From: Kalaharituber pfeilii
Taxonomy: Eukaryota > Ascomycota > Pezizomycetes > Pezizales > Pezizaceae
Direction of reading: 5' to 3'
NCBI GenBank assembly: GCA_015179045.1
Contig: WHUZ01000076.1
Span: forward strand, 124,001-188,000
Length of the DNA: 64,000 bases
The notes below the pieces were generated by a model. That model was not told the origin of the DNA. It ran no database searches and saw nothing but the letters and a program-made list of their open reading frames with translations. Numbering within the stretch: the stretch's first letter is position 1; every line of letters begins with the position of its first letter. A program made the position numbers and the translations under genes. Shown here piece by piece: positions 1 to 64,000 of the stretch.

Positions 1-110
1 ATTAGTCGCATGCCGCCTTACAGGCTATGGCGAGGTTAGGTACAAGATAAAGTGGACAGAAGTAACCGGAAAACATTATGAAAATTAGATGAATAAAGAT
101 AACGGTCAGT
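1..110 (-). mobile_element. LINE-A 3' end, cut by window edge
   Basis: The window opens inside the antisense 3' tail shared by all LINE-A copies here: the complement of the GAGTAATGA tail, then the hairpin (GCCGCC..GGCTATGGCGAG), then A-rich 3' UTR. The poly(T) lies outside the window. The inner boundary is approximate, because the C-run and unrelated sequence after about 110 no longer resemble other copies. Confidence 0.7.
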
Positions 111-308
111 GCTCCCCCCCGCCCTCCTCCAGCATAGCTGAGCCTTGGTCGGCTGGTCATATAGATCCCTCAACTTCAATGCACAATACAGGAACGTTTC
201 GAGAGTGGTGTCAGTGATATTGTGGTTGATTCAAGCGAAGTAGAGATAGGACATACTGGTAATTTTTTTTTTTTTTTTTTAATTTCATTACTCGCATGCC
301 GCCCTAAG

Positions 309-1860
309 CGGCGTATTTAAACCACCTCAGGACGAGCGTTTGGAAGCGACTCCATAACCGCAACGTCCCCCCCGGTGAAACCTACATAGATCGAAAGCTC
401 TCAGCGAGCTGAATCTTTTGATCTAATTTTCAATCCCACATACCCGACACTGCAAATCTCCCCCGAGGGGCGAAATTTCGAGGAATCTTCAGCTCACCAC
501 CACCGTTGCCACCACACCCCCGCCGGGCCAAGCCCCAATAGGAAGACCTGGATAACTACTGAACAGCCAATAGGATGCCGCCGAGAGGCAAGAAGAAACA
601 GCGGACCGCCCCCCCTCCGCCGCGGGTCCCTTCCCCCCGCCCCCACCTCCATCCGCCATGAGGGCCCCTTCCCCTCCGCCGCCACCTCCACCCGCCACGA
701 GGACCCCCTCCCCTCCGCCGGCACCGCCGACACCGGTGGACATCCACCTTACCCCCTTTGACTGGTTACACTCCTGCGAGAGACTGCATCCGACTGATTG
801 GGAAGAACTGACCCACAGGCTACTTCACAGCTCGAATCCAACGTTCTGGGGCGGTCATTGTAGCACTATGGGGCCTCGGGATGAACGGAGAAAAGCCTAT
901 TGACGGGTCAATCCTGGCGATCCGCTTCAATGAGGATGCGACAATCCAGACCTTCACAGGGGACTCCACGACCCCCGACCGGACTGGCTGAACCCTCCTG
1001 GCACCGCCACTCCACTACCGCTGCCGACGATGGGGTTCAGCCCCATCATCACCACCCACACAGAACTGGTGGAAGAACCCCCGGCTCCCACGTCGCCACT
1101 GTCACCATCCCCACCCGCGCCCACCCCACCACTGGCCCCCGCTGCGTCCAAGAAACGCAAGGGCAAGACAGCGGCACCATGAGACAAGTACGCCATCAAA
1201 CGTCGTCGAGATGACAGAGAGGCGGAAAAGATCGCGGCATCCAGCGCAGAAACACCTACACCCCCCCGACAGCTGAAAACCCCGCGGCGCCCAGTGCCAG
1301 CACCACCTCGACGCCTATTTCCACCACTTCCACCACCCGCCCGGCGAAAACCCCGACCGGCACCACTAGGACGAAAACGGCCTGGTAGAACACGGAATAG
1401 CCCTCCGGAAGGACCTGAACAAGGTCCGGAAATGGTTGGAGGTATCGAATAAAGACTTAGGAAAGATTGCGGGGATTCGGTGGCTGAGGAAGAAGATGAT
1501 TCTGACCGGGGAAGGCAAGACCACCAGCTCGGTTGTGGTATACCTGGAAGATCAGGTAGGGCTGGATAAGGTGAGACTTCGGGGAAAATGGTTGAAAGCC
1601 AGCCAATACGAGTGGGACAGGGGACGAAATTAGACTGGGACGGAGACCTTTTTTCCTGACGATAATGACATTCTCACTTCCCCTTCACGCAAGAGGTGCC
1701 GGGGATTTCTACTTTTATTATTATTATTGTTATTGACACTTCTTCCCCATCACGCATGGATTTCCGGGGATTTAACTTTCCTTTATTTTGTATTTAACTA
1801 ATATCGCCATAGCCCTTAGGGCAGCACGCGATTAATGATATATATAAAAAAAAAAAAAAA
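309..1860 (+). mobile_element. Full-length ORF1-only half-LINE (A tail)
   Basis: It has a 5' UTR (309-572, resembling those near 20681 and 14272), a proline-rich ORF1, a short 3' UTR and the LINE-A tail with poly(A). An exact 8-bp TSD GCCCTAAG lies at 301-308 and 1861-1868, and it falls inside another LINE's hairpin. There is no ORF2, endonuclease or reverse transcriptase: the A tail begins about 160 bp after the ORF1 stop at 1633. Exact TSDs at both ends indicate that the 1.55-kb form itself retroposed, rather than decaying in place. Mobilisation by the autonomous LINE-A enzyme is inferred from the shared tail. Confidence 0.88.
573..1633 (+). pseudogene. Half-LINE ORF1 (frameshifted)
   Basis: A likely start at 573 encodes a basic, proline-rich N-terminus (MPPRGKKKQR). 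The frame breaks in C-runs near 605-660 and again downstream. Open segments at 658-903, 900-1214 and 1436-1633 are in different frames. The last segment has the family's conserved C-terminal domain: NKDLGKIAGIRWLRKK, SSVVVYLE, VRLRGKWL and a final DRGR. The same domain ends every half-LINE ORF1 in the window. It is probably an RNA-binding/chaperone module, but I cannot place it in a named family. Confidence 0.75.
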
Positions 1861-2184
1861 GCCCTAAGGACTATGGCGAGAGTATAGATACAGAGTGGTA
1901 GGAGTAGAGAAGAAAAGGAAAAGAAAGGATAGGAAAAGAAAGAGTATATGAAGTATAAAAAATAAACCCGTCCCTTGTCTACGATGCCTTCTCCACCCAT
2001 TCCAGAATGTCCACCAACGCGTCCATGTCCTTGTCATTGTCCTTTGGGGGTCTTCTCAGGTCCGCCTCGCCCCCTGGCCATTTTTCTCTCCATATTCTGC
2101 ACCGGGTGAAGATGTGTGTGGTGGTACAGATACTGGGATACCACCAGCACTAAATGACATACTCTGTCTTTTTTCTAGCTCTTC

Positions 2185-2212
2185 GAGTAATGAAAAAAAA
2201 AAAAAAAAAATC
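2185..2212 (+). mobile_element. Nine-nucleotide LINE-A insertion
   Basis: The insert is only GAGTAATGA plus about 18 A, flanked by the 11-bp TSD TCTAGCTCTTC (2174-2184 and 2213-2223). GAGTAATGA is exactly the end of the LINE-A tail, so this is an extreme 5'-truncated target-primed event that stopped before the 3' hairpin. Confidence 0.8.
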
Positions 2213-2436
2213 TCTAGCTCTTCAATAATTACTGAAGTGAGAACCGCTTTGCCTTCCAAAGATATAACTTAGTCAATTCTAGTCTTGAGTATAGGTTCAG
2301 GAGATCATTACCAGCCCCTGGTATTCCAAAGAGGACACTCCACCTGCTCATGCGCTAGTTAGTGGCAATGGTACTACCAGTGCTATATTACAATGCATGG
2401 TGAGTAACAGCTTGATATCTGCAACTTAGCACTGTA

Positions 2437-3293
2437 CTGTAATTCACCACAACCCGACGTGCACCACGTCCCGACGCACGTTTTACACCAAAACTGACCG
2501 CGCGCGACGTCATATATCTCAACCACCAGAAGAGAATTTTGTATGCAACTTGTAGAGCAGTTAAATTAAGGACTATTCTTCATATTCCACACCTTAGCTT
2601 CTTCAGATTGAAGGTATTTATGATTCATGAAATTCTTACCATAAAATTGGCATAGGCTTGGCATATATTTTTCGCTGTGATATCACTAGTATCGAATTCC
2701 ACTTGTCATACCTAAAGTAAATTTGATAAAAGCAGTAGGACACTTGAATATCAATATTTTATCTTATTCAAAAATGTGAGAAGCACACCAAGAAAACTTC
2801 CCAAAAAGTGGTGGAGTCATTCACAAAATTCATTATCTCATAGAAACTGTACTATATGCAATAATTGATAGGAAAACTACCTGAAATGCCAATTTGATGT
2901 ATAAAGTAGGCATTAAATAACATTAAGCCAATTGAAGTACTAATTGATAAGAGGCCTATTGGGGAGACTCTCTAGCCACAATTCTATAGCCATTATGGTG
3001 AGCGTTGAAGAGAAGTTGTGCATTCTACCCTCCAGTTCACTTTGTATGGGAATTCCATATAAATGCATGCCAAGACATCAATGAAAAACTCATGGTGCAA
3101 TTAATCAACCACAATGTCTTTTCAGCGCAAATAGAGGGATTAAAGGTGAAGAATAACCCTTTATTTATTTCTCCTGAAGAGCGCATACAAAATTCTATTC
3201 TGATGATTGAGATATATGTTGCCGCGCATGCTCAGTTTTGGTGTAAAACGTGCGTCGGGACGTGGTGACACGTCGGGTTGTGGTGAAAGACAA
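2437..3293. mobile_element. Tc1/mariner-like non-autonomous element, copy 1
   Basis: Terminal inverted repeats of about 55-60 bp begin CTGTAATTCACCACAACC and are flanked by TA at 2435-2436 and 3294-3295. A second copy with the same ends lies at 11898-14882. The interior is AT-rich. One open frame (3005-3268) is conserved between copies but has no recognisable transposase motif, so I treat the element as non-autonomous. This copy is the empty site for the half-LINE in copy 2: GATATCACTAG occurs once here, near 2683. Confidence 0.85.
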
Positions 3294-3329
3294 TATCTTC
3301 CTGTACCAATTATTATGCATATCTAAGTT

Positions 3330-3640
3330 ATTGCGCATCTTCCTGATGCTACAACAAAAATTTCCTATGAGTGCAAATAGCCCTCAAGTGGGCTCAAATT
3401 GAAGCCAGAGCATGGTAAAATGTATGGAATTATCTTGCGCATATTCCTTTAACCAATTTTTAAGATACGAGTCGAGTAGTGACCTATTTGGAATGTACCA
3501 AATCTTATGCTAGATACAATCTGAGCTGTCCTGAGATCATATTCATCTTCATCTATACTCTATTATCTATGCTGTGGAAGCATTGCTAGTTTTGTGGTGT
3601 TTGGCCGTATCATAGGGTCACAACGACTGTAGAGACTGAT
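3330..3640 (+). repeat. Diverged dispersed repeat (pair with 17755-18060)
   Basis: The segment includes GAGTGCAAATAGCCCTCAA followed by GTGGGCTCAAATTGAAGCCAGAG. A diverged version lies at 17755-18060, with similarity scattered over about 270 bp. No coding potential, TIR or poly(A) is visible. It is an old repeat of unknown type. Confidence 0.5.
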
Positions 3641-3676
3641 ACGCGTTCCGCCATGGCCACATAAATTCTTGCGGTT

Positions 3677-3873
3677 TTTTTTTTTTTTTTTTATGTCATT
3701 AATCGCGTGCCGCCCTGTGGGCTATGGCGATATTAGGTACAGTATGAAAGAGTAAGAAAAGGGAAAGGAAAAGGAAAAATGAATATGGCTATTTCCCAGT
3801 CCGCCAGCGAAAAGGATAATGACTATAACTAATCCCAACGCTCAATGTTCCACCCAGTCCATCAGCGCGGCTA
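3677..3873 (-). mobile_element. 5'-truncated LINE-A fragment
   Basis: It has poly(T), the antisense tail and hairpin, 3' UTR and the last codons of ORF2 ('CCACCCAGTCCATCAGCGC'). The flanks are TTCTTGCGGTT (3666-3676) and TTCTCGCGGTT (3874-3884), a TSD with one mismatch. Confidence 0.75.
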
Positions 3874-3884
3874 TTCTCGCGGTT

Positions 3885-4813
3885 GTAATTTTCTGTTTAG
3901 CTTGGGCTACTCAGGCCCCTGAACGCAAAGCTTCAAACGAGGGTCTCAGTATTATTCCTCTGGCGTCCCTAGTCGCTAGCGCAATAGTCGTACAGTAAGT
4001 CTCTACAGATACTCGGTTTGCCAGAAGCAGTACAGGAAAAAGCTCGTATCTTTTTCGCAGACGTGTAGAAACAGGGACAAAGGCTCCTGTGCTTTCTAGC
4101 GCCCATGGACGATCCAGCAAGGATGCTGATATTTATCAATTGAGAATCTTTTGAATAGTCACGCACTGCTTGAGAATGTGGAGTCAAGAAATTACATAAT
4201 CCATTTATTGGCACCTTTTTTCTAATCCCTTTTTTATATCACGTAACTCCCGCTTGCGTCTGTTCGCCATGGCAGGGCTTTTCCAATCGCTGAAAATCCT
4301 TTCTTGGCGTGCAAGAACTGCAGAATCGAGACTCGTTCTGTTGGTTGTAGAATTTCTTCGTTCCCATCTCATATATTCTGGGGTACTTGATGTTAGGGGC
4401 CAGCCGATCGTCAGCGTACGCAACAATTTAATGAATTGAACTGCAAGTAAATTTCAGCCAAATATAAGCTGAAGTAATTGAACTTCAGCGATTTCGAATG
4501 TGCAATCTGAATGCATTTAAAACATTATGGGATTGCTGTTACTGTAGAAGAGGGCTGCTGCATTGTACATATACATGCTCAGCACGTTCATGGGAAAAAA
4601 TGAATACATAGCAACGGTAATAGCGCGGAAGCAAGTGGAATTGAGGACTGCAGCGTAACACAGAGAGATTGCGATAATGTATAGAGTATATAGGACAATA
4701 CATGAAGAAAAATAAAATAAAATTATGGAAATGCATAGCTGCAGAGTGCATCACGTTGCAGACCAGAGAGTACTACTGCTTTCCATTCAGAAATCAGGAG
4801 GTTCCGCTCTCGA
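3885..4813. other. Region without a recognisable gene
   Basis: Apart from the micro-retroposon at 4230-4278, nothing is identifiable. Short open frames on both strands (for example 4205-4426 minus) lack motifs and homologous copies in the window. Confidence 0.5.
4230..4278 (-). mobile_element. Micro-retroposon (LINE-B tail), copy 1
   Basis: On the minus strand it reads GCCCTGCCATGGCGAACAG, a diverged middle, GTTACGTGA and poly(A). The poly(A) is short and no TSD is clear, so this is probably an older copy. Confidence 0.7.
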
Positions 4814-5056
4814 TGTTACGGAGGTGGTAAACGCAGAGAGTTACCGTCCGCAAGGCCAAAAAGACACTTGACTAGCGATACTCGCTAGTCCTCTGCGTAG
4901 CTCATATACTGTAGCACTCATTATGCGACTGCGGCGCCTCTCGGCTGTCGCATGTCGCCTACGTCGCATATGCGCATTTCGTATGCGCTTGCATTTTTCG
5001 CATTTTTCGCGCGCTCCACCGGCCGCCCACACTACGGTCGCGGTGAACCCGTAACA
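4814..5056 (+). mobile_element. Solo LTR (family TGTTACGG..CCGTAACA)
   Basis: This 243-bp unit starts TGTTACGG and ends CCGTAACA, with a perfect 5-bp TSD CTCGA (4809-4813 and 5057-5061). Related copies lie at 21994-22185 (minus) and 52473-52689. TG..CA ends with a 5-bp TSD indicate an LTR retrotransposon reduced to a single LTR. Ty3/gypsy membership is suggested only by an integrase scrap elsewhere in the window. Confidence 0.82.
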
Positions 5057-5245
5057 CTCGAAACACAGCGAGCGACATAACGTAGTATCACTTAGCGCTC
5101 GAGTATCAACACAAGTGTACATGAGATGAATATCTAGAGAGAATGTTTCAACTAGCAGAATCGCCCGCTGACACAGTGTTGACCGGCAAAAGAGCCTTTA
5201 GTCCCCATTTGTAGTGAGCCTTCGGCATTGGCAATGGGAACTCGT

Positions 5246-5700
5246 TTTGGGTCAAGTCTCACATAGGCATCCGGGGCAACACGGAGGCCGACAGAGCAGC
5301 CAAAGTCGGCACAGCCTTGCAATACCAGGACGAGATAGTCACGGAAGCGGGCATGAGACAACACGCGAAGGCACGGAGAGCCGACGAAAGAAATAAACTC
5401 CAGCTAAGTTATCGCCCTCTACAAAGGCTAGGCAACAGAACAGCAGTAGCGACACTCGGAGGCATCCTCGGGAATAAAGGACTAAGACAATGGAGACACC
5501 AAATAGGTCAATGCGACTCGCCGGAGTGCAGGTGGTGCTGCAAAGCCCTAGAGAACATCAACCACATACTAAACGACTGCGAAGTGTGGAGGCGAAAATG
5601 GCCCGGGGGTGAGACAGATCTGAGGACCCCACCAAAATCCGATAAGGAAGGGGAAGGAGACAAACTGACGGAGCTACTGCAGTGGGCAGGGCGGGAGTAG
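5246..5700 (+). pseudogene. LINE-A ORF2 C-terminal fragment
   Basis: The translation enters at the end of the RNase H domain (WVKSHIGIRGNTEADRAAK, with the D of the last RNase H motif). It continues into the LINE C-terminal cysteine/histidine module CRWCCKALENINHILNDC, then WRRKWPGGETDLRTPPK, and stops at 5698-5700. It is open throughout but lacks endonuclease, RT and most of RNase H, so it is a dead 5' truncation. Confidence 0.8.
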
Positions 5701-5899
5701 ACGGGGGTTATTCTACACATTTTCGATGGGAAGAGACTTCCACTTTGACACTTTTATTTCCCGCTCATTTTTATTATCGACATTTTCCACTCCATTTTCT
5801 TTCATGTACCTAACTACTCCCTTTCATGTACTTAATCTCGCCATAGCCCCCAGGGCGGCACGCGAGTAATGATATTAAAAAAAAAAAAAAAAAAAAAAG
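5246..5899 (+). mobile_element. 5'-truncated LINE-A with ORF2 C-terminus
   Basis: TSD TGGGAACTCGT lies at 5235-5245 and 5900-5910. The element holds the last 150 codons of ORF2, a 3' UTR, the LINE-A hairpin, the GAGTAATGATATT tail and poly(A). It is the clearest sense-strand example of the autonomous LINE-A 3' end. Confidence 0.88.
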
Positions 5900-6200
5900 T
5901 GGGAACTCGTGACCTCGTCTCTTGATTACTCACCTCGATGAAGTAGCCACTGAGTTTTTTTTTTTTTTTTTTTTGAAAACAAAATAAAATAAACTGCTAC
6001 CGGATTAATGGCTATACAAAAGAGATAATAAAATTAATCATAACCAAACAAAATCAAATAATATCATCACCATGTGTGGAAATAAAGCCCCATTGCTCTC
6101 CTTCGCCGTCGCCATTGCGAGCCAAACCGTGCGTCGTCATCTTTCCACCCAACTCATCACTTCTACTAGGGGGTCCAGTTGGTCGTCCACTATACTGGCC

Positions 6201-9200
6201 CTAAAGCTCCTGGCTCTCACGCTTTTCTAGCAACCGAGAGATGGCACCGTCTCCTCTCTCGGCTGCTAATGAGAGGGCTGTTCTACCAGCTGAGTCCTGT
6301 ATGTTGACATCCACATCCGGTTGCTCAAGCAGTAAACGGACTACGGCCTCATGACCTTCAGCAGCAGCTACGAGTAGTGCTGTTCCACCATCCTTGTCCT
6401 GCAAATTGACATCCATGTCCCCTCGCTCCAGCAGTAACCGGACTATGACCTCATGGCCTTCAGCGGCGGCTATTAGCAGTGCTGTTTTACTGGAATTGTC
6501 CTGCATGTTTACATCCACGTCTGCTCGCTCCAGCAGTAAACGGACTACGGCCTCATGGCCGTTGAAAGCAGCATACATCAACGCTGTGCTGCCGCAACTG
6601 GATCGACCATTTGGGTCAGACGTTTGTAGTAATGTGCGAAAGATGCTCTCTACCCCGAACTGAGCGACGACATGAAGACTCTCCATTTTGCAGTCCATAT
6701 ACCGATGTATGCTACACTTCTGTTCTGTGAGAGCTAAAGGGGAACGACCTCCCTGAAGAAGAGTAACTGCGAGGGCATGAACGGTTTCGTCACATTGCTT
6801 TCGCGCATGGTAGCCCCATTCATGAACTGCGTAGTCAAGAAGAGCATAATCTGCACGCAGCCTGTGGAGCGCAGAATCTGAAACGGCGGTGCTTAAAGCA
6901 GTGAAATTCAAATAGGTGAGGCAGGTCCTTGCAATTAAGAGATGGCCAGTTGGATAGTACTCCTCAAAGTGTGAGTGGAGGTACTCCTGAAGCGTATAGT
7001 GCGCCAGACGAACCGTTGATGTCTCCTGGTCTACCATGACTAATCCACAGCAGCACTCGAGCACTGATTCTACAGAGGGAATGTTTTCGGAATCCAGAGC
7101 CTGACCACTATCGACAACTGAAAGTGCATGACAAAGCTCTATAGGCTTCAGTGATCGTGCAGCCAGGTAGGCCCACATAAGTGCTTTCATGCCTAGTTCA
7201 CCACGACGTCCTGATTTTTCAATCCTAATTATGGAAGGGCGATATACTGCATAAATAGCTGGAGGCAAGTTGCGAAGTGCAGATCGTCGTTTAGACACTG
7301 TAAGTTCATCCAGAATCGTGTCGATGTGTAAAGCTGGGAGCAAGAACCTAAGCACCACAGTTTAGACATGCCGTCAGATGCATAAGGTTCGGCGTGGGTG
7401 AACATACATTCCCTCAGATTTCTGCGGTAGTATCTCCAGGATTTCTGTCTTGAGTCTGCTATTCATAGCATCTTTGTAGTCACAGTCGATGCGATGGGCG
7501 AGGTATGTCTGAATATCATCCTCCTGGGCGACAATTCTCAATGTCGCCACTTCACAGCCAAAATATCGGTTGACATGATGTCGAATATGCGGCCGTGCAG
7601 TGAAGAATAAGTGAACCGCGCCGGGACTGTTCGTATATTTGTTTGCAGAACTGGTGGCTTGAAAGTGCAAAATCTCGTTCGCCACGTTCAGGAATCCTAT
7701 TCGTGTCTCATCCTGCAGTTCGTCAAGTGCGTCAACGAAAATGAAGGCATGGTCCAGCAGTTGAAAAAACTCTTTCAGAATCTTGATTGCTTGGCCAAGC
7801 TCAAGCCTTTTCCTCGACTGCTGATTAGATTTGAAGGATTCATGAACTAGGTCGGGCAACTGAGCTCCAGTGGATATAAATTGCAGCACTAACTGCTTGA
7901 TGAAAGTGCCGATGATATGTATCAAATCCTGTTCCTCTTGGTCTCGATAGTCACAATAGAGATATGTGATGCTGGTTCGAGGCCTCGCAGTGATAGTGGA
8001 CATATAGTCAATGACAAGTGAGCTTTATATGCTGCTTTTTAGTCTAAATGTCCTGAGTCCAGAAATCTAACTGACTTACTTACGTGAGTACGGTCTTCCC
8101 AGCCCCTGGGATCCCATAGCAGCCCAGAACCTGGCTGCTGTGGCTACTCCCTTCTCCCTTTACCCATGACTGGAACTGGTCAGTCTGGAGAATCCAGTTT
8201 CCAGTATTCGCTATCCGACTAGACCTCACATCCTGATGTCTTTTTTGTGGCTCAAGGGGTGACAACCAAGCAAAAAGCATCTCCATAGACTCAGCTATTG
8301 GAAAACCCAAAAGTCAGCGGGGCATGCATCTCAATCGTGAGGAAGAAAGCTATATATTCTATATACATACCATCTATATCCCGCTGTATATTATAGACCC
8401 CGCTCTGGGTCTCCGGCACGTTCATAGCCAATTTATCAAGCTCAGATACAAAGCGTAGAATATCGCCTAGGTTAGCCGGAACTTTTAGTGATCTCATCTG
8501 GTATAACCGGAAACAATGACATCATACTGTCTATTTGCTGTTTTTGTTCGTTTAAAGCCTTAATCACGTCCTGGGAATTTTTCGAGAACAGTTCACTATT
8601 CCATTTCAGCATTCAATCTTAGAATTATATACTTGGTGTGGAGTTACCAATTAGCAATATTGTGCGAAAATTCGATTGTCTGTGCAAGGCCATGCAAGGT
8701 CGAGGCCGCATCAATGCACTCTTGCTCATGAAAAGGCCAACGCGATCGCTCCCTGTCACTTCCTGCCCTTTGGGATAACCTAAGCTTCGAGTATAAAGTT
8801 TTGATTTTGTCCTCGCAGACCCCAATGATTCTACATAGGACCGAGGTCTCCTGAAAATTTCCTTTAATATCTTCGCTTGTCAGGAAATCGGATAAGTTGC
8901 TCAAGACTTCGACTCAAAGCCGTAATCTCTGTAAACAACACATGAGCATACTCAGGGACGGCCTCGACTGCATTCGTGTAGTCGGTAATGATTTTTCCGA
9001 TCTCGAGTGCGAGAGACAGAAACCCGCTAATTCTGGTAGCAATTGTGAAGGCATCCAACGAACCGACTTTCGAAGTCTCGACTGCAGCTGCAGCCGGCAT
9101 CTGCGGATTTGAAAGGTTTTGATCCTCCCATGGGCTATCTGCCGATCTATACGATTGTGCAATCGTGTCATCATTTCCGTCTGCATCGCTGTGTTCACTG

Positions 9201-11022
9201 CGAAAAGTGAGAGATACATCATTCAATGACTGACTCTTTTTCTTCCCAGGTTGACCTTTGCCTGAATTCGAACCGTTAGAGTTGCTGCAGGTTCCGCTTT
9301 CCTCTTGATCACTATAAGGCCTTGGGAGTGTAAATAAAGCAACATCAATTAAATGATTAGCAAGATGTGGTTTCATTGCTTGTGGAAGGAGTTGGATGGA
9401 GCAGAATGGGCAAATCTGTTCACTTTCAGCGCTGGTTTCACACTGACGTACAAGCGATGCTCGACTAGAAGCAGAATTTGTCACTGCATTGTGCATATCT
9501 TTCAGATGGGTGTGAAATGAAGCTGCACTAGTGAACACCATTTCGCATGGATCCACATCACAAACCCACTCACGTCTATGGTACTGGAGTTCATGCATGT
9601 ACCACTCACGAGTGGTAGTGAACATGCGGTCTTGCTCAGAGCATGCCTGGAAGGTGCAGACGTAGGGCTGGAGATCCTTCAAAACATGATTCCTACGTCA
9701 TTCATATGTTAGCTATGCCCTGCCATGGCGAACAGCTGCAAGCGGGGTCACGTGAAATAAAAAAAAAAAAAAAAAAATGTTAGCTATAATTTCAATATCG
9801 TGCCCCTCTAAGGGGCTCACTTTCCCGTCATAGCTCTCGGGGCGGTATATGAGTAAAAAGATTTCTTTGGGAAAAAAAGGGGGGGACTCACTTCCAATTC
9901 TTGCGCCTTGCGATCTGTATAATTCTGTGACAGTAGGGACACTCAAAATGTTGCCTAGTTCCGGTGAAGTTATTGAAGGGTTTAGGAGGGTTAGGTATGA
10001 CATATGAGCGCCCCTCGGCCGAAGTACCCGAGCTTGACGCCACTGAACTAGCATGCGTTTCGCCAGATTCGGATTGGCGATCGTACTCGGCAATTGGATC
10101 TAAAAACCGTGGGCGTTCCGGCTTTCCAAGTGCGAGTGCGTCCTGAGTTTTCCTCGGATCGTTGAATACTGTAGCCGTCGTTTGCGACAACTGTCTCGTG
10201 CCAGCCTCGCTAGCACTACCTCTAGTCTTGCTAGTATCACCTTCAGCCTCCCTTAACCCCTCCTGTGCGAATACCGGCTGCTGCAATGCGGATTTCGTAT
10301 CAAACCCAACAATCTTCTCATGATGCGTCTTCCAATACACAAATTGCTGTCGACGTTTCAGATTGGCGCGCACTAGTCGATCAATTAAAAACTCGGGTAT
10401 AGAAAACCTGTCTTTGAGGCGTTGCATTTCGTAATGGTTGAAGTGGGAGACGTCAATTTTCCCAAGCTTATGGCCTTTATCTTGCGTTGCGGGGTTTTGT
10501 ATGAGCATGGAAATTCTGAATAGTGATGATATCACATGCGAGATATCTGAACACACATGATGAAGGTCGTTGTTCTCATGATTCCCTCCAATTTTTTGGG
10601 AAGGCTCCTCGGATTTTCCGGACACAGTCTCTTCAAATTCGGAATCTGAGAACTCGTCAAGCTCCTCATTCTGCGATGGGTCAAGTAATCCAATTGCTGA
10701 CTTGTTGTTAGCAAACAAATGTTAAATATGTTCACAGATGGAACAAACCTTCTCTGAGAAATGTCTGCAGATTACTTAATAGCTCATGGACGCTCTCACG
10801 AACATGGGAAGCCTCGCGTAACCGATGATCGAGGGAAACTTTCCCTTCCCTGTGGGCTCCTACATTTTCCGCCCAGACCCGGAATAGTCCTTGCTGATCC
10901 GTGAGTATTGCCTTCATTTGCTCCTCGCTGGGATCGGAATGTGCAAGGCGTTGTTCAATCAGGTCGTTAAACAGGGTTACCACATTGCGATAAGACTCCT
11001 GGAATCCCATAACGCTCGTCAT
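6201..11022 (-). CDS. C2H2 zinc-finger/NLR fusion: HeLo-like, NACHT, ankyrin (two frameshifts)
   Basis: A seven-exon gene read from splice sites: 11022-10749, 10696-9892, 9692-8648, 8595-8371, 8294-8084, 8022-7408 and 7347-6201 (about 1,440 aa). Residues 1-340 resemble fungal acuF-like C2H2 proteins. About 345-470 has CPYC, CTFQAC, CDVDPC and CPFC zinc-finger pairs. About 570-700 looks like a HeLo-like fungal STAND N-terminus. NACHT follows, with P-loop GIPGAGKT (about 846) and Walker B FIFVDALDEL; the end has at least four ankyrin repeats. STAND proteins are signal-operated ATPases, often in incompatibility or cell death. An extra base near 8890 and a frame change near 8500 break the frame: a recent pseudogene or assembly error. 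Intron 2 carries a micro-retroposon. The fusion is continuous within exon 3. Confidence 0.8.
9717..9776 (+). mobile_element. Micro-retroposon inside NLR intron 2
   Basis: It has the full GCCCTGCCATGGCG...CACGTGA core plus poly(A), with perfect 11-bp TSD ATGTTAGCTAT (9706-9716 and 9777-9787). On the gene strand the TSD contains GCTAAC, the likely branch-point sequence, so the insertion duplicated it. A decayed LINE-A tail (about 9830-9865, CGTCATAGCTCTCGGGGCGG) sits in the same 199-bp intron. Confidence 0.9.
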
Positions 11023-11446
11023 CTGAAGTGCCAGCTTGATACCTTCCTTTTTGCTTTATGTTTATGGGGAAATTGTTGTGTGCGTCGATGAATTGGAGCG
11101 CAAAAGGGTTGCTCTGCGTCTCTAACAGTCGTGGGCTCTTTCCTTACCCCGCATGATGTCCTGCAGCGGATCACTTCCCCATTCAGGAGTTACGCCAACT
11201 AGATTTGCGTAAAGGCCCTGCTTCACTAGTATACGTAAACCAGTAACGCGACACGTACCGAACAATTTATGACCTTCATATTTGGCTTTACCACAGTCAA
11301 TTTAGCCCGTAATTGATCCATCGCGCATACATATCAGAGATATATTGTGTGAGCTATGATACGGGGCAGGGACGCACACTCATGTAGTCTGGTTGCAACA
11401 CACTCATGCACATCATGCCAAGCCCCTCTCCCTAGCTGACCAGCAA
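11023..11446. other. Upstream region of the NLR gene, no gene seen
   Basis: It would hold the promoter and 5' UTR of the minus-strand NLR gene. An in-frame stop lies a few codons upstream of the chosen ATG at 11022, which supports that start. No TATA box or repeat family is convincing here. Confidence 0.4.
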
Positions 11447-11474
11447 TTTTTTTTTTTTTTTTTAATTTCACGTA

Positions 11475-11895
11475 CAGTTTTCCCTTGCTATACCGGATCT
11501 GTAAAATCTGGCCTTTTTCGTCCGGTATAGCAAGGTTCCGCTATAGAATAAAATGCTTGGCAGAACAGAATAGGATGGGCAGCAAAAATAATGTAATTGG
11601 GAACAACGACAGCCTAATTTTATTATGTAATGTTAAGTTTAGTAAGCATCTGAAGGTGAATGCAATGTGGGATAGCCAAGATTGGACGTATCAGTGTTAG
11701 TGTATCCGGTATAGCAAATAATATTTGTATGGAGACAGGGGGGTAAGTGCCTGGCAATTCCTGTCCGGTCCGGTATTCTTAGTGCGTCCGGTATAGCAAG
11801 AGGGTTTTGTATGGGAGCGGGATGTAGCAACCTGAGAGCGTCCGGTATAGCAAGGTTTCCGGTACAACGAGGTCCGGTATAGCAAGGGAAAACTG
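11475..11895. mobile_element. pogo/Fot1-like MITE
   Basis: A 421-bp element with TIRs CAGTTTTCCCTTGCTATACC and its complement, and TA TSDs at 11473-11474 and 11896-11897. The TIR-derived motif TCCGGTATAGCAA recurs at about 11520, 11705, 11786, 11840 and 11872, giving internal and subterminal repeats. There is no coding capacity. Assignment to the pogo/Fot1 branch rests on TIR form and the TA target only. Confidence 0.8.
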
Positions 11896-11950
11896 TACTG
11901 TAAATTCACCACAACCCGACGTGCACCACGTCCCGACGCACGTTTTACAC

Positions 11951-12789
11951 TAGCGGTGGTCATCAATTATCTACGGTAAGGTAAGGTGGAACATTCGTAC
12001 ATTTCATATCCCTGTACGTCTAGCCATTTGCGGCCGGCAATTGATGACTGGTCCAAAATGCAAAAAAGCTAAGGCTTGCACTCTGTAATTGTAGTCCATT
12101 CACCCCTACCCCGCATATCAACACAACTACAAATTCGTAATTCCTCGTGTAAGCCAAAAAGCGTCAATACAGAAGAAAATAGCATTGATAGACTCTTCAT
12201 TATCTTCCGCAGTTAGACCCCATCCAGGTCTCTCTTGTAGAGTCTTACACTCCCTCCATGACCTCTTTACATTAGTCATTTTATCTCCTACCTTTTTGAC
12301 CATAATATGATCATCTGCAGCAAACTCTTGGTCTTTAACATCCTTATGCTAGGCCGCTTGCTTGCCTCTCAATAGCTCTTGGTTATCCTTTATCCAAGCG
12401 ACTAGTCGCTCAAATTCCTCCTTTGTCCAGGGTTTAAGGGGATTACACTGACATGCCATGGCAGAATAAAGGAGTAAGATAGGGTGACTTATTTGCAGGA
12501 TTCTGGTATGGATCGGTGATGTCTACGGTGCAGTGCGGTGCGGTGCAGTTGCAGTGCGGTATGGGGTAGCGTTGAGTGGGGGCGGTTTGAGGAAAATCTA
12601 CGGTAAGGTACGTGGTTTTCCAAAAAGTACGGGACTATTTCGTGCCGTAGATTTTTCAAAAATGTACGGTGATAACGTACCTTGCCTTACATTTCAGGGC
12701 GGAACATAGCCAATGAGCGTTGTTGCCAAGACACGGAAAATGTACGAATGTTCTACTTACCTTACCGTAGATAATTGATGACCACCACT
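11951..12789. mobile_element. TIR element with Myb/SANT relic, PIF/Harbinger-like?
   Basis: The ends read TAGCGGTGGTCATCAATTAT and its near-perfect complement, about 50 bp each. TACGGTAAGGTA-type repeats lie inside both ends. The insertion interrupts the left TIR of the mariner-like element. The TSD is ambiguous (CTA or TA). A broken Myb/SANT-like frame inside fits PIF/Harbinger, which carries such a second protein, but no transposase is present. Confidence 0.6.
12128..12459 (-). pseudogene. Myb/SANT-like DNA-binding protein fragment
   Basis: The frame starts ATG at 12459 with LKPWTKEEFERLVAWIKDNQ, typical of a Myb/SANT-like helix-turn-helix. It hits one in-frame stop after about 38 codons, then continues to a stop at 12128 with aromatic residues typical of the domain end (WRECKTLQERPGWG). 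It lies wholly within the TIR element and is probably a relic of its accessory gene. Confidence 0.6.
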
Positions 12790-12993
12790 ACTAAAACTGA
12801 CCGCGCGCGACAACATATATCTCAACCACCATAGAATTTTGTATGCAACTTGTGGAGCAGTTAAATTAAGGACTATTCTTCATATTCCACACCTTAGCTT
12901 CTTCAGATATATTGCTTTGAAGTGATTTATGATTCATGAAATTCTTACCATAGATTGGCATAGGCTTGGCATATTTTTCGCTGTGATATCACT

Positions 12994-12995
<2 letters not shown>

Positions 12996-13024
<29 letters not shown>

Positions 13025-14272
13025 CCACATAACCCCGCTTGCAGCTGTTCGCCATGGCAGGGTCCCTGGACCGAGGTCCTTATGGCCCGGAGACAGGCAC
13101 CTAAAAACAAACAACAACTCACTATATACACCGACATTCAAAAGGGAATAGAGGAAATAAAACCCATGAGACAACCCGCTATGCCGTCAAGTCCATTTCC
13201 TCCACCTCCCTCCCCTTCCCCTTTCTGTCCACCTTTGAATTTCTGTCCCAGTCATACAGGCACGAATCGTACCACTGGCCTGACAACCTTACCTTCGCTG
13301 GTGTTTGGCTATCCGATTCCACCTCCCCCTCCAGGTAGATGACAACCGAGCTAGCCTTCTTTCCCTCCCTCCTCTCTTTCTTCACCAACCATCTTGCCAC
13401 AACAATCTTTCCCATCCATGGGTTCGCATTCTCCATCCAATCTCTTACTTTCCCGAGTTTCTTTGTCACCGCAATTCCATGTACTACGATCGCACGACCG
13501 GATTGCGGGAGTGTCCTTTCCTTTGGGATTGGCTTCGGAGATGGTGCTGGAGATGGTTTCGTGGACATTTTCTGCTTGGGGGGACTGGTACTCTGTCCCC
13601 CTTTCACTTTTTTGGACTGGAAAGTAGTGGACTTTGTTCGGCTTTTGGGTGAGGTCGGTCAGAATTGTCCCCTTCCGGGGGTGTGCTTGGCGGGATGTTC
13701 TGGGAGACAACTGCTGCATATGACAGCTTTGGTGGTTTCTCCGGGTCAGTTTGTGATTCCCCTTCCTTTGAGGGTTTCCTCAGGTGCATATTGTGTATTT
13801 CTGTGCATGATTCCGTCTTCACCGCTAGTGCAAGAGCAGCAATGACGCGATGCACACTCCTGATTTCACACAGGAACCTGTCTGTTGGTTCAAAGTTTGG
13901 TCTTGTCTTCTGGTCTTTTATACAAGCATGTATGTGTTCGATGACATCCCCCACGGCATCAAGCATATCGGACATATTGACTCCGCCGAGCCGATCTGCG
14001 ATAGACTTGTACAGTGGGGCCTCGAGACGGGTACTCTTGGCTAGAGTTGTTTTGGCACCTACGGGCATGTTTTTTGGTGCTGGGCTGCCCAATGCCATGA
14101 ATCTATTGGTCGGATCCATGGTGGGAATGCCAAGAAGTCAGGGATGGTGGTGTGCTGGCAACGGAGTAAGGAGCTGAAAATTTCCTCAAAACTTAACTCC
14201 CAAGGGGGAAACTTGAGGAGTTGGGTTTTTTGGAATAAAAATTAGATCTAACCTGTCGAAGTGGCTGTCGCT
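12996..14272 (-). mobile_element. Full-length ORF1-only half-LINE (B tail)
   Basis: The 11-bp TSD GATATCACTAG lies at 12985-12995 and 14273-14283. The uninterrupted homologue at about 2683 has the site once. On the minus strand the element has a 5' UTR (14272-14120), ORF1 (14119-13179), about 120 bp of 3' UTR, the LINE-B hairpin/TTATGTGG tail and poly(A). There is no ORF2. The empty site proves that a 1.28-kb ORF1-only unit inserted as such. Confidence 0.92.
13179..14119 (-). CDS. Half-LINE ORF1 protein (one frame change)
   Basis: ATG at 14119 opens a frame of 171 codons (MDPTNRFMALGSPAPKNM...) ending at 13604. The -1 frame continues immediately to 13179 with IVVHGIAVTKKLGKVRDWM, SSVVIYLEGE and VRLSGQWY, the conserved ORF1 C-terminal domain. 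The junction reads CCA AAA AAG TGA, a perfect A AAA AAG slippery heptamer directly before the stop. This is either programmed -1 frameshifting or a one-base loss in an A-run. The full protein would be about 310 aa. It has no zinc knuckle, and its role is presumably RNA binding. Confidence 0.7.
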
Positions 14273-15085
14273 GATATCACTAGTATTGAATTCCACTTAT
14301 CACACCTGAAGTAAATTTGATAAAAGCAGTAGGACACTTGAATATCAATATTTTATCTTATTCAAAGATGTGAGAAGCACACCAAGAAAACTTCTCAAGA
14401 AGTGGTGGAGTTATTCACAAAATTCATTTTCTCATAGAAACTGTATGCAATAATTGTATAGGAAAACTACCTGAAATGCCAATTTGATGTATAAATTAGG
14501 CATTAAATAACATTAAGCCAATTGAAGTACTAATTGATAAGAGGCCTATTGGGGACACTCCCTAGCCACAATTCTATAGCCATTATGGTGACCGTTGAAG
14601 AGAAGTTGTGCATTCTACCCTCCAGTTCACTTTGTATGGGAATTCCATATAACTGCATGCCAAGACATCAATGAAAAACTCATGGTGCCATTAATCAACC
14701 ACAATGTCTTTTCAGCGCAAATAGAGGGATTAAAGGTGAAGAATAACCCTTTATTTATTTCTCCTGAAGAGCGCATACAAAATTCTATTCTGGTGGTTGA
14801 GATATATGTTGTCGCGCATGCTCAGTTTTGGTGTAAAACGTGCGTCGGGACGTGGTGCACGTCGGGTTGTGGTGAAAGACAGTAACCCCGCTTGCAGCTG
14901 TTCGCCATGGCAGGGCAGCCAACCAGCATGGGCCTTAGTGGAGACCGCGCTAGCCTGTTACATTCTAATTTCTAGTTTTAAAATTACATCCTGCTGTCCT
15001 CGGCTCAGCCTCATCTGCGGAGAAAGTGACACCGTTCCAACTACCCCTCTCGACTGCGTAAACCTCAACGACACATCTCATTATT

Positions 15086-17022
15086 ATGTTGACTGGAGTG
15101 GAGTGTGCCGGATTGGTGCTTGCCGCCTTTCCGTTAGTGATCGAGGGCTTTAAACTCTATTATGATGGCTTGCAGGAAATCAAAAATGTCAGAGAGTACA
15201 GGTCCAACTTAGATCAGTTTGCTAGAGATCTTGGCCTCGAGAAAACATTGTTTGAGGATACCATTAATCGCATCCAGAAGCTTTACGACTACCATCATGC
15301 CCTGACACAGCCAGGGCCGACCATCAATGTTGTGGACCTGCTCCAGGCGAGGACAGGAAACTCGGAGAGCCATCAAGAGCCAGATTTACATGCACTTCTC
15401 TCACGTGCTTTGCGCTTTTCTAACAAAGACATGGTGAAAAAATTTGGGGACGCCGTGATGGACATGGCAAACATAATTGAAAAGGTCAAGCAGGACTTCG
15501 AAATTGAAAAGGCCTTCGTGGTATGTTCTATTTCCTCTTTCCTCATGGCGTTTATGCACAAACACAAAAAATCTTGGTACCTGTCTGACGACCGTCTGTA
15601 GGGGGACAAGTCACAGTTGAAGAAGTTAGTGAAAATGTTGAAAACTGAGCTCAATGCGGAATATAGAAACCGGCAACTCTCCTTGTTGCGTCATCACAAC
15701 GTTGCGCTCAACAGAATTGTGAGTGGCGAGTACCAAGGGCAGACTCTGGCCATGCTTCGCAGTCACTCGCAAGATCGACGACGGCTGCCTGAGGATGCCA
15801 CTGCGCAGATAACATTTTACAATCAGATACAGCGTGAAGCTAAAGCAATCTTCAGTGTCCTGCAAGAGGCGATTTTGCCTTCTGCGTGCTGCGAGGTATG
15901 TAATTGGTGTGGCCTTGTTTCGCGAGATAGTTGCGCTGCATCGTATGTTAGTCACAAACCCGCTTACAATGTCATCAGATTCCACATGAGGCTTCATTGC
16001 AGCTAGACATGCGACAGTCGCACATGCACCGGGACGTGCATTCTCGTTTCAAGCTTTGCTTCTCGTTTGAACACGCTATGGTGTGCGATCTTGAACTGGA
16101 AGTGATGGTCGTGAAAGAACGAATCGCTTCCAGGCTGGAAAGCTACACATACTATAGCCGATATGTCCCGAAGATTGCAGTGACGAGATGTGAGGGCACC
16201 ACGGCAGACGCCAGGCCACTCTACTCACCAGCACTAGACCGGAGCTCCTCGATATGTCGAATATGCGCAGAGTCTAACAACGCTGTTATTACATGCTTAT
16301 GCACAGGAATCAAACGAGCAAAAGGCCAGAAAGTTTGTATTGGGGTGTTAGCAAGTGAGGCCAATGGAACGTTCCGCATATGTCCTCAGCACCCAGGGCT
16401 ACACCTCCGTCCCAAGGACATTATCTCGCTTGGCGGGTTATTAGCGCAGTGGAAACCCGGCCCATTCATGAAGGATCGACTGAAATTGACGTTGCAGCTT
16501 GCGACCGCAGTATTGCAACTGTACGACACGTGCTGGCTAGACTACTTGTGGAGCAGCAAAGACATCCTCTTCGAGCGAGATAAATCTGGACATCCAGTAC
16601 TCAGCAGACCATATGTGCAGAAAACCTTCAATGGATATAGCCCAGCTCTCACCCCGAATACCAAGGATGATTTGTCTGCGAAAAAGATTGCGCGAATGTG
16701 TAAGAAGATGCTTCGTTCTCTCGGCATTGTTTTACTCGAAATTTATCACTGGAAATGTATCGCAGACTTGCAAAGCCAATTACCCAAAGAGGGCGACGAG
16801 ACTGACGAAGACCCAGTATCCAACCTAGCGGCCGATATTGTTAATATTGCAGGGAAAACCTATGGATCGGTTGTCGAGGGGTGCGTTTATGGTTGGGGTA
16901 GAGCTAAGGCATTAGCAGACGAGGAATTTAAAGTAGAGGTGTATCAGAAGATTGTGGCTCCGTTGGAGGAGCATTTGAAGTATTTTTGTGGTGTAAAAGA
17001 CTTGCAGAAAGTCTTTTCTTAA
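15086..17022 (+). CDS. HeLo-like / DUF7580-type protein, three exons
   Basis: Exons 15086-15520, 15602-15895 and 15979-17022 join in phase 0 to give 590 aa. Introns of 81 and 83 bp have GTATGT donors. The N-terminus (MLTGVECAGLVLAAFPLVIE) is a hydrophobic helix followed by coiled helices, typical of fungal HeLo-like/prion-and-propagation N-domains. Residues about 370-580 (LHLRPKDIISLGGLLA, LRSLGIVLLEIYHWK) match my memory of the DUF7580 C-terminal region common in such proteins. Function is unproven; relatives occur at fungal incompatibility and cell-death loci. There is no frameshift or stop, so this is one of only two intact host genes. Translation could begin at an upstream codon, but this ATG starts the hydrophobic helix. 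Confidence 0.85.
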
Positions 17023-17628
17023 CTGTCTTTTTCTTCTTTTTGTTTCTTTTTGTTCTCTTTTGTATGTAGGCATGCGTGCGTTTTATTACCTGCTTGCAGC
17101 CCTTATGGACAGTCGATATGATGAAGGTGGGCTGATGTGCGTGTGAAAAAGGTAACATTAACTATATCAATGCAAGCTTTTACTGAAATACTGCACTCTA
17201 GTAGAGTCTTTCCTTAACATACTGGATAGGGTGTTCTGTTTTGACCCTCAACCTTGAAAAGGACTATCTCTATGTAAACCTTTCCGGGCTGCTAAGCCCA
17301 AGGGGATTGCGCCTGTGCAATTTATGCCCCTTCACTAAGCTGGCCCTCCCTTGAGAGTTGTTCTGATACACGCGCACAGTCAGCCTCTTCGCGAACAGGG
17401 CTGGTCCCCTCGCGAACGAACCTGTCCTCTCGCAAATTAGGTTTGATCCGTGAGCGGCCCGGTCACCTCGTGGAATAAGCGGTCCGCTGCGAATCACAGC
17501 TCTAGTGATCTTTTTACTCTGCTCATTCAGTAGGAGGTGAAGAGAGAAGTGATATTCCCAAAGGCTCCTCTAGACTAGGTACACGATTCAACGTCGAAGA
17601 TAGAGTAACTCGTGATACCCCCCACGTA
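17023..17628. other. 3' flank of the HeLo-like gene, no gene seen
   Basis: A T-rich stretch (17025-17060) probably belongs to the 3' UTR. Degenerate CTCGCGAAC-like repeats occur at 17395-17430. No ORF with motifs is visible. Confidence 0.4.
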
Positions 17629-17683
17629 TTTTTTTTTTTTTTTTTCACGTAACCTCGCTTGCAGCTGTTCGCCATGACAGGGC
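17629..17683 (-). mobile_element. Micro-retroposon
   Basis: Poly(T), TCACGTAACC, CGCTTGCAGCTGTTCGCCAT and ACAGGGC give the usual 5' boundary. TSD ACCCCCCACG lies at 17617-17626 and 17687-17696. Confidence 0.88.
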
Positions 17684-17754
17684 CAAACCCCCCACGGTGA
17701 GATAAAGTAATTGTTGGAAGCCATGACTAGCTAATTAGCTCTTAACGCACGCTA

Positions 17755-18060
17755 CAGGGATAGTCTATTGCGCACCTGCCGGATGCCACAGCAATAAATT
17801 TCTGTGAGTGCAAATGACCCTCAAGTGGGCTCAATTTGGAGCCAGAGAATCGGAGAATACATTAAAATATCCTCTGCATATTTTCTATGATTATTTCCAG
17901 CATATAAATGATGACCTATTTGGGTATATGCAACATCATTTGCTCGACATATTTTGAGTCGCCATGTCAATAATCTTATGATGAAGTCTTATTGATCTCA
18001 ATGTATACTCGGTGCCTATTTCCAGCATGTATAGGATTGTTAGTGTTTGGGCTAATATGT
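17755..18060 (+). repeat. Diverged dispersed repeat (pair with 3330-3640)
   Basis: It shares GTGAGTGCAAATGACCCTCA and the following GTGGGCTCAATTTGGAGCCAGAG with the segment at 3330. Order and orientation are conserved, but many substitutions and indels are present. The family is unknown. Confidence 0.5.
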
Positions 18061-18284
18061 AGAGAATGGCACCTTATATTGAAGCTTACATCTTCACTTA
18101 TGCATATGCACAGGAATACTGGGCTATTACGCAGTATTCAAGCGTGGTATGAAGACTTTCTAAGGCTACAAAATAGAAATCCAAGTAAAAAGGTATTTTC
18201 TCAACTGCTGGTAGCACTAGCTAATGGATTTGGGCCACTGAGTTTTTTTTTCTCTTTTTTGAAAAAAAAAATTACAGCACTGCG

Positions 18285-18470
18285 CATGCCGCCCTGTGAG
18301 CCATAGCGAGATAAAATACATAAGAGATAAACTCAGGCATAAAACAAAACGTGAGATAAACTCATTCTTCTCAATTAACCTCTCCACCCAGCCCAGCAAT
18401 TCCGCCAGGGCGCCCCTTCGCCTTCCCCTCCGGTACTGTATGACGCGTCCCAGACCCGGCCACTTCCCTA
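18285..18470 (-). mobile_element. Decayed LINE-A 3' fragment
   Basis: The antisense hairpin (GCATGCCGCCCTGTGAGCCATAGCGAG) and a derivative of the ORF2 end (CTCCACCCAGCCCAGCAATTC) are recognisable. A further isolated hairpin piece l lies at about 18478-18505. No TSD was identified. Confidence 0.55.
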
Positions 18471-18517
18471 GTACTCCTATGTCGCCCTAAGGGCTAAGAT
18501 GAGATATCCATGCAGTG

Positions 18518-18560
18518 TTCCCAACCGGCCAGGCCGCCCAGGCCATTCAGGCCGTTCAAG
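18518..18560. repeat. GGCC-rich repeat block
   Basis: This is a short cluster of CCAGGCC/CAGGCCGTT units, like the larger blocks at 30390-30590 and 31590-31750. Confidence 0.4.
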
Positions 18561-19675
18561 CGATTCAGAGGTAGGAGGGCTGGTTACGAGGCTTTTCAGA
18601 AGCCACCTTCAGGTTAGTTGGAGACGTATTCAATATAAACCTTTCTATATCCTTGGATAGCTATCTAGACTTTCTTTACTGAGCAGTGCTGTTTGCAGGT
18701 ATTCTCGGTAAGTGATTTTTTTTTTAGTATCGCTTGACTGTATACCAATTTCTTTTGTTAGTAACTGCACAGACATTCCAACCACCGGTACTGGAGATTT
18801 TTTTTTTTTTATTTATATATATCAGTGATCGCGTGCCGCCCTATGGGCTATGGCGATTTAGGTCCATGTAGATAACAGCAATAGAAATTCCCGTCCCCCC
18901 ACAAGTAGAGTGAATAAATAATAAGAAGTGAAAGAAAAGTCCCCTATTCCCGTCCGGCCCAATTCAACAGTTCTATCAGTGAGTCATTGTCCTTGTCTTT
19001 TCCCTCCGAAAGTCGTAGTAGGTCGGCTTCGCCCCCCGGGCATTTCTTGTTCCAAGCTTTGCATCGCCCGAGGACGTGTACGGTGGTTTCCTCTTCCTCC
19101 CCGCACCACCGGCAGTCCGGGCCATCTACCTTACCTAGTCCGTACGTCCATTGTCTTAGTCCTTTCCCTCCCAATATGCCAGCTAGGGTCGACACTCGGA
19201 ATCTCAGGCGGCTCAAGGGTTTGTAGCTGATGTCCAGTCTGTTCCTCTCGGATGCTCTCCAGGATCTGATTTGTTGGCGCATGCCCGCTTCCGTTACCAC
19301 TTCGTCCTAGTATTGTAGGAATGCGCCGACTTTTGCTGCTTTGTCTGCTTCCGTGTTCCCTTTGACTCCTCTGTGTCCTTTCACCCACATCACGGCTATG
19401 TCTAAGTCCCCTTTGTTCGCCCTCTCGTCCCAGTATTCTCTTGCTAACCAGGATGCCCCCTCATGGGTAGGTTTGCCCTCAGCGATTCGTTTGAGTTTCG
19501 AGATGGCTGTCATGGAGTCTGCTACTATCAAGGTTTCTCCCTCCTGGGACTTCAGTGCCTCGCCAAAGGCTATTAGTTCCGTGTCGTTTACTGTACCTGA
19601 TGCGCCTAGGCATATCTGTCTCGTGTTCCCGCGGTGGTATATGCCTGCCCCCGTCTTGTCTTCGATGCGGCTGCC

Positions 19676-20022
19676 ATGCTCTTGTGGAGCAGCTTGGAGT
19701 GCAGAACATGCGGTGTTCGAGTGGCAAGCTGGAGCGGCCGAAGAGAAAGAAGGAGAGTGGTGAGATGGTCACCTGGCAGTGCTGGGAGGACTTAGAGGAG
19801 AAAGGGTGGAAGCAGGAGGGGGTAGAGGGCAACCCATTCGAGGTATGGTTCGCCAGCCTCGATCTGGGCTAGCTGAAGGGCCGGAGGGTACGTTGTGTAC
19901 CAAGCGTGTACGTAGTGTAGATAGGTAGCAGCTTTAACCTGACCCGGGATACCCGGGTCTCTGCCATAGGCTGGTAGCCTGTATGCGGGGTTACGTGAAT
20001 TTAAAAACAACAAAAAAGGAGG
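19676..20022 (+). mobile_element. LINE-B2 3' fragment
   Basis: It is inserted in the LINE-A RNase H region with flanks CGGCTGC. The 3' end reads GCCATAGGCTGGTAGCCTG then TATGCGGGGTTACGTGAA, a B-type tail whose inner hairpin (AGGCT..AGCCT) differs from the common form. An in-frame coding remnant (ending LDLG*, near 19870) precedes the 3' UTR. Confidence 0.7.
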
Positions 20023-20148
20023 TACGGCTGCAATCCGTGTAGATGCTGTCCCAGCCCTCGTCTTCTGCGTCGGCTGTGGCCCTCTCCCATTGCTCTTTCT
20101 CTGCGTCCCTGGGTAGGGTGGGGAGTACGGCTAGGGGGAGGGGTGGTC

Positions 20149-20337
20149 TTTTTTTTTTTTTTTTTAATATCTGTACTCGCGTGCCGCCCGGGGGCTATGG
20201 TGAGATTACGTACAAAATGATAATGACATAGACATAGGAAATAACAGTAGTGATAACAATAATAATGATACTGATAACCTTGAAAGTCCTTCCCCTTACT
20301 TCCCCTCCGCCCACGTCAGCATGCGTAGCAGTTCGTC
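20149..20337 (-). mobile_element. Short LINE-A insertion in LINE-A
   Basis: Exact TSD GAGGGGTGGTC (20138-20148 and 20338-20348). It has poly(T), the tail with CGGGGGCTATGGTGAG, and about 100 bp of 3' UTR and ORF2 end. Confidence 0.88.
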
Positions 20338-20915
20338 GAGGGGTGGTCGATGTTGCAGGGTGCCCCTCAGGTATATGTAGTCCGGCTCTGTCTTGTTGAG
20401 CGGCTCGATCTCGAACCTCAGCGTTCTGGCTTCCACTCTGGTGCGCTCCCCTTCCGTGAATGTCTGGATCGATTCCAGGTTGGATAAGCCTTCCACGAGG
20501 TCCCGGCGTGTGCCCCACGGCGCTCCGGTGATTTCCCGTGCCACGGTGTATTGCCATCCTTCGAGTTCCCTGATTTTGGTTTCCTCGGGGGCCCCTCTGG
20601 CATACTCCTTCCAGGCCCAGCAGCCCCAGGTGGCTATATTCTGGGCGATGCTAGTGTGTAGTTCGTCTCGGCAACAACCACTTCAACAGGACGAGCGCTC
20701 GGAAGCCACTTCGCGACCACAACGGCCCCCACTGCGAAACCTACACAGATCGAAAGCTCTCAGTGCACTGAGTCTTTTGGTTAAATTTTTATTCCAAAAT
20801 ACCCAACTCCTCAAGTTTCCCCCTTACCATCACCGATGGGGTAATGATGTGCCCACCGGTAATGATGCGTGCTCTTGGCACTCCTCCTCACGCATTTTCT
20901 CATCGTATTACTTAT

Positions 20916-21207
20916 TTTTTTTTTTTTTTTTTTTTATATCATTTATCGCATGCCGCCCTAAGGGCTATGGCGATGTTATGCTAAATAAATAAAAGAAGGT
21001 TAAAAAACCACAACAGAAACATTCCCGCCTAAAAACACCAATCCTAACCCCACTATCCGTTCTGACTTAACTACATGTGATACCCGCGGACTCTTCACTA
21101 TCGCGGGTGGCGCCCGGTACAATCCCCTACTCCCGTCCCCTCTCCGGCTCATACCGGACCGACTTCAGCCATCGCCCGCTAAGTCTCACCTTGTCAACCT
21201 CCATTTC
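20916..21207 (-). mobile_element. Half-LINE (A tail) 3' fragment
   Basis: Poly(T), the LINE-A tail and then antisense ORF1 end (CCATCGCCCGCTAAGTCTCA). It interrupts the left arm of the fold-back element. The flanks share CTTATT, which matches one site in the intact right arm. Confidence 0.7.
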
Positions 21208-21534
21208 CTTATTGCAGGCATACAACATATATTGAAATCACATACTACAAGGCTAATTCCATATCGCTAAATCAGAATATTTCATCAGAATCATGAAAAA
21301 ATCAAAAGGTCAAGATCTCTGAATAAATCTGTCATCCTCTATCCAAAAAAAGACCTCCTTGCAAATGACCTATCTAATATCATCCAAAATTAAGATATTA
21401 TTAAAGAGACCTATCAATTCTTATTCATTGTATATCAGTCTATTAAGTTATAGTCAGCAATTGCATATAGAATTCATCTGGAATGCAGTATACCTTCAAA
21501 TATATAGATAAAATTCAGATTCTCAGGTGAATCT

Positions 21535-21990
21535 TTAGATCTCGATATCATTATCAGTATTCTCAAAGTCTTCAGATGATCCAGAAATGCTAGGACTTGA
21601 CATAGTGGTAGTTGGAGGGCTAGAGATGATGACTGTAGCCTCATTTGAGGGCTCTGGTAGAGATGATGAACAATGTGGCTCAAAATTCACTGATGATACT
21701 TCTCTGGCCACCCCCTCCCTTGGCTGTTGAAACCCTCCCCGAACATCAACCATAGGTTTCCCTCGGCCTTGGCCCCGTGTACGAACTGCCCCATGACCTC
21801 TCATTGCAGTCCGCTTAGCTACTTGATGTTCCTTCTCTTCTTGCTTCTATTTTACCCTCTTTTTATGCTCTTTCATACCTAATCACCTTTTTTCCTCAAT
21901 AGCCTTTTTTTTCTTTCTTGACAGCATTCTACTACTTCTCTGCTTTCTCAGCCTATTTTTCTGCTTTCAGGATCTTTTCCACTGCTTCTT
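21535..21990 (-). pseudogene. Transposase C-terminus, degenerate
   Basis: The minus-strand reading has a lysine-rich stretch (RKKKKAIEEKR, KEHKKRVK) with several stops. It then gives MRGHGAVRTRGQGRGKP and a serine-rich acidic end, stopping at 21535. Lysine-rich then RGRG tails are common at the end of fungal pogo/Fot1-type DDE transposases, so this is a plausible but unproven call. The serine-rich end is duplicated inverted at 24030-24160. Confidence 0.45.
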
Positions 21991-21993
21991 CTC

Positions 21994-22185
21994 TGTTACG
22001 GGCTTACCACAACCATAGGGCGGTCGGTGGCGTATACGAAATGCAAGCTAATGTCAGGCGGCGTCGCAGTCGCATAAATGAGTACTATATCATATGAGCT
22101 ATGCAGAGGACTAGCGAGCATCACTAATCAAGTGTCTTTTTGACCTGGTAAACGGTAACTCTCTGCATTTACCAGATCTGTTACA
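21994..22185 (-). mobile_element. Solo LTR
   Basis: A TGTTACGG...TGTTACA unit in reverse orientation to the copy at 4814, with 5-bp TSD TTCTC (21989-21993 and 22186-22190). A further decayed piece of the same LTR lies at about 22290-22410. Confidence 0.8.
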
Positions 22186-22421
22186 TTCTCCTCTTACCTA
22201 TTTTTCCAAATTTTGTTACTTTTTCTTTTCCGCTACCTCAAGCACTGCTTTCACCTTTACAATCTCATTATAATGGGCATTGTAGGTATTTGACTAGCTG
22301 TGTACTCCTCTACGCAGCTTATATAGGAATGCAACAGCAATAGCATATTGCATACGTCATATATGTGTGCATATTCGCTCTACCAGCCGCCCAGTTACTA
22401 AAGGTATTATTAGCAAATTCT

Positions 22422-24009
22422 CGGAACCTCTCCGGACAGGCAGATTCTGCCTGCCGCTCCCGGACCTCATCAGACGATAAACTTTACGCCATGACACTGT
22501 GACACAGGTACCAACATTGTGGGGTAGGTGTGATCAGTTGTTGGTACAGGCATATGGCAAGACAAGTTTTAAAGTGGGTTAGTGAGCGGCACGAGCTAGC
22601 TTGAGCCGAGCTGGAGGGTGAGCTCGAGCCAGCTCGTGAGTAAGTGAGCTCGGCTCGAGCCTGGATTGATTATATACGTAATATTGACAAACTAAACTAA
22701 ACTAAGCTAAATTTTCATCTTTCTCACTACTATCAGCTAAATTGTGCATTTCGAAGTTGTTGGTAGGTCAGAATGAGCTCCAAGTCTCTAATTATTACTA
22801 TATTAGTTTATGAAACCTTGCACTGGCTAAGCATTTTAGCGAGCTGTCAAGAAAAACACAAGCATGATCTTGGCTCGTTTGAGCTCGAGCTGGCTCGTGC
22901 CGCTCACTACTAGTGACGTAAGTGCGTACCGTGCCCACTGGCTACCAAATGTCGGCCCATGCTGTGATCTACTAGTTTGAATGCATGATTACTCAATTAA
23001 GTAAAAAATGAAAAATGGAAAAATAGATCTGAATTAATGAGCAGATGAAGAAACAAAATGAAATTTTGGGTTTCCTGTAGTACCTCACCCTGTCATATTA
23101 CTTGCTCATCAGATCCGGTCACTGCTGGTAGGCTTCGTCTTGCGCTGTCTCATGCTCGTAGGATGTTACATTTGGAGTACACTACTCCAGATGCACAAGA
23201 GCTTATTCATTTGCAGTGCAGAGCATTTTGAGGGTGTGCAATTGAGGTGCAGGTGTATGTAGTCAAAGGTTCAGGATATCCTGCAAAGCCTGACAATTTT
23301 GAAACTGCTGGATGAGCTACGTTGCTTTACAGGTTTGAATTCTTCGCTAGAAAGATTGCCATGACATTGCTCTGTTTAAATAATTTTGTTCCGCATACAA
23401 GCTACAATGCTATCGCAGAGACAAAAAAAAAAAAATAGGTTACCTCACTACAATATGTGAAGTTGAGAATCCAGCTGGCGCCGTTTGGCCATGAGTCAAT
23501 ATTCAATGATCACAATCCGGCAGCTTGAGACATTGACGCTGTAGGTTCGGTTGATGTAGTTAATAGCCATCTAGGATGAATTAAAGTGATTGGAATTGGT
23601 GTCTGCAATTCAAACAATGGTCCAAGCTTGTTGTGACATGGAAGCGTGTATTGGTACAGTAAGTAATACTACTCATTACCAGCATTTGTTGCTGTAATAG
23701 CATACGTTGGTTGAAAGGCTGTAGCTACATTGCTATTTACCAAGGCCCCCAAGAGAAACGCTGCTGTTTTCCCTACAAAACTGTCCTCTCAACAGAGAAG
23801 ATACCCTGTTGCCACACCAGGTCACTGGCCTCTCGCACGGACTATGCCCAGCCTCTATTTTGCATCACTAAATGCTGGTAACAAGTACCAACATTTGATC
23901 TACCTACCCCACAATGTTGGTACCTGTGTCACAGTGTCATGGCGTAAAGTTTATCGCCTGATGAGGTCCGGGAGCGGCAGGCAGAATCTGCCTGTCCGGA
24001 GAGGTTCCG
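22422..24009. mobile_element. Non-autonomous MULE-like element
   Basis: A 9-bp TSD GCAAATTCT lies at 22413-22421 and 24010-24018. TIRs of about 140 bp begin CGGAACCTCTCCGGACAGG and include ATTCTGCCTGCCGCTCC and CCAACATTGTGGGGTAGG. The start resembles the TIR of the autonomous MULE at 36822 (CAAAACCTCTCGGGACAGG). The interior holds a hAT-like MITE and no transposase; 22960-23720 is without recognisable genes. Confidence 0.82.
22585..22918. mobile_element. hAT-like MITE
   Basis: The ends read TAGTGAGCGGCACGAGC and its complement, with subterminal GAGCTCGAGC/GAGCCGAGC repeats as in many hAT non-autonomous elements. It is about 334 bp with an AT-rich core. No 8-bp TSD could be read, so the class is tentative. 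Confidence 0.6.
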
Positions 24010-24791
24010 GCAAATTCTTACCTGCAGAGCTCATCATCTCTACCGAAGGCCTCAAATAAGGCTACAGCCATCACCTCTAGTCCTTCAGCTATCACCATGC
24101 ATAGTTGTAGCATTTCTGGATCACCTGAAAACTCTGAGAACAGTAATAGTGATATTGATGTATAAAGATTGGCCTGAGAATGTAAGCTTTCTCTATATAT
24201 TTGAAAGTATAGTTATTCTAGATGAACTCTGCATGCAACTGCTGACTATAACCTAATAGACTGATGCAGGGCAAATATGTATTGATAGCTTTCTATAATA
24301 ATATCTTGATTTTGAGTAATATTGGGCAGATTATATAGAAGGGGGGCTTTTTTTGATGGAGAATGATAGATGTAGTCACAGATCTTGATTTATTGATTTT
24401 TTTGTGATTCTGATGAAAGATTTTGATTTAGCGATGTTGAATTAGCCTTGTAGTATATAATTTCAATATATGTCATATACCTACAATAAGTAGTACGATG
24501 GGAGAATGCATGAGGAGGAGTGCCAAGAGGGTGCATCATTACCGGTGGGCACATCATTACCCCATCGGTGATGGTAGGGTAAAGTTTCCCACTCCGTTGC
24601 CAGCACACCATCCCTGACTTCTTGGCACTCCCGCCATGGACCGGACCAATAGATTCATGGCATTGGGCAGCAAAACACGCTATAACAACTCTCGCCAAGA
24701 GTACCCGTCCCACTGTAGTCTCGTAACCAGACTTAGTCAGCGTCGCATGAAGCCCCACTGTATGGTGCCGGAAGTTTAATAACCGACATAG

Positions 24792-25058
24792 ATGGACAGC
24801 ATTAGTAAGCAGCACCTATGTGCTGGTGAGCAATCGCGCACCTTTCAGCCGCTTTACACTGTCACATTACATATTGTTTTATTTTATCCTCGATTTCATT
24901 GTGAAATGAATTTCATAGAACTATATTGGGGTGCAGCAAAGAAGTATGCTCTTGAGAACTGCTTCGTATTATGCAGGCATATAAGGATGGTCATCAATAT
25001 GGTACAGAGGCCTTCAAAAATCATGTATATGAGAGTCACTGACGGGCTTGGTATGTAA
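24792..25058 (+). pseudogene. DDE-superfamily (Tc1-like) transposase C-terminal fragment
   Basis: YPRFHCEMNFIELYWGAAKK contains the conserved third acidic residue region (NFIE-x-YW) of fungal DDE_3-type transposases. An out-of-frame continuation gives MQAYKDGHQYGTEAFKNHV, the usual C-terminus, so a deletion/frameshift removed the middle. The same family is at 62580-64000. Confidence 0.7.
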
Positions 25059-25063
25059 CAACT

Positions 25064-25355
25064 TTCTACATTTCCTAGAAGGGGAGGAATGTGGAGGGGA
25101 TGGACATGACTGCTTGATTTTCTGGGGGGATATTTGGGTATTTGTGCTTGATTGTTCTCTTGGAGGATTGGTCTTTCGCTTTGTGTTTCCTCTGCATCAC
25201 CGAAGTCGTGGTATTGTTGTGCTTTTACAGGGGACGATTTTGTAGGTAGTTGCACAGGTACCTGTCTCCGGGACTTCGGTCTAGGGATCCTGCCATGGCG
25301 AACAACTGCAAGCGGCGTTACGTGAAATTTTTTTTTTTTAAAAAAAAAAAAAAAA
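25064..25355 (+). mobile_element. LINE-B 3' UTR and tail
   Basis: It includes CTGTCTCCGGGACTTCGG, also found before the B tail at 28130 and 34390, then CCTGCCATGGCGAACAACTG ... GTTACGTGA and an odd T-then-A homopolymer. It truncates the 3' side of the kinase gene. The TSD is unclear. Confidence 0.6.
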
Positions 25356-25404
25356 GTGTATAGTTGGCGTTTCTTTTCTGGTGCTAGGTGTGTCACTCTT
25401 GATG

Positions 25405-26791
25405 CTATCCTCCATGCAGCCTTCCCGAGTTGTAACCGCTTCCTGCGATGTCTGTCTCCTCCGTCTCTACGTCCTCAAGCAGCAAACAAACCTCCTCGAG
25501 GTTGTCTGCTCGATTCAGGGGATCTCTCGGAAGTAGTAGTGAAGCAAACTTCTTCAATCGTTCTCATGCTCTCATGCTGAATCCGCTCACTGTTGTATCT
25601 ACAGAGGAGATAGCATCTCCCAAGGCGTTGTTAGCAGAAAACTGATGTTCCAATGGACTTTTTGGCGAACCACGGGAAATGCTCCAAGCAACGAGTCCAA
25701 GTGAGAAATAATCGCATTTTATAAGCTGTCTGAAGTGATCGACACCGTCACCATCCAGCTCAGGTGCGGTCCAACCTGGATTGCCAATGTCACCTGAGAA
25801 AACTGTATCTTCAACCTCCCTCAAGGAGAGGCCGAAGTCGGAGAGTTTTGCAATGCAAAAATATGGTCCAACCTCGCACGGAAAAATTAAGATATTGTCC
25901 GGCTTGATATCCCCATGAATAATGTCGGAGGTATGTAGAGCAACCAGGCCCCTAGCAATCCCTAGAAGCAGATGTTCCAGTACCTGTTCTTGGACCTCTC
26001 GTTCGCCACCTGGTTGAGTCTGCTTCGGAGCAATGGTGTTGTCGGTAAGAAAGGACGAGAGGGTGCAGTTAGCATGTTCGACAACGAGAACGGGTCGAAT
26101 TGGCTTCGGTTTCCACAGCACGTCCCTTCTAACCGTTTCAGCTTGGAGGTCAAAGCCCCATGCAAGGAGTCGGACAATGTTGGAATGTGAGCGCAAGGAA
26201 TCATGGCACAGGGCAAACACTTCGAGTCGCAAGTCATGTAGCTGCCTAGCAGTTCCAAACCCCGCTGTGCTGCTGCTTGAGGGACTCAAACGTATGTCCG
26301 TCCATGAGTCCGACCGCTGGGAGCACGGCGAAACTAGTACATACGAGGAGTTGCAGCTCCGGATCGTTGCAAGCCGGGAGGAACTAGCAGGGAGGACGAA
26401 GATCGGTCTCTTAATAGCAGCCACGAGTCGCCGTAATCGCCCCCGCACATCTGAGTCTGAGGCCTTGTATGGCTTGTCCACACTAGAATACAAGTCCACG
26501 TCCGCAAGTACATCTTGAGTGCCAAAGACCTCAAACTGGGCCCCCTGCCTAAGAACCGACTTCCCAGATGTGAATTTGGAACATGTAAGGTCCTGAATCT
26601 TTTGACCGTTGCATATAGTGGAAAAGGTCGTCTAGGGTCTCCAAGGCCTCAATACTAGCGCTTGCATCAACGTCAGTTGTCTTCCATGGGCGGCGGGAGA
26701 CCCGAGAATAGCGAGACTGAGGATTGGAACGTCCTGAAAGCTCAGGATTGCTATCTGCGATACTCGGAAGGAAAGACCTCGTAGATGTCAT
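25405..26791 (-). CDS. Serine/threonine-type protein kinase, damaged
   Basis: The main open frame (26499-25564) has the catalytic loop HGDIKPDN, a DFG motif (KLSDFGLS) and TAPELDGDG, all hallmarks of an active eukaryotic protein kinase core. LVVEHANCTLSSFL is the hinge. The N-terminal part starts at 26791 (MTSTRSFLPSIADSN). It is out of frame by one base near 26550, where FQIHIWEVGS should run into RQGAQFEVFG, the glycine-loop region. After an in-frame TGA at 25564-25566 the same frame continues with ERLKKFASLLLPRDPLNRAD, the end of the kinase fold, to a stop at 25405. It is therefore a recent pseudogene or contains two errors. Kinases of this fungal type occur beside NLR/HeLo genes. Confidence 0.7.
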
Positions 26792-27088
26792 TGAAACAGC
26801 CGAGCAAAGTACCTGCTAAACAATTTCATTCAGCCGACGTGTCACCTCCTGAAAAAGTTGCTGTAACCCTCCATACATACTGCTTTAATTTGTATATGTT
26901 GGAGGCAGAGACTTCTTGTCGACTGCTGTCCTGTGGCAACGTCGGTAGAAATTATTGTGCAAAAACAACGTACAGTTCTGAGGGGCGAAGGCCACGCAAA
27001 AGGTATATCCGCGGCTTTCATTGGCGCAAAAAAACTTGAACATCTCTATGGTGAAGCTGGGAACAAATGTTCTCTCACGCAGAAGCTC

Positions 27089-27166
27089 TCGGTTTTTTTT
27101 TTTTTTTTTTTTTTTTTTGATCACATAACCCCGCATACAGGCTACGAGCCTGTGGCAGGGAGTTTG
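27089..27166 (-). mobile_element. LINE-B2 tail fragment
   Basis: Poly(T) then ACATAACCCCGCATACAGGC, TACGAGCCTG and TGGCAGGG. The inner hairpin is the CAGGCT..AGCCTG form seen at 19960-20000. Confidence 0.65.
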
Positions 27167-27448
27167 TCTCAACATGTAACACTGTATTATATGGGCGGCA
27201 CTCTACTATGCAGCTCTTTGATGCTCTAAGTTAGCGCTAACAGGTAGTCTCGTCCTACATACACGCACCAAGTTTAGGATTTTGCGAGAACCCAAGCCAA
27301 TCATCGGTCGTAACAACCTGAAGAATGCTCTGCACCAACATCCTGCTACTGATGTTGCTACAATTAATCCAGTTCCATCCCGATCGCTACTCCACATTCT
27401 GAACCCTTTGCACTACCAGGTTTCTTCCGTTTAGTCATGCGCTAGTAA

Positions 27449-28421
27449 GGCCCTGTTTGGTTGACCACATATAGCGGAGCTTTGAAGCGGAAACTACAGC
27501 ACTTCCTAGTTTCACTAGTGCCGTTTCGCGTGAAACTTATCAGTGAGTCTCCGCCCACAAAATTGAAACTGTCCAATGGAGGTGAGTATAGTTACGTATC
27601 ATTCGGTTGGTACAGCATGACTGCATCACCACATCGCGACATCGACATCGCATTCTACCGCTAACTCAACCCTGACAACATCCTCACTCCAGATGTATTA
27701 TTGTGGGCACCGGGGGTGGGGTGCGCCAGAGAGTTAAGGTGTGGAGGAAGGAGAAGAGAGGTGGAGGGACATGGGAAAGGGAAGGTCAAGGTCATGGAGT
27801 GGAATAGGGTGGCGGTATCCAATTTCACTGCCTTGCTCCTGGAGAGAGGGAGATGTGCGGTGTGGTTGAAAAGGCTGGGGGTGGCCCGAATCGGATAAGT
27901 GCAGGTGCGGGGAGGTGCAAACGGTGGAGCACCTCGCTTTCCGGTGCGGAAACGAGAAGAACCGTCCAGAAGGTTTTGAGAAGTGGAGCGACATGGACAA
28001 GAATTGGAAGAGGGAGGCAGAGAATGGGGAGGAGTATGACGTGTTAGAAAATTTCTTTTCCGGAATCAGGTTCTAGAAGGGGAGAGGGGGGGATGGAACG
28101 GGGATGTGTATGTAGGACTTTCTTTGTTAAGCCTGTCTCCGGGCTTTGAGGGGACCCCGCCATGGCTTAGCGCTGCAAGCGGGGTTACGTGATTTAATAA
28201 AAAAAAAAAAATCCAGATGTATTATTGAAGGAATGGAAGTAGCAGAGTACACGTTATTTTACAATAAACCGTTATGTAGAGATTAGTATTGCAAGGAAAT
28301 GCATATACTTACAGGAGGTCCATTTTCTGCAAACTGATAGCATTCTTGGGAAGTACTGCACATGGCAGACATGTTCCTGCATTTGTTCATCTGATACGAC
28401 CTACTGCAATCAAACAGGGCC
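27449..28421. mobile_element. PIF/Harbinger-like MITE with a LINE-B insertion
   Basis: TIR GGCCCTGTTTGGTTG pairs with GCAATCAAACAGGGCC, and the 3-bp TSD is TAA (27446-27448 and 28422-28424). Both are textbook for PIF/Harbinger. Without the LINE-B copy it is about 450 bp and has no transposase. Confidence 0.82.
27704..28211 (+). mobile_element. 5'-truncated LINE-B with ORF2 C-terminus
   Basis: A 16-bp TSD TCCAGATGTATTATTG (27688-27703 and 28212-28227). The 3' end of ORF2 reads CRCGEVQTVEHLAFRC, a LINE C-terminal C/H module distinct from LINE-A's, then WSDMDKNWKREAENGEE and a stop near 28075. The 3' UTR ends in a B hairpin with perfect CCCCGC/GCGGGG pairing, then GTTACGTGA and poly(A). This links the B tail to a coding LINE. 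Confidence 0.88.
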
Positions 28422-28424
28422 TAA

Positions 28425-28993
28425 ATACCTGTACCTATGAGGAAGTGTTGGTGGTAGATCATGAGGCTCTGAGTAAGGCATTATTGCAGGGTTTATTGTT
28501 GCACTACATCGCGACGAAGGAAATTGCAAACTGACACCTCAGATGTCAGTTGGAAGGACATTCAGCTCTAGTGACTAAGAACTACAAGTTCAAAACTGGG
28601 CTGATTGCACAGCAAAGCGCTTAATGGTGGCGTCCGCTTTGACTGGGTATTGAGAGTTTTTCAGGTTCCCTTGATGCGAGGAGTATGAAAGGTAGATTAT
28701 CTCTCGGAAGATGTATGTACTTTCGAGGTAGGGAGCCAAGCAGTCTAGTTGCAATGAAAAAAGTGAAATAAACAGCAAATGAGAGAGCCCAGCATTGTCA
28801 ACAAGCCTGCTACCACCAGCTCAGATGTACCAGAGCATGCAGGTCGTCTTCCATTTAAGTATCTCGCTTAATCTTCTGCTGGCATATGTCAGACCACGGA
28901 GCAGTAGCAAGCAGCAGTCTAGTAGGGGTGCTGAGATGCGGGATGTTTGTCTATATCAATGAATCCAACAGGCCGTGATCTGCATTGGACTGA
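28425..28993. other. Region without a recognisable gene
   Basis: Only short, motif-free open frames (for example 28289-28534 plus, which straddles the MITE end). There is no tail, TIR or repeated unit. Confidence 0.45.
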
Positions 28994-30386
28994 TTTTTTT
29001 TTTTTTTTTTAATTTCATTACTCGCGTGCCGCCTGATAGGCTATGGCGACGTGTGTTTAGATACATGATGATTAAAGATTAAATAAAAGAAGGAAATAAC
29101 GGGAAGAATGAAGGAAAGGTCCTGTCCCTAGTCTCGCCCTGCCCAATCCAGTAGTCCCACCAGTCTGTCTTCTTTGTCGTTTGTCTTGGGGGGTCTCTTG
29201 AGGTCTGACTCCCCCCCTGGCCATTTCCGTTTCCACACTTCGCACTCGTTGAGCACGTGAGAGGTGGTCTCCAGGCTTTTGCCGCACCATCTGCATTCCG
29301 GGCTGTCGGCTTTCCCGATCTGGTGTTTCCAATGTCGTAGTCCTTTGTTGCCCAGTATGCCGGCTAGGGTGGCAACCCTGGTGCCTAGGCGTTGAAGTGG
29401 GTGGTAGCTCAGTCCTAGTCTGTTTCGCTCGCTGGCCCTTCATGATCTCGCGAGCTGTCTCATGCCCGCCTCCGTAATCGCTTTGTCTTGGTATTGCAAA
29501 GCGGTTTCTATCTTGGCTGCTTTGTCCGCCTCGGTGTTGCCTTTTATGCCCGTGTGAGACTTCACCCACATTATCGCCAGATCCAAATCGCCTCATGTCG
29601 TTCTTTCCTCCCACCGGTCTCTTACTAGCCGCGCTGGCCCCTCGTGGGTGGGGTCTCCGTTGGCCATCCTCTTTATTTTGGCTATGGCTATTTTGGAGTC
29701 TGTGACTATCAGTAGCTCACCTTCCTGCTGGGTCATCGCTTCGCTCATCGCGATTAGCTCGGCGTCGTTTACCGTGGTCTGGATGCCTAGGTATAAAGAA
29801 GTGCTCGACGTATGGCGGTATGTGCCGGCTCCGGTGGTCTCGTCCATTCTGCTACCATCTGTGTAGACGGTCTTCCAACCTTCGTCTTCTTCTTCGGCGA
29901 TTGCTCTCTCCCAATCTTCTCTGCCGATGCCCCTTGGGAGGGCTGGGAGTATGGTTATAGGGAGGGCTGGGAGTATGGTTATAGGGAGGGCTGGGAGTAT
30001 GGTTATAGGGAGGGCGTGCCGGTGTTGTAGGGATCCTCTCAGGTATTTGCTGTCCTGCTGGGGTTCTTGAGCGTCTCGTCTTGAAATCTCAGGGTCCTTG
30101 CTTCGACTCTGTCGGACTCGCCACTGATGAAGGTTTCTACCGACTCCAGGTTCGCTAGCCCTTCGACCACGTCACGTCGGGTCCCCCACGGTGCCCCAGT
30201 TATCTCCCTGACTACCGTATATTGCCACTTTTCTAGTTGGGCTATCTTGTGGTCCTTTGGGGCCCCTTTGGCGTAGCCGGCCCATGCCCAGCTGCCCCAG
30301 GTGGCTACATTTCGAACAATGCTCGTGTACATCTGTCGTCTTTTGGCGGGGGGAATTCTGGTGAGGCGGGAGGCTATCCTCCAGTG
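28994..30386 (-). mobile_element. LINE-A copy reaching into RT
   Basis: TSD GCATTGG(A/G)CTGA flanks it (28982-28993 and 30387-30398). It contains the tail, ORF2 C-terminal module, RNase H (LIVTDSKIAIAKIKR) and distal RT (GSWAWAGYAKGAPKD, ITGAPWGTRRDVVEGLANLE), in several broken frames. A 24-bp unit is triplicated at about 29938-30012 (GGGAGGGCTGGGAGTATGG...), unlike other copies. Confidence 0.85.
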
Positions 30387-30669
30387 CATTGGGCTGAAAC
30401 CGCCTAGACCGGTCCAGGCCATTGAGAATACCCACCAGCCTGGACTGACCTGGTTGGCCTGATTCATGTGGATGAGGCCAACCAGGCCAGTCCAGGCCAA
30501 CCAGACCGGTCCAAGCCATTTAGGCCGGCCCACAGACCGGTTCAAGCCAATTAAATGAATCACTCCACAGCTATCCAGGTCAATTGAGGCCAGCGTTTAC
30601 TAGATTGTTTGAGTATTTAAATGAGTAGAATCTCCCGTATGTCTAGAATTTTAAAGAGCAGCGGTCTAC

Positions 30670-30674
<5 letters not shown>

Positions 30675-30704
<30 letters not shown>

Positions 30705-31293
30705 CTATCATTACTCGCTTGCCGCCCTGGGGGCTATGGCGAGGGTTTATTACAAACAAAAACCAAAAAAGTCAGATAGCTACATGTATTGCCCGCGGAA
30801 TCCATACATGATGTGGGTGGAGAGTCCACACTGAGAGTCGTGTGCCGGGACCTGTCTACTTCCTCCCGCTATCCGGCTCGTACACGCTCGTCCGCAACCA
30901 CCTCCCTCCGAGCTTAACTCTGCCGATTTCCATCTCTGTCTCCAAGTATGCCACCACGGAGCTCGTCTTCTTGCCTTCTTCCTCCAAGAGTGTTTTCCTC
31001 CGCAGCCATCTAATCCCTCGGATCTTTCCTACGTCTTTGTTGGAGCCTCCAACCATCGTCTGACGTTCCCTAAGTCCTTTCTTAGGGCTATACCGTGTAT
31101 GACGATGCCGTGTCTTGTTCTGAAGTTGTCGGGGCCGGTCGGAGTCTGATTTCTGGCTTTGGGGCGGGGAGGAGACTTCTGGGGGCGTGGGCTCGGGGTG
31201 GGGGTGGGGGTGGGGGTGGGGGTGGGGGTGTCGGTGGTGGGGGTGGGACTGTGGGCTGACGGGGTCGCATCTGTTGTGCTGGGGGTTGTGTTG
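30675..31293 (-). mobile_element. Half-LINE (A tail), 5'-truncated
   Basis: TSD CTACGACTT (30666-30674 and 31294-31302). ORF1 C-terminal domain NKDVGKIRGIRWLRRK, SSVVAYLE and VKLGGRWL, ending SGRK at 30856. A (GGGGGT)n run at about 31196-31236 encodes a polyproline stretch of ORF1. Confidence 0.85.
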
Positions 31294-31375
31294 CTACGAC
31301 TTTCGTCAAGTATGTATCACACTTTATATTCAAGTATATATACTAAGAAATATTTTACAGATGATGAACCTTTTT

Positions 31376-31495
31376 CCTTTTTTTTTTTTTTTTTTTTTTT
31401 GTTATATCATTACTCGCATTCCGCCCTGGGGGCTATGGCGAGATATGATGGACCTTCCAGAAAATACAACAGACGGGACTCAATTCTTCAATGAC
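31376..31495 (-). mobile_element. LINE-A 3' tail fragment
   Basis: Poly(T), CATTACTCGCATTCCGCC, GGGGGCTATGGCGAG and a short 3' UTR. The 5' limit is approximate and the TSD was not found. Confidence 0.6.
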
Positions 31496-31859
31496 GATAC
31501 CTAATACGCAACTGTCAATTACCAATAGTGGAAATATCCAGGACTATTAAAATCTAATTCACCTGGGTTAAATTCTAAATCGCTTGAATTTACGTAAATG
31601 ACCTGGTTGGCCTGGACTGGCCTGATTGGCCTGATTGTTTCAGGCGGCCCTCATGGCCTGGCCTGATTGTTTCACGCGGCCCTCATGGCCCAGAATTTCA
31701 CGGTCCAGGCCAGTCCAGGCCTCCGGTTGGCCTGGCCTGGCCTGGCCTGTTGGATTCATTGCAATGTCTATATAAGTTGCAACTGTGGTCCACAAAGCAT
31801 CATTAGTATCGCAGCTTCACTTGACACAGTCTCCACCAATATACAATTGAGCTCTCAGA

Positions 31860-32624
31860 ATGGAAGCAATTAGCTTTAGTCTTTCAGCCCTACATGCAGC
31901 TTTCGCAACTACCAGCTTCATCGTTGAGGTGATCTCTACAATGAAGTCTCAGAACCAAGACTTTGATGAGCTCAAAATTCTTTTTGAACGGCACCAGTTG
32001 TATCTTAAATCCTTTGTGAAATGGTTTGTCACTGACAGTAACACGAGTGGAGCAGCATTGCTATTCAAGATTGATGATGGATGGAGAACTAATGTTATGA
32101 AAATATTCCTCGAACTGCGGAAATTGATTTCGGAGTATTTAAGATTAGCAGTCAAGTATGATAAGAAGTATCAGCAGGCGATAGAGAAGATCGAGGAAGG
32201 GGATTGGACGGAAGCTCGAGCAAATGACGGTTCGGCAGAAACTGGAGGACTGGTAGGCGTAAGGTTCTTGTCACGGGACGGAACACATGTCAACCTCATG
32301 GAAATATTTTCGCGTACTTTCGGCGTTAACCATGCACTGAAAGAGGATCAACCTTTTGGGTTGCGGGAGAAATGGGCGCGTAAGCGACTAATGCTTCAAT
32401 GGGGTCTATTTGATCACCGACGATTGACGGAGCTGGTGAAGAAGCAAGAGCAGTGGACACAGCGACTGATTGAATTGATGCAATTTGCACTAATGCATAC
32501 CATTTCGGAGGACAAAACCGCACTTCAGAATCTTACAACCGGAGAAGAAAAGGACCTAGGCTTTTCAACCCTACCGCAGGCACCGACCATCTTTGGAGCA
32601 GAGGTTCAGGATGACGCACACTAG
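31860..32624 (+). CDS. HeLo-domain-like protein, intact single exon
   Basis: 254 aa. MEAISFSLSALHAAFATTSF gives a hydrophobic first helix. Amphipathic helices follow, with EKWARKRLMLQWGLFDHRRL near residue 167-187 and an LTELVKKQEQWTQRLIEL helix. This layout matches fungal HeLo/HeLo-like domains (HET-s N-terminus type), which act as membrane-targeting cell-death effectors. There is no NACHT, kinase or obvious amyloid repeat after the domain, so it is a stand-alone effector or a truncated STAND gene. A LINE-A fragment begins 100 bp downstream. The frame is clean, and the ATG begins the helix. Confidence 0.75.
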   Translation: MEAISFSLSALHAAFATTSFIVEVISTMKSQNQDFDELKILFERHQLYLKSFVKWFVTDSNTSGAALLFKIDDGWRTNVMKIFLELRKLISEYLRLAVKYDKKYQQAIEKIEEGDWTEARANDGSAETGGLVGVRFLSRDGTHVNLMEIFSRTFGVNHALKEDQPFGLREKWARKRLMLQWGLFDHRRLTELVKKQEQWTQRLIELMQFALMHTISEDKTALQNLTTGEEKDLGFSTLPQAPTIFGAEVQDDAH

Positions 32625-32724
32625 TGGTAAGGCGTTATTGGAGTGGGACTTGGTGGACTGGGTTCACAAAAGCATTAGCAGCATGGATGTTATCTTTTTC
32701 TGGGAATCCGGCTCGAGTTGTTAC

Positions 32725-32886
32725 TATTATGCAATTAGGGGGCGACGGATAAGGGCTTGACGCACAAGGACTCATTTTCTTTACTGTTATCTACTCTATC
32801 ATGTAACTAAACCTCGTCATAGCCCGAAGGGCGGCATACGAGTAATGATATTAAATAATAAAAAAAAAAAATAAAATAAAATAAAA
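32725..32886 (+). mobile_element. LINE-A 3' tail fragment
   Basis: TSD TCGAGTT(G/A)TTAC (32713-32724 and 32887-32898). 3' UTR, hairpin CGTCATAGCCCGAAGGGCGGC, tail and poly(A)/TAAAA repeats. Confidence 0.82.
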
Positions 32887-33003
32887 TCGAGTTATTACGA
32901 GTTTGAAGCCCCATGTCTTCAGTAGTTGATACTACTATGTTTGCACTCTTGACACTGACGAGCATCACAGGGCATGACAGTTATTTACAATTTTGACTTC
33001 TCG

Positions 33004-33045
33004 CCCTGGCATAGCGAGTAGCGACAAGCAGGTTACGTGATAAAA
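33004..33045 (+). mobile_element. Decayed LINE-B tail
   Basis: CCCTGGCATAGCGAGTAGCG then ACAAGCAGGTTACGTGAT and A-rich sequence. It is probably an old micro-retroposon. Confidence 0.45.
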
Positions 33046-33283
33046 GAATAAACGAATTAACTACATTTTGTATAATTTATGTTGAAAGACTTTAAGCCGA
33101 TCTAGAAAATGATGTTTGAGCGGCATGTGATCGCGATCAGTTCCAACGTTCTCCCTCCTATGCCAATCACTGGGGCTCGATTCCGTAGAAAAGGCAGAAA
33201 ACTTTCCTCAGGTGGCCCTGAGCTCTCACTGATGTAGTTTTGTGGTGGGGCAGCCCTTGGCTGCGGCATCGCGACAAAGGTGG

Positions 33284-33345
33284 TTTTTTTTTTTTTTTTT
33301 TATATCACGTGACCCCGCTTGCAGCTGCTCGCCATGGCAGGGCAC
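33284..33345 (-). mobile_element. Micro-retroposon
   Basis: 12-bp TSD GACAAAGGTGGT (33272-33283 and 33346-33357). Standard core with the usual 5' boundary (GCCATGGCAGGGC in this orientation). Confidence 0.9.
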
Positions 33346-33396
33346 GACAAAGGTGGTGAACTTGATGTTCGAAAGAAAGGTGATGGAGCCTGGGTT

Positions 33397-34663
33397 TTTT
33401 TTTTTTTTTTTTTTTTATTTCATTACTCGCTTGCCGCCCTATGGGCTATGGCGAGGGTTTTTAATTTAAAAGAATGACAAACAACCAAAGCTAACTAAGT
33501 CTCAATACAAGTTTTGCCCGCGCCGCTCTTACATGATGCGGGTGGGATGCCGACCCGGTCCCTCCTACTTCCGTCCCCTGTCAAACTGATACCGGTCGCA
33601 TCTCAACCATCGACCTCCGAGTCTCACCCTTCCCGTCTCGGTGACCGTCTCCAGATAGGCTACCATCGAACTCGTTACCTTCCCCTCGTCCATCAGCGTA
33701 GCCTTCTTCCTGAGCCAGCGAATTCCGGTGATCTTGCCCAAGTCTTTGTTCGCCGCTTCCAACCATTTCCTAACCTTCTCTAAGTATTTCCTTAGAGCGA
33801 TTCCGTGTATTACGACACCTGCTTTGGTCTGGGTTTGCGCGCCGGAGGTAGTTGGTGGGGAGGCGGGGCGGGGAGGGGAGTGAGGCGATGGGTTGTTGGT
33901 GGCGGACACGTTGTCCGCAGTGGTGTCGCCCAGAGGGGCCAACGCGATCTTTTTGGCCTCCTCATCGCTGAGTTGGCGCTTGATCTCGTAGGGTTGGTCG
34001 GAGGACGGATTCTTCCCCTTTCTCTTCTTAGTCCGCACGTCTCCCGATGGTTTTGGGGGGTTGATGCCGCCGTCTTGCGTTTGGTCGTGGCGGGGGCGGG
34101 GGTGGTTTGCTCTGGGGAGGGGGTTTTCTCCGAGCAGGTGACAATGGTGCTGAAGCCCAGTTCTTGTCTCGTGGGCTCCGCGGGGGTTGTGTCTATGCTG
34201 TGGATGGGGCTGAGCCCCAGCGACGTCGATGTGGGGGGTGGGGCTCCGCGGGTCTCATGGAGGTCTTCTGGGCTCCCAAAGTCGTATTCGATTTTTTCTA
34301 GGTCGTCGTCCTCGACGAATTTAACACACAGGAAAGACCCTTTCCTTGGGCCCTTGCAGCCGGGTATATTCATCTTGTAGAATGTAAGCCTGCCTCCGGG
34401 CTTTGAGGGTCTAGACCCAGGGGCCCTGCCTTGGCGAACAGCTGCACGCGGGGTCACGTGATATATATATATAAAAAAAAAAAATCTTGTAGAATGCGGC
34501 GACTACCTTTTCCCAGTCGAGTCCTACGTCTCTCAACTTCTCCTCGATCGTCTGCCAGTCTTGAACGAAGTTCCTTCGTCTCGGGGGGGCCCCCCTCTGT
34601 TGAGGGAACGGTCTGTTTCTGCCCTTCGTCGGCATTGATTGGTTGAGAGGTTGTGTTTCGTGT
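33397..34663 (-). mobile_element. Half-LINE (A tail) with long ORF1
   Basis: TSD GGAGCCTGGGTT (33385-33396 and 34664-34675). ORF1 is read on the minus strand: SDEEAKKIALAPLGDT and GVVIHGIALRKYLEKVRKW. The C-terminal domain NKDLGKITGIRWLRKKATL ... FDRGRK stops at 33565. An upstream frame (to about 34370, MNIPGCKGPRKGSFLCVKFV) is shifted relative to it. No ORF2 follows. A 99-bp LINE-B 3' fragment is inserted at 34385. Confidence 0.85.
34385..34483 (+). mobile_element. LINE-B 3' fragment (99 bp)
   Basis: 13-bp TSD ATCTTGTAGAATG (34372-34384 and 34484-34496). It extends further 5' than the micro-retroposons (CCTGCCTCCGGGCTTTGAGG) and has the same hairpin and tail. It shows that ordinary LINE-B truncations have variable 5' ends. 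Confidence 0.9.
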
Positions 34664-34824
34664 GGAGCCTGGGTTATGAGTGGCCCAGTACACACTTACC
34701 TAGTACGCAAGTGTTACTATCAGCTAATCCTAGATGGAAGCATTTTGTGTAGATAAGGGCAGAAACCAAACACCTTTTCCAACCCTTGTTGGGACCATTC
34801 ATAGAGTCTTTGACTACTCCCGTC

Positions 34825-34890
34825 GCCCTGCCATGGCGAATAGCTGCACGCGGGGTCACGTGACAAAAAAAAAAAAAAAAAAAAAAAAAG
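34825..34890 (+). mobile_element. Micro-retroposon
   Basis: 13-bp TSD GACTACTCCCGTC (34812-34824 and 34891-34903). Core GCCCTGCCATGGCGAATAGC ... TCACGTGAC plus A27. Confidence 0.92.
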
Positions 34891-35880
34891 GACTACTCCC
34901 GTCAGTGCGATCCCGATACCAGGGACTTGATTTTCTTTTTTTTTTATATCATTACTCGCGTGCCGCCCTGTGGGCTATGGCGAGGTTTTAAGTACATATG
35001 AGATGAGTTGAGAAACGGAAATAAAGAAATATAAAAGTAAGAGCCAAAGTAAATATCCGTCCGCCGTCTCTTATAGTAAAGAAATGAGAAAACAAACAAT
35101 TGCATGCCCTTCAACCTAGTCCGTCTCTTCTATAAGTTCCATCAGCCTAAGGACCGGGTCGTTGTCTTGTTTCCGTGGGTCCGTGATATCTCGTCTACCT
35201 CCTGGCCAGACTCTGTTCTTCCAGGTTCGGCATTCGTCCATGTTGTAAAACGAGATGGTAATAGACCTGTGTAATCTAATAGCTTGATTGATACTGAACA
35301 TGAGAGAGAAAAACAATGATTTATATACAGGAGAGTCATTAAAATATATGACATAGTTATCAGACTTATGACGTTGTCACGAGCATGAGTTTACCAAAGT
35401 AGCTGAGCCAAGACATGAGACTGTGTTGCTGCAGTATGATGAGAGCTGAAGATGACGACATATGCAATGGTAACAACAGCTGAACATATTTTTTTTTTTT
35501 TTTTTTATATCATTACTTGCGTGCCGTCCTGGGGCTATGGCGAGATTAGTTACATGAGATTAGATACATATGAAGGTAGAAGAAAAGGAATAAGAAAAGA
35601 TCCTGTGTGTCTCCTATGCCCCTGCCCACTCCAAGATGTCTCTTAGTGGGTCTGTGTCCTTGCTCTTCGGAGGAGTGACCAAGTCTTGCATGCCTCCTGG
35701 CCACTTTCGTTTCCATGTCCTGCACCTAGTGAGCACATGTTCAGTAGTCTCCTCCTCCTCCTCACACCATCGACATTCTGGGCTGTCTGCTTTCCCGATT
35801 TCGTACTGCCATTTCCGTAGTAACTTGCCGCCCAGTATTCCTGCTAGTGTGGCTATGTGTCGACTTCCAAGTCTTGTCAA

Positions 35881-35943
35881 GCCCTGCCATGGCGAACAGC
35901 TACAAGCGGGTCACGTGAAAAAAAAAAAAAAAAAAAAAAAAAG
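35881..35943 (+). mobile_element. Micro-retroposon inside LINE-A ORF2
   Basis: TSD AAGTCTTGTCAA (35869-35880 and 35944-35955). The core is complete except for one G lost from the GCGGGG run. It is inserted antisense to the LINE. Confidence 0.9.
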
Positions 35944-36902
35944 AAGTCTTGTCAAGGACGGTAGCTGAGCCCTAGCCGGTTTCTCTCTGTGGCGCGCTGA
36001 TGTCTCGAGGTTTGTCGTATCCCATCTTCATCAGCAAAAACGAAAAAATCGCCCCATGCGCCTGGAGCATAGGGCGCACAGGGCAAGAACTGGGGAGCAT
36101 GTTGCAACGCGGTCCCGTCGCGTGCGCCATGTTGCATCCTACCATACATGGATCGCCCTGAGAAATCGGTGAATGCATCTGCCAAGTCTGGAAGATCCGG
36201 CCTTGCAAGCAGCCCCCACAACGCACAGCCAAGCGGCCTTCGCATCACTGATTCAGCAAACAAGAATGGTTGCACCACATGAAACTGTTGGCTAATTGGC
36301 TGTGCCTAGGGCTTGATCTACAATGCAACTTGCTTTGGGAGTTCACTGGCGCTGCTAACCAACTCCTAGACCTATCCAGTCAGGAATAAAGACGTCACGG
36401 ATTTATTAGGTTTCAACCTATTCTTCTCTAAGGATGGTGACCGCATCCAGTGAGGCCGGCAAGAATCAGGATTTTATTCAAGTCTTCTCGAAATATAACT
36501 ACTTGGTTCAATACTCTTCAAAGGTGCATAGCTTAAGTTGGGCACCTCCTGGATGCTATCAGATATACCGTGTCCTCTTGGGGGATACTATATTCTCTTG
36601 AAGATAAGAGTAAGACCCATTTTGTCCTATAACCTTCACAGCAGAGCTTACTAATTATGACAGCTGGTACATAAATAGCCAACGTTGCATTCGAATTCAT
36701 AATGCGGGGTAAATCCATTCATTTAATCTACTATTATCTCAACAAGTTTGCTTCCCCAAGTAAATCCTAGCACATACAATGAAATAACCAAGACCAGTCA
36801 CCGAAAATGAAATGCCTAATACAAAACCTCTCGGGACAGGCACTTTCTGCCTGTACGCACACTGGCCGTTTTTCTCACTTATGATCGCCTGGTCTCAGCC
36901 TG

Positions 36903-36940
36903 GCCCTGCCATGGCGAACAGCTACAAGCGGGGTCACGTG

Positions 36941-36971
<31 letters not shown>
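36903..36971 (+). mobile_element. Micro-retroposon inside the MULE left TIR
   Basis: TSD AGCCTGG (36897-36903 and 36971-36977). The right TIR has the empty site GGTCTCAGCCTGGGCCTC in inverse orientation, which gives the exact insertion point. Confidence 0.92.
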
Positions 36972-37408
36972 GCCTGGGCCTCAGCTTGAGTCCGAGCTGG
37001 CCATGGAATTGCCCCAAGATGCCGGTAGCCTCCGCTTGTCTGCGAGTGCTTTCACTTGATCTGCCGGTAGCTTCCGCTTGATCTGAGAGTACGTCCCGCT
37101 TGGTCTGAGAGTTCAACATCCCGCTTGGTCCGAGAGTACAACGTCCCGCTCGGTCTGAGGGTACAATGTCCCGCTCGGTCTGAGGGTAGGTTCAGCTTGA
37201 TCTAAGCTTATCCTGAAGGCATTCTTATGACTGGCCTAATATAGTAAATATTGCAACTGTAGTGGCTATAAATGGACATGTTGTTGTCGGCAATCAAGTA
37301 GATATCATTCAGCACTTTCACTGATAAACACGCTCCGAATTCATTACCTGCTATCTGCTACCTATACCAAGTCCTTTTCTGCTATTCTATATATATCCAG
37401 TGTATAAT

Positions 37409-39700
37409 ATGTCTCTAAGTCCTAATATGGCTACGCAGCAGGGTTGGGTGCCGCATCCTGATCTTCCACCAAGCCTTCGCCCAGCAGTTCAAGGTTACGT
37501 TGATGCTATCCCAGCTTATGAGAGACTTCCGCCCCTTGCAGATGAGCGATTTGCAGACCCAGATAGTGCTTATGACCGAATTCAAAATGCAGCTTTCTGT
37601 GCTGGGTTTGCAATTGCAAAGCAATGTGGGTCATTGAAACAGGGACGAGTGAGATTTTGGTGTGTACACTCAGGAATGGCACGCAATACCCATAAGATTA
37701 CCGAAGATAGTAGAAAAAGGGAAACAAATAGCTTGAAAAAGGATTGTCCATATCGGATCTATGTCTCATTGAGGTCCATTCGAAATCCAAATCAGGCGGA
37801 TGCCAGTGGATCCGAGTCAGAAACAGCATGGCAGATTGGTATAACTCATAATGGTCATAACCATCCTATGGCATCAAATCCACTTGTATATCAGATTCAC
37901 GAAAAGCGCCATCCAGACTATATTCACCTTCAGGCTCAAGCGCGCGCTTTACGAACTGCACATGTTTCCTACAACACTTCACTTCGTGTAATGAGCCAGA
38001 ATCAAGAAACATTGCGCTTACGTCCAAGTACATTTTACAATACCGTGAGATCGAATCCTTCTATGAATACACCAGGCCAAGTTCTTGAAAATATTCGCAA
38101 AGGTCTTACGGCAGCTGGATTCATATACCGATCACGATATTCCTATACCTATCGCCATGGAAATCCAATTCCAGAGTCTAAACAGCTTGAGCAACTCTTC
38201 TTTTGTACGCCAGATCAAATCTACTTGGCACAGCGATTTGTTTCCGATTTCTGTATGCAAATTGATGCAACATTCTCTACAAATATTCTCCAAATGCCAC
38301 TCTCTTCATGTATTGGGATAACGAATACTGGCTTGACATTTCCATTTGCACTAAGCTTCATACGTTCAGAAAGCCAAGAGGCATTTGATTTTATTTTTAC
38401 TTGTTTGGGAGAGTTGATTTGGTCAGATACATCAGAGTTTCTATTTCCGAACATTGTTCTTGCAGATCAAGCACAAGGTTTGATTGCATGCCTTGCTAAT
38501 AGCAGTAATGCTATGACTTCGGTAGTTCAACATCAATTGTGCGAGTGGCGTGCAGCTGAAAACATCAAAGCACGACTTACCAACTCTGGCCATTATGACA
38601 AACTTAAGCGGAATGAGCTTGCAGGGTATGTTTGGCGATACATCAAATCCTCAACACCTGAGCAGTTAGAGGATAATCGGAATGCACTTAAAGCACAGCT
38701 TCATGATACTGAAGTTATGTATTTAGAGAATAATTGGTTTTGTAAAGAGAACCAATTTATTCGTCTATATACTTATAGGCTGTCAAATTTAGGATGTTAT
38801 TCACCACAGCGGGCCGAAAGCTATCACCGGCCTCTCAAAGCAGCATTAAGTCCACAATCATCACTGCAAGATGCAGTTGCAGCCCTAACACATCATATTC
38901 GGACTCTTACTTTTCGGGTTGCTGAATCAGAGGCTGATAGTCGTACTAAAATTCCTATTAGCCTCCCGAATTCCTTACATAGCCTTTGTGGTGTTATCAC
39001 ACATTATGCTCTCAATTTTATTCGAACTGAATGGCTAAAGGCATGTACCGCTACATTAGAAGAGGAGGACTGTCAATGTACAATACGAAATCAATTTCAG
39101 CTTCCATGTTATCATGAGCTTAAGCCTTTTGTCTCTACTTCCAATATTCCACTATCCTTAATTCATTCTCGTTGGTACCTCAATTCTTCTCAACTTTCAC
39201 CAGCTGGGCCTAGTGCTACTCCCGGACCCAGTCTTCCAACACATGCCAGAACCCTGCAACCAACCTTGATTGAGACAACAGTAAAGCTAGAGGAGTTTCA
39301 CGCTCAGCTACCAGTTGAGCAGGCTCAACGATTTGCTTCCTTTCAAGCTCGTCAGGCTGCACAACTTATCCGTCAATTTCAAAGTCGACACGAAATTGAA
39401 GAACGAATTCCTGAAGTTCTTCCTCCTACACCTACTCCAAGGGCACAAACTTTAAAGCGGCTACGGCAACAAACTGCCAATGAACTCGCAGAAAACCGTC
39501 AGAGGCAACGAGTCGCTAGGGCTGTACATCTCGAGTCTGGGGCGGCAGCCAGGGCTGGGGTGGCAACAGGGGCTGGGGTGGCAACAGGGGCTGGGGCGGC
39601 ATTACGTGGATCTGGATCTAGACGTGGAAAAAGACAGGGACATGCACGTGGCAGGGCACCATCACCAGGACTTAATGAAACACAAGATCTTATTTTGTAG
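37409..39700 (+). CDS. MULE transposase
   Basis: 763 aa, single exon; I chose ATG at 37409 as the first in the frame. The N-terminal region (about residues 65-160) has FWCVHSG, CPYRIYV and HNGHNH, a FAR1/WRKY-GCM1-like zinc-binding fold. The MULE catalytic domain follows. The first Asp is in FCMQIDATFSTN (about 286), the second in VLADQAQGL (about 352), then the C/H-like helix QLCEWRAAENIKARL. The third acidic residue is not fixed by eye. A CxCxnCxH-like SWIM-type cluster (EDCQCTIRNQFQLPCYHEL) is at about 555. The C-terminus is basic and glycine/arginine-rich. It catalyses excision and integration of the element bounded by 36822-40001. No frameshift or stop, so probably functional. Confidence 0.9.
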   Translation: MSLSPNMATQQGWVPHPDLPPSLRPAVQGYVDAIPAYERLPPLADERFADPDSAYDRIQNAAFCAGFAIAKQCGSLKQGRVRFWCVHSGMARNTHKITEDSRKRETNSLKKDCPYRIYVSLRSIRNPNQADASGSESETAWQIGITHNGHNHPMASNPLVYQIHEKRHPDYIHLQAQARALRTAHVSYNTSLRVMSQNQETLRLRPSTFYNTVRSNPSMNTPGQVLENIRKGLTAAGFIYRSRYSYTYRHGNPIPESKQLEQLFFCTPDQIYLAQRFVSDFCMQIDATFSTNILQMPLSSCIGITNTGLTFPFALSFIRSESQEAFDFIFTCLGELIWSDTSEFLFPNIVLADQAQGLIACLANSSNAMTSVVQHQLCEWRAAENIKARLTNSGHYDKLKRNELAGYVWRYIKSSTPEQLEDNRNALKAQLHDTEVMYLENNWFCKENQFIRLYTYRLSNLGCYSPQRAESYHRPLKAALSPQSSLQDAVAALTHHIRTLTFRVAESEADSRTKIPISLPNSLHSLCGVITHYALNFIRTEWLKACTATLEEEDCQCTIRNQFQLPCYHELKPFVSTSNIPLSLIHSRWYLNSSQLSPAGPSATPGPSLPTHARTLQPTLIETTVKLEEFHAQLPVEQAQRFASFQARQAAQLIRQFQSRHEIEERIPEVLPPTPTPRAQTLKRLRQQTANELAENRQRQRVARAVHLESGAAARAGVATGAGVATGAGAALRGSGSRRGKRQGHARGRAPSPGLNETQDLIL

Positions 39701-40113
39701 CTAGATAGTTCAGCCCTCGTACAGTAGCTTTGTATTTTAGCTCAATATATATTAGTTATATTCTCAGACCGAGCGGGATGTTGTACTCTCAGACCAAGCG
39801 GGACGTACTCTCAGATCAAGCGGAAGCTACCGGCAGATCAGGTGAAAGCACTCTCAGACAAGCGGAGGCTACCGGCATCTTGGGGCAATTCCATGGCCAG
39901 CTCGGACTCAAGCTGAGGCCCAGGCTGAGACCAGGCGATCATAAGTGAGAAAAACGGCCAGTGTGCGTACAGGCAGAAAGTGCCTGTCCCGAGAGGTTTT
40001 GTACCTAATAGCCAAAACTTCAGGTAATTATATAGAAATGACTAAAAAAAATAAAGGAAGCTAATACAAGAAATAGGACGCATTAGGTTGATAAAAATCG
40101 AGAACATCCATAA

Positions 40114-41524
40114 TCAAAGCTCTTGTGTATCCTGAACGTCAGGAGAATCCACATCAGTTAAGGAGTCATCACTGTCTGGAAGAATTTGAGTGGATGCCAG
40201 AGAGGAGGATGCATATGTCAAAGGCCCTTCGAGGTCCATACTCTGACGATTTACGTCGGAATTCGCTAAGTCGGAGTTCGCTAAGTCAGATAGTGCGTAA
40301 TGATTCTTCGCTCGAGTGAGTTGTAGCTCTGCTCTGAGCTCAGCCTCATATGCCTCACTGGTATCTACAAGAAGTGCCTGTGGTTCCTCATTAAGCCGCC
40401 GAACCTCCAAGTTGATCTTAGCTCGCAAGTCCGCCTTGATGTTGTCAATGAGAAGCTTTTGAGCATTAGGAGTATGGGCTCCAAATGACTTCAGGAGAGT
40501 TCCGTAAGTTTCTTCAAAATTGTCAGATTCTATCGGACAGAATATGTCGGATTTTAACTTGCCTGCGGCAGTACGATACTTAAATTCATTCCTGCTTGAT
40601 GGTATACATACTCCAGATTTCCAAGCATCCAGGCAGTGGTACAGCGCAGCGCATACCAAACAGATAAAGATCCCATTTATGGAATCGAAAAACGTAGGAT
40701 CTATGTTCCCTTGCATCCTTGGACGTGCAAAATAGTTCTGGTAAATCACTTCTACAATTTCCTTCGCACGGAAGTGTCCTTGTAGTGTCTACATTCCGAC
40801 ACGGTTTGTCAGTTTCCTCAATGCCTTGATACTTTCATGAAATTTACTTACTGCTCTGGTTTCCTCCCGGCAGATGTACTGATAATTTTACATCAGTATC
40901 TTTACCTGCTGAGCAATTTCCTCTTTACTCAGTGTATTGATTTTATACAGTGTTGTTACTGAGGATCGGCAGGCTGTAATAAGGTGAGACCTAGTACGTG
41001 AATAAACAGATTTTAACTTAGATAATGTGTCAGTCTTTGACTTCCAGAATAGTTATACATGGATTGGATTTCATACATATGATTCTACTGCCTTGACACG
41101 TGGTAAGTACTGTTGCAAACTATCCTGGGCCTTTGCCCATGAATTCACTATTAACTGAACCACATCAGCAGCTGGTAATAATGGGCCCTCGAAGAGCCCA
41201 AAGTGTCTGATTTGTTGTTCTGCATGAAAGGTTAAGCCCCGTAATCTTTCAGGAATGGCGATTACACTGCGTGTCTTTTGTCCACTATATGAGATCGGAA
41301 GTAATGCATCAGTTGCATCATTTTCACCAGACTCTGGGTCTTGATTTTCCGCATCAGAGTCAGCTAAGATGCTAGTGTCCTCCTGAGTCAAAGTTTAGGT
41401 TAGTTGTTCTTTACCAATAGATAAGTATCTACTAACCTCACTATCATCAGCTGCAAAAGTTACTATTCTAGTACATTTTTTATGGCGACCATTGCGAGCA
41501 CTGGTATCCTTTCTCTTATGGGAA

Positions 41525-41558
<34 letters not shown>

Positions 41559-41720
41559 GTGACCCCGCTTATAGCTGTTCGCCATGGCAGGGCTTATGGG
41601 AACTTGATGTTCCCATCACACTTGAGGATTGCGAGGAAGGTGCACAGCTTCTCATTGCTAGATGTGAGGGTACAGTAATACTAGATGAGGTACGGTGAAG
41701 TAAAGATGGTGAGGTGACAG
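40114..41720 (-). pseudogene. DUF6532-like accessory gene, broken
   Basis: Minus-strand pieces: a serine-rich segment (about 41720-41400) interrupted by a micro-retroposon; 41391-41071 (RGLTFHAEQQIRHFGLFEG ... KAVESYV); a linker with ACRSSVTTLYKINTLSKEEI; and 40749-40114 (FFDSINGIFICLVCAALYHC, LDAWKSGVC, YGTLLKSFGAH). The layout resembles DUF6532, abundant in fungal transposon-rich genomes. A GTTAGT..TTTGACTCAG intron at about 41395-41440 is plausible. An in-frame TAG near 40790 and phase problems at 41070 mark it as decayed. Confidence 0.55.
41526..41592 (-). mobile_element. Micro-retroposon in an accessory-gene exon
   Basis: 12-bp TSD CTTATGGGAACT (41514-41525 and 41593-41604). Removing it restores a continuous serine-rich minus-strand frame (SSSVMGTSSSHKRKDTSARN). 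Confidence 0.92.
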
Positions 41721-42025
41721 GACCAGCAGCAGTGAGGAATGGGAATAAGTAATGTATTTCTTAGGACGGTGGAAGGGCAGGGAAGGATCACTTTTATAAG
41801 AATTAGCAGGTATATTTTGGCCCCTTTTATGTTTACATTTATCTAATAACGATAAGCTAATGCTATATGAGTAGATAGAAAACCTATTCAAATCCTGTTT
41901 TTCTTTGATTCAGTTACCGCGTGTATGTTTTACTCAACCGCATACTCCATGCTCTGATATCAATCCCCCGGATCCCAATTCCGACGTGTCAAAACTGTTT
42001 TCCGACGCCATCTATCACTTCACGC

Positions 42026-43279
42026 CTATGGATTTGCAGCGTCCCAATCTGCCTTTGCTTTTCTAGGACCCAGTCTTCTGGACGCAGCTCTGCTACTGCC
42101 AGCTGCCCTTCGTGCATTGAATTCAGTTAACCCTGCTGAAGCATATGGGCGCATTTCGATGACTTGCCCTCCAGAGACAGGATCCAGATGCTGCATATAT
42201 AGCCATTCTTCGTCATCGCTATCAATAATATTCACCTGTTGACCATGTATTCCAACATGTTTGTTCTTCAATGCTGTTAATAATGCCTGCTGTCGAGCGA
42301 TTCTTTTCCTGACCTGCATTTTCCTGTTTTCAAATCCGGCATCTGTTTTAGGCATAACTCTCTTTGCCCCACCATTTGCTAACCTAATGAAGGTGTCTGA
42401 ATCTTCAGCTGGATCATTATACTCCTCCAATACAAAGTGATCAGCAGCAAAGTAGGGTTGGCCATCAGGTGGAGGAGTATCAGCTCGTCCATTGTGTTTC
42501 AGTACAACCTGGAGAGCTATTGGCTTGCTAGCCGTGTCTTGAAGAAAAGCTGCGAATTCGGCATCTGTTGTAAGGCGTTCTATATCTGCATTTGGATTGA
42601 CTACAACTCCAGGCCGCAGCAGAACCAAGCAACCGTAGATTGCCCTAATAGATCGTCCTGCAGGAATCTTACTCTTGACTCCTTTGTAAACATCCTCTAG
42701 ACTTTTGGTGGGAATAATAAAACGAGCTCTGTATTTACCAGTGAGATCCCATTTGCCCCATCGTACAGGCTGTGGAGCCACAGCACCGGGGTCCGCGTTT
42801 GTTGCAGTATAGCAAGCATTATCTGAAGGATCAATAATATAGACGAGTACTAAAGGCCCATTTCCGACGTCTACAATTGAAGCTCCGACGTTATCAACAA
42901 GTGTGCCATCGGCGGCACGATCAACCCCAGCAGCAGCTTCTCTAGCATTGTTGGTTCGCTGCATTCACGGCTAATTCTAATTGTCTGTGCCGGATTTTCT
43001 TGCAAGAATCTTGACAGAGCGCATGAAGAGCGTTTTTGGCTTCTTTCTGCCTGACTTGATTGGCTTGGAGATTTAACAGTTCAAGCCCAGAGGCTGGGAT
43101 TCCGGGGATTGTGGTTGCATGTGCTAATACTGCTGCCCAGCGTGCTGCCCCTGCACTGCGGGGGCATGAATATTATTGACCCTACAATGAGCGGCTATTG
43201 CTTCTCGCCACTGCTTATAGGTGGGATCACGAGCCGGAGTCAGTTTTGATTGACTGATCTGCTTTGCAGGAGTTGGCAT
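42026..43279 (-). pseudogene. Unknown accessory protein, frameshifted
   Basis: ATG at 43279 (MPTPAKQISQSKLTPARDP) leads through two frame changes (about 43150 and 42965) into the long frame 42964-42026: GNGPLVLVYIIDPSDNACY, GKWDLTGKYRARFIIPTK and IIDSDDEEWLYMQHLDP. The total is about 420 aa, with a basic C-terminus. No known family recognised. It is divergent from the Plavaka-type transposase and lies between the element's TIRs, so it is probably a cargo or regulatory gene of that transposon. Confidence 0.55.
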
Positions 43280-44168
43280 AATTATTAATACAAACTAGTA
43301 TTAATTCAGATTAGTGGTTGTTTCTGTCACTACCAGTAGGTTTCGGACTCACAACGCTGGCAGATGAATAAGACTTTTGACGTCAGAGTTGTAGATTCGG
43401 TACGTTAATCCGGTATGTTTTGAATCGGCACGTGAATTCGGTACGTCGGAATCTCAACTCACGGGGTAGCAGAGCTTTTGAAGGCAAATTTCCTATTCTG
43501 GGCAAGAATTGTTTGGGATACTCTCGGAGTGAATGAATCGCTTAATGAGTAATAGTAGACACTGAAGTTGGTTGACAGATATGTATCTAATTGAGCGAAA
43601 GTTCTCTCTTATGCTAAAAAACACTTGTAAAGAGAAAATGCTGGTTTGATACTTGTGAGGTATCTTAACACTAGCTAGGTATTATATATGTTTAGTAGGT
43701 CATATGGCATTGTTTTCTTTAATATAGTAGATGTTTCGATGATAAAGCTTCAGATCATACTACGTTTTCAATTCCAATACTATGGCCAAAGGAGTGCACC
43801 AGAGCCCTGGCGAACTTACCTCCCTAAGTCTAGACTTTTCTAATATGTTTTAGTAGTTTTCCGACATAGTTAGTCGGAATATGAAATTTTGCCGTTTGCA
43901 ACTGCCTGCCATAAATTCTTTACCATAAAAATGCATCTCATGGTCCTGCTGTTCTCGTGCCCAGACTCTCTTGGCACGCTTAAATAATTCGCGAAAGGAA
44001 GAGACCAAGCATGAGAACATGGTACCGCTAGTAATGACGTACTGGTTGTATTCTTTATTGTGGTTTGCAATAGAAGCTACGAAGGGTAGTGCAACCAGAC
44101 TACAACAGAAGAGGTTCTATGCAACTAGTACTGTCTTCAGCTCAGTCACCTTTAAATTCCCTATTAAT
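43280..44168. other. Divergent intergenic region of the Plavaka-type element
   Basis: It lies between the minus-strand unknown gene and the plus-strand transposase. It contains repeated TCGGTACGT/AATTCGGTACGTCGG words at 43395-43450. No further gene is seen; it presumably holds both promoters. Confidence 0.4.
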
Positions 44169-47100
44169 ATGATGAATTCCTTTATGTCAAGCTGCCCTTT
44201 ATGCCCTCTTCGCTACAGTTCCGCAGGAGCGTACACTAACCATCTCAGAAAATACCATCCAGAATATACTATTCTGGACAGTTCTCGGCGCTCCTTGAAA
44301 CGACCACAATCCGACCTTACACATCCGTTATCCGATAACCGGAAGTTAATTGCCAAACGTACCGGTGAGGAGTTAGAGCAACGTATTATGATGTATTTTA
44401 CGGATTTTCCGGTAGAGATTGGAGACGGTGAAAACTCTCACTCAACTGTTGAATCTCCTACAGCCTCTGTCTCCCAGTCTTCTACCTCACAGTCCACCTC
44501 CGAACAGTCTTCTACCTCACAGTCCACCTCCGAACAGTCTACTTCCGAACAGTCCACCTCCGAACAGTCTTCTACCTCACAGTCCACCTCCGCACAGTCT
44601 ACTTCCGAACAGTCCACCTCCGAACAGTCTTCTACCTCACAGTCCACCTCCGCACAGTCTACTTCCGAACAGTCCACCTCCGAACAGTCCACCTCCGAAC
44701 AGTCTACTTCCGAACAGTCTACTTCCGAACAGTCAACCTCCGAACAGTCCACCTCCGAACAGTCTACTTCTGAGCAGTGCACCTCCAAACAGTCCACTTT
44801 CAAAGAAGTTTTTCCTGTAGAGTCCAAGGCAGGAGAGCCCATAGGGGTGCATCTTTTTCAAAGGCAACGCAGTTCAACACACAACTTCTTTCAACCATTT
44901 GTCAGTCCTCTTGACTACAAGTTAGCACGTTTTCTCTACATCTCACATGTTCCCAAGCAACGAATTGATGAGTTCTTCCGAGAGAACCTTTTCCCAATTC
45001 CCCCTGTCAGTATTCCAACATCCAGTATCTCCTTCCAGTCAGCACATTCTCTCTACAATCAGATAGACAAAATGGATACAGAACCTCAATGGCATGAAGG
45101 GACTGTTGATTTTAGACTTGCTCTGGGCACAAAATTCTATTATCGACATATTATTGATTGCATCAAATATCTGCTGAGGCAGAAAATGTATGCAGATTTC
45201 CTGGTCTGGGCTCCTGTTAAGGAACAAAATGCTGCTGGTGAGCGAATTTACCATGAAATGCATACTGGAAATTGGTGGTGGGAAACACAAGTAAGTAGAT
45301 CTTGCATTACAGACTTTTCCGGCATTAATTGTATATGTAGGAGGAACTTCCGGTCGGAAGTACATTAGTTCCAATCCTTCTTGCGTCGGATGGAACATAC
45401 CTCACAAACTATTCTGGAGACAAGAAAATTTGGCCGGTATGATACTCCATTGAGACACAGGAGGAGGAATCACTACAAGTCATCCATGATATTCTAACCC
45501 ATATCCTCCACCCACTCACCGACATGAAATGTCAAAAGGGAATTGAAATGATATGTGCTGATGAACAGCTTCGTCTTTGTTTTCCTCGTTTATGTTGCTG
45601 GCTAGCAGATCATATGGAAAATGCAAAATTGCATGGCATCTATCAGACTGTCTGTATTTCATGTACTGTCCCTGCCAAAGCACTCGGAAATGGCGACAAA
45701 TATCCGGATCGTGACCATCAGAAATATGCGGACGCATACAAGAATTCCGACACTAAAGGTCTTCATTCCGACGGAGTAAAATTTGTTAATAACGCACTCT
45801 GGACACTGCCACTCGCACCTCCGGACCTAGTAAGAGGTGATTTGCTTCACAATATTTATTTGGGGATTCTTGAACATATGATGGGTTGGATACAGGAATT
45901 CCTTACCCACCACAATCGGCTTGTCGCATTTGACTTCATATGGAAAAGACTCCCTCCCTATCCATCATTCAACCCACCAGGTAAAGCATACCGGTCCATC
46001 ACACAGTGGACTGGCAAGGAACTCCGCAATGTCGGAAAGGTTATTTTGGCTTCGTTTGCAGCTGCATTACGTCGGACTTCCGACCAGGAAAGACCCACTA
46101 GTGGACAGATACAGGAATTCCACCAGGCAATACTTTGTATCCGGTATCTAACAGACTTTTGCTTAATGGCACAGTATAAGGTCCATACTAGCAGCACCAT
46201 AGGATATATGAACTACTACCTCCAGTGCTTCCATCGCTATAAAGATATCTTTCTCCGATACCGTGCACCCAAGGCTTCAAAAGATGAAGCAGCAATTGCA
46301 CACCGTCAGCTTACAGCAGAACACCGTCTCCAGGATATGGAAAAAGAGGAAACTGCGACAGTGCGCAACCGCAAAAAGAAAGAAAGCTTAGTTGAACGGC
46401 AGCATTTAGTAAAGGAAATTTTGGAACAAAAGTCTCATTTTAATTTTCCGAAAATTCACCTTATCTCACATTTTAGTGATCAGATATCCAAGTATGGATC
46501 CTTGCCTCAATACTCTACCGAGATTTGCGAGTCCCTGCACAAACAGTTGAAACAAGCATACCGTCGCAGCAATAAGGTTGATGCCATGCCGCAAATTCTC
46601 CAAACGTACACTCGAAGTCACGCATTTGCAATGCGTGACAAAAATATTTCAGCTTGGTCAAAGGAGTTACCGGAGGTCAAAAATCAGATTTGCAATGTCA
46701 TAAAGCCGACGCAGCAAGTCCGGAACCTCCGCCAGCCTGTCTTAAAGGGCAAGAAAAGCCCCGAGAGATTATATTCGCTTAAGCTTATTGCTACCACGTA
46801 TGCTTGTTCAGATCTTATTGAACTGGTACGGAAATACCTGCAACAAACATTGAGCTACTCTGAATCACAGGTGGAAGTATTAATTAACAGTGACTTATGC
46901 CGTGTATACAATACATTGCGTATTTCTATAGCTGATATACAAAGCTCAGATGGTTACATTTTGCATAATATTCGAGCTACAGGTCCATACAAATTTCGGA
47001 ATCGTGCAGTGAGATCTGATTGGGCATGGGTACGTGATCCAGGTTTAAAAAATTCAATTAATGGACGTCTTCCAGCAAAGGTAAAGCTATTTTTTGAACT

Positions 47101-47353
47101 TCCATTGGAGCCAAAAAAATTTCTTTCTTTAGCATATGTTTGTCCACTGGAATGCATCGGAAGTCGGATACCAAATGGACCTGAAGGGATGGTAAAGGTC
47201 GGATTGCCCCAAAACCCTATCCACAGAATTGTACCTGTTACTACTATTGAGGGAATGGCACACTTGGTAGTTTTGGAACCTGAAACTCGATGGTATGTAA
47301 ATAACCGCATCGATTATGTGACTTGGCAAGCTTTATATGATAGTCTTAGTTAG
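44169..47353 (+). CDS. Plavaka-type (CMC-like) transposase, inactivated
   Basis: Exon 1 is 44169-45290 (start MMNSFMSSCPLCPLRYSSAG). It has a C2H2 finger (CPLC..H..H), then a serine/threonine/glutamine repeat tract (44460-44800). IYHEMHTGNWWWETQ is the Plavaka signature before the catalytic core. A 50-bp intron (GTAAGT..TGTAG, 45291-45340) precedes exon 2, which gives VGSTLVPILLASDGTYLTNY and SGDKKIWPV, then TGA at 45440. The same frame continues to 47353 with IEMICADEQ (first D), DLLHNIYLGILEHMM (second D) and YSTEICESLHKQLKQAYRR (E). The segment normally between IWPV and the first D is much shortened, so I infer an internal deletion plus stop. The element is non-autonomous now. Confidence 0.8.
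44460..44800 (+). repeat. 15/30-bp coding minisatellite (STSEQ repeat)
   Basis: About 22 tandem 15-bp units (CAGTCTACTTCCGAA and variants) encode (STSEQ)n within the transposase. Higher-order 30- and 75-bp periods are visible. All units keep frame. Confidence 0.9.
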
Positions 47354-48027
47354 ATAATGTGGTAATTAGGAAGGAGACTCTGAGTACGGATTGGAGTACG
47401 AATGGGAGGAGTACAGACGGGACTATGGATAGGAGGAGTACAGAGTACAGATGAAAGGAGTATGGATGGATTTAGTTTATTTTCTTAATTTTCCTAAGTT
47501 AATAGTATACTTGTTCTTTGTTGTATATTTTCTCACTTGAGTTAATTCATATTCATTCTGCGGGTAATGAATCAAGTGACAAGACGAAAAAAAAAAAAAT
47601 TAAAACGGATTGCTCCAGTTCCACTAGAATTTAATCATATGGAACAGTCCATCTCAGGGAGAGCCGGACAACCATCTTCCCCTGTTCAACTTAACCCGCA
47701 ATTCTATCCCTCTCCCTGGCGCTTTTGGTTACCTCCATCGCTGGAGACCACAGCTTTCCACTTCAGCCAAGGCATAGGTCAGTTCGAACCTTGGCAAAAG
47801 TTAGAAACTGTTGAACCCATGGGCAGCAACACACATTTCGCAGCGCACCTTCGCAGCGCAATTTCGCATGCTAAATTAAAATGGGTCTTCAATTCATCTT
47901 TATGAAGTAACAGACTTTGCAAGTCGGATGCTAAATTTGCAAGGTCAAAAATGTTTTTGGGCGCCATGGCGGGCTCATGGCATACAGTTGTCGCCCAGAC
48001 TCAGTTTTACGCCAGCACTACAAAATG
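47354..48027. other. 3' flank of the transposase with degenerate GAGTAC repeats
   Basis: 47385-47470 has loosely repeated GGAGTACGGAT-like words. An open frame at 47567-47905 (plus, MNQVTRRKKKKLKRIAP, 112 codons) has no recognisable domain and may be chance or a vestige. The rest runs into the right TIR and its GCGCCATGG subterminal repeats. Confidence 0.4.
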
Positions 48028-49339
48028 ACGCCATTGAAGGCAGGGTTCACTTGATGCGCGCCATGGCGCTGCGAAGAGGCGGGATGCATCCAGGGTGCAT
48101 AGGGCGCTTGGGGGGTATTCAGCCCCCCGGGTGCTTCAGGGCGATTTTCCGTTTTTGCTGATGACTTCTGTTATGGTTTCATCTTGGTAGGGGAGGCATG
48201 TGCCTATTTCGCAGCTGTGTCTGCCTCGGTGTTCCCTTTGACTCCTATATGGGACTTGACCCACATCACTGCAACGTCCCAGTCACCTCGGTCTGTTCTC
48301 GCTTTCCAGGCGTCTCTAACCAGTTTTGCCGGTCCTTTGTGGGTGGGCTCTCCCTGGGCGATCTTTAGGAGCTTGGATATCGATACCTTAGAAACAGCTG
48401 AACATAGTGACAGCATCAGCTTGTCTTGTATCAGCTTAACTCGTGCATTGTATGCACACCTCAGCTCGTAATTTTCAACAGTCCATAAGGTGGTTTGTCG
48501 TTTCTTCGCGCTCTCCGCGGCATTCTGGGCTGTCGGCCTTCCCTATTTTGTGTCTCCATGCCCTGAGGCCTTTGCCCCCCAGGAGACCTGCCAGGGTGCC
48601 TATGTGTTAGGTTGAGTCTGTTTCTCTCTCCCGCCCTCCGTGCCTTCGTTTTTTGAATGATTCCAGGTTCCGTGATGAGTTATTCTTGGTATTGCATGTG
48701 GGTGGCGATCTTGGCTGCCCTGTCAGCTGCGCTGTTGCCGTTGATCCCCTGTGGCTTTTGACCCATAGGACCGCCGTGTCTCGATTGCCATTCATGTCAC
48801 GTTCTTCCCAGGCGTTCCTGAGAGCGTGTGTGGGTCCATCGGGTGTGGGGAGGCCCCAGGCAATCCTTTCCCTCCTGGTAATTACTGTGCGTGAGTCGGT
48901 GATTATGAGGAGGTCGGGTAGTCTCGTAACCAGACGCTGACTAAGCGGACTTTCATGCATGGGTGTTGCTCCGCTTAGGAGCGTCTGGGAGATCTTGACC
49001 CGGTTTTGTTAGTGACAAGTTTTGCTGGGCGGAAACCCTGCCGGCGGAAATGCAACCAGCTAGCGGAATGGCTTTCCGGTGTCCGATTCTAGCTTTCCGC
49101 CAACCAAACTACCTTTCTACTTAATTTTGAACATCATTACCAGCCTTCTACCACTCAGTTTTAATTGTATTTGGTGAGACATTGTGAATAGAAATTGTAC
49201 TTGCTGATAAATAATTTCTTTGAACCTAAGAGCCTGAGTGGTAGAATAGTAGCAGTAGTAGAGTATATAATCTCTATGGTCCTATGGAGAATAAGTAAAC
49301 TTTGCTATGTAGCTAAAGCTATAGCAGTTTAGCAGTGGC

Positions 49340-49760
49340 AGTTTATGGCAGTTCAGCGAGCAGTGCAGTTTAGCAGATTTTAGCAGTTAGGTAAATTATA
49401 ATGCCAGTGGACTATAGCTTTCCAGTGAACTACACTTATACCTTCTGATAGACTATGGCTTCAAGTTTTCAGTAGACTATGATAGTAGCAAACATGGCAG
49501 CTGTAATAGTAGCAGACTATGGCTTTCCGATGAACTACAACTTCTAATGGACTATGATGGTAGTGGATTATGGCTTTCTAATGAACTATGACTTCCAACG
49601 GACTATGATAGTAGTGGATTATAGCTTTCCAATGAACTACGACTTCCAATAGACTATGATAGTAGCGGATTATGTCTTTCCAACAAACTGCGACTCCCAG
49701 CAGCTATGACAGTAGTAGACTATAGCTTTCCAATAGACTATGGCTTTCCGACTAAGGTGC
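49340..49760. repeat. Degenerate tandem repeat (GACTATGGCTTTCC type)
   Basis: Words such as GGACTATGATAGTAGTGG, TTATGGCTTTCCAATGAAC and TACGACTTCCAATAGACT recur about every 55-60 bp with drift. Not coding. Confidence 0.6.
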
Positions 49761-49894
49761 GCAAATAGGTTGAGTAACCCATAACCCAACCCGCCTGACC
49801 CGCTCCAGCGGGCGGGTTCCACCTCTGTTGAGGACCCGTTGGGCGGGTTCGCCATTTGAGAACCCGCCCGCGGGGTTCCGTGAAACCCGCAAAA

Positions 49895-50075
49895 ACCCAC
49901 AATAAGTATAAGCAGCCATATATACGCGCTGGAATGGAAGTATCAGCAGCCATATATGCGCGCCGCAATAGCAGTATAAGCAGCCATATATGCGTGCCGG
50001 AATAGAAGTGTAAGCAGGCATATATACGCGCTGGAATGGAAGTATCAGTAGCCATATATGCGACCCCAGTTGTTG
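49895..50075. repeat. Imperfect tandem repeat (AGCAGCCATATATGCG)
   Basis: Five imperfect units of roughly 33-36 bp containing AGC(A)GCCATATA(T)(G/A)CG and GGAATGGAAGTATCAG. They end in the 5' flank of the next reading frame. Just upstream, 49780-49890 is rich in GGGCGGGTT/ACCCGCC palindromic words of a possible MITE. Confidence 0.55.
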
Positions 50076-51911
50076 CGATGGATGTCACTTACGACTAATC
50101 CCTGGGAGGCTGGGATTGACTATGTGGAAACCATAGGACCTATCATGCTATCGCTACTAAACGTTTCCGAAGTGTATACTACTCCTCCGAGAAAAACGCC
50201 CACATCTAAAGTACAACAAGAAGCTATGAAATCTGCACTACATCAATTTCACAAACATCTGTCCTCAGTATATAGTTTTGGTGCAAATTCTTTTAGTGAC
50301 GAATTTGTATTTCTGAGTGATGATGATATCAACCGTATATCAAGGTGTTGTACAGATGTGTTTGACCTTGCTTCTTTACAAAAAGTACTTATAGGAAAGT
50401 GGAAAATTCTTTATTCACCTTTAGGGATGCATATTAATGCTCTACTAACCCTACTCAAACATGTTCTAGCAAATATCACTGTGGCCGCAAAGCCTACCCG
50501 AGGACCGTGAGTAGGAGTCTTAGAGGTTGCGGAAACCTCAAAGCAGTTTCCGACACAGCTACCGGAAACTCCAAAGCCGTTCCCGCAGCTACCGGAAACT
50601 CCAAAGCAGTTCCCGCAGCTACCGGAAACTCCAAAGCAGTTTCCGACGCAGCTACCGGAAACTCCAAAGCAGTTTCCGACGCAGCTACCGGAAACTCCAA
50701 AGCAGTTTCCGACGCAGCTACCGGAAACTCCAAAGCAGTTTCCGACGCAGCTACCGGAAACTCCAAAGCAGTTTCCGACGCAGCTACCGGAAACTCCAAA
50801 GCAGTTTCCGACGCAGCTACCGGAAACTCCAAAGCAGTTTCCGACGCAGCTACCGGAAACTCCAAAGCAGTTTCCGACGCAGCTACCGGAAACTCCAAAG
50901 CAGTTTCCGACGCAGCTACCGGAAACTCCAAAGCAGTTTCCGACGCAGCTACCGGAAACTCCAAAGCAGTTTCCGACGCAGCTACCGGAAACTCCAAAGC
51001 AGTTTCCGACGTAGCTACCGGAAACTCCAAAGTAGTTTCCGACGCAGCTACCGGAAACTCCAAAGCAGTTCCCGCAGCTACCAGAAACCACAAAGCAGTT
51101 TCCAGTAGCAGTTTCCACAGCTACTGGAAACTCCAAAGCAGTTTCCGGTAGCAGTTTCCACAGCTACTGGAAACCACAAAGCAGTTTCCGGTAGCAGTTT
51201 CCACAGCTACTGGAAACCACAAAGCAGTTTCCGCAGCCACCGGAAACCTCAGTGCAGTTTCCGCAACTACCAACGCAGTCCGAAACCTCGAAGCAGTTCT
51301 CACAGTTCCTACAGTTTCTACAGTTTCTGCAATTTTCCCAACTACCGGAAATGCAATTGACATTTCCGCAACCACTGGAAATGCAATTGGCGTTTCCACA
51401 ACCACCGGAAATGCAATTGACGTTTCCGCAACCACCAGAAACGCAATTGATGTTTCCGCAACCACCGGAAACGCAATTAGTATTTCCACAACCACCAGAA
51501 ACGCAATTTGCATTTCCACAACCACCAGAAACGCAATTTGCATTTCTGCAACCACCGGAAACCTCAAAGCAGTTTCTACAACCACTGGAAACCTCAAAGC
51601 AGTTTCCGCAACCCCCAGAAATGCAATCCCCACTTCCGCAACCTCCGAAAACCCAAACGCAGCTTGAAGAACTCCAACAGAATAATACTCCAAATGAAAC
51701 ACAACCATCTGAATTCCCAATCACTATATTGGAAAACAATAAAACCCTAATTCCTGCCATAGCCCCCAATACTGGACCCAAAAAATTAAGGTGCCCCCGT
51801 GGGGGCACTCGGCTATTTGTACCTCCCAATTGTGATCATATACGCAATCCAGATGAGAAACTCCAGTTTATTGAGCAGGCTAGGTTGGCTCATAGTATCA
51901 GTGAGATATGA
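50058..51911 (+). pseudogene. Repeat-rich reading frame of unknown family
   Basis: The N-terminal 150 codons (MSLTTNPWEAGIDYVETIGP, TPTSKVQQEAMKSALHQFHK, ISRCCTDVFDLASLQK) are globular-looking and end in TGA at 50508. The same frame then continues through about 15 copies of an 11-residue unit (LPETPKQFPTQ) and degenerate FPQPPETQ units. The C-terminal segment is KLRCPRGGTRLFVPPNCDH, ending at 51911. At least two stops interrupt it. No domain recognised; it may be the element's own gene. Confidence 0.45.
50540..51650. repeat. 33-bp hairpin-forming tandem array
   Basis: From about 50540 to 51075 an almost perfect 33-bp unit (GCAGCTACCGGAAACTCC then AAAGCAGTTTCCGAC) repeats about 15 times. Each unit holds GGAAACT and AGTTTCC, able to pair as a stem. 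Degenerate relatives (GCAGTTTCC, CCACCGGAAACGCAA) continue to about 51650. Because 33 is a multiple of 3 and the unit lacks stops, several frames on both strands stay open. Confidence 0.92.
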
Positions 51912-52050
51912 CCTTTGCCAATGTCTGCTGGTATGAAGCCTTGAGAGGAGATAGCTATGGACTTTGTTGGAGAACTACCTGAATCCAAGAGCTTTAATGC
52001 TGTTTTAGTTGTCACAGACCGGTTCACCAAAAATGTAATACTATACACCC
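51905..52050 (+). pseudogene. Ty3/gypsy-like integrase fragment
   Basis: After one stop the frame reads EEIAMDFVGELPESKSFNAV then LVVTDRFTKNVILYTPEL and stop. MDF-x-GELP...VVTDRF-K is the start of the retroviral-type integrase core, with the first catalytic Asp. Only this scrap remains, with no RT or LTR adjoining. Confidence 0.7.
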
Positions 52051-52472
52051 CTGAGCTGTAATATCCAGTACCTTCCAGCGCTCACTGGAGCCTAGCCCCT
52101 CACGCCCGTAACAAGTTTACATAATATTGGTATAGTGTTTTGAAAATGTTCGGTGATATCTTTCATGTTGAATTTCTCTGTAATCTCAGGAGTTAATTTT
52201 GAGGGTAGGAGGCGTATCTTTGGTGAATTCAGTAGGGTTCTAATGTCCTTTTCGAGAATTAGACAGAACTAATTGAATAGAATCTCAGTCATTTAAGTAC
52301 TACAGTCCTAAAGTACATCAATATTTCCTTGCATTAATCGCTTTCCCACATATGACTTCTCCAGAATTTGTTCCACGATATGTATACCTCCACCGGCAAC
52401 TCACCTGACTACCTTGCATTTGATCTTAGGAACCGATGAATCTAATAGTACTTGAATAAATGATGTAAGAAT

Positions 52473-52689
52473 TGTTACAGAGGTGGTAAACGTAGAGAGT
52501 TACTATCCACCAGGCTAAAAAGACACTTAACTAGCGATACTCGCTAGTCCTCTGCGTAGCTCATTTAGTACTCATTTATGCAATTGCAGTGCCTTTCCAG
52601 CTATCAAATGTCGCTTGCGTATATGCGCAATTCATATGTACATGTATCCACCGACCACCTACCCTATGGTTGTGGTGAACCCGTAACAA
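52473..52689 (+). mobile_element. Solo LTR
   Basis: TGTTACAG...CCGTAACA, related to the copy at 4814 (both contain ACTAGCGATACTCGCTAGTC). Flanks AGAAT/AGAGT form a TSD with one mismatch. Confidence 0.72.
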
Positions 52690-53184
52690 GAGTAAAGCCT
52701 TTATTCTTTATGAATAAGAAAATATCATTCAACCGCTCTCCTTCTTCGACAGCTGTGACTGAGATATAGGGAAGTTCCATTGGAATTAACTTGTATGGAA
52801 AGTGCAGCACTTCAAGATTCTGATAGATTGATGTTTAGGTAAAGGCTAGTCCACGTCTGGTTACAAGAACTAGGTAAAGTCCTCACTGTCGTCACTATTG
52901 AATCGTGTTGTGTGATGTTAACTACATGTTAATAACAAGCTATCGGAATTGGCGTGGCGCGACCGGGCTAAGATCTCCCAGACGCTCCTAAGCGGACTAA
53001 GCTATCAGCAAACTCGGCATAGCACAACGATCCTGGCCTTTTCAGATACGGCATACTGATCATTTTACTCTACTCATCGAGACGAATCGATTGATTCAGG
53101 TCTCGACGTCGGGGAACGAAGCGTTCGCACGGGAGGCTGGGGGTCCCCAACTTTACAACCTTACAGCAAGGCAGCCAAGCAGCG

Positions 53185-54236
53185 ATGTGGGAGGCTCTTG
53201 GCGAATGGAATGTGGCGGTGGCTGATGAGGTCGTCATGCGGGACGGTCTCGGGGCAGTCATTCGGGTCGATGTGGCCAACTGGGAGCGAGAGGCACAGGC
53301 CGTCGCAGATGCGGAAAGGAAGACGATGGAAGACATTATTGGAGGGCTCAGTTTGATGACCCGCGCCGCTGGAACCAGTGCGGCCCTGGTGGACCTTATG
53401 GTTAGAGAAGGGCAACTTGTTGAGAATGCCCCACTATGGAATCTGCAAGACCTTCTGAAGACGATCTGGAGCAAGTCACCCATACAGCTTGGAGACGTGG
53501 GTATCGCCATCAGGAGATCCAGGACTGCAGCACATGCAGTGAGGCAGATCGTGGAGGCGCTAAATCAGGTTGGGAACGGGAACACGAACGGACCAGACTC
53601 CGGGGAGGAGGAGGAAGGGGGGGGACCCAGTGTCGAACCCCTTACCCTGGAGGAAGATATGAGTTTGGATGGGGACAAGGGGGCAGCAGCTGGGGACGCC
53701 AGTGGGGATGGGCACCGCCTCGGGCAAGGGGAGGAGTTCTGGGGTTTCGATAAGGGAAGCGAGATAGAGGGACATAATATTCCCGAAGCGCTATATTGGG
53801 CACACAGGGCATTACACCGAGTGATGCTCTACAATTTCAGGAGAGTCAAGGGGATGGCCCCAAAGCAGGGCAGTAAGGTCCTGGATACACTACAGGCGAC
53901 TACCGCGGGGTTGGCAGCTCTGATCAAATCACCCATTTACCCCGCCAGTAATATGGAGCAACTGGATATGGAGAAGGTAGAGGATGTGGAAGGCGGCGGC
54001 ACCTATGAAGACCTGATGGCAAAGGCGGCCTTGGGACGTGACCTCCGGAATATCAAGGGCATGGTAGAGGAACTCTATGTTGCACAGGGGTTAGCCTCTC
54101 AGAAGGTAGCAAACAGGCTACTGCAAAGGAAGAAGGAGGAGGAAGCACAGAAGAAAAGGCAGAAGGAACAGGCAGCAGTTAAAACCTGGGCGCAGGTGTT
54201 AAGAGGAGAAGAGCTCGCCGAGGCACGGGCGGAAGC

Positions 54237-54270
<34 letters not shown>

Positions 54271-55304
54271 ACGGAGGCACAGCGAGGAGAAGGACCCGCG
54301 AACCAGGCAGAAGCAGAAGCAGAGGGGGCGAGGGCGGCGGCCATTACCGATATTCCGACAGGGCCAAGGATTGGGGTAGGGAACAGGCACCGGCCCATGC
54401 CAGTCCAATGGCAACCGAAGGAGGCAGTAGGCAGGAATGATGTGGTCATTACAGTCAGACGGCAGCTGGATAACCTCCCGCCAGCCGAGTGGCAGAAGAA
54501 CAAGGCAGCGGCGGCTAAGAGGGTCAAGGACGAGCTCGCGAGAGTAGGCGGAGGCGCGCAATATGACGTTAGGGCAGTGGAGCAGTCTGCAGTTGACCCC
54601 AAGGAGAGATATATTCTGGTGCGCCTCCCAGAGGTGGTAGAGGATAAGGAGACAGCAGCGGAAGAGCTGGTGGCGAGACTTAAGCGTACAACTATCACCT
54701 GGACAGCGATCTTTGTGGAGAAACCGGTCTGGAGGCTCGTATTGCATAGGGTGGATAGGACAGGTGTTGAGAGTGATGCAGTTCTGGATGAGCGTCTGAG
54801 GAGCGCTTACCCTGATATCGCGTGGTCGCATAGGCCAGTACGTACCATGGGAAAGGGAAGAGGGCAGAGACCGGTGGTCCTTGAGTTCTCTAACGAGAGA
54901 GATGCAGCAGAGATGGCAGTGGGGGGAATAATTATTAATGATAGGATCTACAGGCCAGAGAGATACCGGAGTGAGCAGGGCCAGAGTGAGGCGCAAGACT
55001 GGAAGCGTTTTGCCAGGGAGCGCGCCGGCATATCTGAAGGATGCTCAAAATGTGGGAAGAACCACGCCATGGGATATATCTGCGGGGGATGAGGTTCAAG
55101 CCGGTGAGACCAGCCATGGGAAGCCAGCAGGTTCGAGAAAAGACCTTCTGCTATAAATGTCAGGGCCAGGGGCACATAGCAAGGAACTGTCCTCGGCAGG
55201 GACAGATGAGAACAAACCCCCGGATCCAGGGACGGCCTGGCCATCCACAGGCTGGGGGCTGCTTCCGGTGCGGGCGACCAGGGCATTATGTAGCGTACTG
55301 TTAG
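53185..55304 (+). CDS. LINE-C ORF1 (gag-like, zinc knuckles)
   Basis: The frame opens at 53185 (MWEALGEWNVAVADEVVMRD) and runs 635 codons: helical N-terminus, acidic linker, coiled coil rich in K/E/Q (about 300-350), an (AQ)n tract, and an RRM-like part (NDVVITVRRQLDNLPPAEWQ onward). A first Cys/His cluster CSKCGKNHAMGYIC is followed by TGA at 55090. The +1-overlapping frame carries CYKCQGQGHIARNC and CFRCGRPGHYVAYC (two CCHC knuckles), ending at 55304. Either a base was lost near 55088 or a frameshift joins them. It should bind LINE RNA. Confidence 0.8.
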
Positions 55305-55439
55305 GTCGACAATGAGGGTTTCACGCGCGTGGGACGCGGGGGGCGACCCATCAGGTTATGATGCCCGAAGCCGATAAATATCGGTTAGGGGGGGAGAGGG
55401 GGGAGAGGGGGGAGGGGTACCCGAGGTACCCCCTGGGGC

Positions 55440-58400
55440 GTGGTAGTTAAGGTACTTAATGTGAGAAAGGTTTGGGAGTATGCAGAAGCCATGGGGCCAT
55501 GGGGAGAAGCTGAGCTGAGAATAATCAGCGAGGTGCCAAGGAGTTTCGGAGCAGGTGAGAGTGAGCAGGCGGTGGGTTATAGGCAAGGACAAACAGCGAT
55601 CTGGGTCTCGAAGTGGATATATGAGACACGGGGCATAGTTGAGCGGGAGGCAGGAATCGACGATGTGGTTGTTTTAGATATTGCGGAATGGCGAGTAATT
55701 GGGCTGTACCGACATCCACGGCAGAGCAGAGAAACGCGAAACAGGTGGATGGAGAGACTGGTGAGACTATGCCAGGAAGCGAAGGATCGAGGACAGCAAG
55801 TTATGGTTGCAGGGGACATGAATGTTCAACACAAGTACTGGGCAGGGAGACTCTCTCCACGGGCCTCGGACGATAAAGATCTTATGAAGAGCATTACAGG
55901 ATGGATGGATGCAATAGGACTTAGAGCGGCGGTGAACAGAGGCGATCCAGTTACGAGGCGGGAGAAGGTACAGCACAAGGCCAGTTACTCGGCCATTGAT
56001 ATGATTGCGGGTACTCGACCTCTGGGCAAGGTACAGAAGTTGTGGATCGGTTCGGATCATGCGATGCTGGTAGTGGGGTTATCGGCACCCTTTGGAGGTC
56101 CAGCCGTAACAGGGGAGGGCGGAACAAGGAGACGTAAGAGGACAGATAAGGGACCTCCAAGTCAGAGAGATGCTGAGGCTGGGGCCGGGGTCGTGGCCGA
56201 GGCCGTAGCCGGAGCCGGAACAGGTCTTCGCGGTGCAATTGCTGGAATGCGGGAGATATTGGCGCAACCATTAGGGGGGAGCGTAGGGATCAAAGAGATT
56301 GAGGAAGTCCTAGGAACTAGAGTATTTGGCAAGAGGCAGGAGGCAAGAAAGGGACAATGTGAGTGGTGGAATGACGAGCTAGAGCGACAGCGTGGGGAGC
56401 TACATCAACAGACTCGGCGGGTGGATAGGGCACGTGTTAGAGCTACTGGCAATGAAGCGGAGAGGCAGGAACAAATACTGCGGAGACTCCGGAAGGACTT
56501 TCGAAGGAAAGTAAGGAGAGCTAGAGATACGTATCTGGATGAACTATTGGGCAAAGAAGATGTTCTGCTAGAAGGGGGTGAATTGGGAGAAATGGACAAG
56601 GTTTGGGAGACATGGAGGCGGGTCTCAGGGAAGAAACGGAAGAGGTGTATTGGCTTGGTCCCAGGACCGCCAGGACTGGCTCCGGAGGAGGTCATAGAGG
56701 GAATTGTACAGGCAAATTTCCCGTCATGCAATAGGGAGGTTCTGGGAGCAGGGGAGGTGACGTATAGGCAAGCTCTGGCAGAGAATATTGACCAGGGGAC
56801 AAATAGGGAGTCACAGAACTGGAGGGAGATATGGAAGAAGGTATGGAGAAAGCTCAGCGGCAAAGCGGCAGCAGGAATCGACGGTTGGAATAAGAGAGCG
56901 CTAGCAAAAGTGGTGAAAGCAGCTGGGCCAGAGGCAGAGGAACGGCTATTAGGAGAGGTGTTTAGGAAAAAGTGGGAAGAGCATGAAAGCTGGGATGGAA
57001 GAAGGGATATAAGAATCAAGATGATCATGAAGCCAGGGCGAACAGCAGCTGGGGACCTGTCCAGCTGGCGACCAGTGGGTGTTATGGGCATTTTAGAGAA
57101 GCTATATGAGATGGGCCTAGTTGAAGGCATGAAAGCGAAAGTGCGCTGGTTTGAGCATACACTGGGAGCGCGCACGGGACAGGGAGCGGTGGATCTGCTG
57201 ATCAAGCATGCAGACTATGAACGCATCTTTATAAGGAGGAGTACGTGTGTTAAGAAGACTGAGTGTCATTCCAATACTCACGCTAGGCTCGGTATCTACT
57301 TTGACGTCAAGTCGGCCTTCTCGGGAACGTCAGGGGCACAGGTTCTACACGCTTTAATGGCACATCCGGAGTTGGTGGAATGGGCAGATGCAGTGATTGA
57401 TAGGGCAACGGAACGGACTGCCTGGATTCAGTGGGATGGGCCGGGGGGGAGGGAAGGCCAATAATAGTCAATGGGCTACCACAAGGAGGGCCAGCGTCGC
57501 CTCTTATTTGGTGCCTAGTAATGGATGTGGCACTGCGAATGGCGAGGCGGAGTCTAGAGAAGAGGATCTGGGATTATATGGCTAAGCAGGCGCCCTCCGC
57601 TGGGTCTAAGAGGAAGGCAGGGATGGGACATCTATCAGAGCAACAAAAGCGAGTAGTCGACTGGAGAATCAAGAACAAACACAATATAGAGGTTGACACA
57701 GATGCCTATATGGATGATGAGTTTATAGGTATTACGGGTCTATTACCTGGCAAACAGTGGGATAACTTTCTTGGGCTCATAGAAGATACGCTTAAGGAGT
57801 TCGAGGATACCTGGGGGCTGGTGTTACCAAAGGAAAAGCGGCATACCGTTGCATACGGAGGAGACAAGAAGGACGGTGATCAGAAGCGAGAATATGAGAG
57901 GCTCGGAGTTAAAACACCGAATACAATAAAGGGGAATTACCAAGATACAGTAAGTATAAGGGTCAAGAAAGCATGGGGACGGACGTGGCAGATGGCACAA
58001 ACCATAAGAGAGAGACGTCTAGGAATAGATGTTATAGTTAAGCTGATTAACATAATACTACTTCCAACACTTACCTATGGAGCGGAGATATACAAGTCTA
58101 CAAAGGATCGGGAAACACTGAGAAAAGAGCACACACGAATGGTTAGGGCACTACTGCAGTTACCTACGAGCGTCTCGTTCAAGGTAGCAGTAGGGGCACT
58201 GGGAGTCATACAAACGGATGCATACATTGATAAGCTTCGGAGGAGAGCAGCCATTAGGATAGCAACAGTCCCAGGTCATATAAACCGGAGTAGGATAGGG
58301 AAAGGAAGTCTAGTTGATAAGCTGATACAGGAGGCGGTGGGGGAAGAGCTAGGCACCAGAATCGAGTTACACGTAGCTCGGGAGTGGGAGCCGTGGAGAA

Positions 58401-59380
58401 AGGGAATAATCTTGGGAAGTATGGAGACAGAGCAGAGGCGACCAAAGGAGGAGGAATGTGAACGGTGGATTGCTGCAGTGGCAGTGTGGGAAGAAGAGCA
58501 GGTTTGGAGTGGGGCACAGGTGTGGTATACGGATGGGAGCCGCTCAGAGGCTGGGGTAGGGGCAGCAGCAGTTAGGGTCCGCAGGCCGACACTGGGAGCA
58601 TATGGGGGTGTGGGTGAGCAAGAGTCAAACAGATATGAGGCATACAGGGTAGCATTACCGGACACATATGACAACGACGTAGCCGAGCTAGCTGCGGTTC
58701 TGGAGGCATGCCGGGTGGCGCTCTTGCGAGCTGATAGGGGCCTTGGAAAAGGAAAGATGTACATCCTGACAGACTCACAGTATGTGGTACGGACAGCGTT
58801 GGACGGACAGTGCAAAGCACGCTCAAGATTAGAGCACGAACTCCTCAGGATGAGCAGCAAGCTGGCGGATAAAGGCATAGAAGGATATATAATATGGGTT
58901 CCGGCACATCTGGGGATTGCTGGGAACGAGAGAGCAGACAAAGAGGCCAAGAGGGCAGTAGTAGAACCGGGGTGGAGGATGCAGGGGGTCCCCGGCCAAC
59001 TTACGGTCGCAGAAGTTAGGGCACGAGATGGAGCGGAGTTTGCGAAGGACTTGGGGGCAAAGGCGTGGGGTCTAGGGCTGCGGCACTGGACCAACAAGGG
59101 AGTGAGAGCGTTCATGGAGATATCTCGCAAGAGGGTAGCGTACCCTCTCTGTGGGAAAGACAAGCCGGCAATGAGAGACCATATCATGCGGAAATGCCGG
59201 AAGCTCAAGAGGGAGAGGCTAGAGGAGGGCCTCTATGGGACGCGCAGGAATGGGCGGGTGGTACCCACAGGTTTTGATGTCTGGTTCGGGAAGGAGGAGT
59301 GGTCTAGGACGCAGAATTTCTGCATGAGGGTAGCAGAGCGGATTCGGCCTGCTAACTTTGGGAAGCGGGGCCAAGGGTAG
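55440..59380 (+). CDS. LINE-C ORF2: endonuclease, reverse transcriptase, RNase H
   Basis: APE-type endonuclease motifs: VMVAGDMNVQHKYW and IGSDHAMLVV. RT motifs: SSWRPVGVMGILEKLYE, YFDVKSAFSGT (A), NGLPQGGPASPLIW (B) and AYMDDEFIG (C, YMDD). RNase H: VWYTDGSRSEAGVG, DVAELAAVLEACR, YILTDSQYVV and WVPAHLGIAGNERADKEAK. The C-terminus has YPLCGKDKPAMRDHIMRKC. The frame breaks once, at a run of seven G near 57443-57449: the upstream frame ends at 57464 and the downstream frame begins by 57431. One more G would restore it. The start codon is uncertain, because the frame is open from a GTG at 55440. It would nick DNA and reverse-transcribe its RNA in place. Confidence 0.85.
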
Positions 59381-59881
59381 GAGGGTGGAAGGAGGCTATG
59401 GGAGGATTGCTGGGGGAACTCATTTTCTTCTTTCTTTCTTTGCTTTTGGTTTTTTGTTTTTCTTTCCTAGAGGGGGCAACCCCGTTTCCTATGTAAAGTC
59501 TTGTACTGCGTATAGTCCCGGAAAATGTGCGATAGCCAGGCACCGTCGGGGACATTAAATAATAACAAGCTGGAGCAACACCCATGCATGAAAGTCCGCT
59601 TAGTCAGCGTCTGGTTACGAGACTAGAGGTCGGGTACATCTAGCTTCATGGCTTCCGCGATCCCAATCAGGGACTTGATTGGCAATGTGACTGGATCGAT
59701 TATCAGTTACATTTACGGCAGACATGCTTAGATTCGAATTGCAATTGATATTGAAATGCCACTAAAGCTCTCTAGCTGTAACGGCCTCCAAGCAGTCCAC
59801 TTTTCTACAAGCACCCTTTCTATCATCTACAGTTGATTACTAGTGAACCTTCACGACATAGATCATGCAGATAAGAACAAA

Positions 59882-60590
59882 ACTTAAAGCGCCAGTTGAG
59901 CGATGAGGAGGCAAGAAAGATTGCCGCAGGAACCTCCCCAGCCCCGGCAGACAAACCGGCTGGCAGCACGCCCGCCCCCACCCAAAACCCCGGACCACAG
60001 ACACCAGCACCAAAACCACCGACACCCCGCCTCCGGACCACGCCCCCGCGCCCCAAAGCCAGATCCCACCCTCCGACCCGCCCGGACAACACCACTTCGA
60101 GACAAGGCATTGTCGTCCACGGCATAGCCCTAAGGAAAGACCTGGGAAATCTCAAAAGATGGTTGGAGGCGTCCAACAAAGACATAGGCAAAATCACAGG
60201 GATCAGATGGCTACGGAATGGCCCTGCCATGGCGAACAGCTACAAGCGGGGTCACGTGAAATTAAAAAAAAAAAAAAAAAAAAGATGGCTACGGAAGAAG
60301 ACAATCTTGACGGAGGAAGGAAAGCAGACAAGTTCCGTGGTAGTGTACCTGGAAACGCCAACGGAAAGTGGGAAAGTTAGACTCGGAGGAAGGTGGTTGC
60401 GGACAAGTGTGTACGAGACAGATAGAGGAAGGAAATAGGAAGGTCACTGGGGTTATCTCTCCGATTTTTCACTCGCATCAAGTTCGAAGTCCGCGGGCAC
60501 CACATGCATTTAGCCGTTTGCTCTTATTCTTTCGTTCTTTAATTTAATAAAACACCTCGCCAAGCCCATAGGGCGGCATGCGAGTAATGA

Positions 60591-60620
<30 letters not shown>
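59882..60620 (+). mobile_element. Half-LINE (A tail), 5'-truncated
   Basis: ORF1 at 59896-60438: MSDEEARKIAAGTSPAPADK, a proline-rich middle, and GIVVHGIALRKDLGNLKRWL. The domain NKDIGKITGIRWLR... is interrupted by a micro-retroposon and resumes as RWLRKKTILTEEGKQTSSVV ... TDRGRK. The 3' UTR, hairpin (CGCCAAGCCCATAGGGCGGC) and tail grade into a TAA microsatellite. The TSD is not clear. Confidence 0.8.
60219..60282 (+). mobile_element. Micro-retroposon inside half-LINE ORF1
   Basis: 14-bp TSD AGATGGCTACGGAA (60205-60218 and 60283-60296). It inserts in frame and adds about 26 codons (GPAMANSYKRGHVKLKKKKK) to the host frame without a stop. Confidence 0.93.
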
Positions 60621-60622
<2 letters not shown>

Positions 60623-61294
60623 CCACTTCACATAAGCATCACTCGGTTCGTTGAAGGAACCCAAGAAGTTATCCAGCAGTATAAGCTCTCGGGGTACCTC
60701 AAAGATGCCCTAGTGGTGTCGTTTAAGGATTGATAGGGCCGGCAGTGTCTGAACCAGTGACTGGCGGCGTAATCGTATAAAGAACAGTGCTCCGACTCTG
60801 CATACTGTCTTGCTCTGACCTATCCGCGTGCGGATTGTGGAGCACCCACAAACAAGTCTCAGCAACCAGAGGCTGGGCATCCAGAATACCCGATCCAGAA
60901 TTCCTATATTCTAGATATTCTTGCACGGAGAAGTGCGCAAACTGAACAACGTGCAGATCTTGTCCCAACAGTAGTCCCTGACAAAGGCTGAGCAGAATAT
61001 GAACTGTCAGCGCTTCTGTGGTTCCCTTGTGTGCACTGAATTGACTAATGGGGTGCATCGGATCAATATCTACAGCTGCACACAATTCGCTAGAGCTCAA
61101 CTGTCTGCAGGAAACAAGAATCCACTTGAGCGCAGGGTCGGCCAAGACAGGGGAACTACGTGGTGGGTACGCTATTGAAGCAATAATTTCATTATATAAC
61201 TTTGTTAGATTTCGTGGTATCTCTCTCAAGCGTGCACGGACATCCCTCTCCAAGCGAACTATATTAAGCTCCTGAAGTTTATAAGCAACCAAGA

Positions 61295-61787
61295 AGGGAA
61301 CCGAGGATCCGGGTCCAGGGCATTGTTGTACACGGGGTGGCGTTGAGGAGGGAGTTAGGGAAGGTGCAACGATGGCTGGGCGAGGACAATGAGGGTCTGG
61401 GGAAGATTGTCGGGATTCAGTGGTTGCGAAGGAAAGACCTCTTGGTAGGTGAAGGGAAGAAGACGAGTTCGGTTGTGGTTTTTCTGGAGGATCACCGGGA
61501 CTTAGACAAGGTTAGACTCGGAGGTAGATGGTTAAGGGCGTCTCGGTACGAGGCCGAAAGGGGACGGAGGTGAGGCAATTCGGCTGGGCGTCTTTCCCCC
61601 CGCGAAAACAATTGGAGACTGCGGGAAACACATGTAATTAAGGCTAGGCTAGGATTGGGGTTTTTTTTTTTTTTTAGGCGGATAGTTTCTGTCGGTGTAG
61701 TTAACTTTTCTTTTTATTATAGCGCAACATCGCCATAGCCCGTAGGGCGGCACGCGATTAATGATATAAAAAAAAAAAAAAAAAAAA
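61295..61787 (+). mobile_element. Half-LINE (A tail), 5'-truncated
   Basis: TSD GCAACCAAGA (61285-61294 and 61788-61797). ORF1 C-terminal domain: VALRRELGKVQRWLGEDNEG, GKIVGIQWLRRKDLL, VRLGGRWL and ERGRR, stop at 61573. The A tail follows about 160 bp later; no ORF2. Confidence 0.88.
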
Positions 61788-61918
61788 GCAACCAAGAGAA
61801 ACCTATCACATTCGTAAGCACCTGAGAATATATGTGATAGATGAAATAGTCCCTCGCCTTCAACACATGGGGGCAAAGACAAGATAGATAGATAGCTTAT
61901 CTTCCATTGGCGTCTTTC

Positions 61919-62160
61919 CCCTGGAAAACTGGGAACACATACAAAATTGCGACGCATGGGAAAAGAAATGGGGAGGAGCGGAAGGACTAAGGAAAATAGA
62001 CAAGGACCAGAACCTGGTGGAGATACGCAAATGGGCGGGGAAGGAGTGAAGACATTTTCATTGCTAACTTGATTCATGTTTACTTTTAATGTACTGTTAA
62101 ACATCGCCATAGCCCATAGGGCGGCATGCAATTAATGAAATAAAAAAAAAAAAAAAAAAA
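61919..62160 (+). mobile_element. 5'-truncated LINE-A fragment
   Basis: 13-bp TSD ATTGGCGTCTTTC (61906-61918 and 62161-62173). It has the end of an ORF2 (EEWGGAEGLRK-like, NLVEIRKWAGKE*), 3' UTR, hairpin GCCATAGCCCATAGGGCGGC, tail ATTAATGAAA and poly(A). Confidence 0.88.
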
Positions 62161-62204
62161 ATTGGCGTCTTTCAGAAACACTTCCTTGATCTCCGCTCTA
62201 CGGT

Positions 62205-62515
62205 CTGGTGCTTAGGCACGAGGGTCGCCACTCTGGCCGGCATACTGGGCAACAAGGGACTACGACTCTGGAGACACCGGATTGGGAAAGCCGACGGTCC
62301 AGAATGCAAATGGTGTGGCAAAAGCCTGGAGACCTCCGCACACGGGCTAAACGAGTGCGAAGTATGGAAACGGAAATGGCCAGGAGGGCAGTCGGACCTC
62401 AAGAAACCCCCTAAGACAGACGACGAGGGAGACAGACTGGTGGAATTTCTAAAATAGGTGGGACGGGAATAACGGGCGTTATGAAGGGATTAGATAACGT
62501 TTCTTTGGGCCTTAC
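62205..62515 (+). pseudogene. LINE-A ORF2 C-terminal fragment without tail
   Basis: It encodes TLAGILGNKGLRLWRHRIGK, CKWCGKSLETSAHGLNEC and KWPGGQSDLKKPPKTDDEGD, then a stop at 62455-62457 and the start of the 3' UTR. It ends abruptly near 62515 without hairpin or poly(A), so its 3' end was lost, perhaps by the neighbouring DNA transposon. Confidence 0.7.
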
Positions 62516-62579
62516 TTTATTTATTCATTTACTTAGGCTTTTGCCTTAGTTTCCTTAACCTATGGTGCTGTTGGTCAAG

Positions 62580-64000
62580 AAGGGATCCCCCAACAACCAA
62601 AATCACGGACTTAAACTCGAAGTATAATTTCATTACACAACCACACCTGATTAAATATTGTAGGATTAGTACTAGTGTAAAATAGAAAATTGCTATATAT
62701 AGACATGAACTACTGAATTTTTCGATGACTTTTATATACACGTTCTGTAAACTCTTTTGTACCATATTCACAACCCTCTTGATAGGCCTCCATAGTGCAT
62801 AGACATTTATAAAAAAAGCGATCAATGGTAATATCAGAAACAGAACTAAGACTCCGAGGAATAGTTGTAAAGCATCAATACTATACTCACAATTATTGCG
62901 AACATGATGCTTCGCTGCCGCCTAAAAATATTCAATAAAATTCAGTTCACAGTGAAAACAAGGATAAAATAAAACCAAATGTCCATGAGCTTCTATTTCC
63001 TCTTGTAAACGGCCCTTTTATTCCAAAAAATCATGTTCCATTCCTAAACACCAACGTGCACAGCAATCACGAACACCTGATAGACACTTTTTATCAGGAC
63101 AATCTAAGCGCATGCCATGTCTCCAAAGTCCATGCTCTTTGAGTACCTCCCGAATTCCTTTTGATTGGTTTCGCCATTCTGGATTTGGATGATCAGGAGG
63201 AAAATTCATTGGTTGTGGGCGTTGTTTGCTATGAATAAATCCGTCCCCTAGTCGTGGTTGTTTACCTGCAGGGTTCAAATTCATCCGAGATACTACTAAA
63301 GCATCTTCTGCAAAGCCGCATGATTTGAAGCATTATCAAATAGAAATACTGCTTGCTTGCCTGGGTATGCTGCTTCGAATAATGGAATTGCCTTAGTGAT
63401 TGTATGCTCAACCATTTTATCTCCATTCCAGTAGTTGTCTTTTCCATACTCAAGATATTCAGTAGCAAATTTACCATCATGCTGTAAACGACCTGCCGGT
63501 ATCATGAACTCTGAGACCATAATTCCTTTTCCCCGTGACTTTTGTCGTAAGGGTTGTGCATTGCCTTGGATCCATAACCGCCATCGTCCATCATTTGCAT
63601 TAAAGGTTGACTCGTCATGTGTAACAAGAATCTTTGGCTTTTCACCTAATGGTAAGATTGGTTCTTGTTGAATAATCTTCTCAGAATTATTTTCATTGGA
63701 TCCTGAAGTAATAGTGAATTTGATCGAGGTACGTAATAGTTCAAAAAAGCGAGGTAAGAAAACCTCTTAATGGTATCGCACAACATCTTCTCACTCATGC
63801 CCGTCAATATAGACACCCTTTTTGACATCTCGCCATCGAAATCCTAACTTTCGCAACCACTGCCGTGCTGTAGACACTTTAATAGACTGAGATTTGGCAG
63901 TAGCATTTGATGAAAGTATACTCTCAAGCTCTTCCATCATCTTCTTCTTCGCCAACAAGCTTGAAATATTCAGTAACTGCCATTGCTAAGCTGTGAGCAG
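62580..64000 (-). pseudogene. DDE-superfamily (Tc1-like) transposase, decayed, runs off window
   Basis: Read on the minus strand from the right edge: an HTH-like part (STARQWLRKLGFRWRDVKKG), then PKILVTHDESTFNANDGRWR (first D), a GKGIMVSEFMIPAGRL motif, GKQAVFLFDNASNHAA (second D), MNLNPAGKQPRLGDGFIH, GIREVLKEHGLWRHGMRLDC and DCCARWCLGMEHDFLE. FHCELNFIEYF (E) and MEAYQEGCEYGTKEFTERV follow. Stops replace conserved codons (TGA after DGHE, TAA after DFLE, TAG after EYF) and there are frameshifts at T-runs. It is the same family as the fragment at 24792-25058. The N-terminus and left TIR lie outside the window. Confidence 0.8.

Follow-up and report, generated by a model that had tools for sequence, protein, structure and literature searches.

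A 64,000-nt stretch of genomic DNA (hereafter the window), together with the fungal-looking 78.0-Mb genome to which it belongs, was found to carry tiny retroposed copies of LINE tails, each composed of 39 nt plus poly(A). Well over a thousand such copies exist in the genome, nearly all with the identical first letter. The best reading, to which we assign a probability of about one half, is that a LINE RNA shortened from its 5′ side and delimited by its terminal hairpin would have served as the template. The sequence itself shows a fixed start, identity to the LINE end, target site duplications (TSDs), poly(A), an empty site for one copy, and multiple hairpin variants with a common start.

All ten short copies named in the original prediction are present in the window, one split by a later insertion and two diverged:

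9717..9776, + strand: 39-nt unit (core 9717-9755) and poly(A); TSD ATGTTAGCTAT (program), flush
34825..34889, + strand: 39-nt unit (core 34825-34863) and poly(A); TSD GACTACTCCCGTC (program), flush
35881..35942, + strand: 39-nt unit, one G short (core 35881-35918), and poly(A); flush junction, TSD AAGTCTTGTCAA (by eye)
36903..36970, + strand: 39-nt unit (core 36903-36941) and poly(A), lying in one of two terminal inverted repeats, the other of which has the empty site
60221..60283, + strand: 39-nt unit (core 60221-60259) and poly(A); TSD AGATGGCTACGGAA (program), two extra bases (tg)
41527..41593, - strand: 39-nt unit (core 41555-41593) and poly(A); TSD AAGTTCCCATAA (program), flush
33286..33343, - strand: 39-nt unit (core 33305-33343) and poly(A); TSD ACCACCTTTGTCG (program), one extra base (t)
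17629..17683, - strand: diverged 39-nt unit (core 17645-17683) and poly(A); TSD CGTGGGGGGT (program), three extra bases (ttg)
4230..4278, - strand: diverged 39-nt unit (core 4239-4278), with a short A tail; TSD of 10 bp, one mismatch (by eye)
14882..14916, - strand: split 39-nt unit, 5′ part (14882-14916), divided by a later insertion
11447..11474, - strand: split 39-nt unit, 3′ part (core end and poly(A)); repeat family D9, by eye

The start GCCCTGCCATGGCG and end TCACGTGA, claimed for every copy, hold for seven of the ten and fail for the other three. Nine have the exact 14-mer start, the exception being 17683 (GCCCTGTC), and by eye the copies at 4278 and 17683 end in TTACGTGA. The copy at 14916, also judged by eye, is interrupted after GGGGTTAC by an insertion of ~3.4 kb, continues at 11447 and has a 12 bp TSD with two mismatches. 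The observation that the copies are flanked by TSDs was borne out, six by program, three by eye and 36903 through its empty site, as its program score of 6.2 lies below the cut-off used. The partner inverted repeat (39916-40003) represents that empty site, revealing an insertion with a duplication of 6–7 bp, and comparison of these paralogous sites showed that the inserted sequence is the 39-nt unit plus poly(A) and nothing else. At 35881 the program picked a wrong, distant match, and the TSD was therefore read by eye.

Sequence comparison agreed with the view that the core is identical to the terminal 39 nt of the LINE 3′ ends, and the absence of a known RNA head was likewise upheld, since no Rfam family reached its gathering score anywhere in the window. 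The units have the fixed 5′ end, TSD and A-rich tail of a SINE; no canonical SINE head (tRNA-, 7SL- or 5S-derived, with a pol III promoter) was found in their 39 nt, the pol III boxes being judged by eye.

The exact 5′ 14-mer occurs 1858 times in the genome, and its reversed pattern, used as a control, not once, which excludes a chance origin. In 1435 of these copies the base preceding it differs from the G found there in the main source LINEs; at most 423 have G, and the exact long upstream 20-mer precedes 92. Starts shifted one base inward number 54 genome-wide, counted only where a pyrimidine precedes. The assembly contains 2448 exact tails. For the distribution of 5′ ends, 103 copies were picked by their 3′ tail and a TSD was scored in 71. 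Fifty of the 71 TSD-defined ends lie 22–31 nt upstream of the motif GCGGGG (39 at 24–26 nt) and none at 32–61 nt, while four lie at 62–63 nt, 16 farther and one closer. The distribution thus peaks sharply and reveals another fixed class, of ~76 nt. Decoy pairing placed 2 of 510 ends at 22–31 nt. A continuous spread of 5′ ends lacking a peak was seen neither in the 103-copy sample nor in the genome-wide pattern counts, and continuous truncation was ruled out by this distribution. Ordinary variable truncation combined with chance could appeal to the scattered 5′ ends of longer LINE copies, but the empty interval at 32–61 nt, the sharp peak and the decoy control leave it a negligible probability. 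Short units resemble 5′-truncated LINE copies in having a TSD, poly(A) and a sequence equal to the LINE 3′ end, and differ in having their ends confined to two hairpin feet rather than spread as expected of such copies.

Longer LINE-type copies and the second class are represented in the window by the following:

34385..34485, + strand: ~76-nt unit with start TAAGCCTGCCTCC and tail, second fixed-end class; TSD ATCTTGTAGAATG
27704..28211, + strand: 5′-truncated LINE-B copy with tail, an example of ordinary truncation, its end located 475 nt before GCGGGG; TSD TCCAGATGTATTATTG
13026..13062, - strand: not a short unit but the hairpin of a longer LINE-type copy, whose upstream sequence remains LINE-like
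25289..25325, + strand: likewise not a short unit, as LINE-like sequence extends upstream of this hairpin in a LINE-type copy

Both 27704 and 34385 had been put forward as LINE-B truncations with variable 5′ ends. The two copies are real and the description suits 27704, but 34385 belongs to the second fixed-end class.

The 39-mer is the predicted 3′-terminal hairpin of several LINE subfamilies, with the stem GCCCUGC/GCGGGGU followed by CACGUGA and poly(A), and the second class starts at a hairpin AAGCCUG/CGGGCUU. In local folding predictions, each of the two starts marks the 5′ foot of its hairpin. A middle hairpin, GGGUCUAGACCC, has no 5′-end peak among the 71 TSD-scored copies. With at most 39 nt of upstream sequence, and only at such lengths, the terminal stem is predicted as near certain in all seven copies folded, whereas with 100–250 nt of upstream LINE it is outcompeted in five or six of the seven. 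The AAGCC hairpin is predicted at no more than 0.22 once at least 60 nt lie upstream. In LINE context the predicted terminal stem can gain one pair, which would place the unit start one base inside the stem. Two-sided compensatory changes were found in none of 12 pairs, and covariation was dropped as proof of the stem.

Eight hairpin variants, including both G-start and A-start forms, have TSD-backed units with a common structural start position, and each also occurs on longer LINE-type forms. A-start units with flush TSDs were seen in L129, L130, L131, L134, L136, L142, L105 and L115. The short units thus form a discrete class whose 5′ end is fixed, but the idea of one distinct family is not supported, since several LINE hairpin variants yield short units with a common structural start. 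The number of variants sharing a start and having long forms favors repeated LINE by-products and disfavors a single SINE lineage. A true minimal SINE, that is, a small RNA gene derived from the LINE end, with its own masters and transcription and amplifying alongside the LINE, would account for the fixed start and for the excess of C-type short units over long forms in the counts above. It would also fit the short form making up 42 of 49 TSD-scored C-type copies versus 9 of 36 T-type, and a single haplotype accounting for 17 of 52 sampled short-looking copies. We nevertheless consider it unlikely in view of the eight variants and the lack of an Rfam match in the window; in addition, 39 nt cannot accommodate a two-box pol III promoter.

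The bases at the 5′ junctions bear on how the template ended. Window junctions are flush or have the extra bases listed above (33343, 60221 and 17683), and 19 of 51 short copies have non-LINE bases before the core, mostly T or C and not the LINE's G. As these stand on the sense strand, purines would have been added to the cDNA. The extra pyrimidines hint that the reverse transcriptase (RT) ran off the 5′ end of an RNA, and the junctions lean toward such an end over stopping of the RT. T at position -1 is over-represented in flush or overlapping junctions as well (15 of 32), so site preference may account for part of the T bias. Truncated-LINE junctions were looked at in ~7 copies, a set too small for a contrast with the short units. 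Copying of an m7G cap would leave an added G on the sense strand, and that reading was rejected because the extra bases are mostly T or C. Untemplated additions by the R2 RT are mainly A (PMC8857657).

Possibly, a hairpin-anchored RT copies the hairpin, loses its anchor and leaves a full-length RNA, such that the cDNA ends at the 5′ foot. Such abortive reverse transcription requires no additional RNA, agrees with the 5′ end being the foot of the likely recognition hairpin in every variant examined, and draws on RT dissociation, a common account of LINE truncation (PMC2104539). On its own, however, it leaves the fixed end of the second class, at the far hairpin, unexplained, and the extra bases at 19 of 51 junctions resemble run-off. 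We regard it as a serious alternative, though less probable than the shortened template.

Under the shortened-template reading, the 39-nt terminal stem-loop of fungal-type LINEs would be inserted by the LINE machinery via target-primed reverse transcription. We infer that the template was usually LINE RNA shortened beforehand from its 5′ end to the hairpin foot, potentially by 5′-3′ decay stopped by the hairpin or a bound LINE protein, or by cleavage at the foot. In favor of this, both starts lie at a 5′ foot, whereas structural blocking of an RT would presumably arrest it on reaching the 3′ foot. The RT would copy the shortened RNA right to its 5′ terminus, at times adding one or a few untemplated bases, and a second barrier at AAGCCUG/CGGGCUU would give rise to the rarer 76-nt class. 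Such units would not have to carry a promoter and are probably dead on arrival. RNase P-like cleavage at the foot was considered, the seven-pair terminal stem being similar to a tRNA acceptor, and was set aside; the second hairpin is not tRNA-like. We suggest only tentatively that the terminal hairpin, with or without LINE protein, both halts RNA decay and is the RT entry site. If so, more than 1000 insertions would be footprints of decay-protected RNA, that is, retroposition without a promoter, gene or full-length transcript.

Classical SINEs have a promoter-bearing head; here the tail hairpin alone remains, supplied by several LINE variants. A LINE 3′ stem-loop is required for retrotransposition of UnaL2 of eel and ZfL2-1/2 of zebrafish, whose cognate SINEs carry the same 3′ tail, and in ZfL2-2, a stringent LINE, this stem-loop is bound by the ORF2 protein (PMC4176376). 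The LINEs and short units described here have a common 3′ sequence, which folds locally in the copies tried but is predicted to face competition from longer upstream context, and which showed no two-sided covariation. Other short non-autonomous fungal elements are Mg-SINE of Magnaporthe (PMC2104539) and two of Aspergillus fumigatus (PMC5063351): AfuSINE2 (140–493 bp, tRNA-related, low copy number, TSDs reported) and AfuSINE3 (259–343 bp, 5S-related, five copies). The MINE (WEIRD-MGL) chimeras of Magnaporthe are also retroposed LINE 3′ ends with TSDs, but join a 5′-truncated LINE part to a full-length 1.1-kb non-coding RNA (PMC2104539). Among the open-licence papers found by searching, no title or abstract opening mentioned a LINE-tail-only unit of ~39 nt, a weak indication. 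If correct, our reading would set a very low size floor for LINE mobilisation (~39 nt plus poly(A)), and the unit would indicate a minimal RT recognition element. The system would be well suited to the open question of whether short LINE insertions arise from RT fall-off or from already-short templates. Repeat annotation that discards very short repeats would overlook such families.

As a control we used another poly(A) family whose 3′ end also has a hairpin (TCGCCATAGCCC...GGGCGGCA), with 26 copies, ten of them with a TSD score of at least 8.5. In this small set, in which some TSDs are doubtful given a decoy rate of 90 of 510 at score 8, the ends are scattered, and two of them, at offsets 17 and 20, coincide with the hairpin foot or lie close to it, so that the fixed-end effect is weaker there but perhaps present.

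The genome of Kalaharituber pfeilii contains a genuine class of retroposons with a fixed 5' end that consist of a LINE tail only, each unit comprising the last 39 nt of LINE 3' ends, predicted to form a terminal hairpin, followed by poly(A). These units were most likely made from LINE RNAs ending at that hairpin. All ten short copies of the original prediction are present in the window, although identical termini do not extend to the whole set, as only seven combine the 14-mer start with the TCACGTGA end. Copy 36903 interrupts one of a pair of terminal inverted repeats; the other retains the intact target, and what distinguishes the filled repeat from the empty one is the 39-nt unit, its poly(A) tail and a duplication of 6–7 bp. 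Across the 78.0 Mb assembly (360 contigs), GCCCTGCCATGGCG is matched exactly at 961 sites on the forward strand and 897 on the reverse (none on either strand for the reversed-pattern control), and the exact tail GCGGGGTYACGTGA occurred 2448 times (control, 1).

Elements hosting or interrupting units:
36820–40003, DNA transposon with inverted-repeat arms 96% and 99% alike, one carrying the 36903 unit; a 766-aa ORF between them is MULE/FAR1-like by eye
11475–14881, ~3.4-kb insertion splitting one 39-nt unit close to its TACGTGA end
14272–14757, within that insertion, similar to 2678–3167
L099 and L100 (loci elsewhere in the assembly), around 1500, 39-nt units nested in an older LINE-type copy, inside its hairpin (by eye)

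The 5' ends, counted upstream from the GCGGGG of the hairpin, were determined in copies picked by their 3' tail, which avoids choice by 5' end. The sample held 103 distinct copies (94 of the 100 tail matches listed, C1 and C2, and nine from the window), 71 of which reached a score of at least 8 in a programmed search for target-site duplications (TSDs). Fifty of these ended at 22–31 nt (39 at 24–26), none at 32–61, four at 62–63, 16 beyond 63 and one below 22. When flanks were exchanged between copies, decoys reached 8 in 90 of 510 cases overall and in only 2 of 510 at 22–31 nt, so part of the scattered ends are false and the peak is not. At a stricter score of 9.5, 45 of 56 copies lay at 22–31 nt, none at 32–61, four at 62–63 and seven beyond, one of the latter (289) being a T-run artefact. 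The G that the C-type LINE carries just before the 14-mer is replaced by another base in 1435 of 1858 copies genome-wide. Starts shifted inward by one base, as YCCCTGCCATGGCG, numbered 54, a count detecting only those preceded by a pyrimidine. The TSD sample gives a sharp peak, and neither it nor the genome counts show the peakless, continuous spread that would have refuted the original prediction.

A second fixed end, starting AAGCC, defines a unit of ~76 nt. Long C-type forms exactly matching CTAGACCCAGGGGCCCTGCC occur 92 times genome-wide; in 9 of 30 fetched, a duplication adjoins AAGCC or lies at most two bases off (by eye; L101, L102, L103, L108, L111, L112, L115, L125 and L127), 20 extend into further LINE-type sequence, which is of one type in 15 and of a variant in five, and L107 is ambiguous. 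Copy 34385, previously regarded as a variable truncation, belongs to this class instead. With the CCTTGG hairpin, a non-G base precedes GCCC in 244 copies and the long CCAGG upstream is present in 62; three of eight long forms fetched (L139, L140, L141) resemble 76-nt units by eye. Each of the two fixed starts coincides with the 5' foot of a hairpin predicted from local folding, AAGCCUG/CGGGCUU for the 76-nt unit and GCCCUGC/GCGGGGU for the 39-nt unit.

The main rival to an origin from LINE RNAs ending at the hairpin is abortive reverse transcription, by which the fixed ends would arise during cDNA synthesis; a promoter-driven SINE is less likely. Hairpin variants of short copies were also found on long (LINE or 76-nt) forms, and the LINE copy L137 (C14) carries a C-type hairpin at its end, two pieces of its broken frame matching Pfam RVT_1 (2e-07) and RNase_H (2.8e-12).

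Hairpin variants in pooled loci, split into short and long by a simple pattern; a few rows are doubtful
CATGG...CTACAA: short 20, long 15
GCAA: short 11, long 16
GCAC: short 5, long 1
GCAT: short 3, long 1
CTTGG...GCAT: short 3, long 2
CATGGCCAAGTG: short 3, long 1
CTTGG...GCGC: short 3 (L025, L066, L087), long 2 (L143, L144)
CTTGG...GCAC: short none, long 5

Bases 3' of CACGTGA differ between short and long members and were not relied on. The long types B2 and B3 had few short copies by pattern (2/7 and 1/6), with a supporting duplication in L009 only. Families starting with A share the behaviour of those starting with G: excluding the LINE-like L135, five of seven ACCCTGCCATGGCG loci had flush duplications (the TSD search gave none in L132 and L133), as did 3/3 ACCC...CCAAGTG units. 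Eight variants have a TSD-backed start, six with G (CTACAA, GCAA, GCAC, GCAT, CTTGG-GCAT, CTTGG-GCGC) and two with A (GCAA, CCAAGTG). Among sampled copies with TSD scores of at least 7, which leaves out five C-type and 13 T-type lower-scoring copies, 42/49 C-type and 9/36 T-type were short (Fisher p about 2e-08, ignoring relatedness). Genome counts for T-type were 284 for the long GGACCCTGCCATGGCG versus 83 for HACCCTGCCATGGCG, some of the 83 LINE-like, so its short share is far below that of C-type.

As to the hairpin itself, the predicted basal stem probability was at least 0.99 when no more than 39 nt of LINE was included upstream (7/7 copies tested), and below 0.1 in 6/7 copies at 100 nt and 5/7 at 150 and 250 nt. 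Aligning ten hairpins gave 91.7% paired cells versus 37–50% when slid; no two-sided stem changes were found among them and the shuffle control gave no excess, so the modelled terminal stem is plausible, though unproven.

Among 51 short copies with TSD scores of at least 7 (TSDs of 8–16 bp), 23 had flush junctions, 19 had 1–6 extra bases and nine overlapped by 1–3, with gaps measured from a set position, 25 nt upstream of GCGGGG, which misplaces copies with indels (L045, with a two-base deletion; L009, with a hairpin longer by two bases and ~1 extra base instead of three). The extras were T (5), C (5), TT, TTT, TTC, TTCT, TC, TG, GC, GGCT and GCCCTC, where LINE-derived extension would give G, GG or AGGG; a hand count of 100 listed copies from the 1435 gave T 57, C 28 and A 15 before the core. 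Extra T and C correspond to A and G in cDNA. Passages of PMC8857657 describe R2 reverse transcriptase in balanced dNTPs as adding mainly A, and passages of PMC6885630 describe MMLV reverse transcriptase as adding A, C and G on uncapped RNA and favouring C on capped RNA. Together these patterns suggest, though indirectly, that the reverse transcriptase ran off the end of an uncapped RNA. When nine longer copies scoring at least 9 for TSDs were set against other loci, L036 and L091 were either unclear or false; the remaining seven comprise three flush junctions, three overlaps of 1–4 bases and a single case with one extra base.

The window also holds ankyrin-like, kinase-like and zinc-finger-like ORFs besides LINE ORFs (by eye), and a second poly(A) family with a terminal hairpin, TCGCCATAGCCC..GGGCGGCACGCGAGTAATGATAT, in which ten copies from the window and loci were TSD-scored; most of their ends are scattered, two lying at or near the hairpin foot.

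1804, 5838, 61730, 62104, forward strand, TCGCCATAGCCC..GGGCGGCACGCGAGTAATGATAT family, among others
3730, 20973, 30742, 31441, 33454, 34983, 35543, reverse strand, same family, among others
53185–59560, another LINE with matches to endonuclease, RT (in one ORF, slightly below the Pfam cut-off) and RNase H; its 3' end differs and lacks the hairpin of the 39-nt unit
50515–51173 and 44406–44854, tandem arrays with periods of 33 bp and 15 bp, inside open frames
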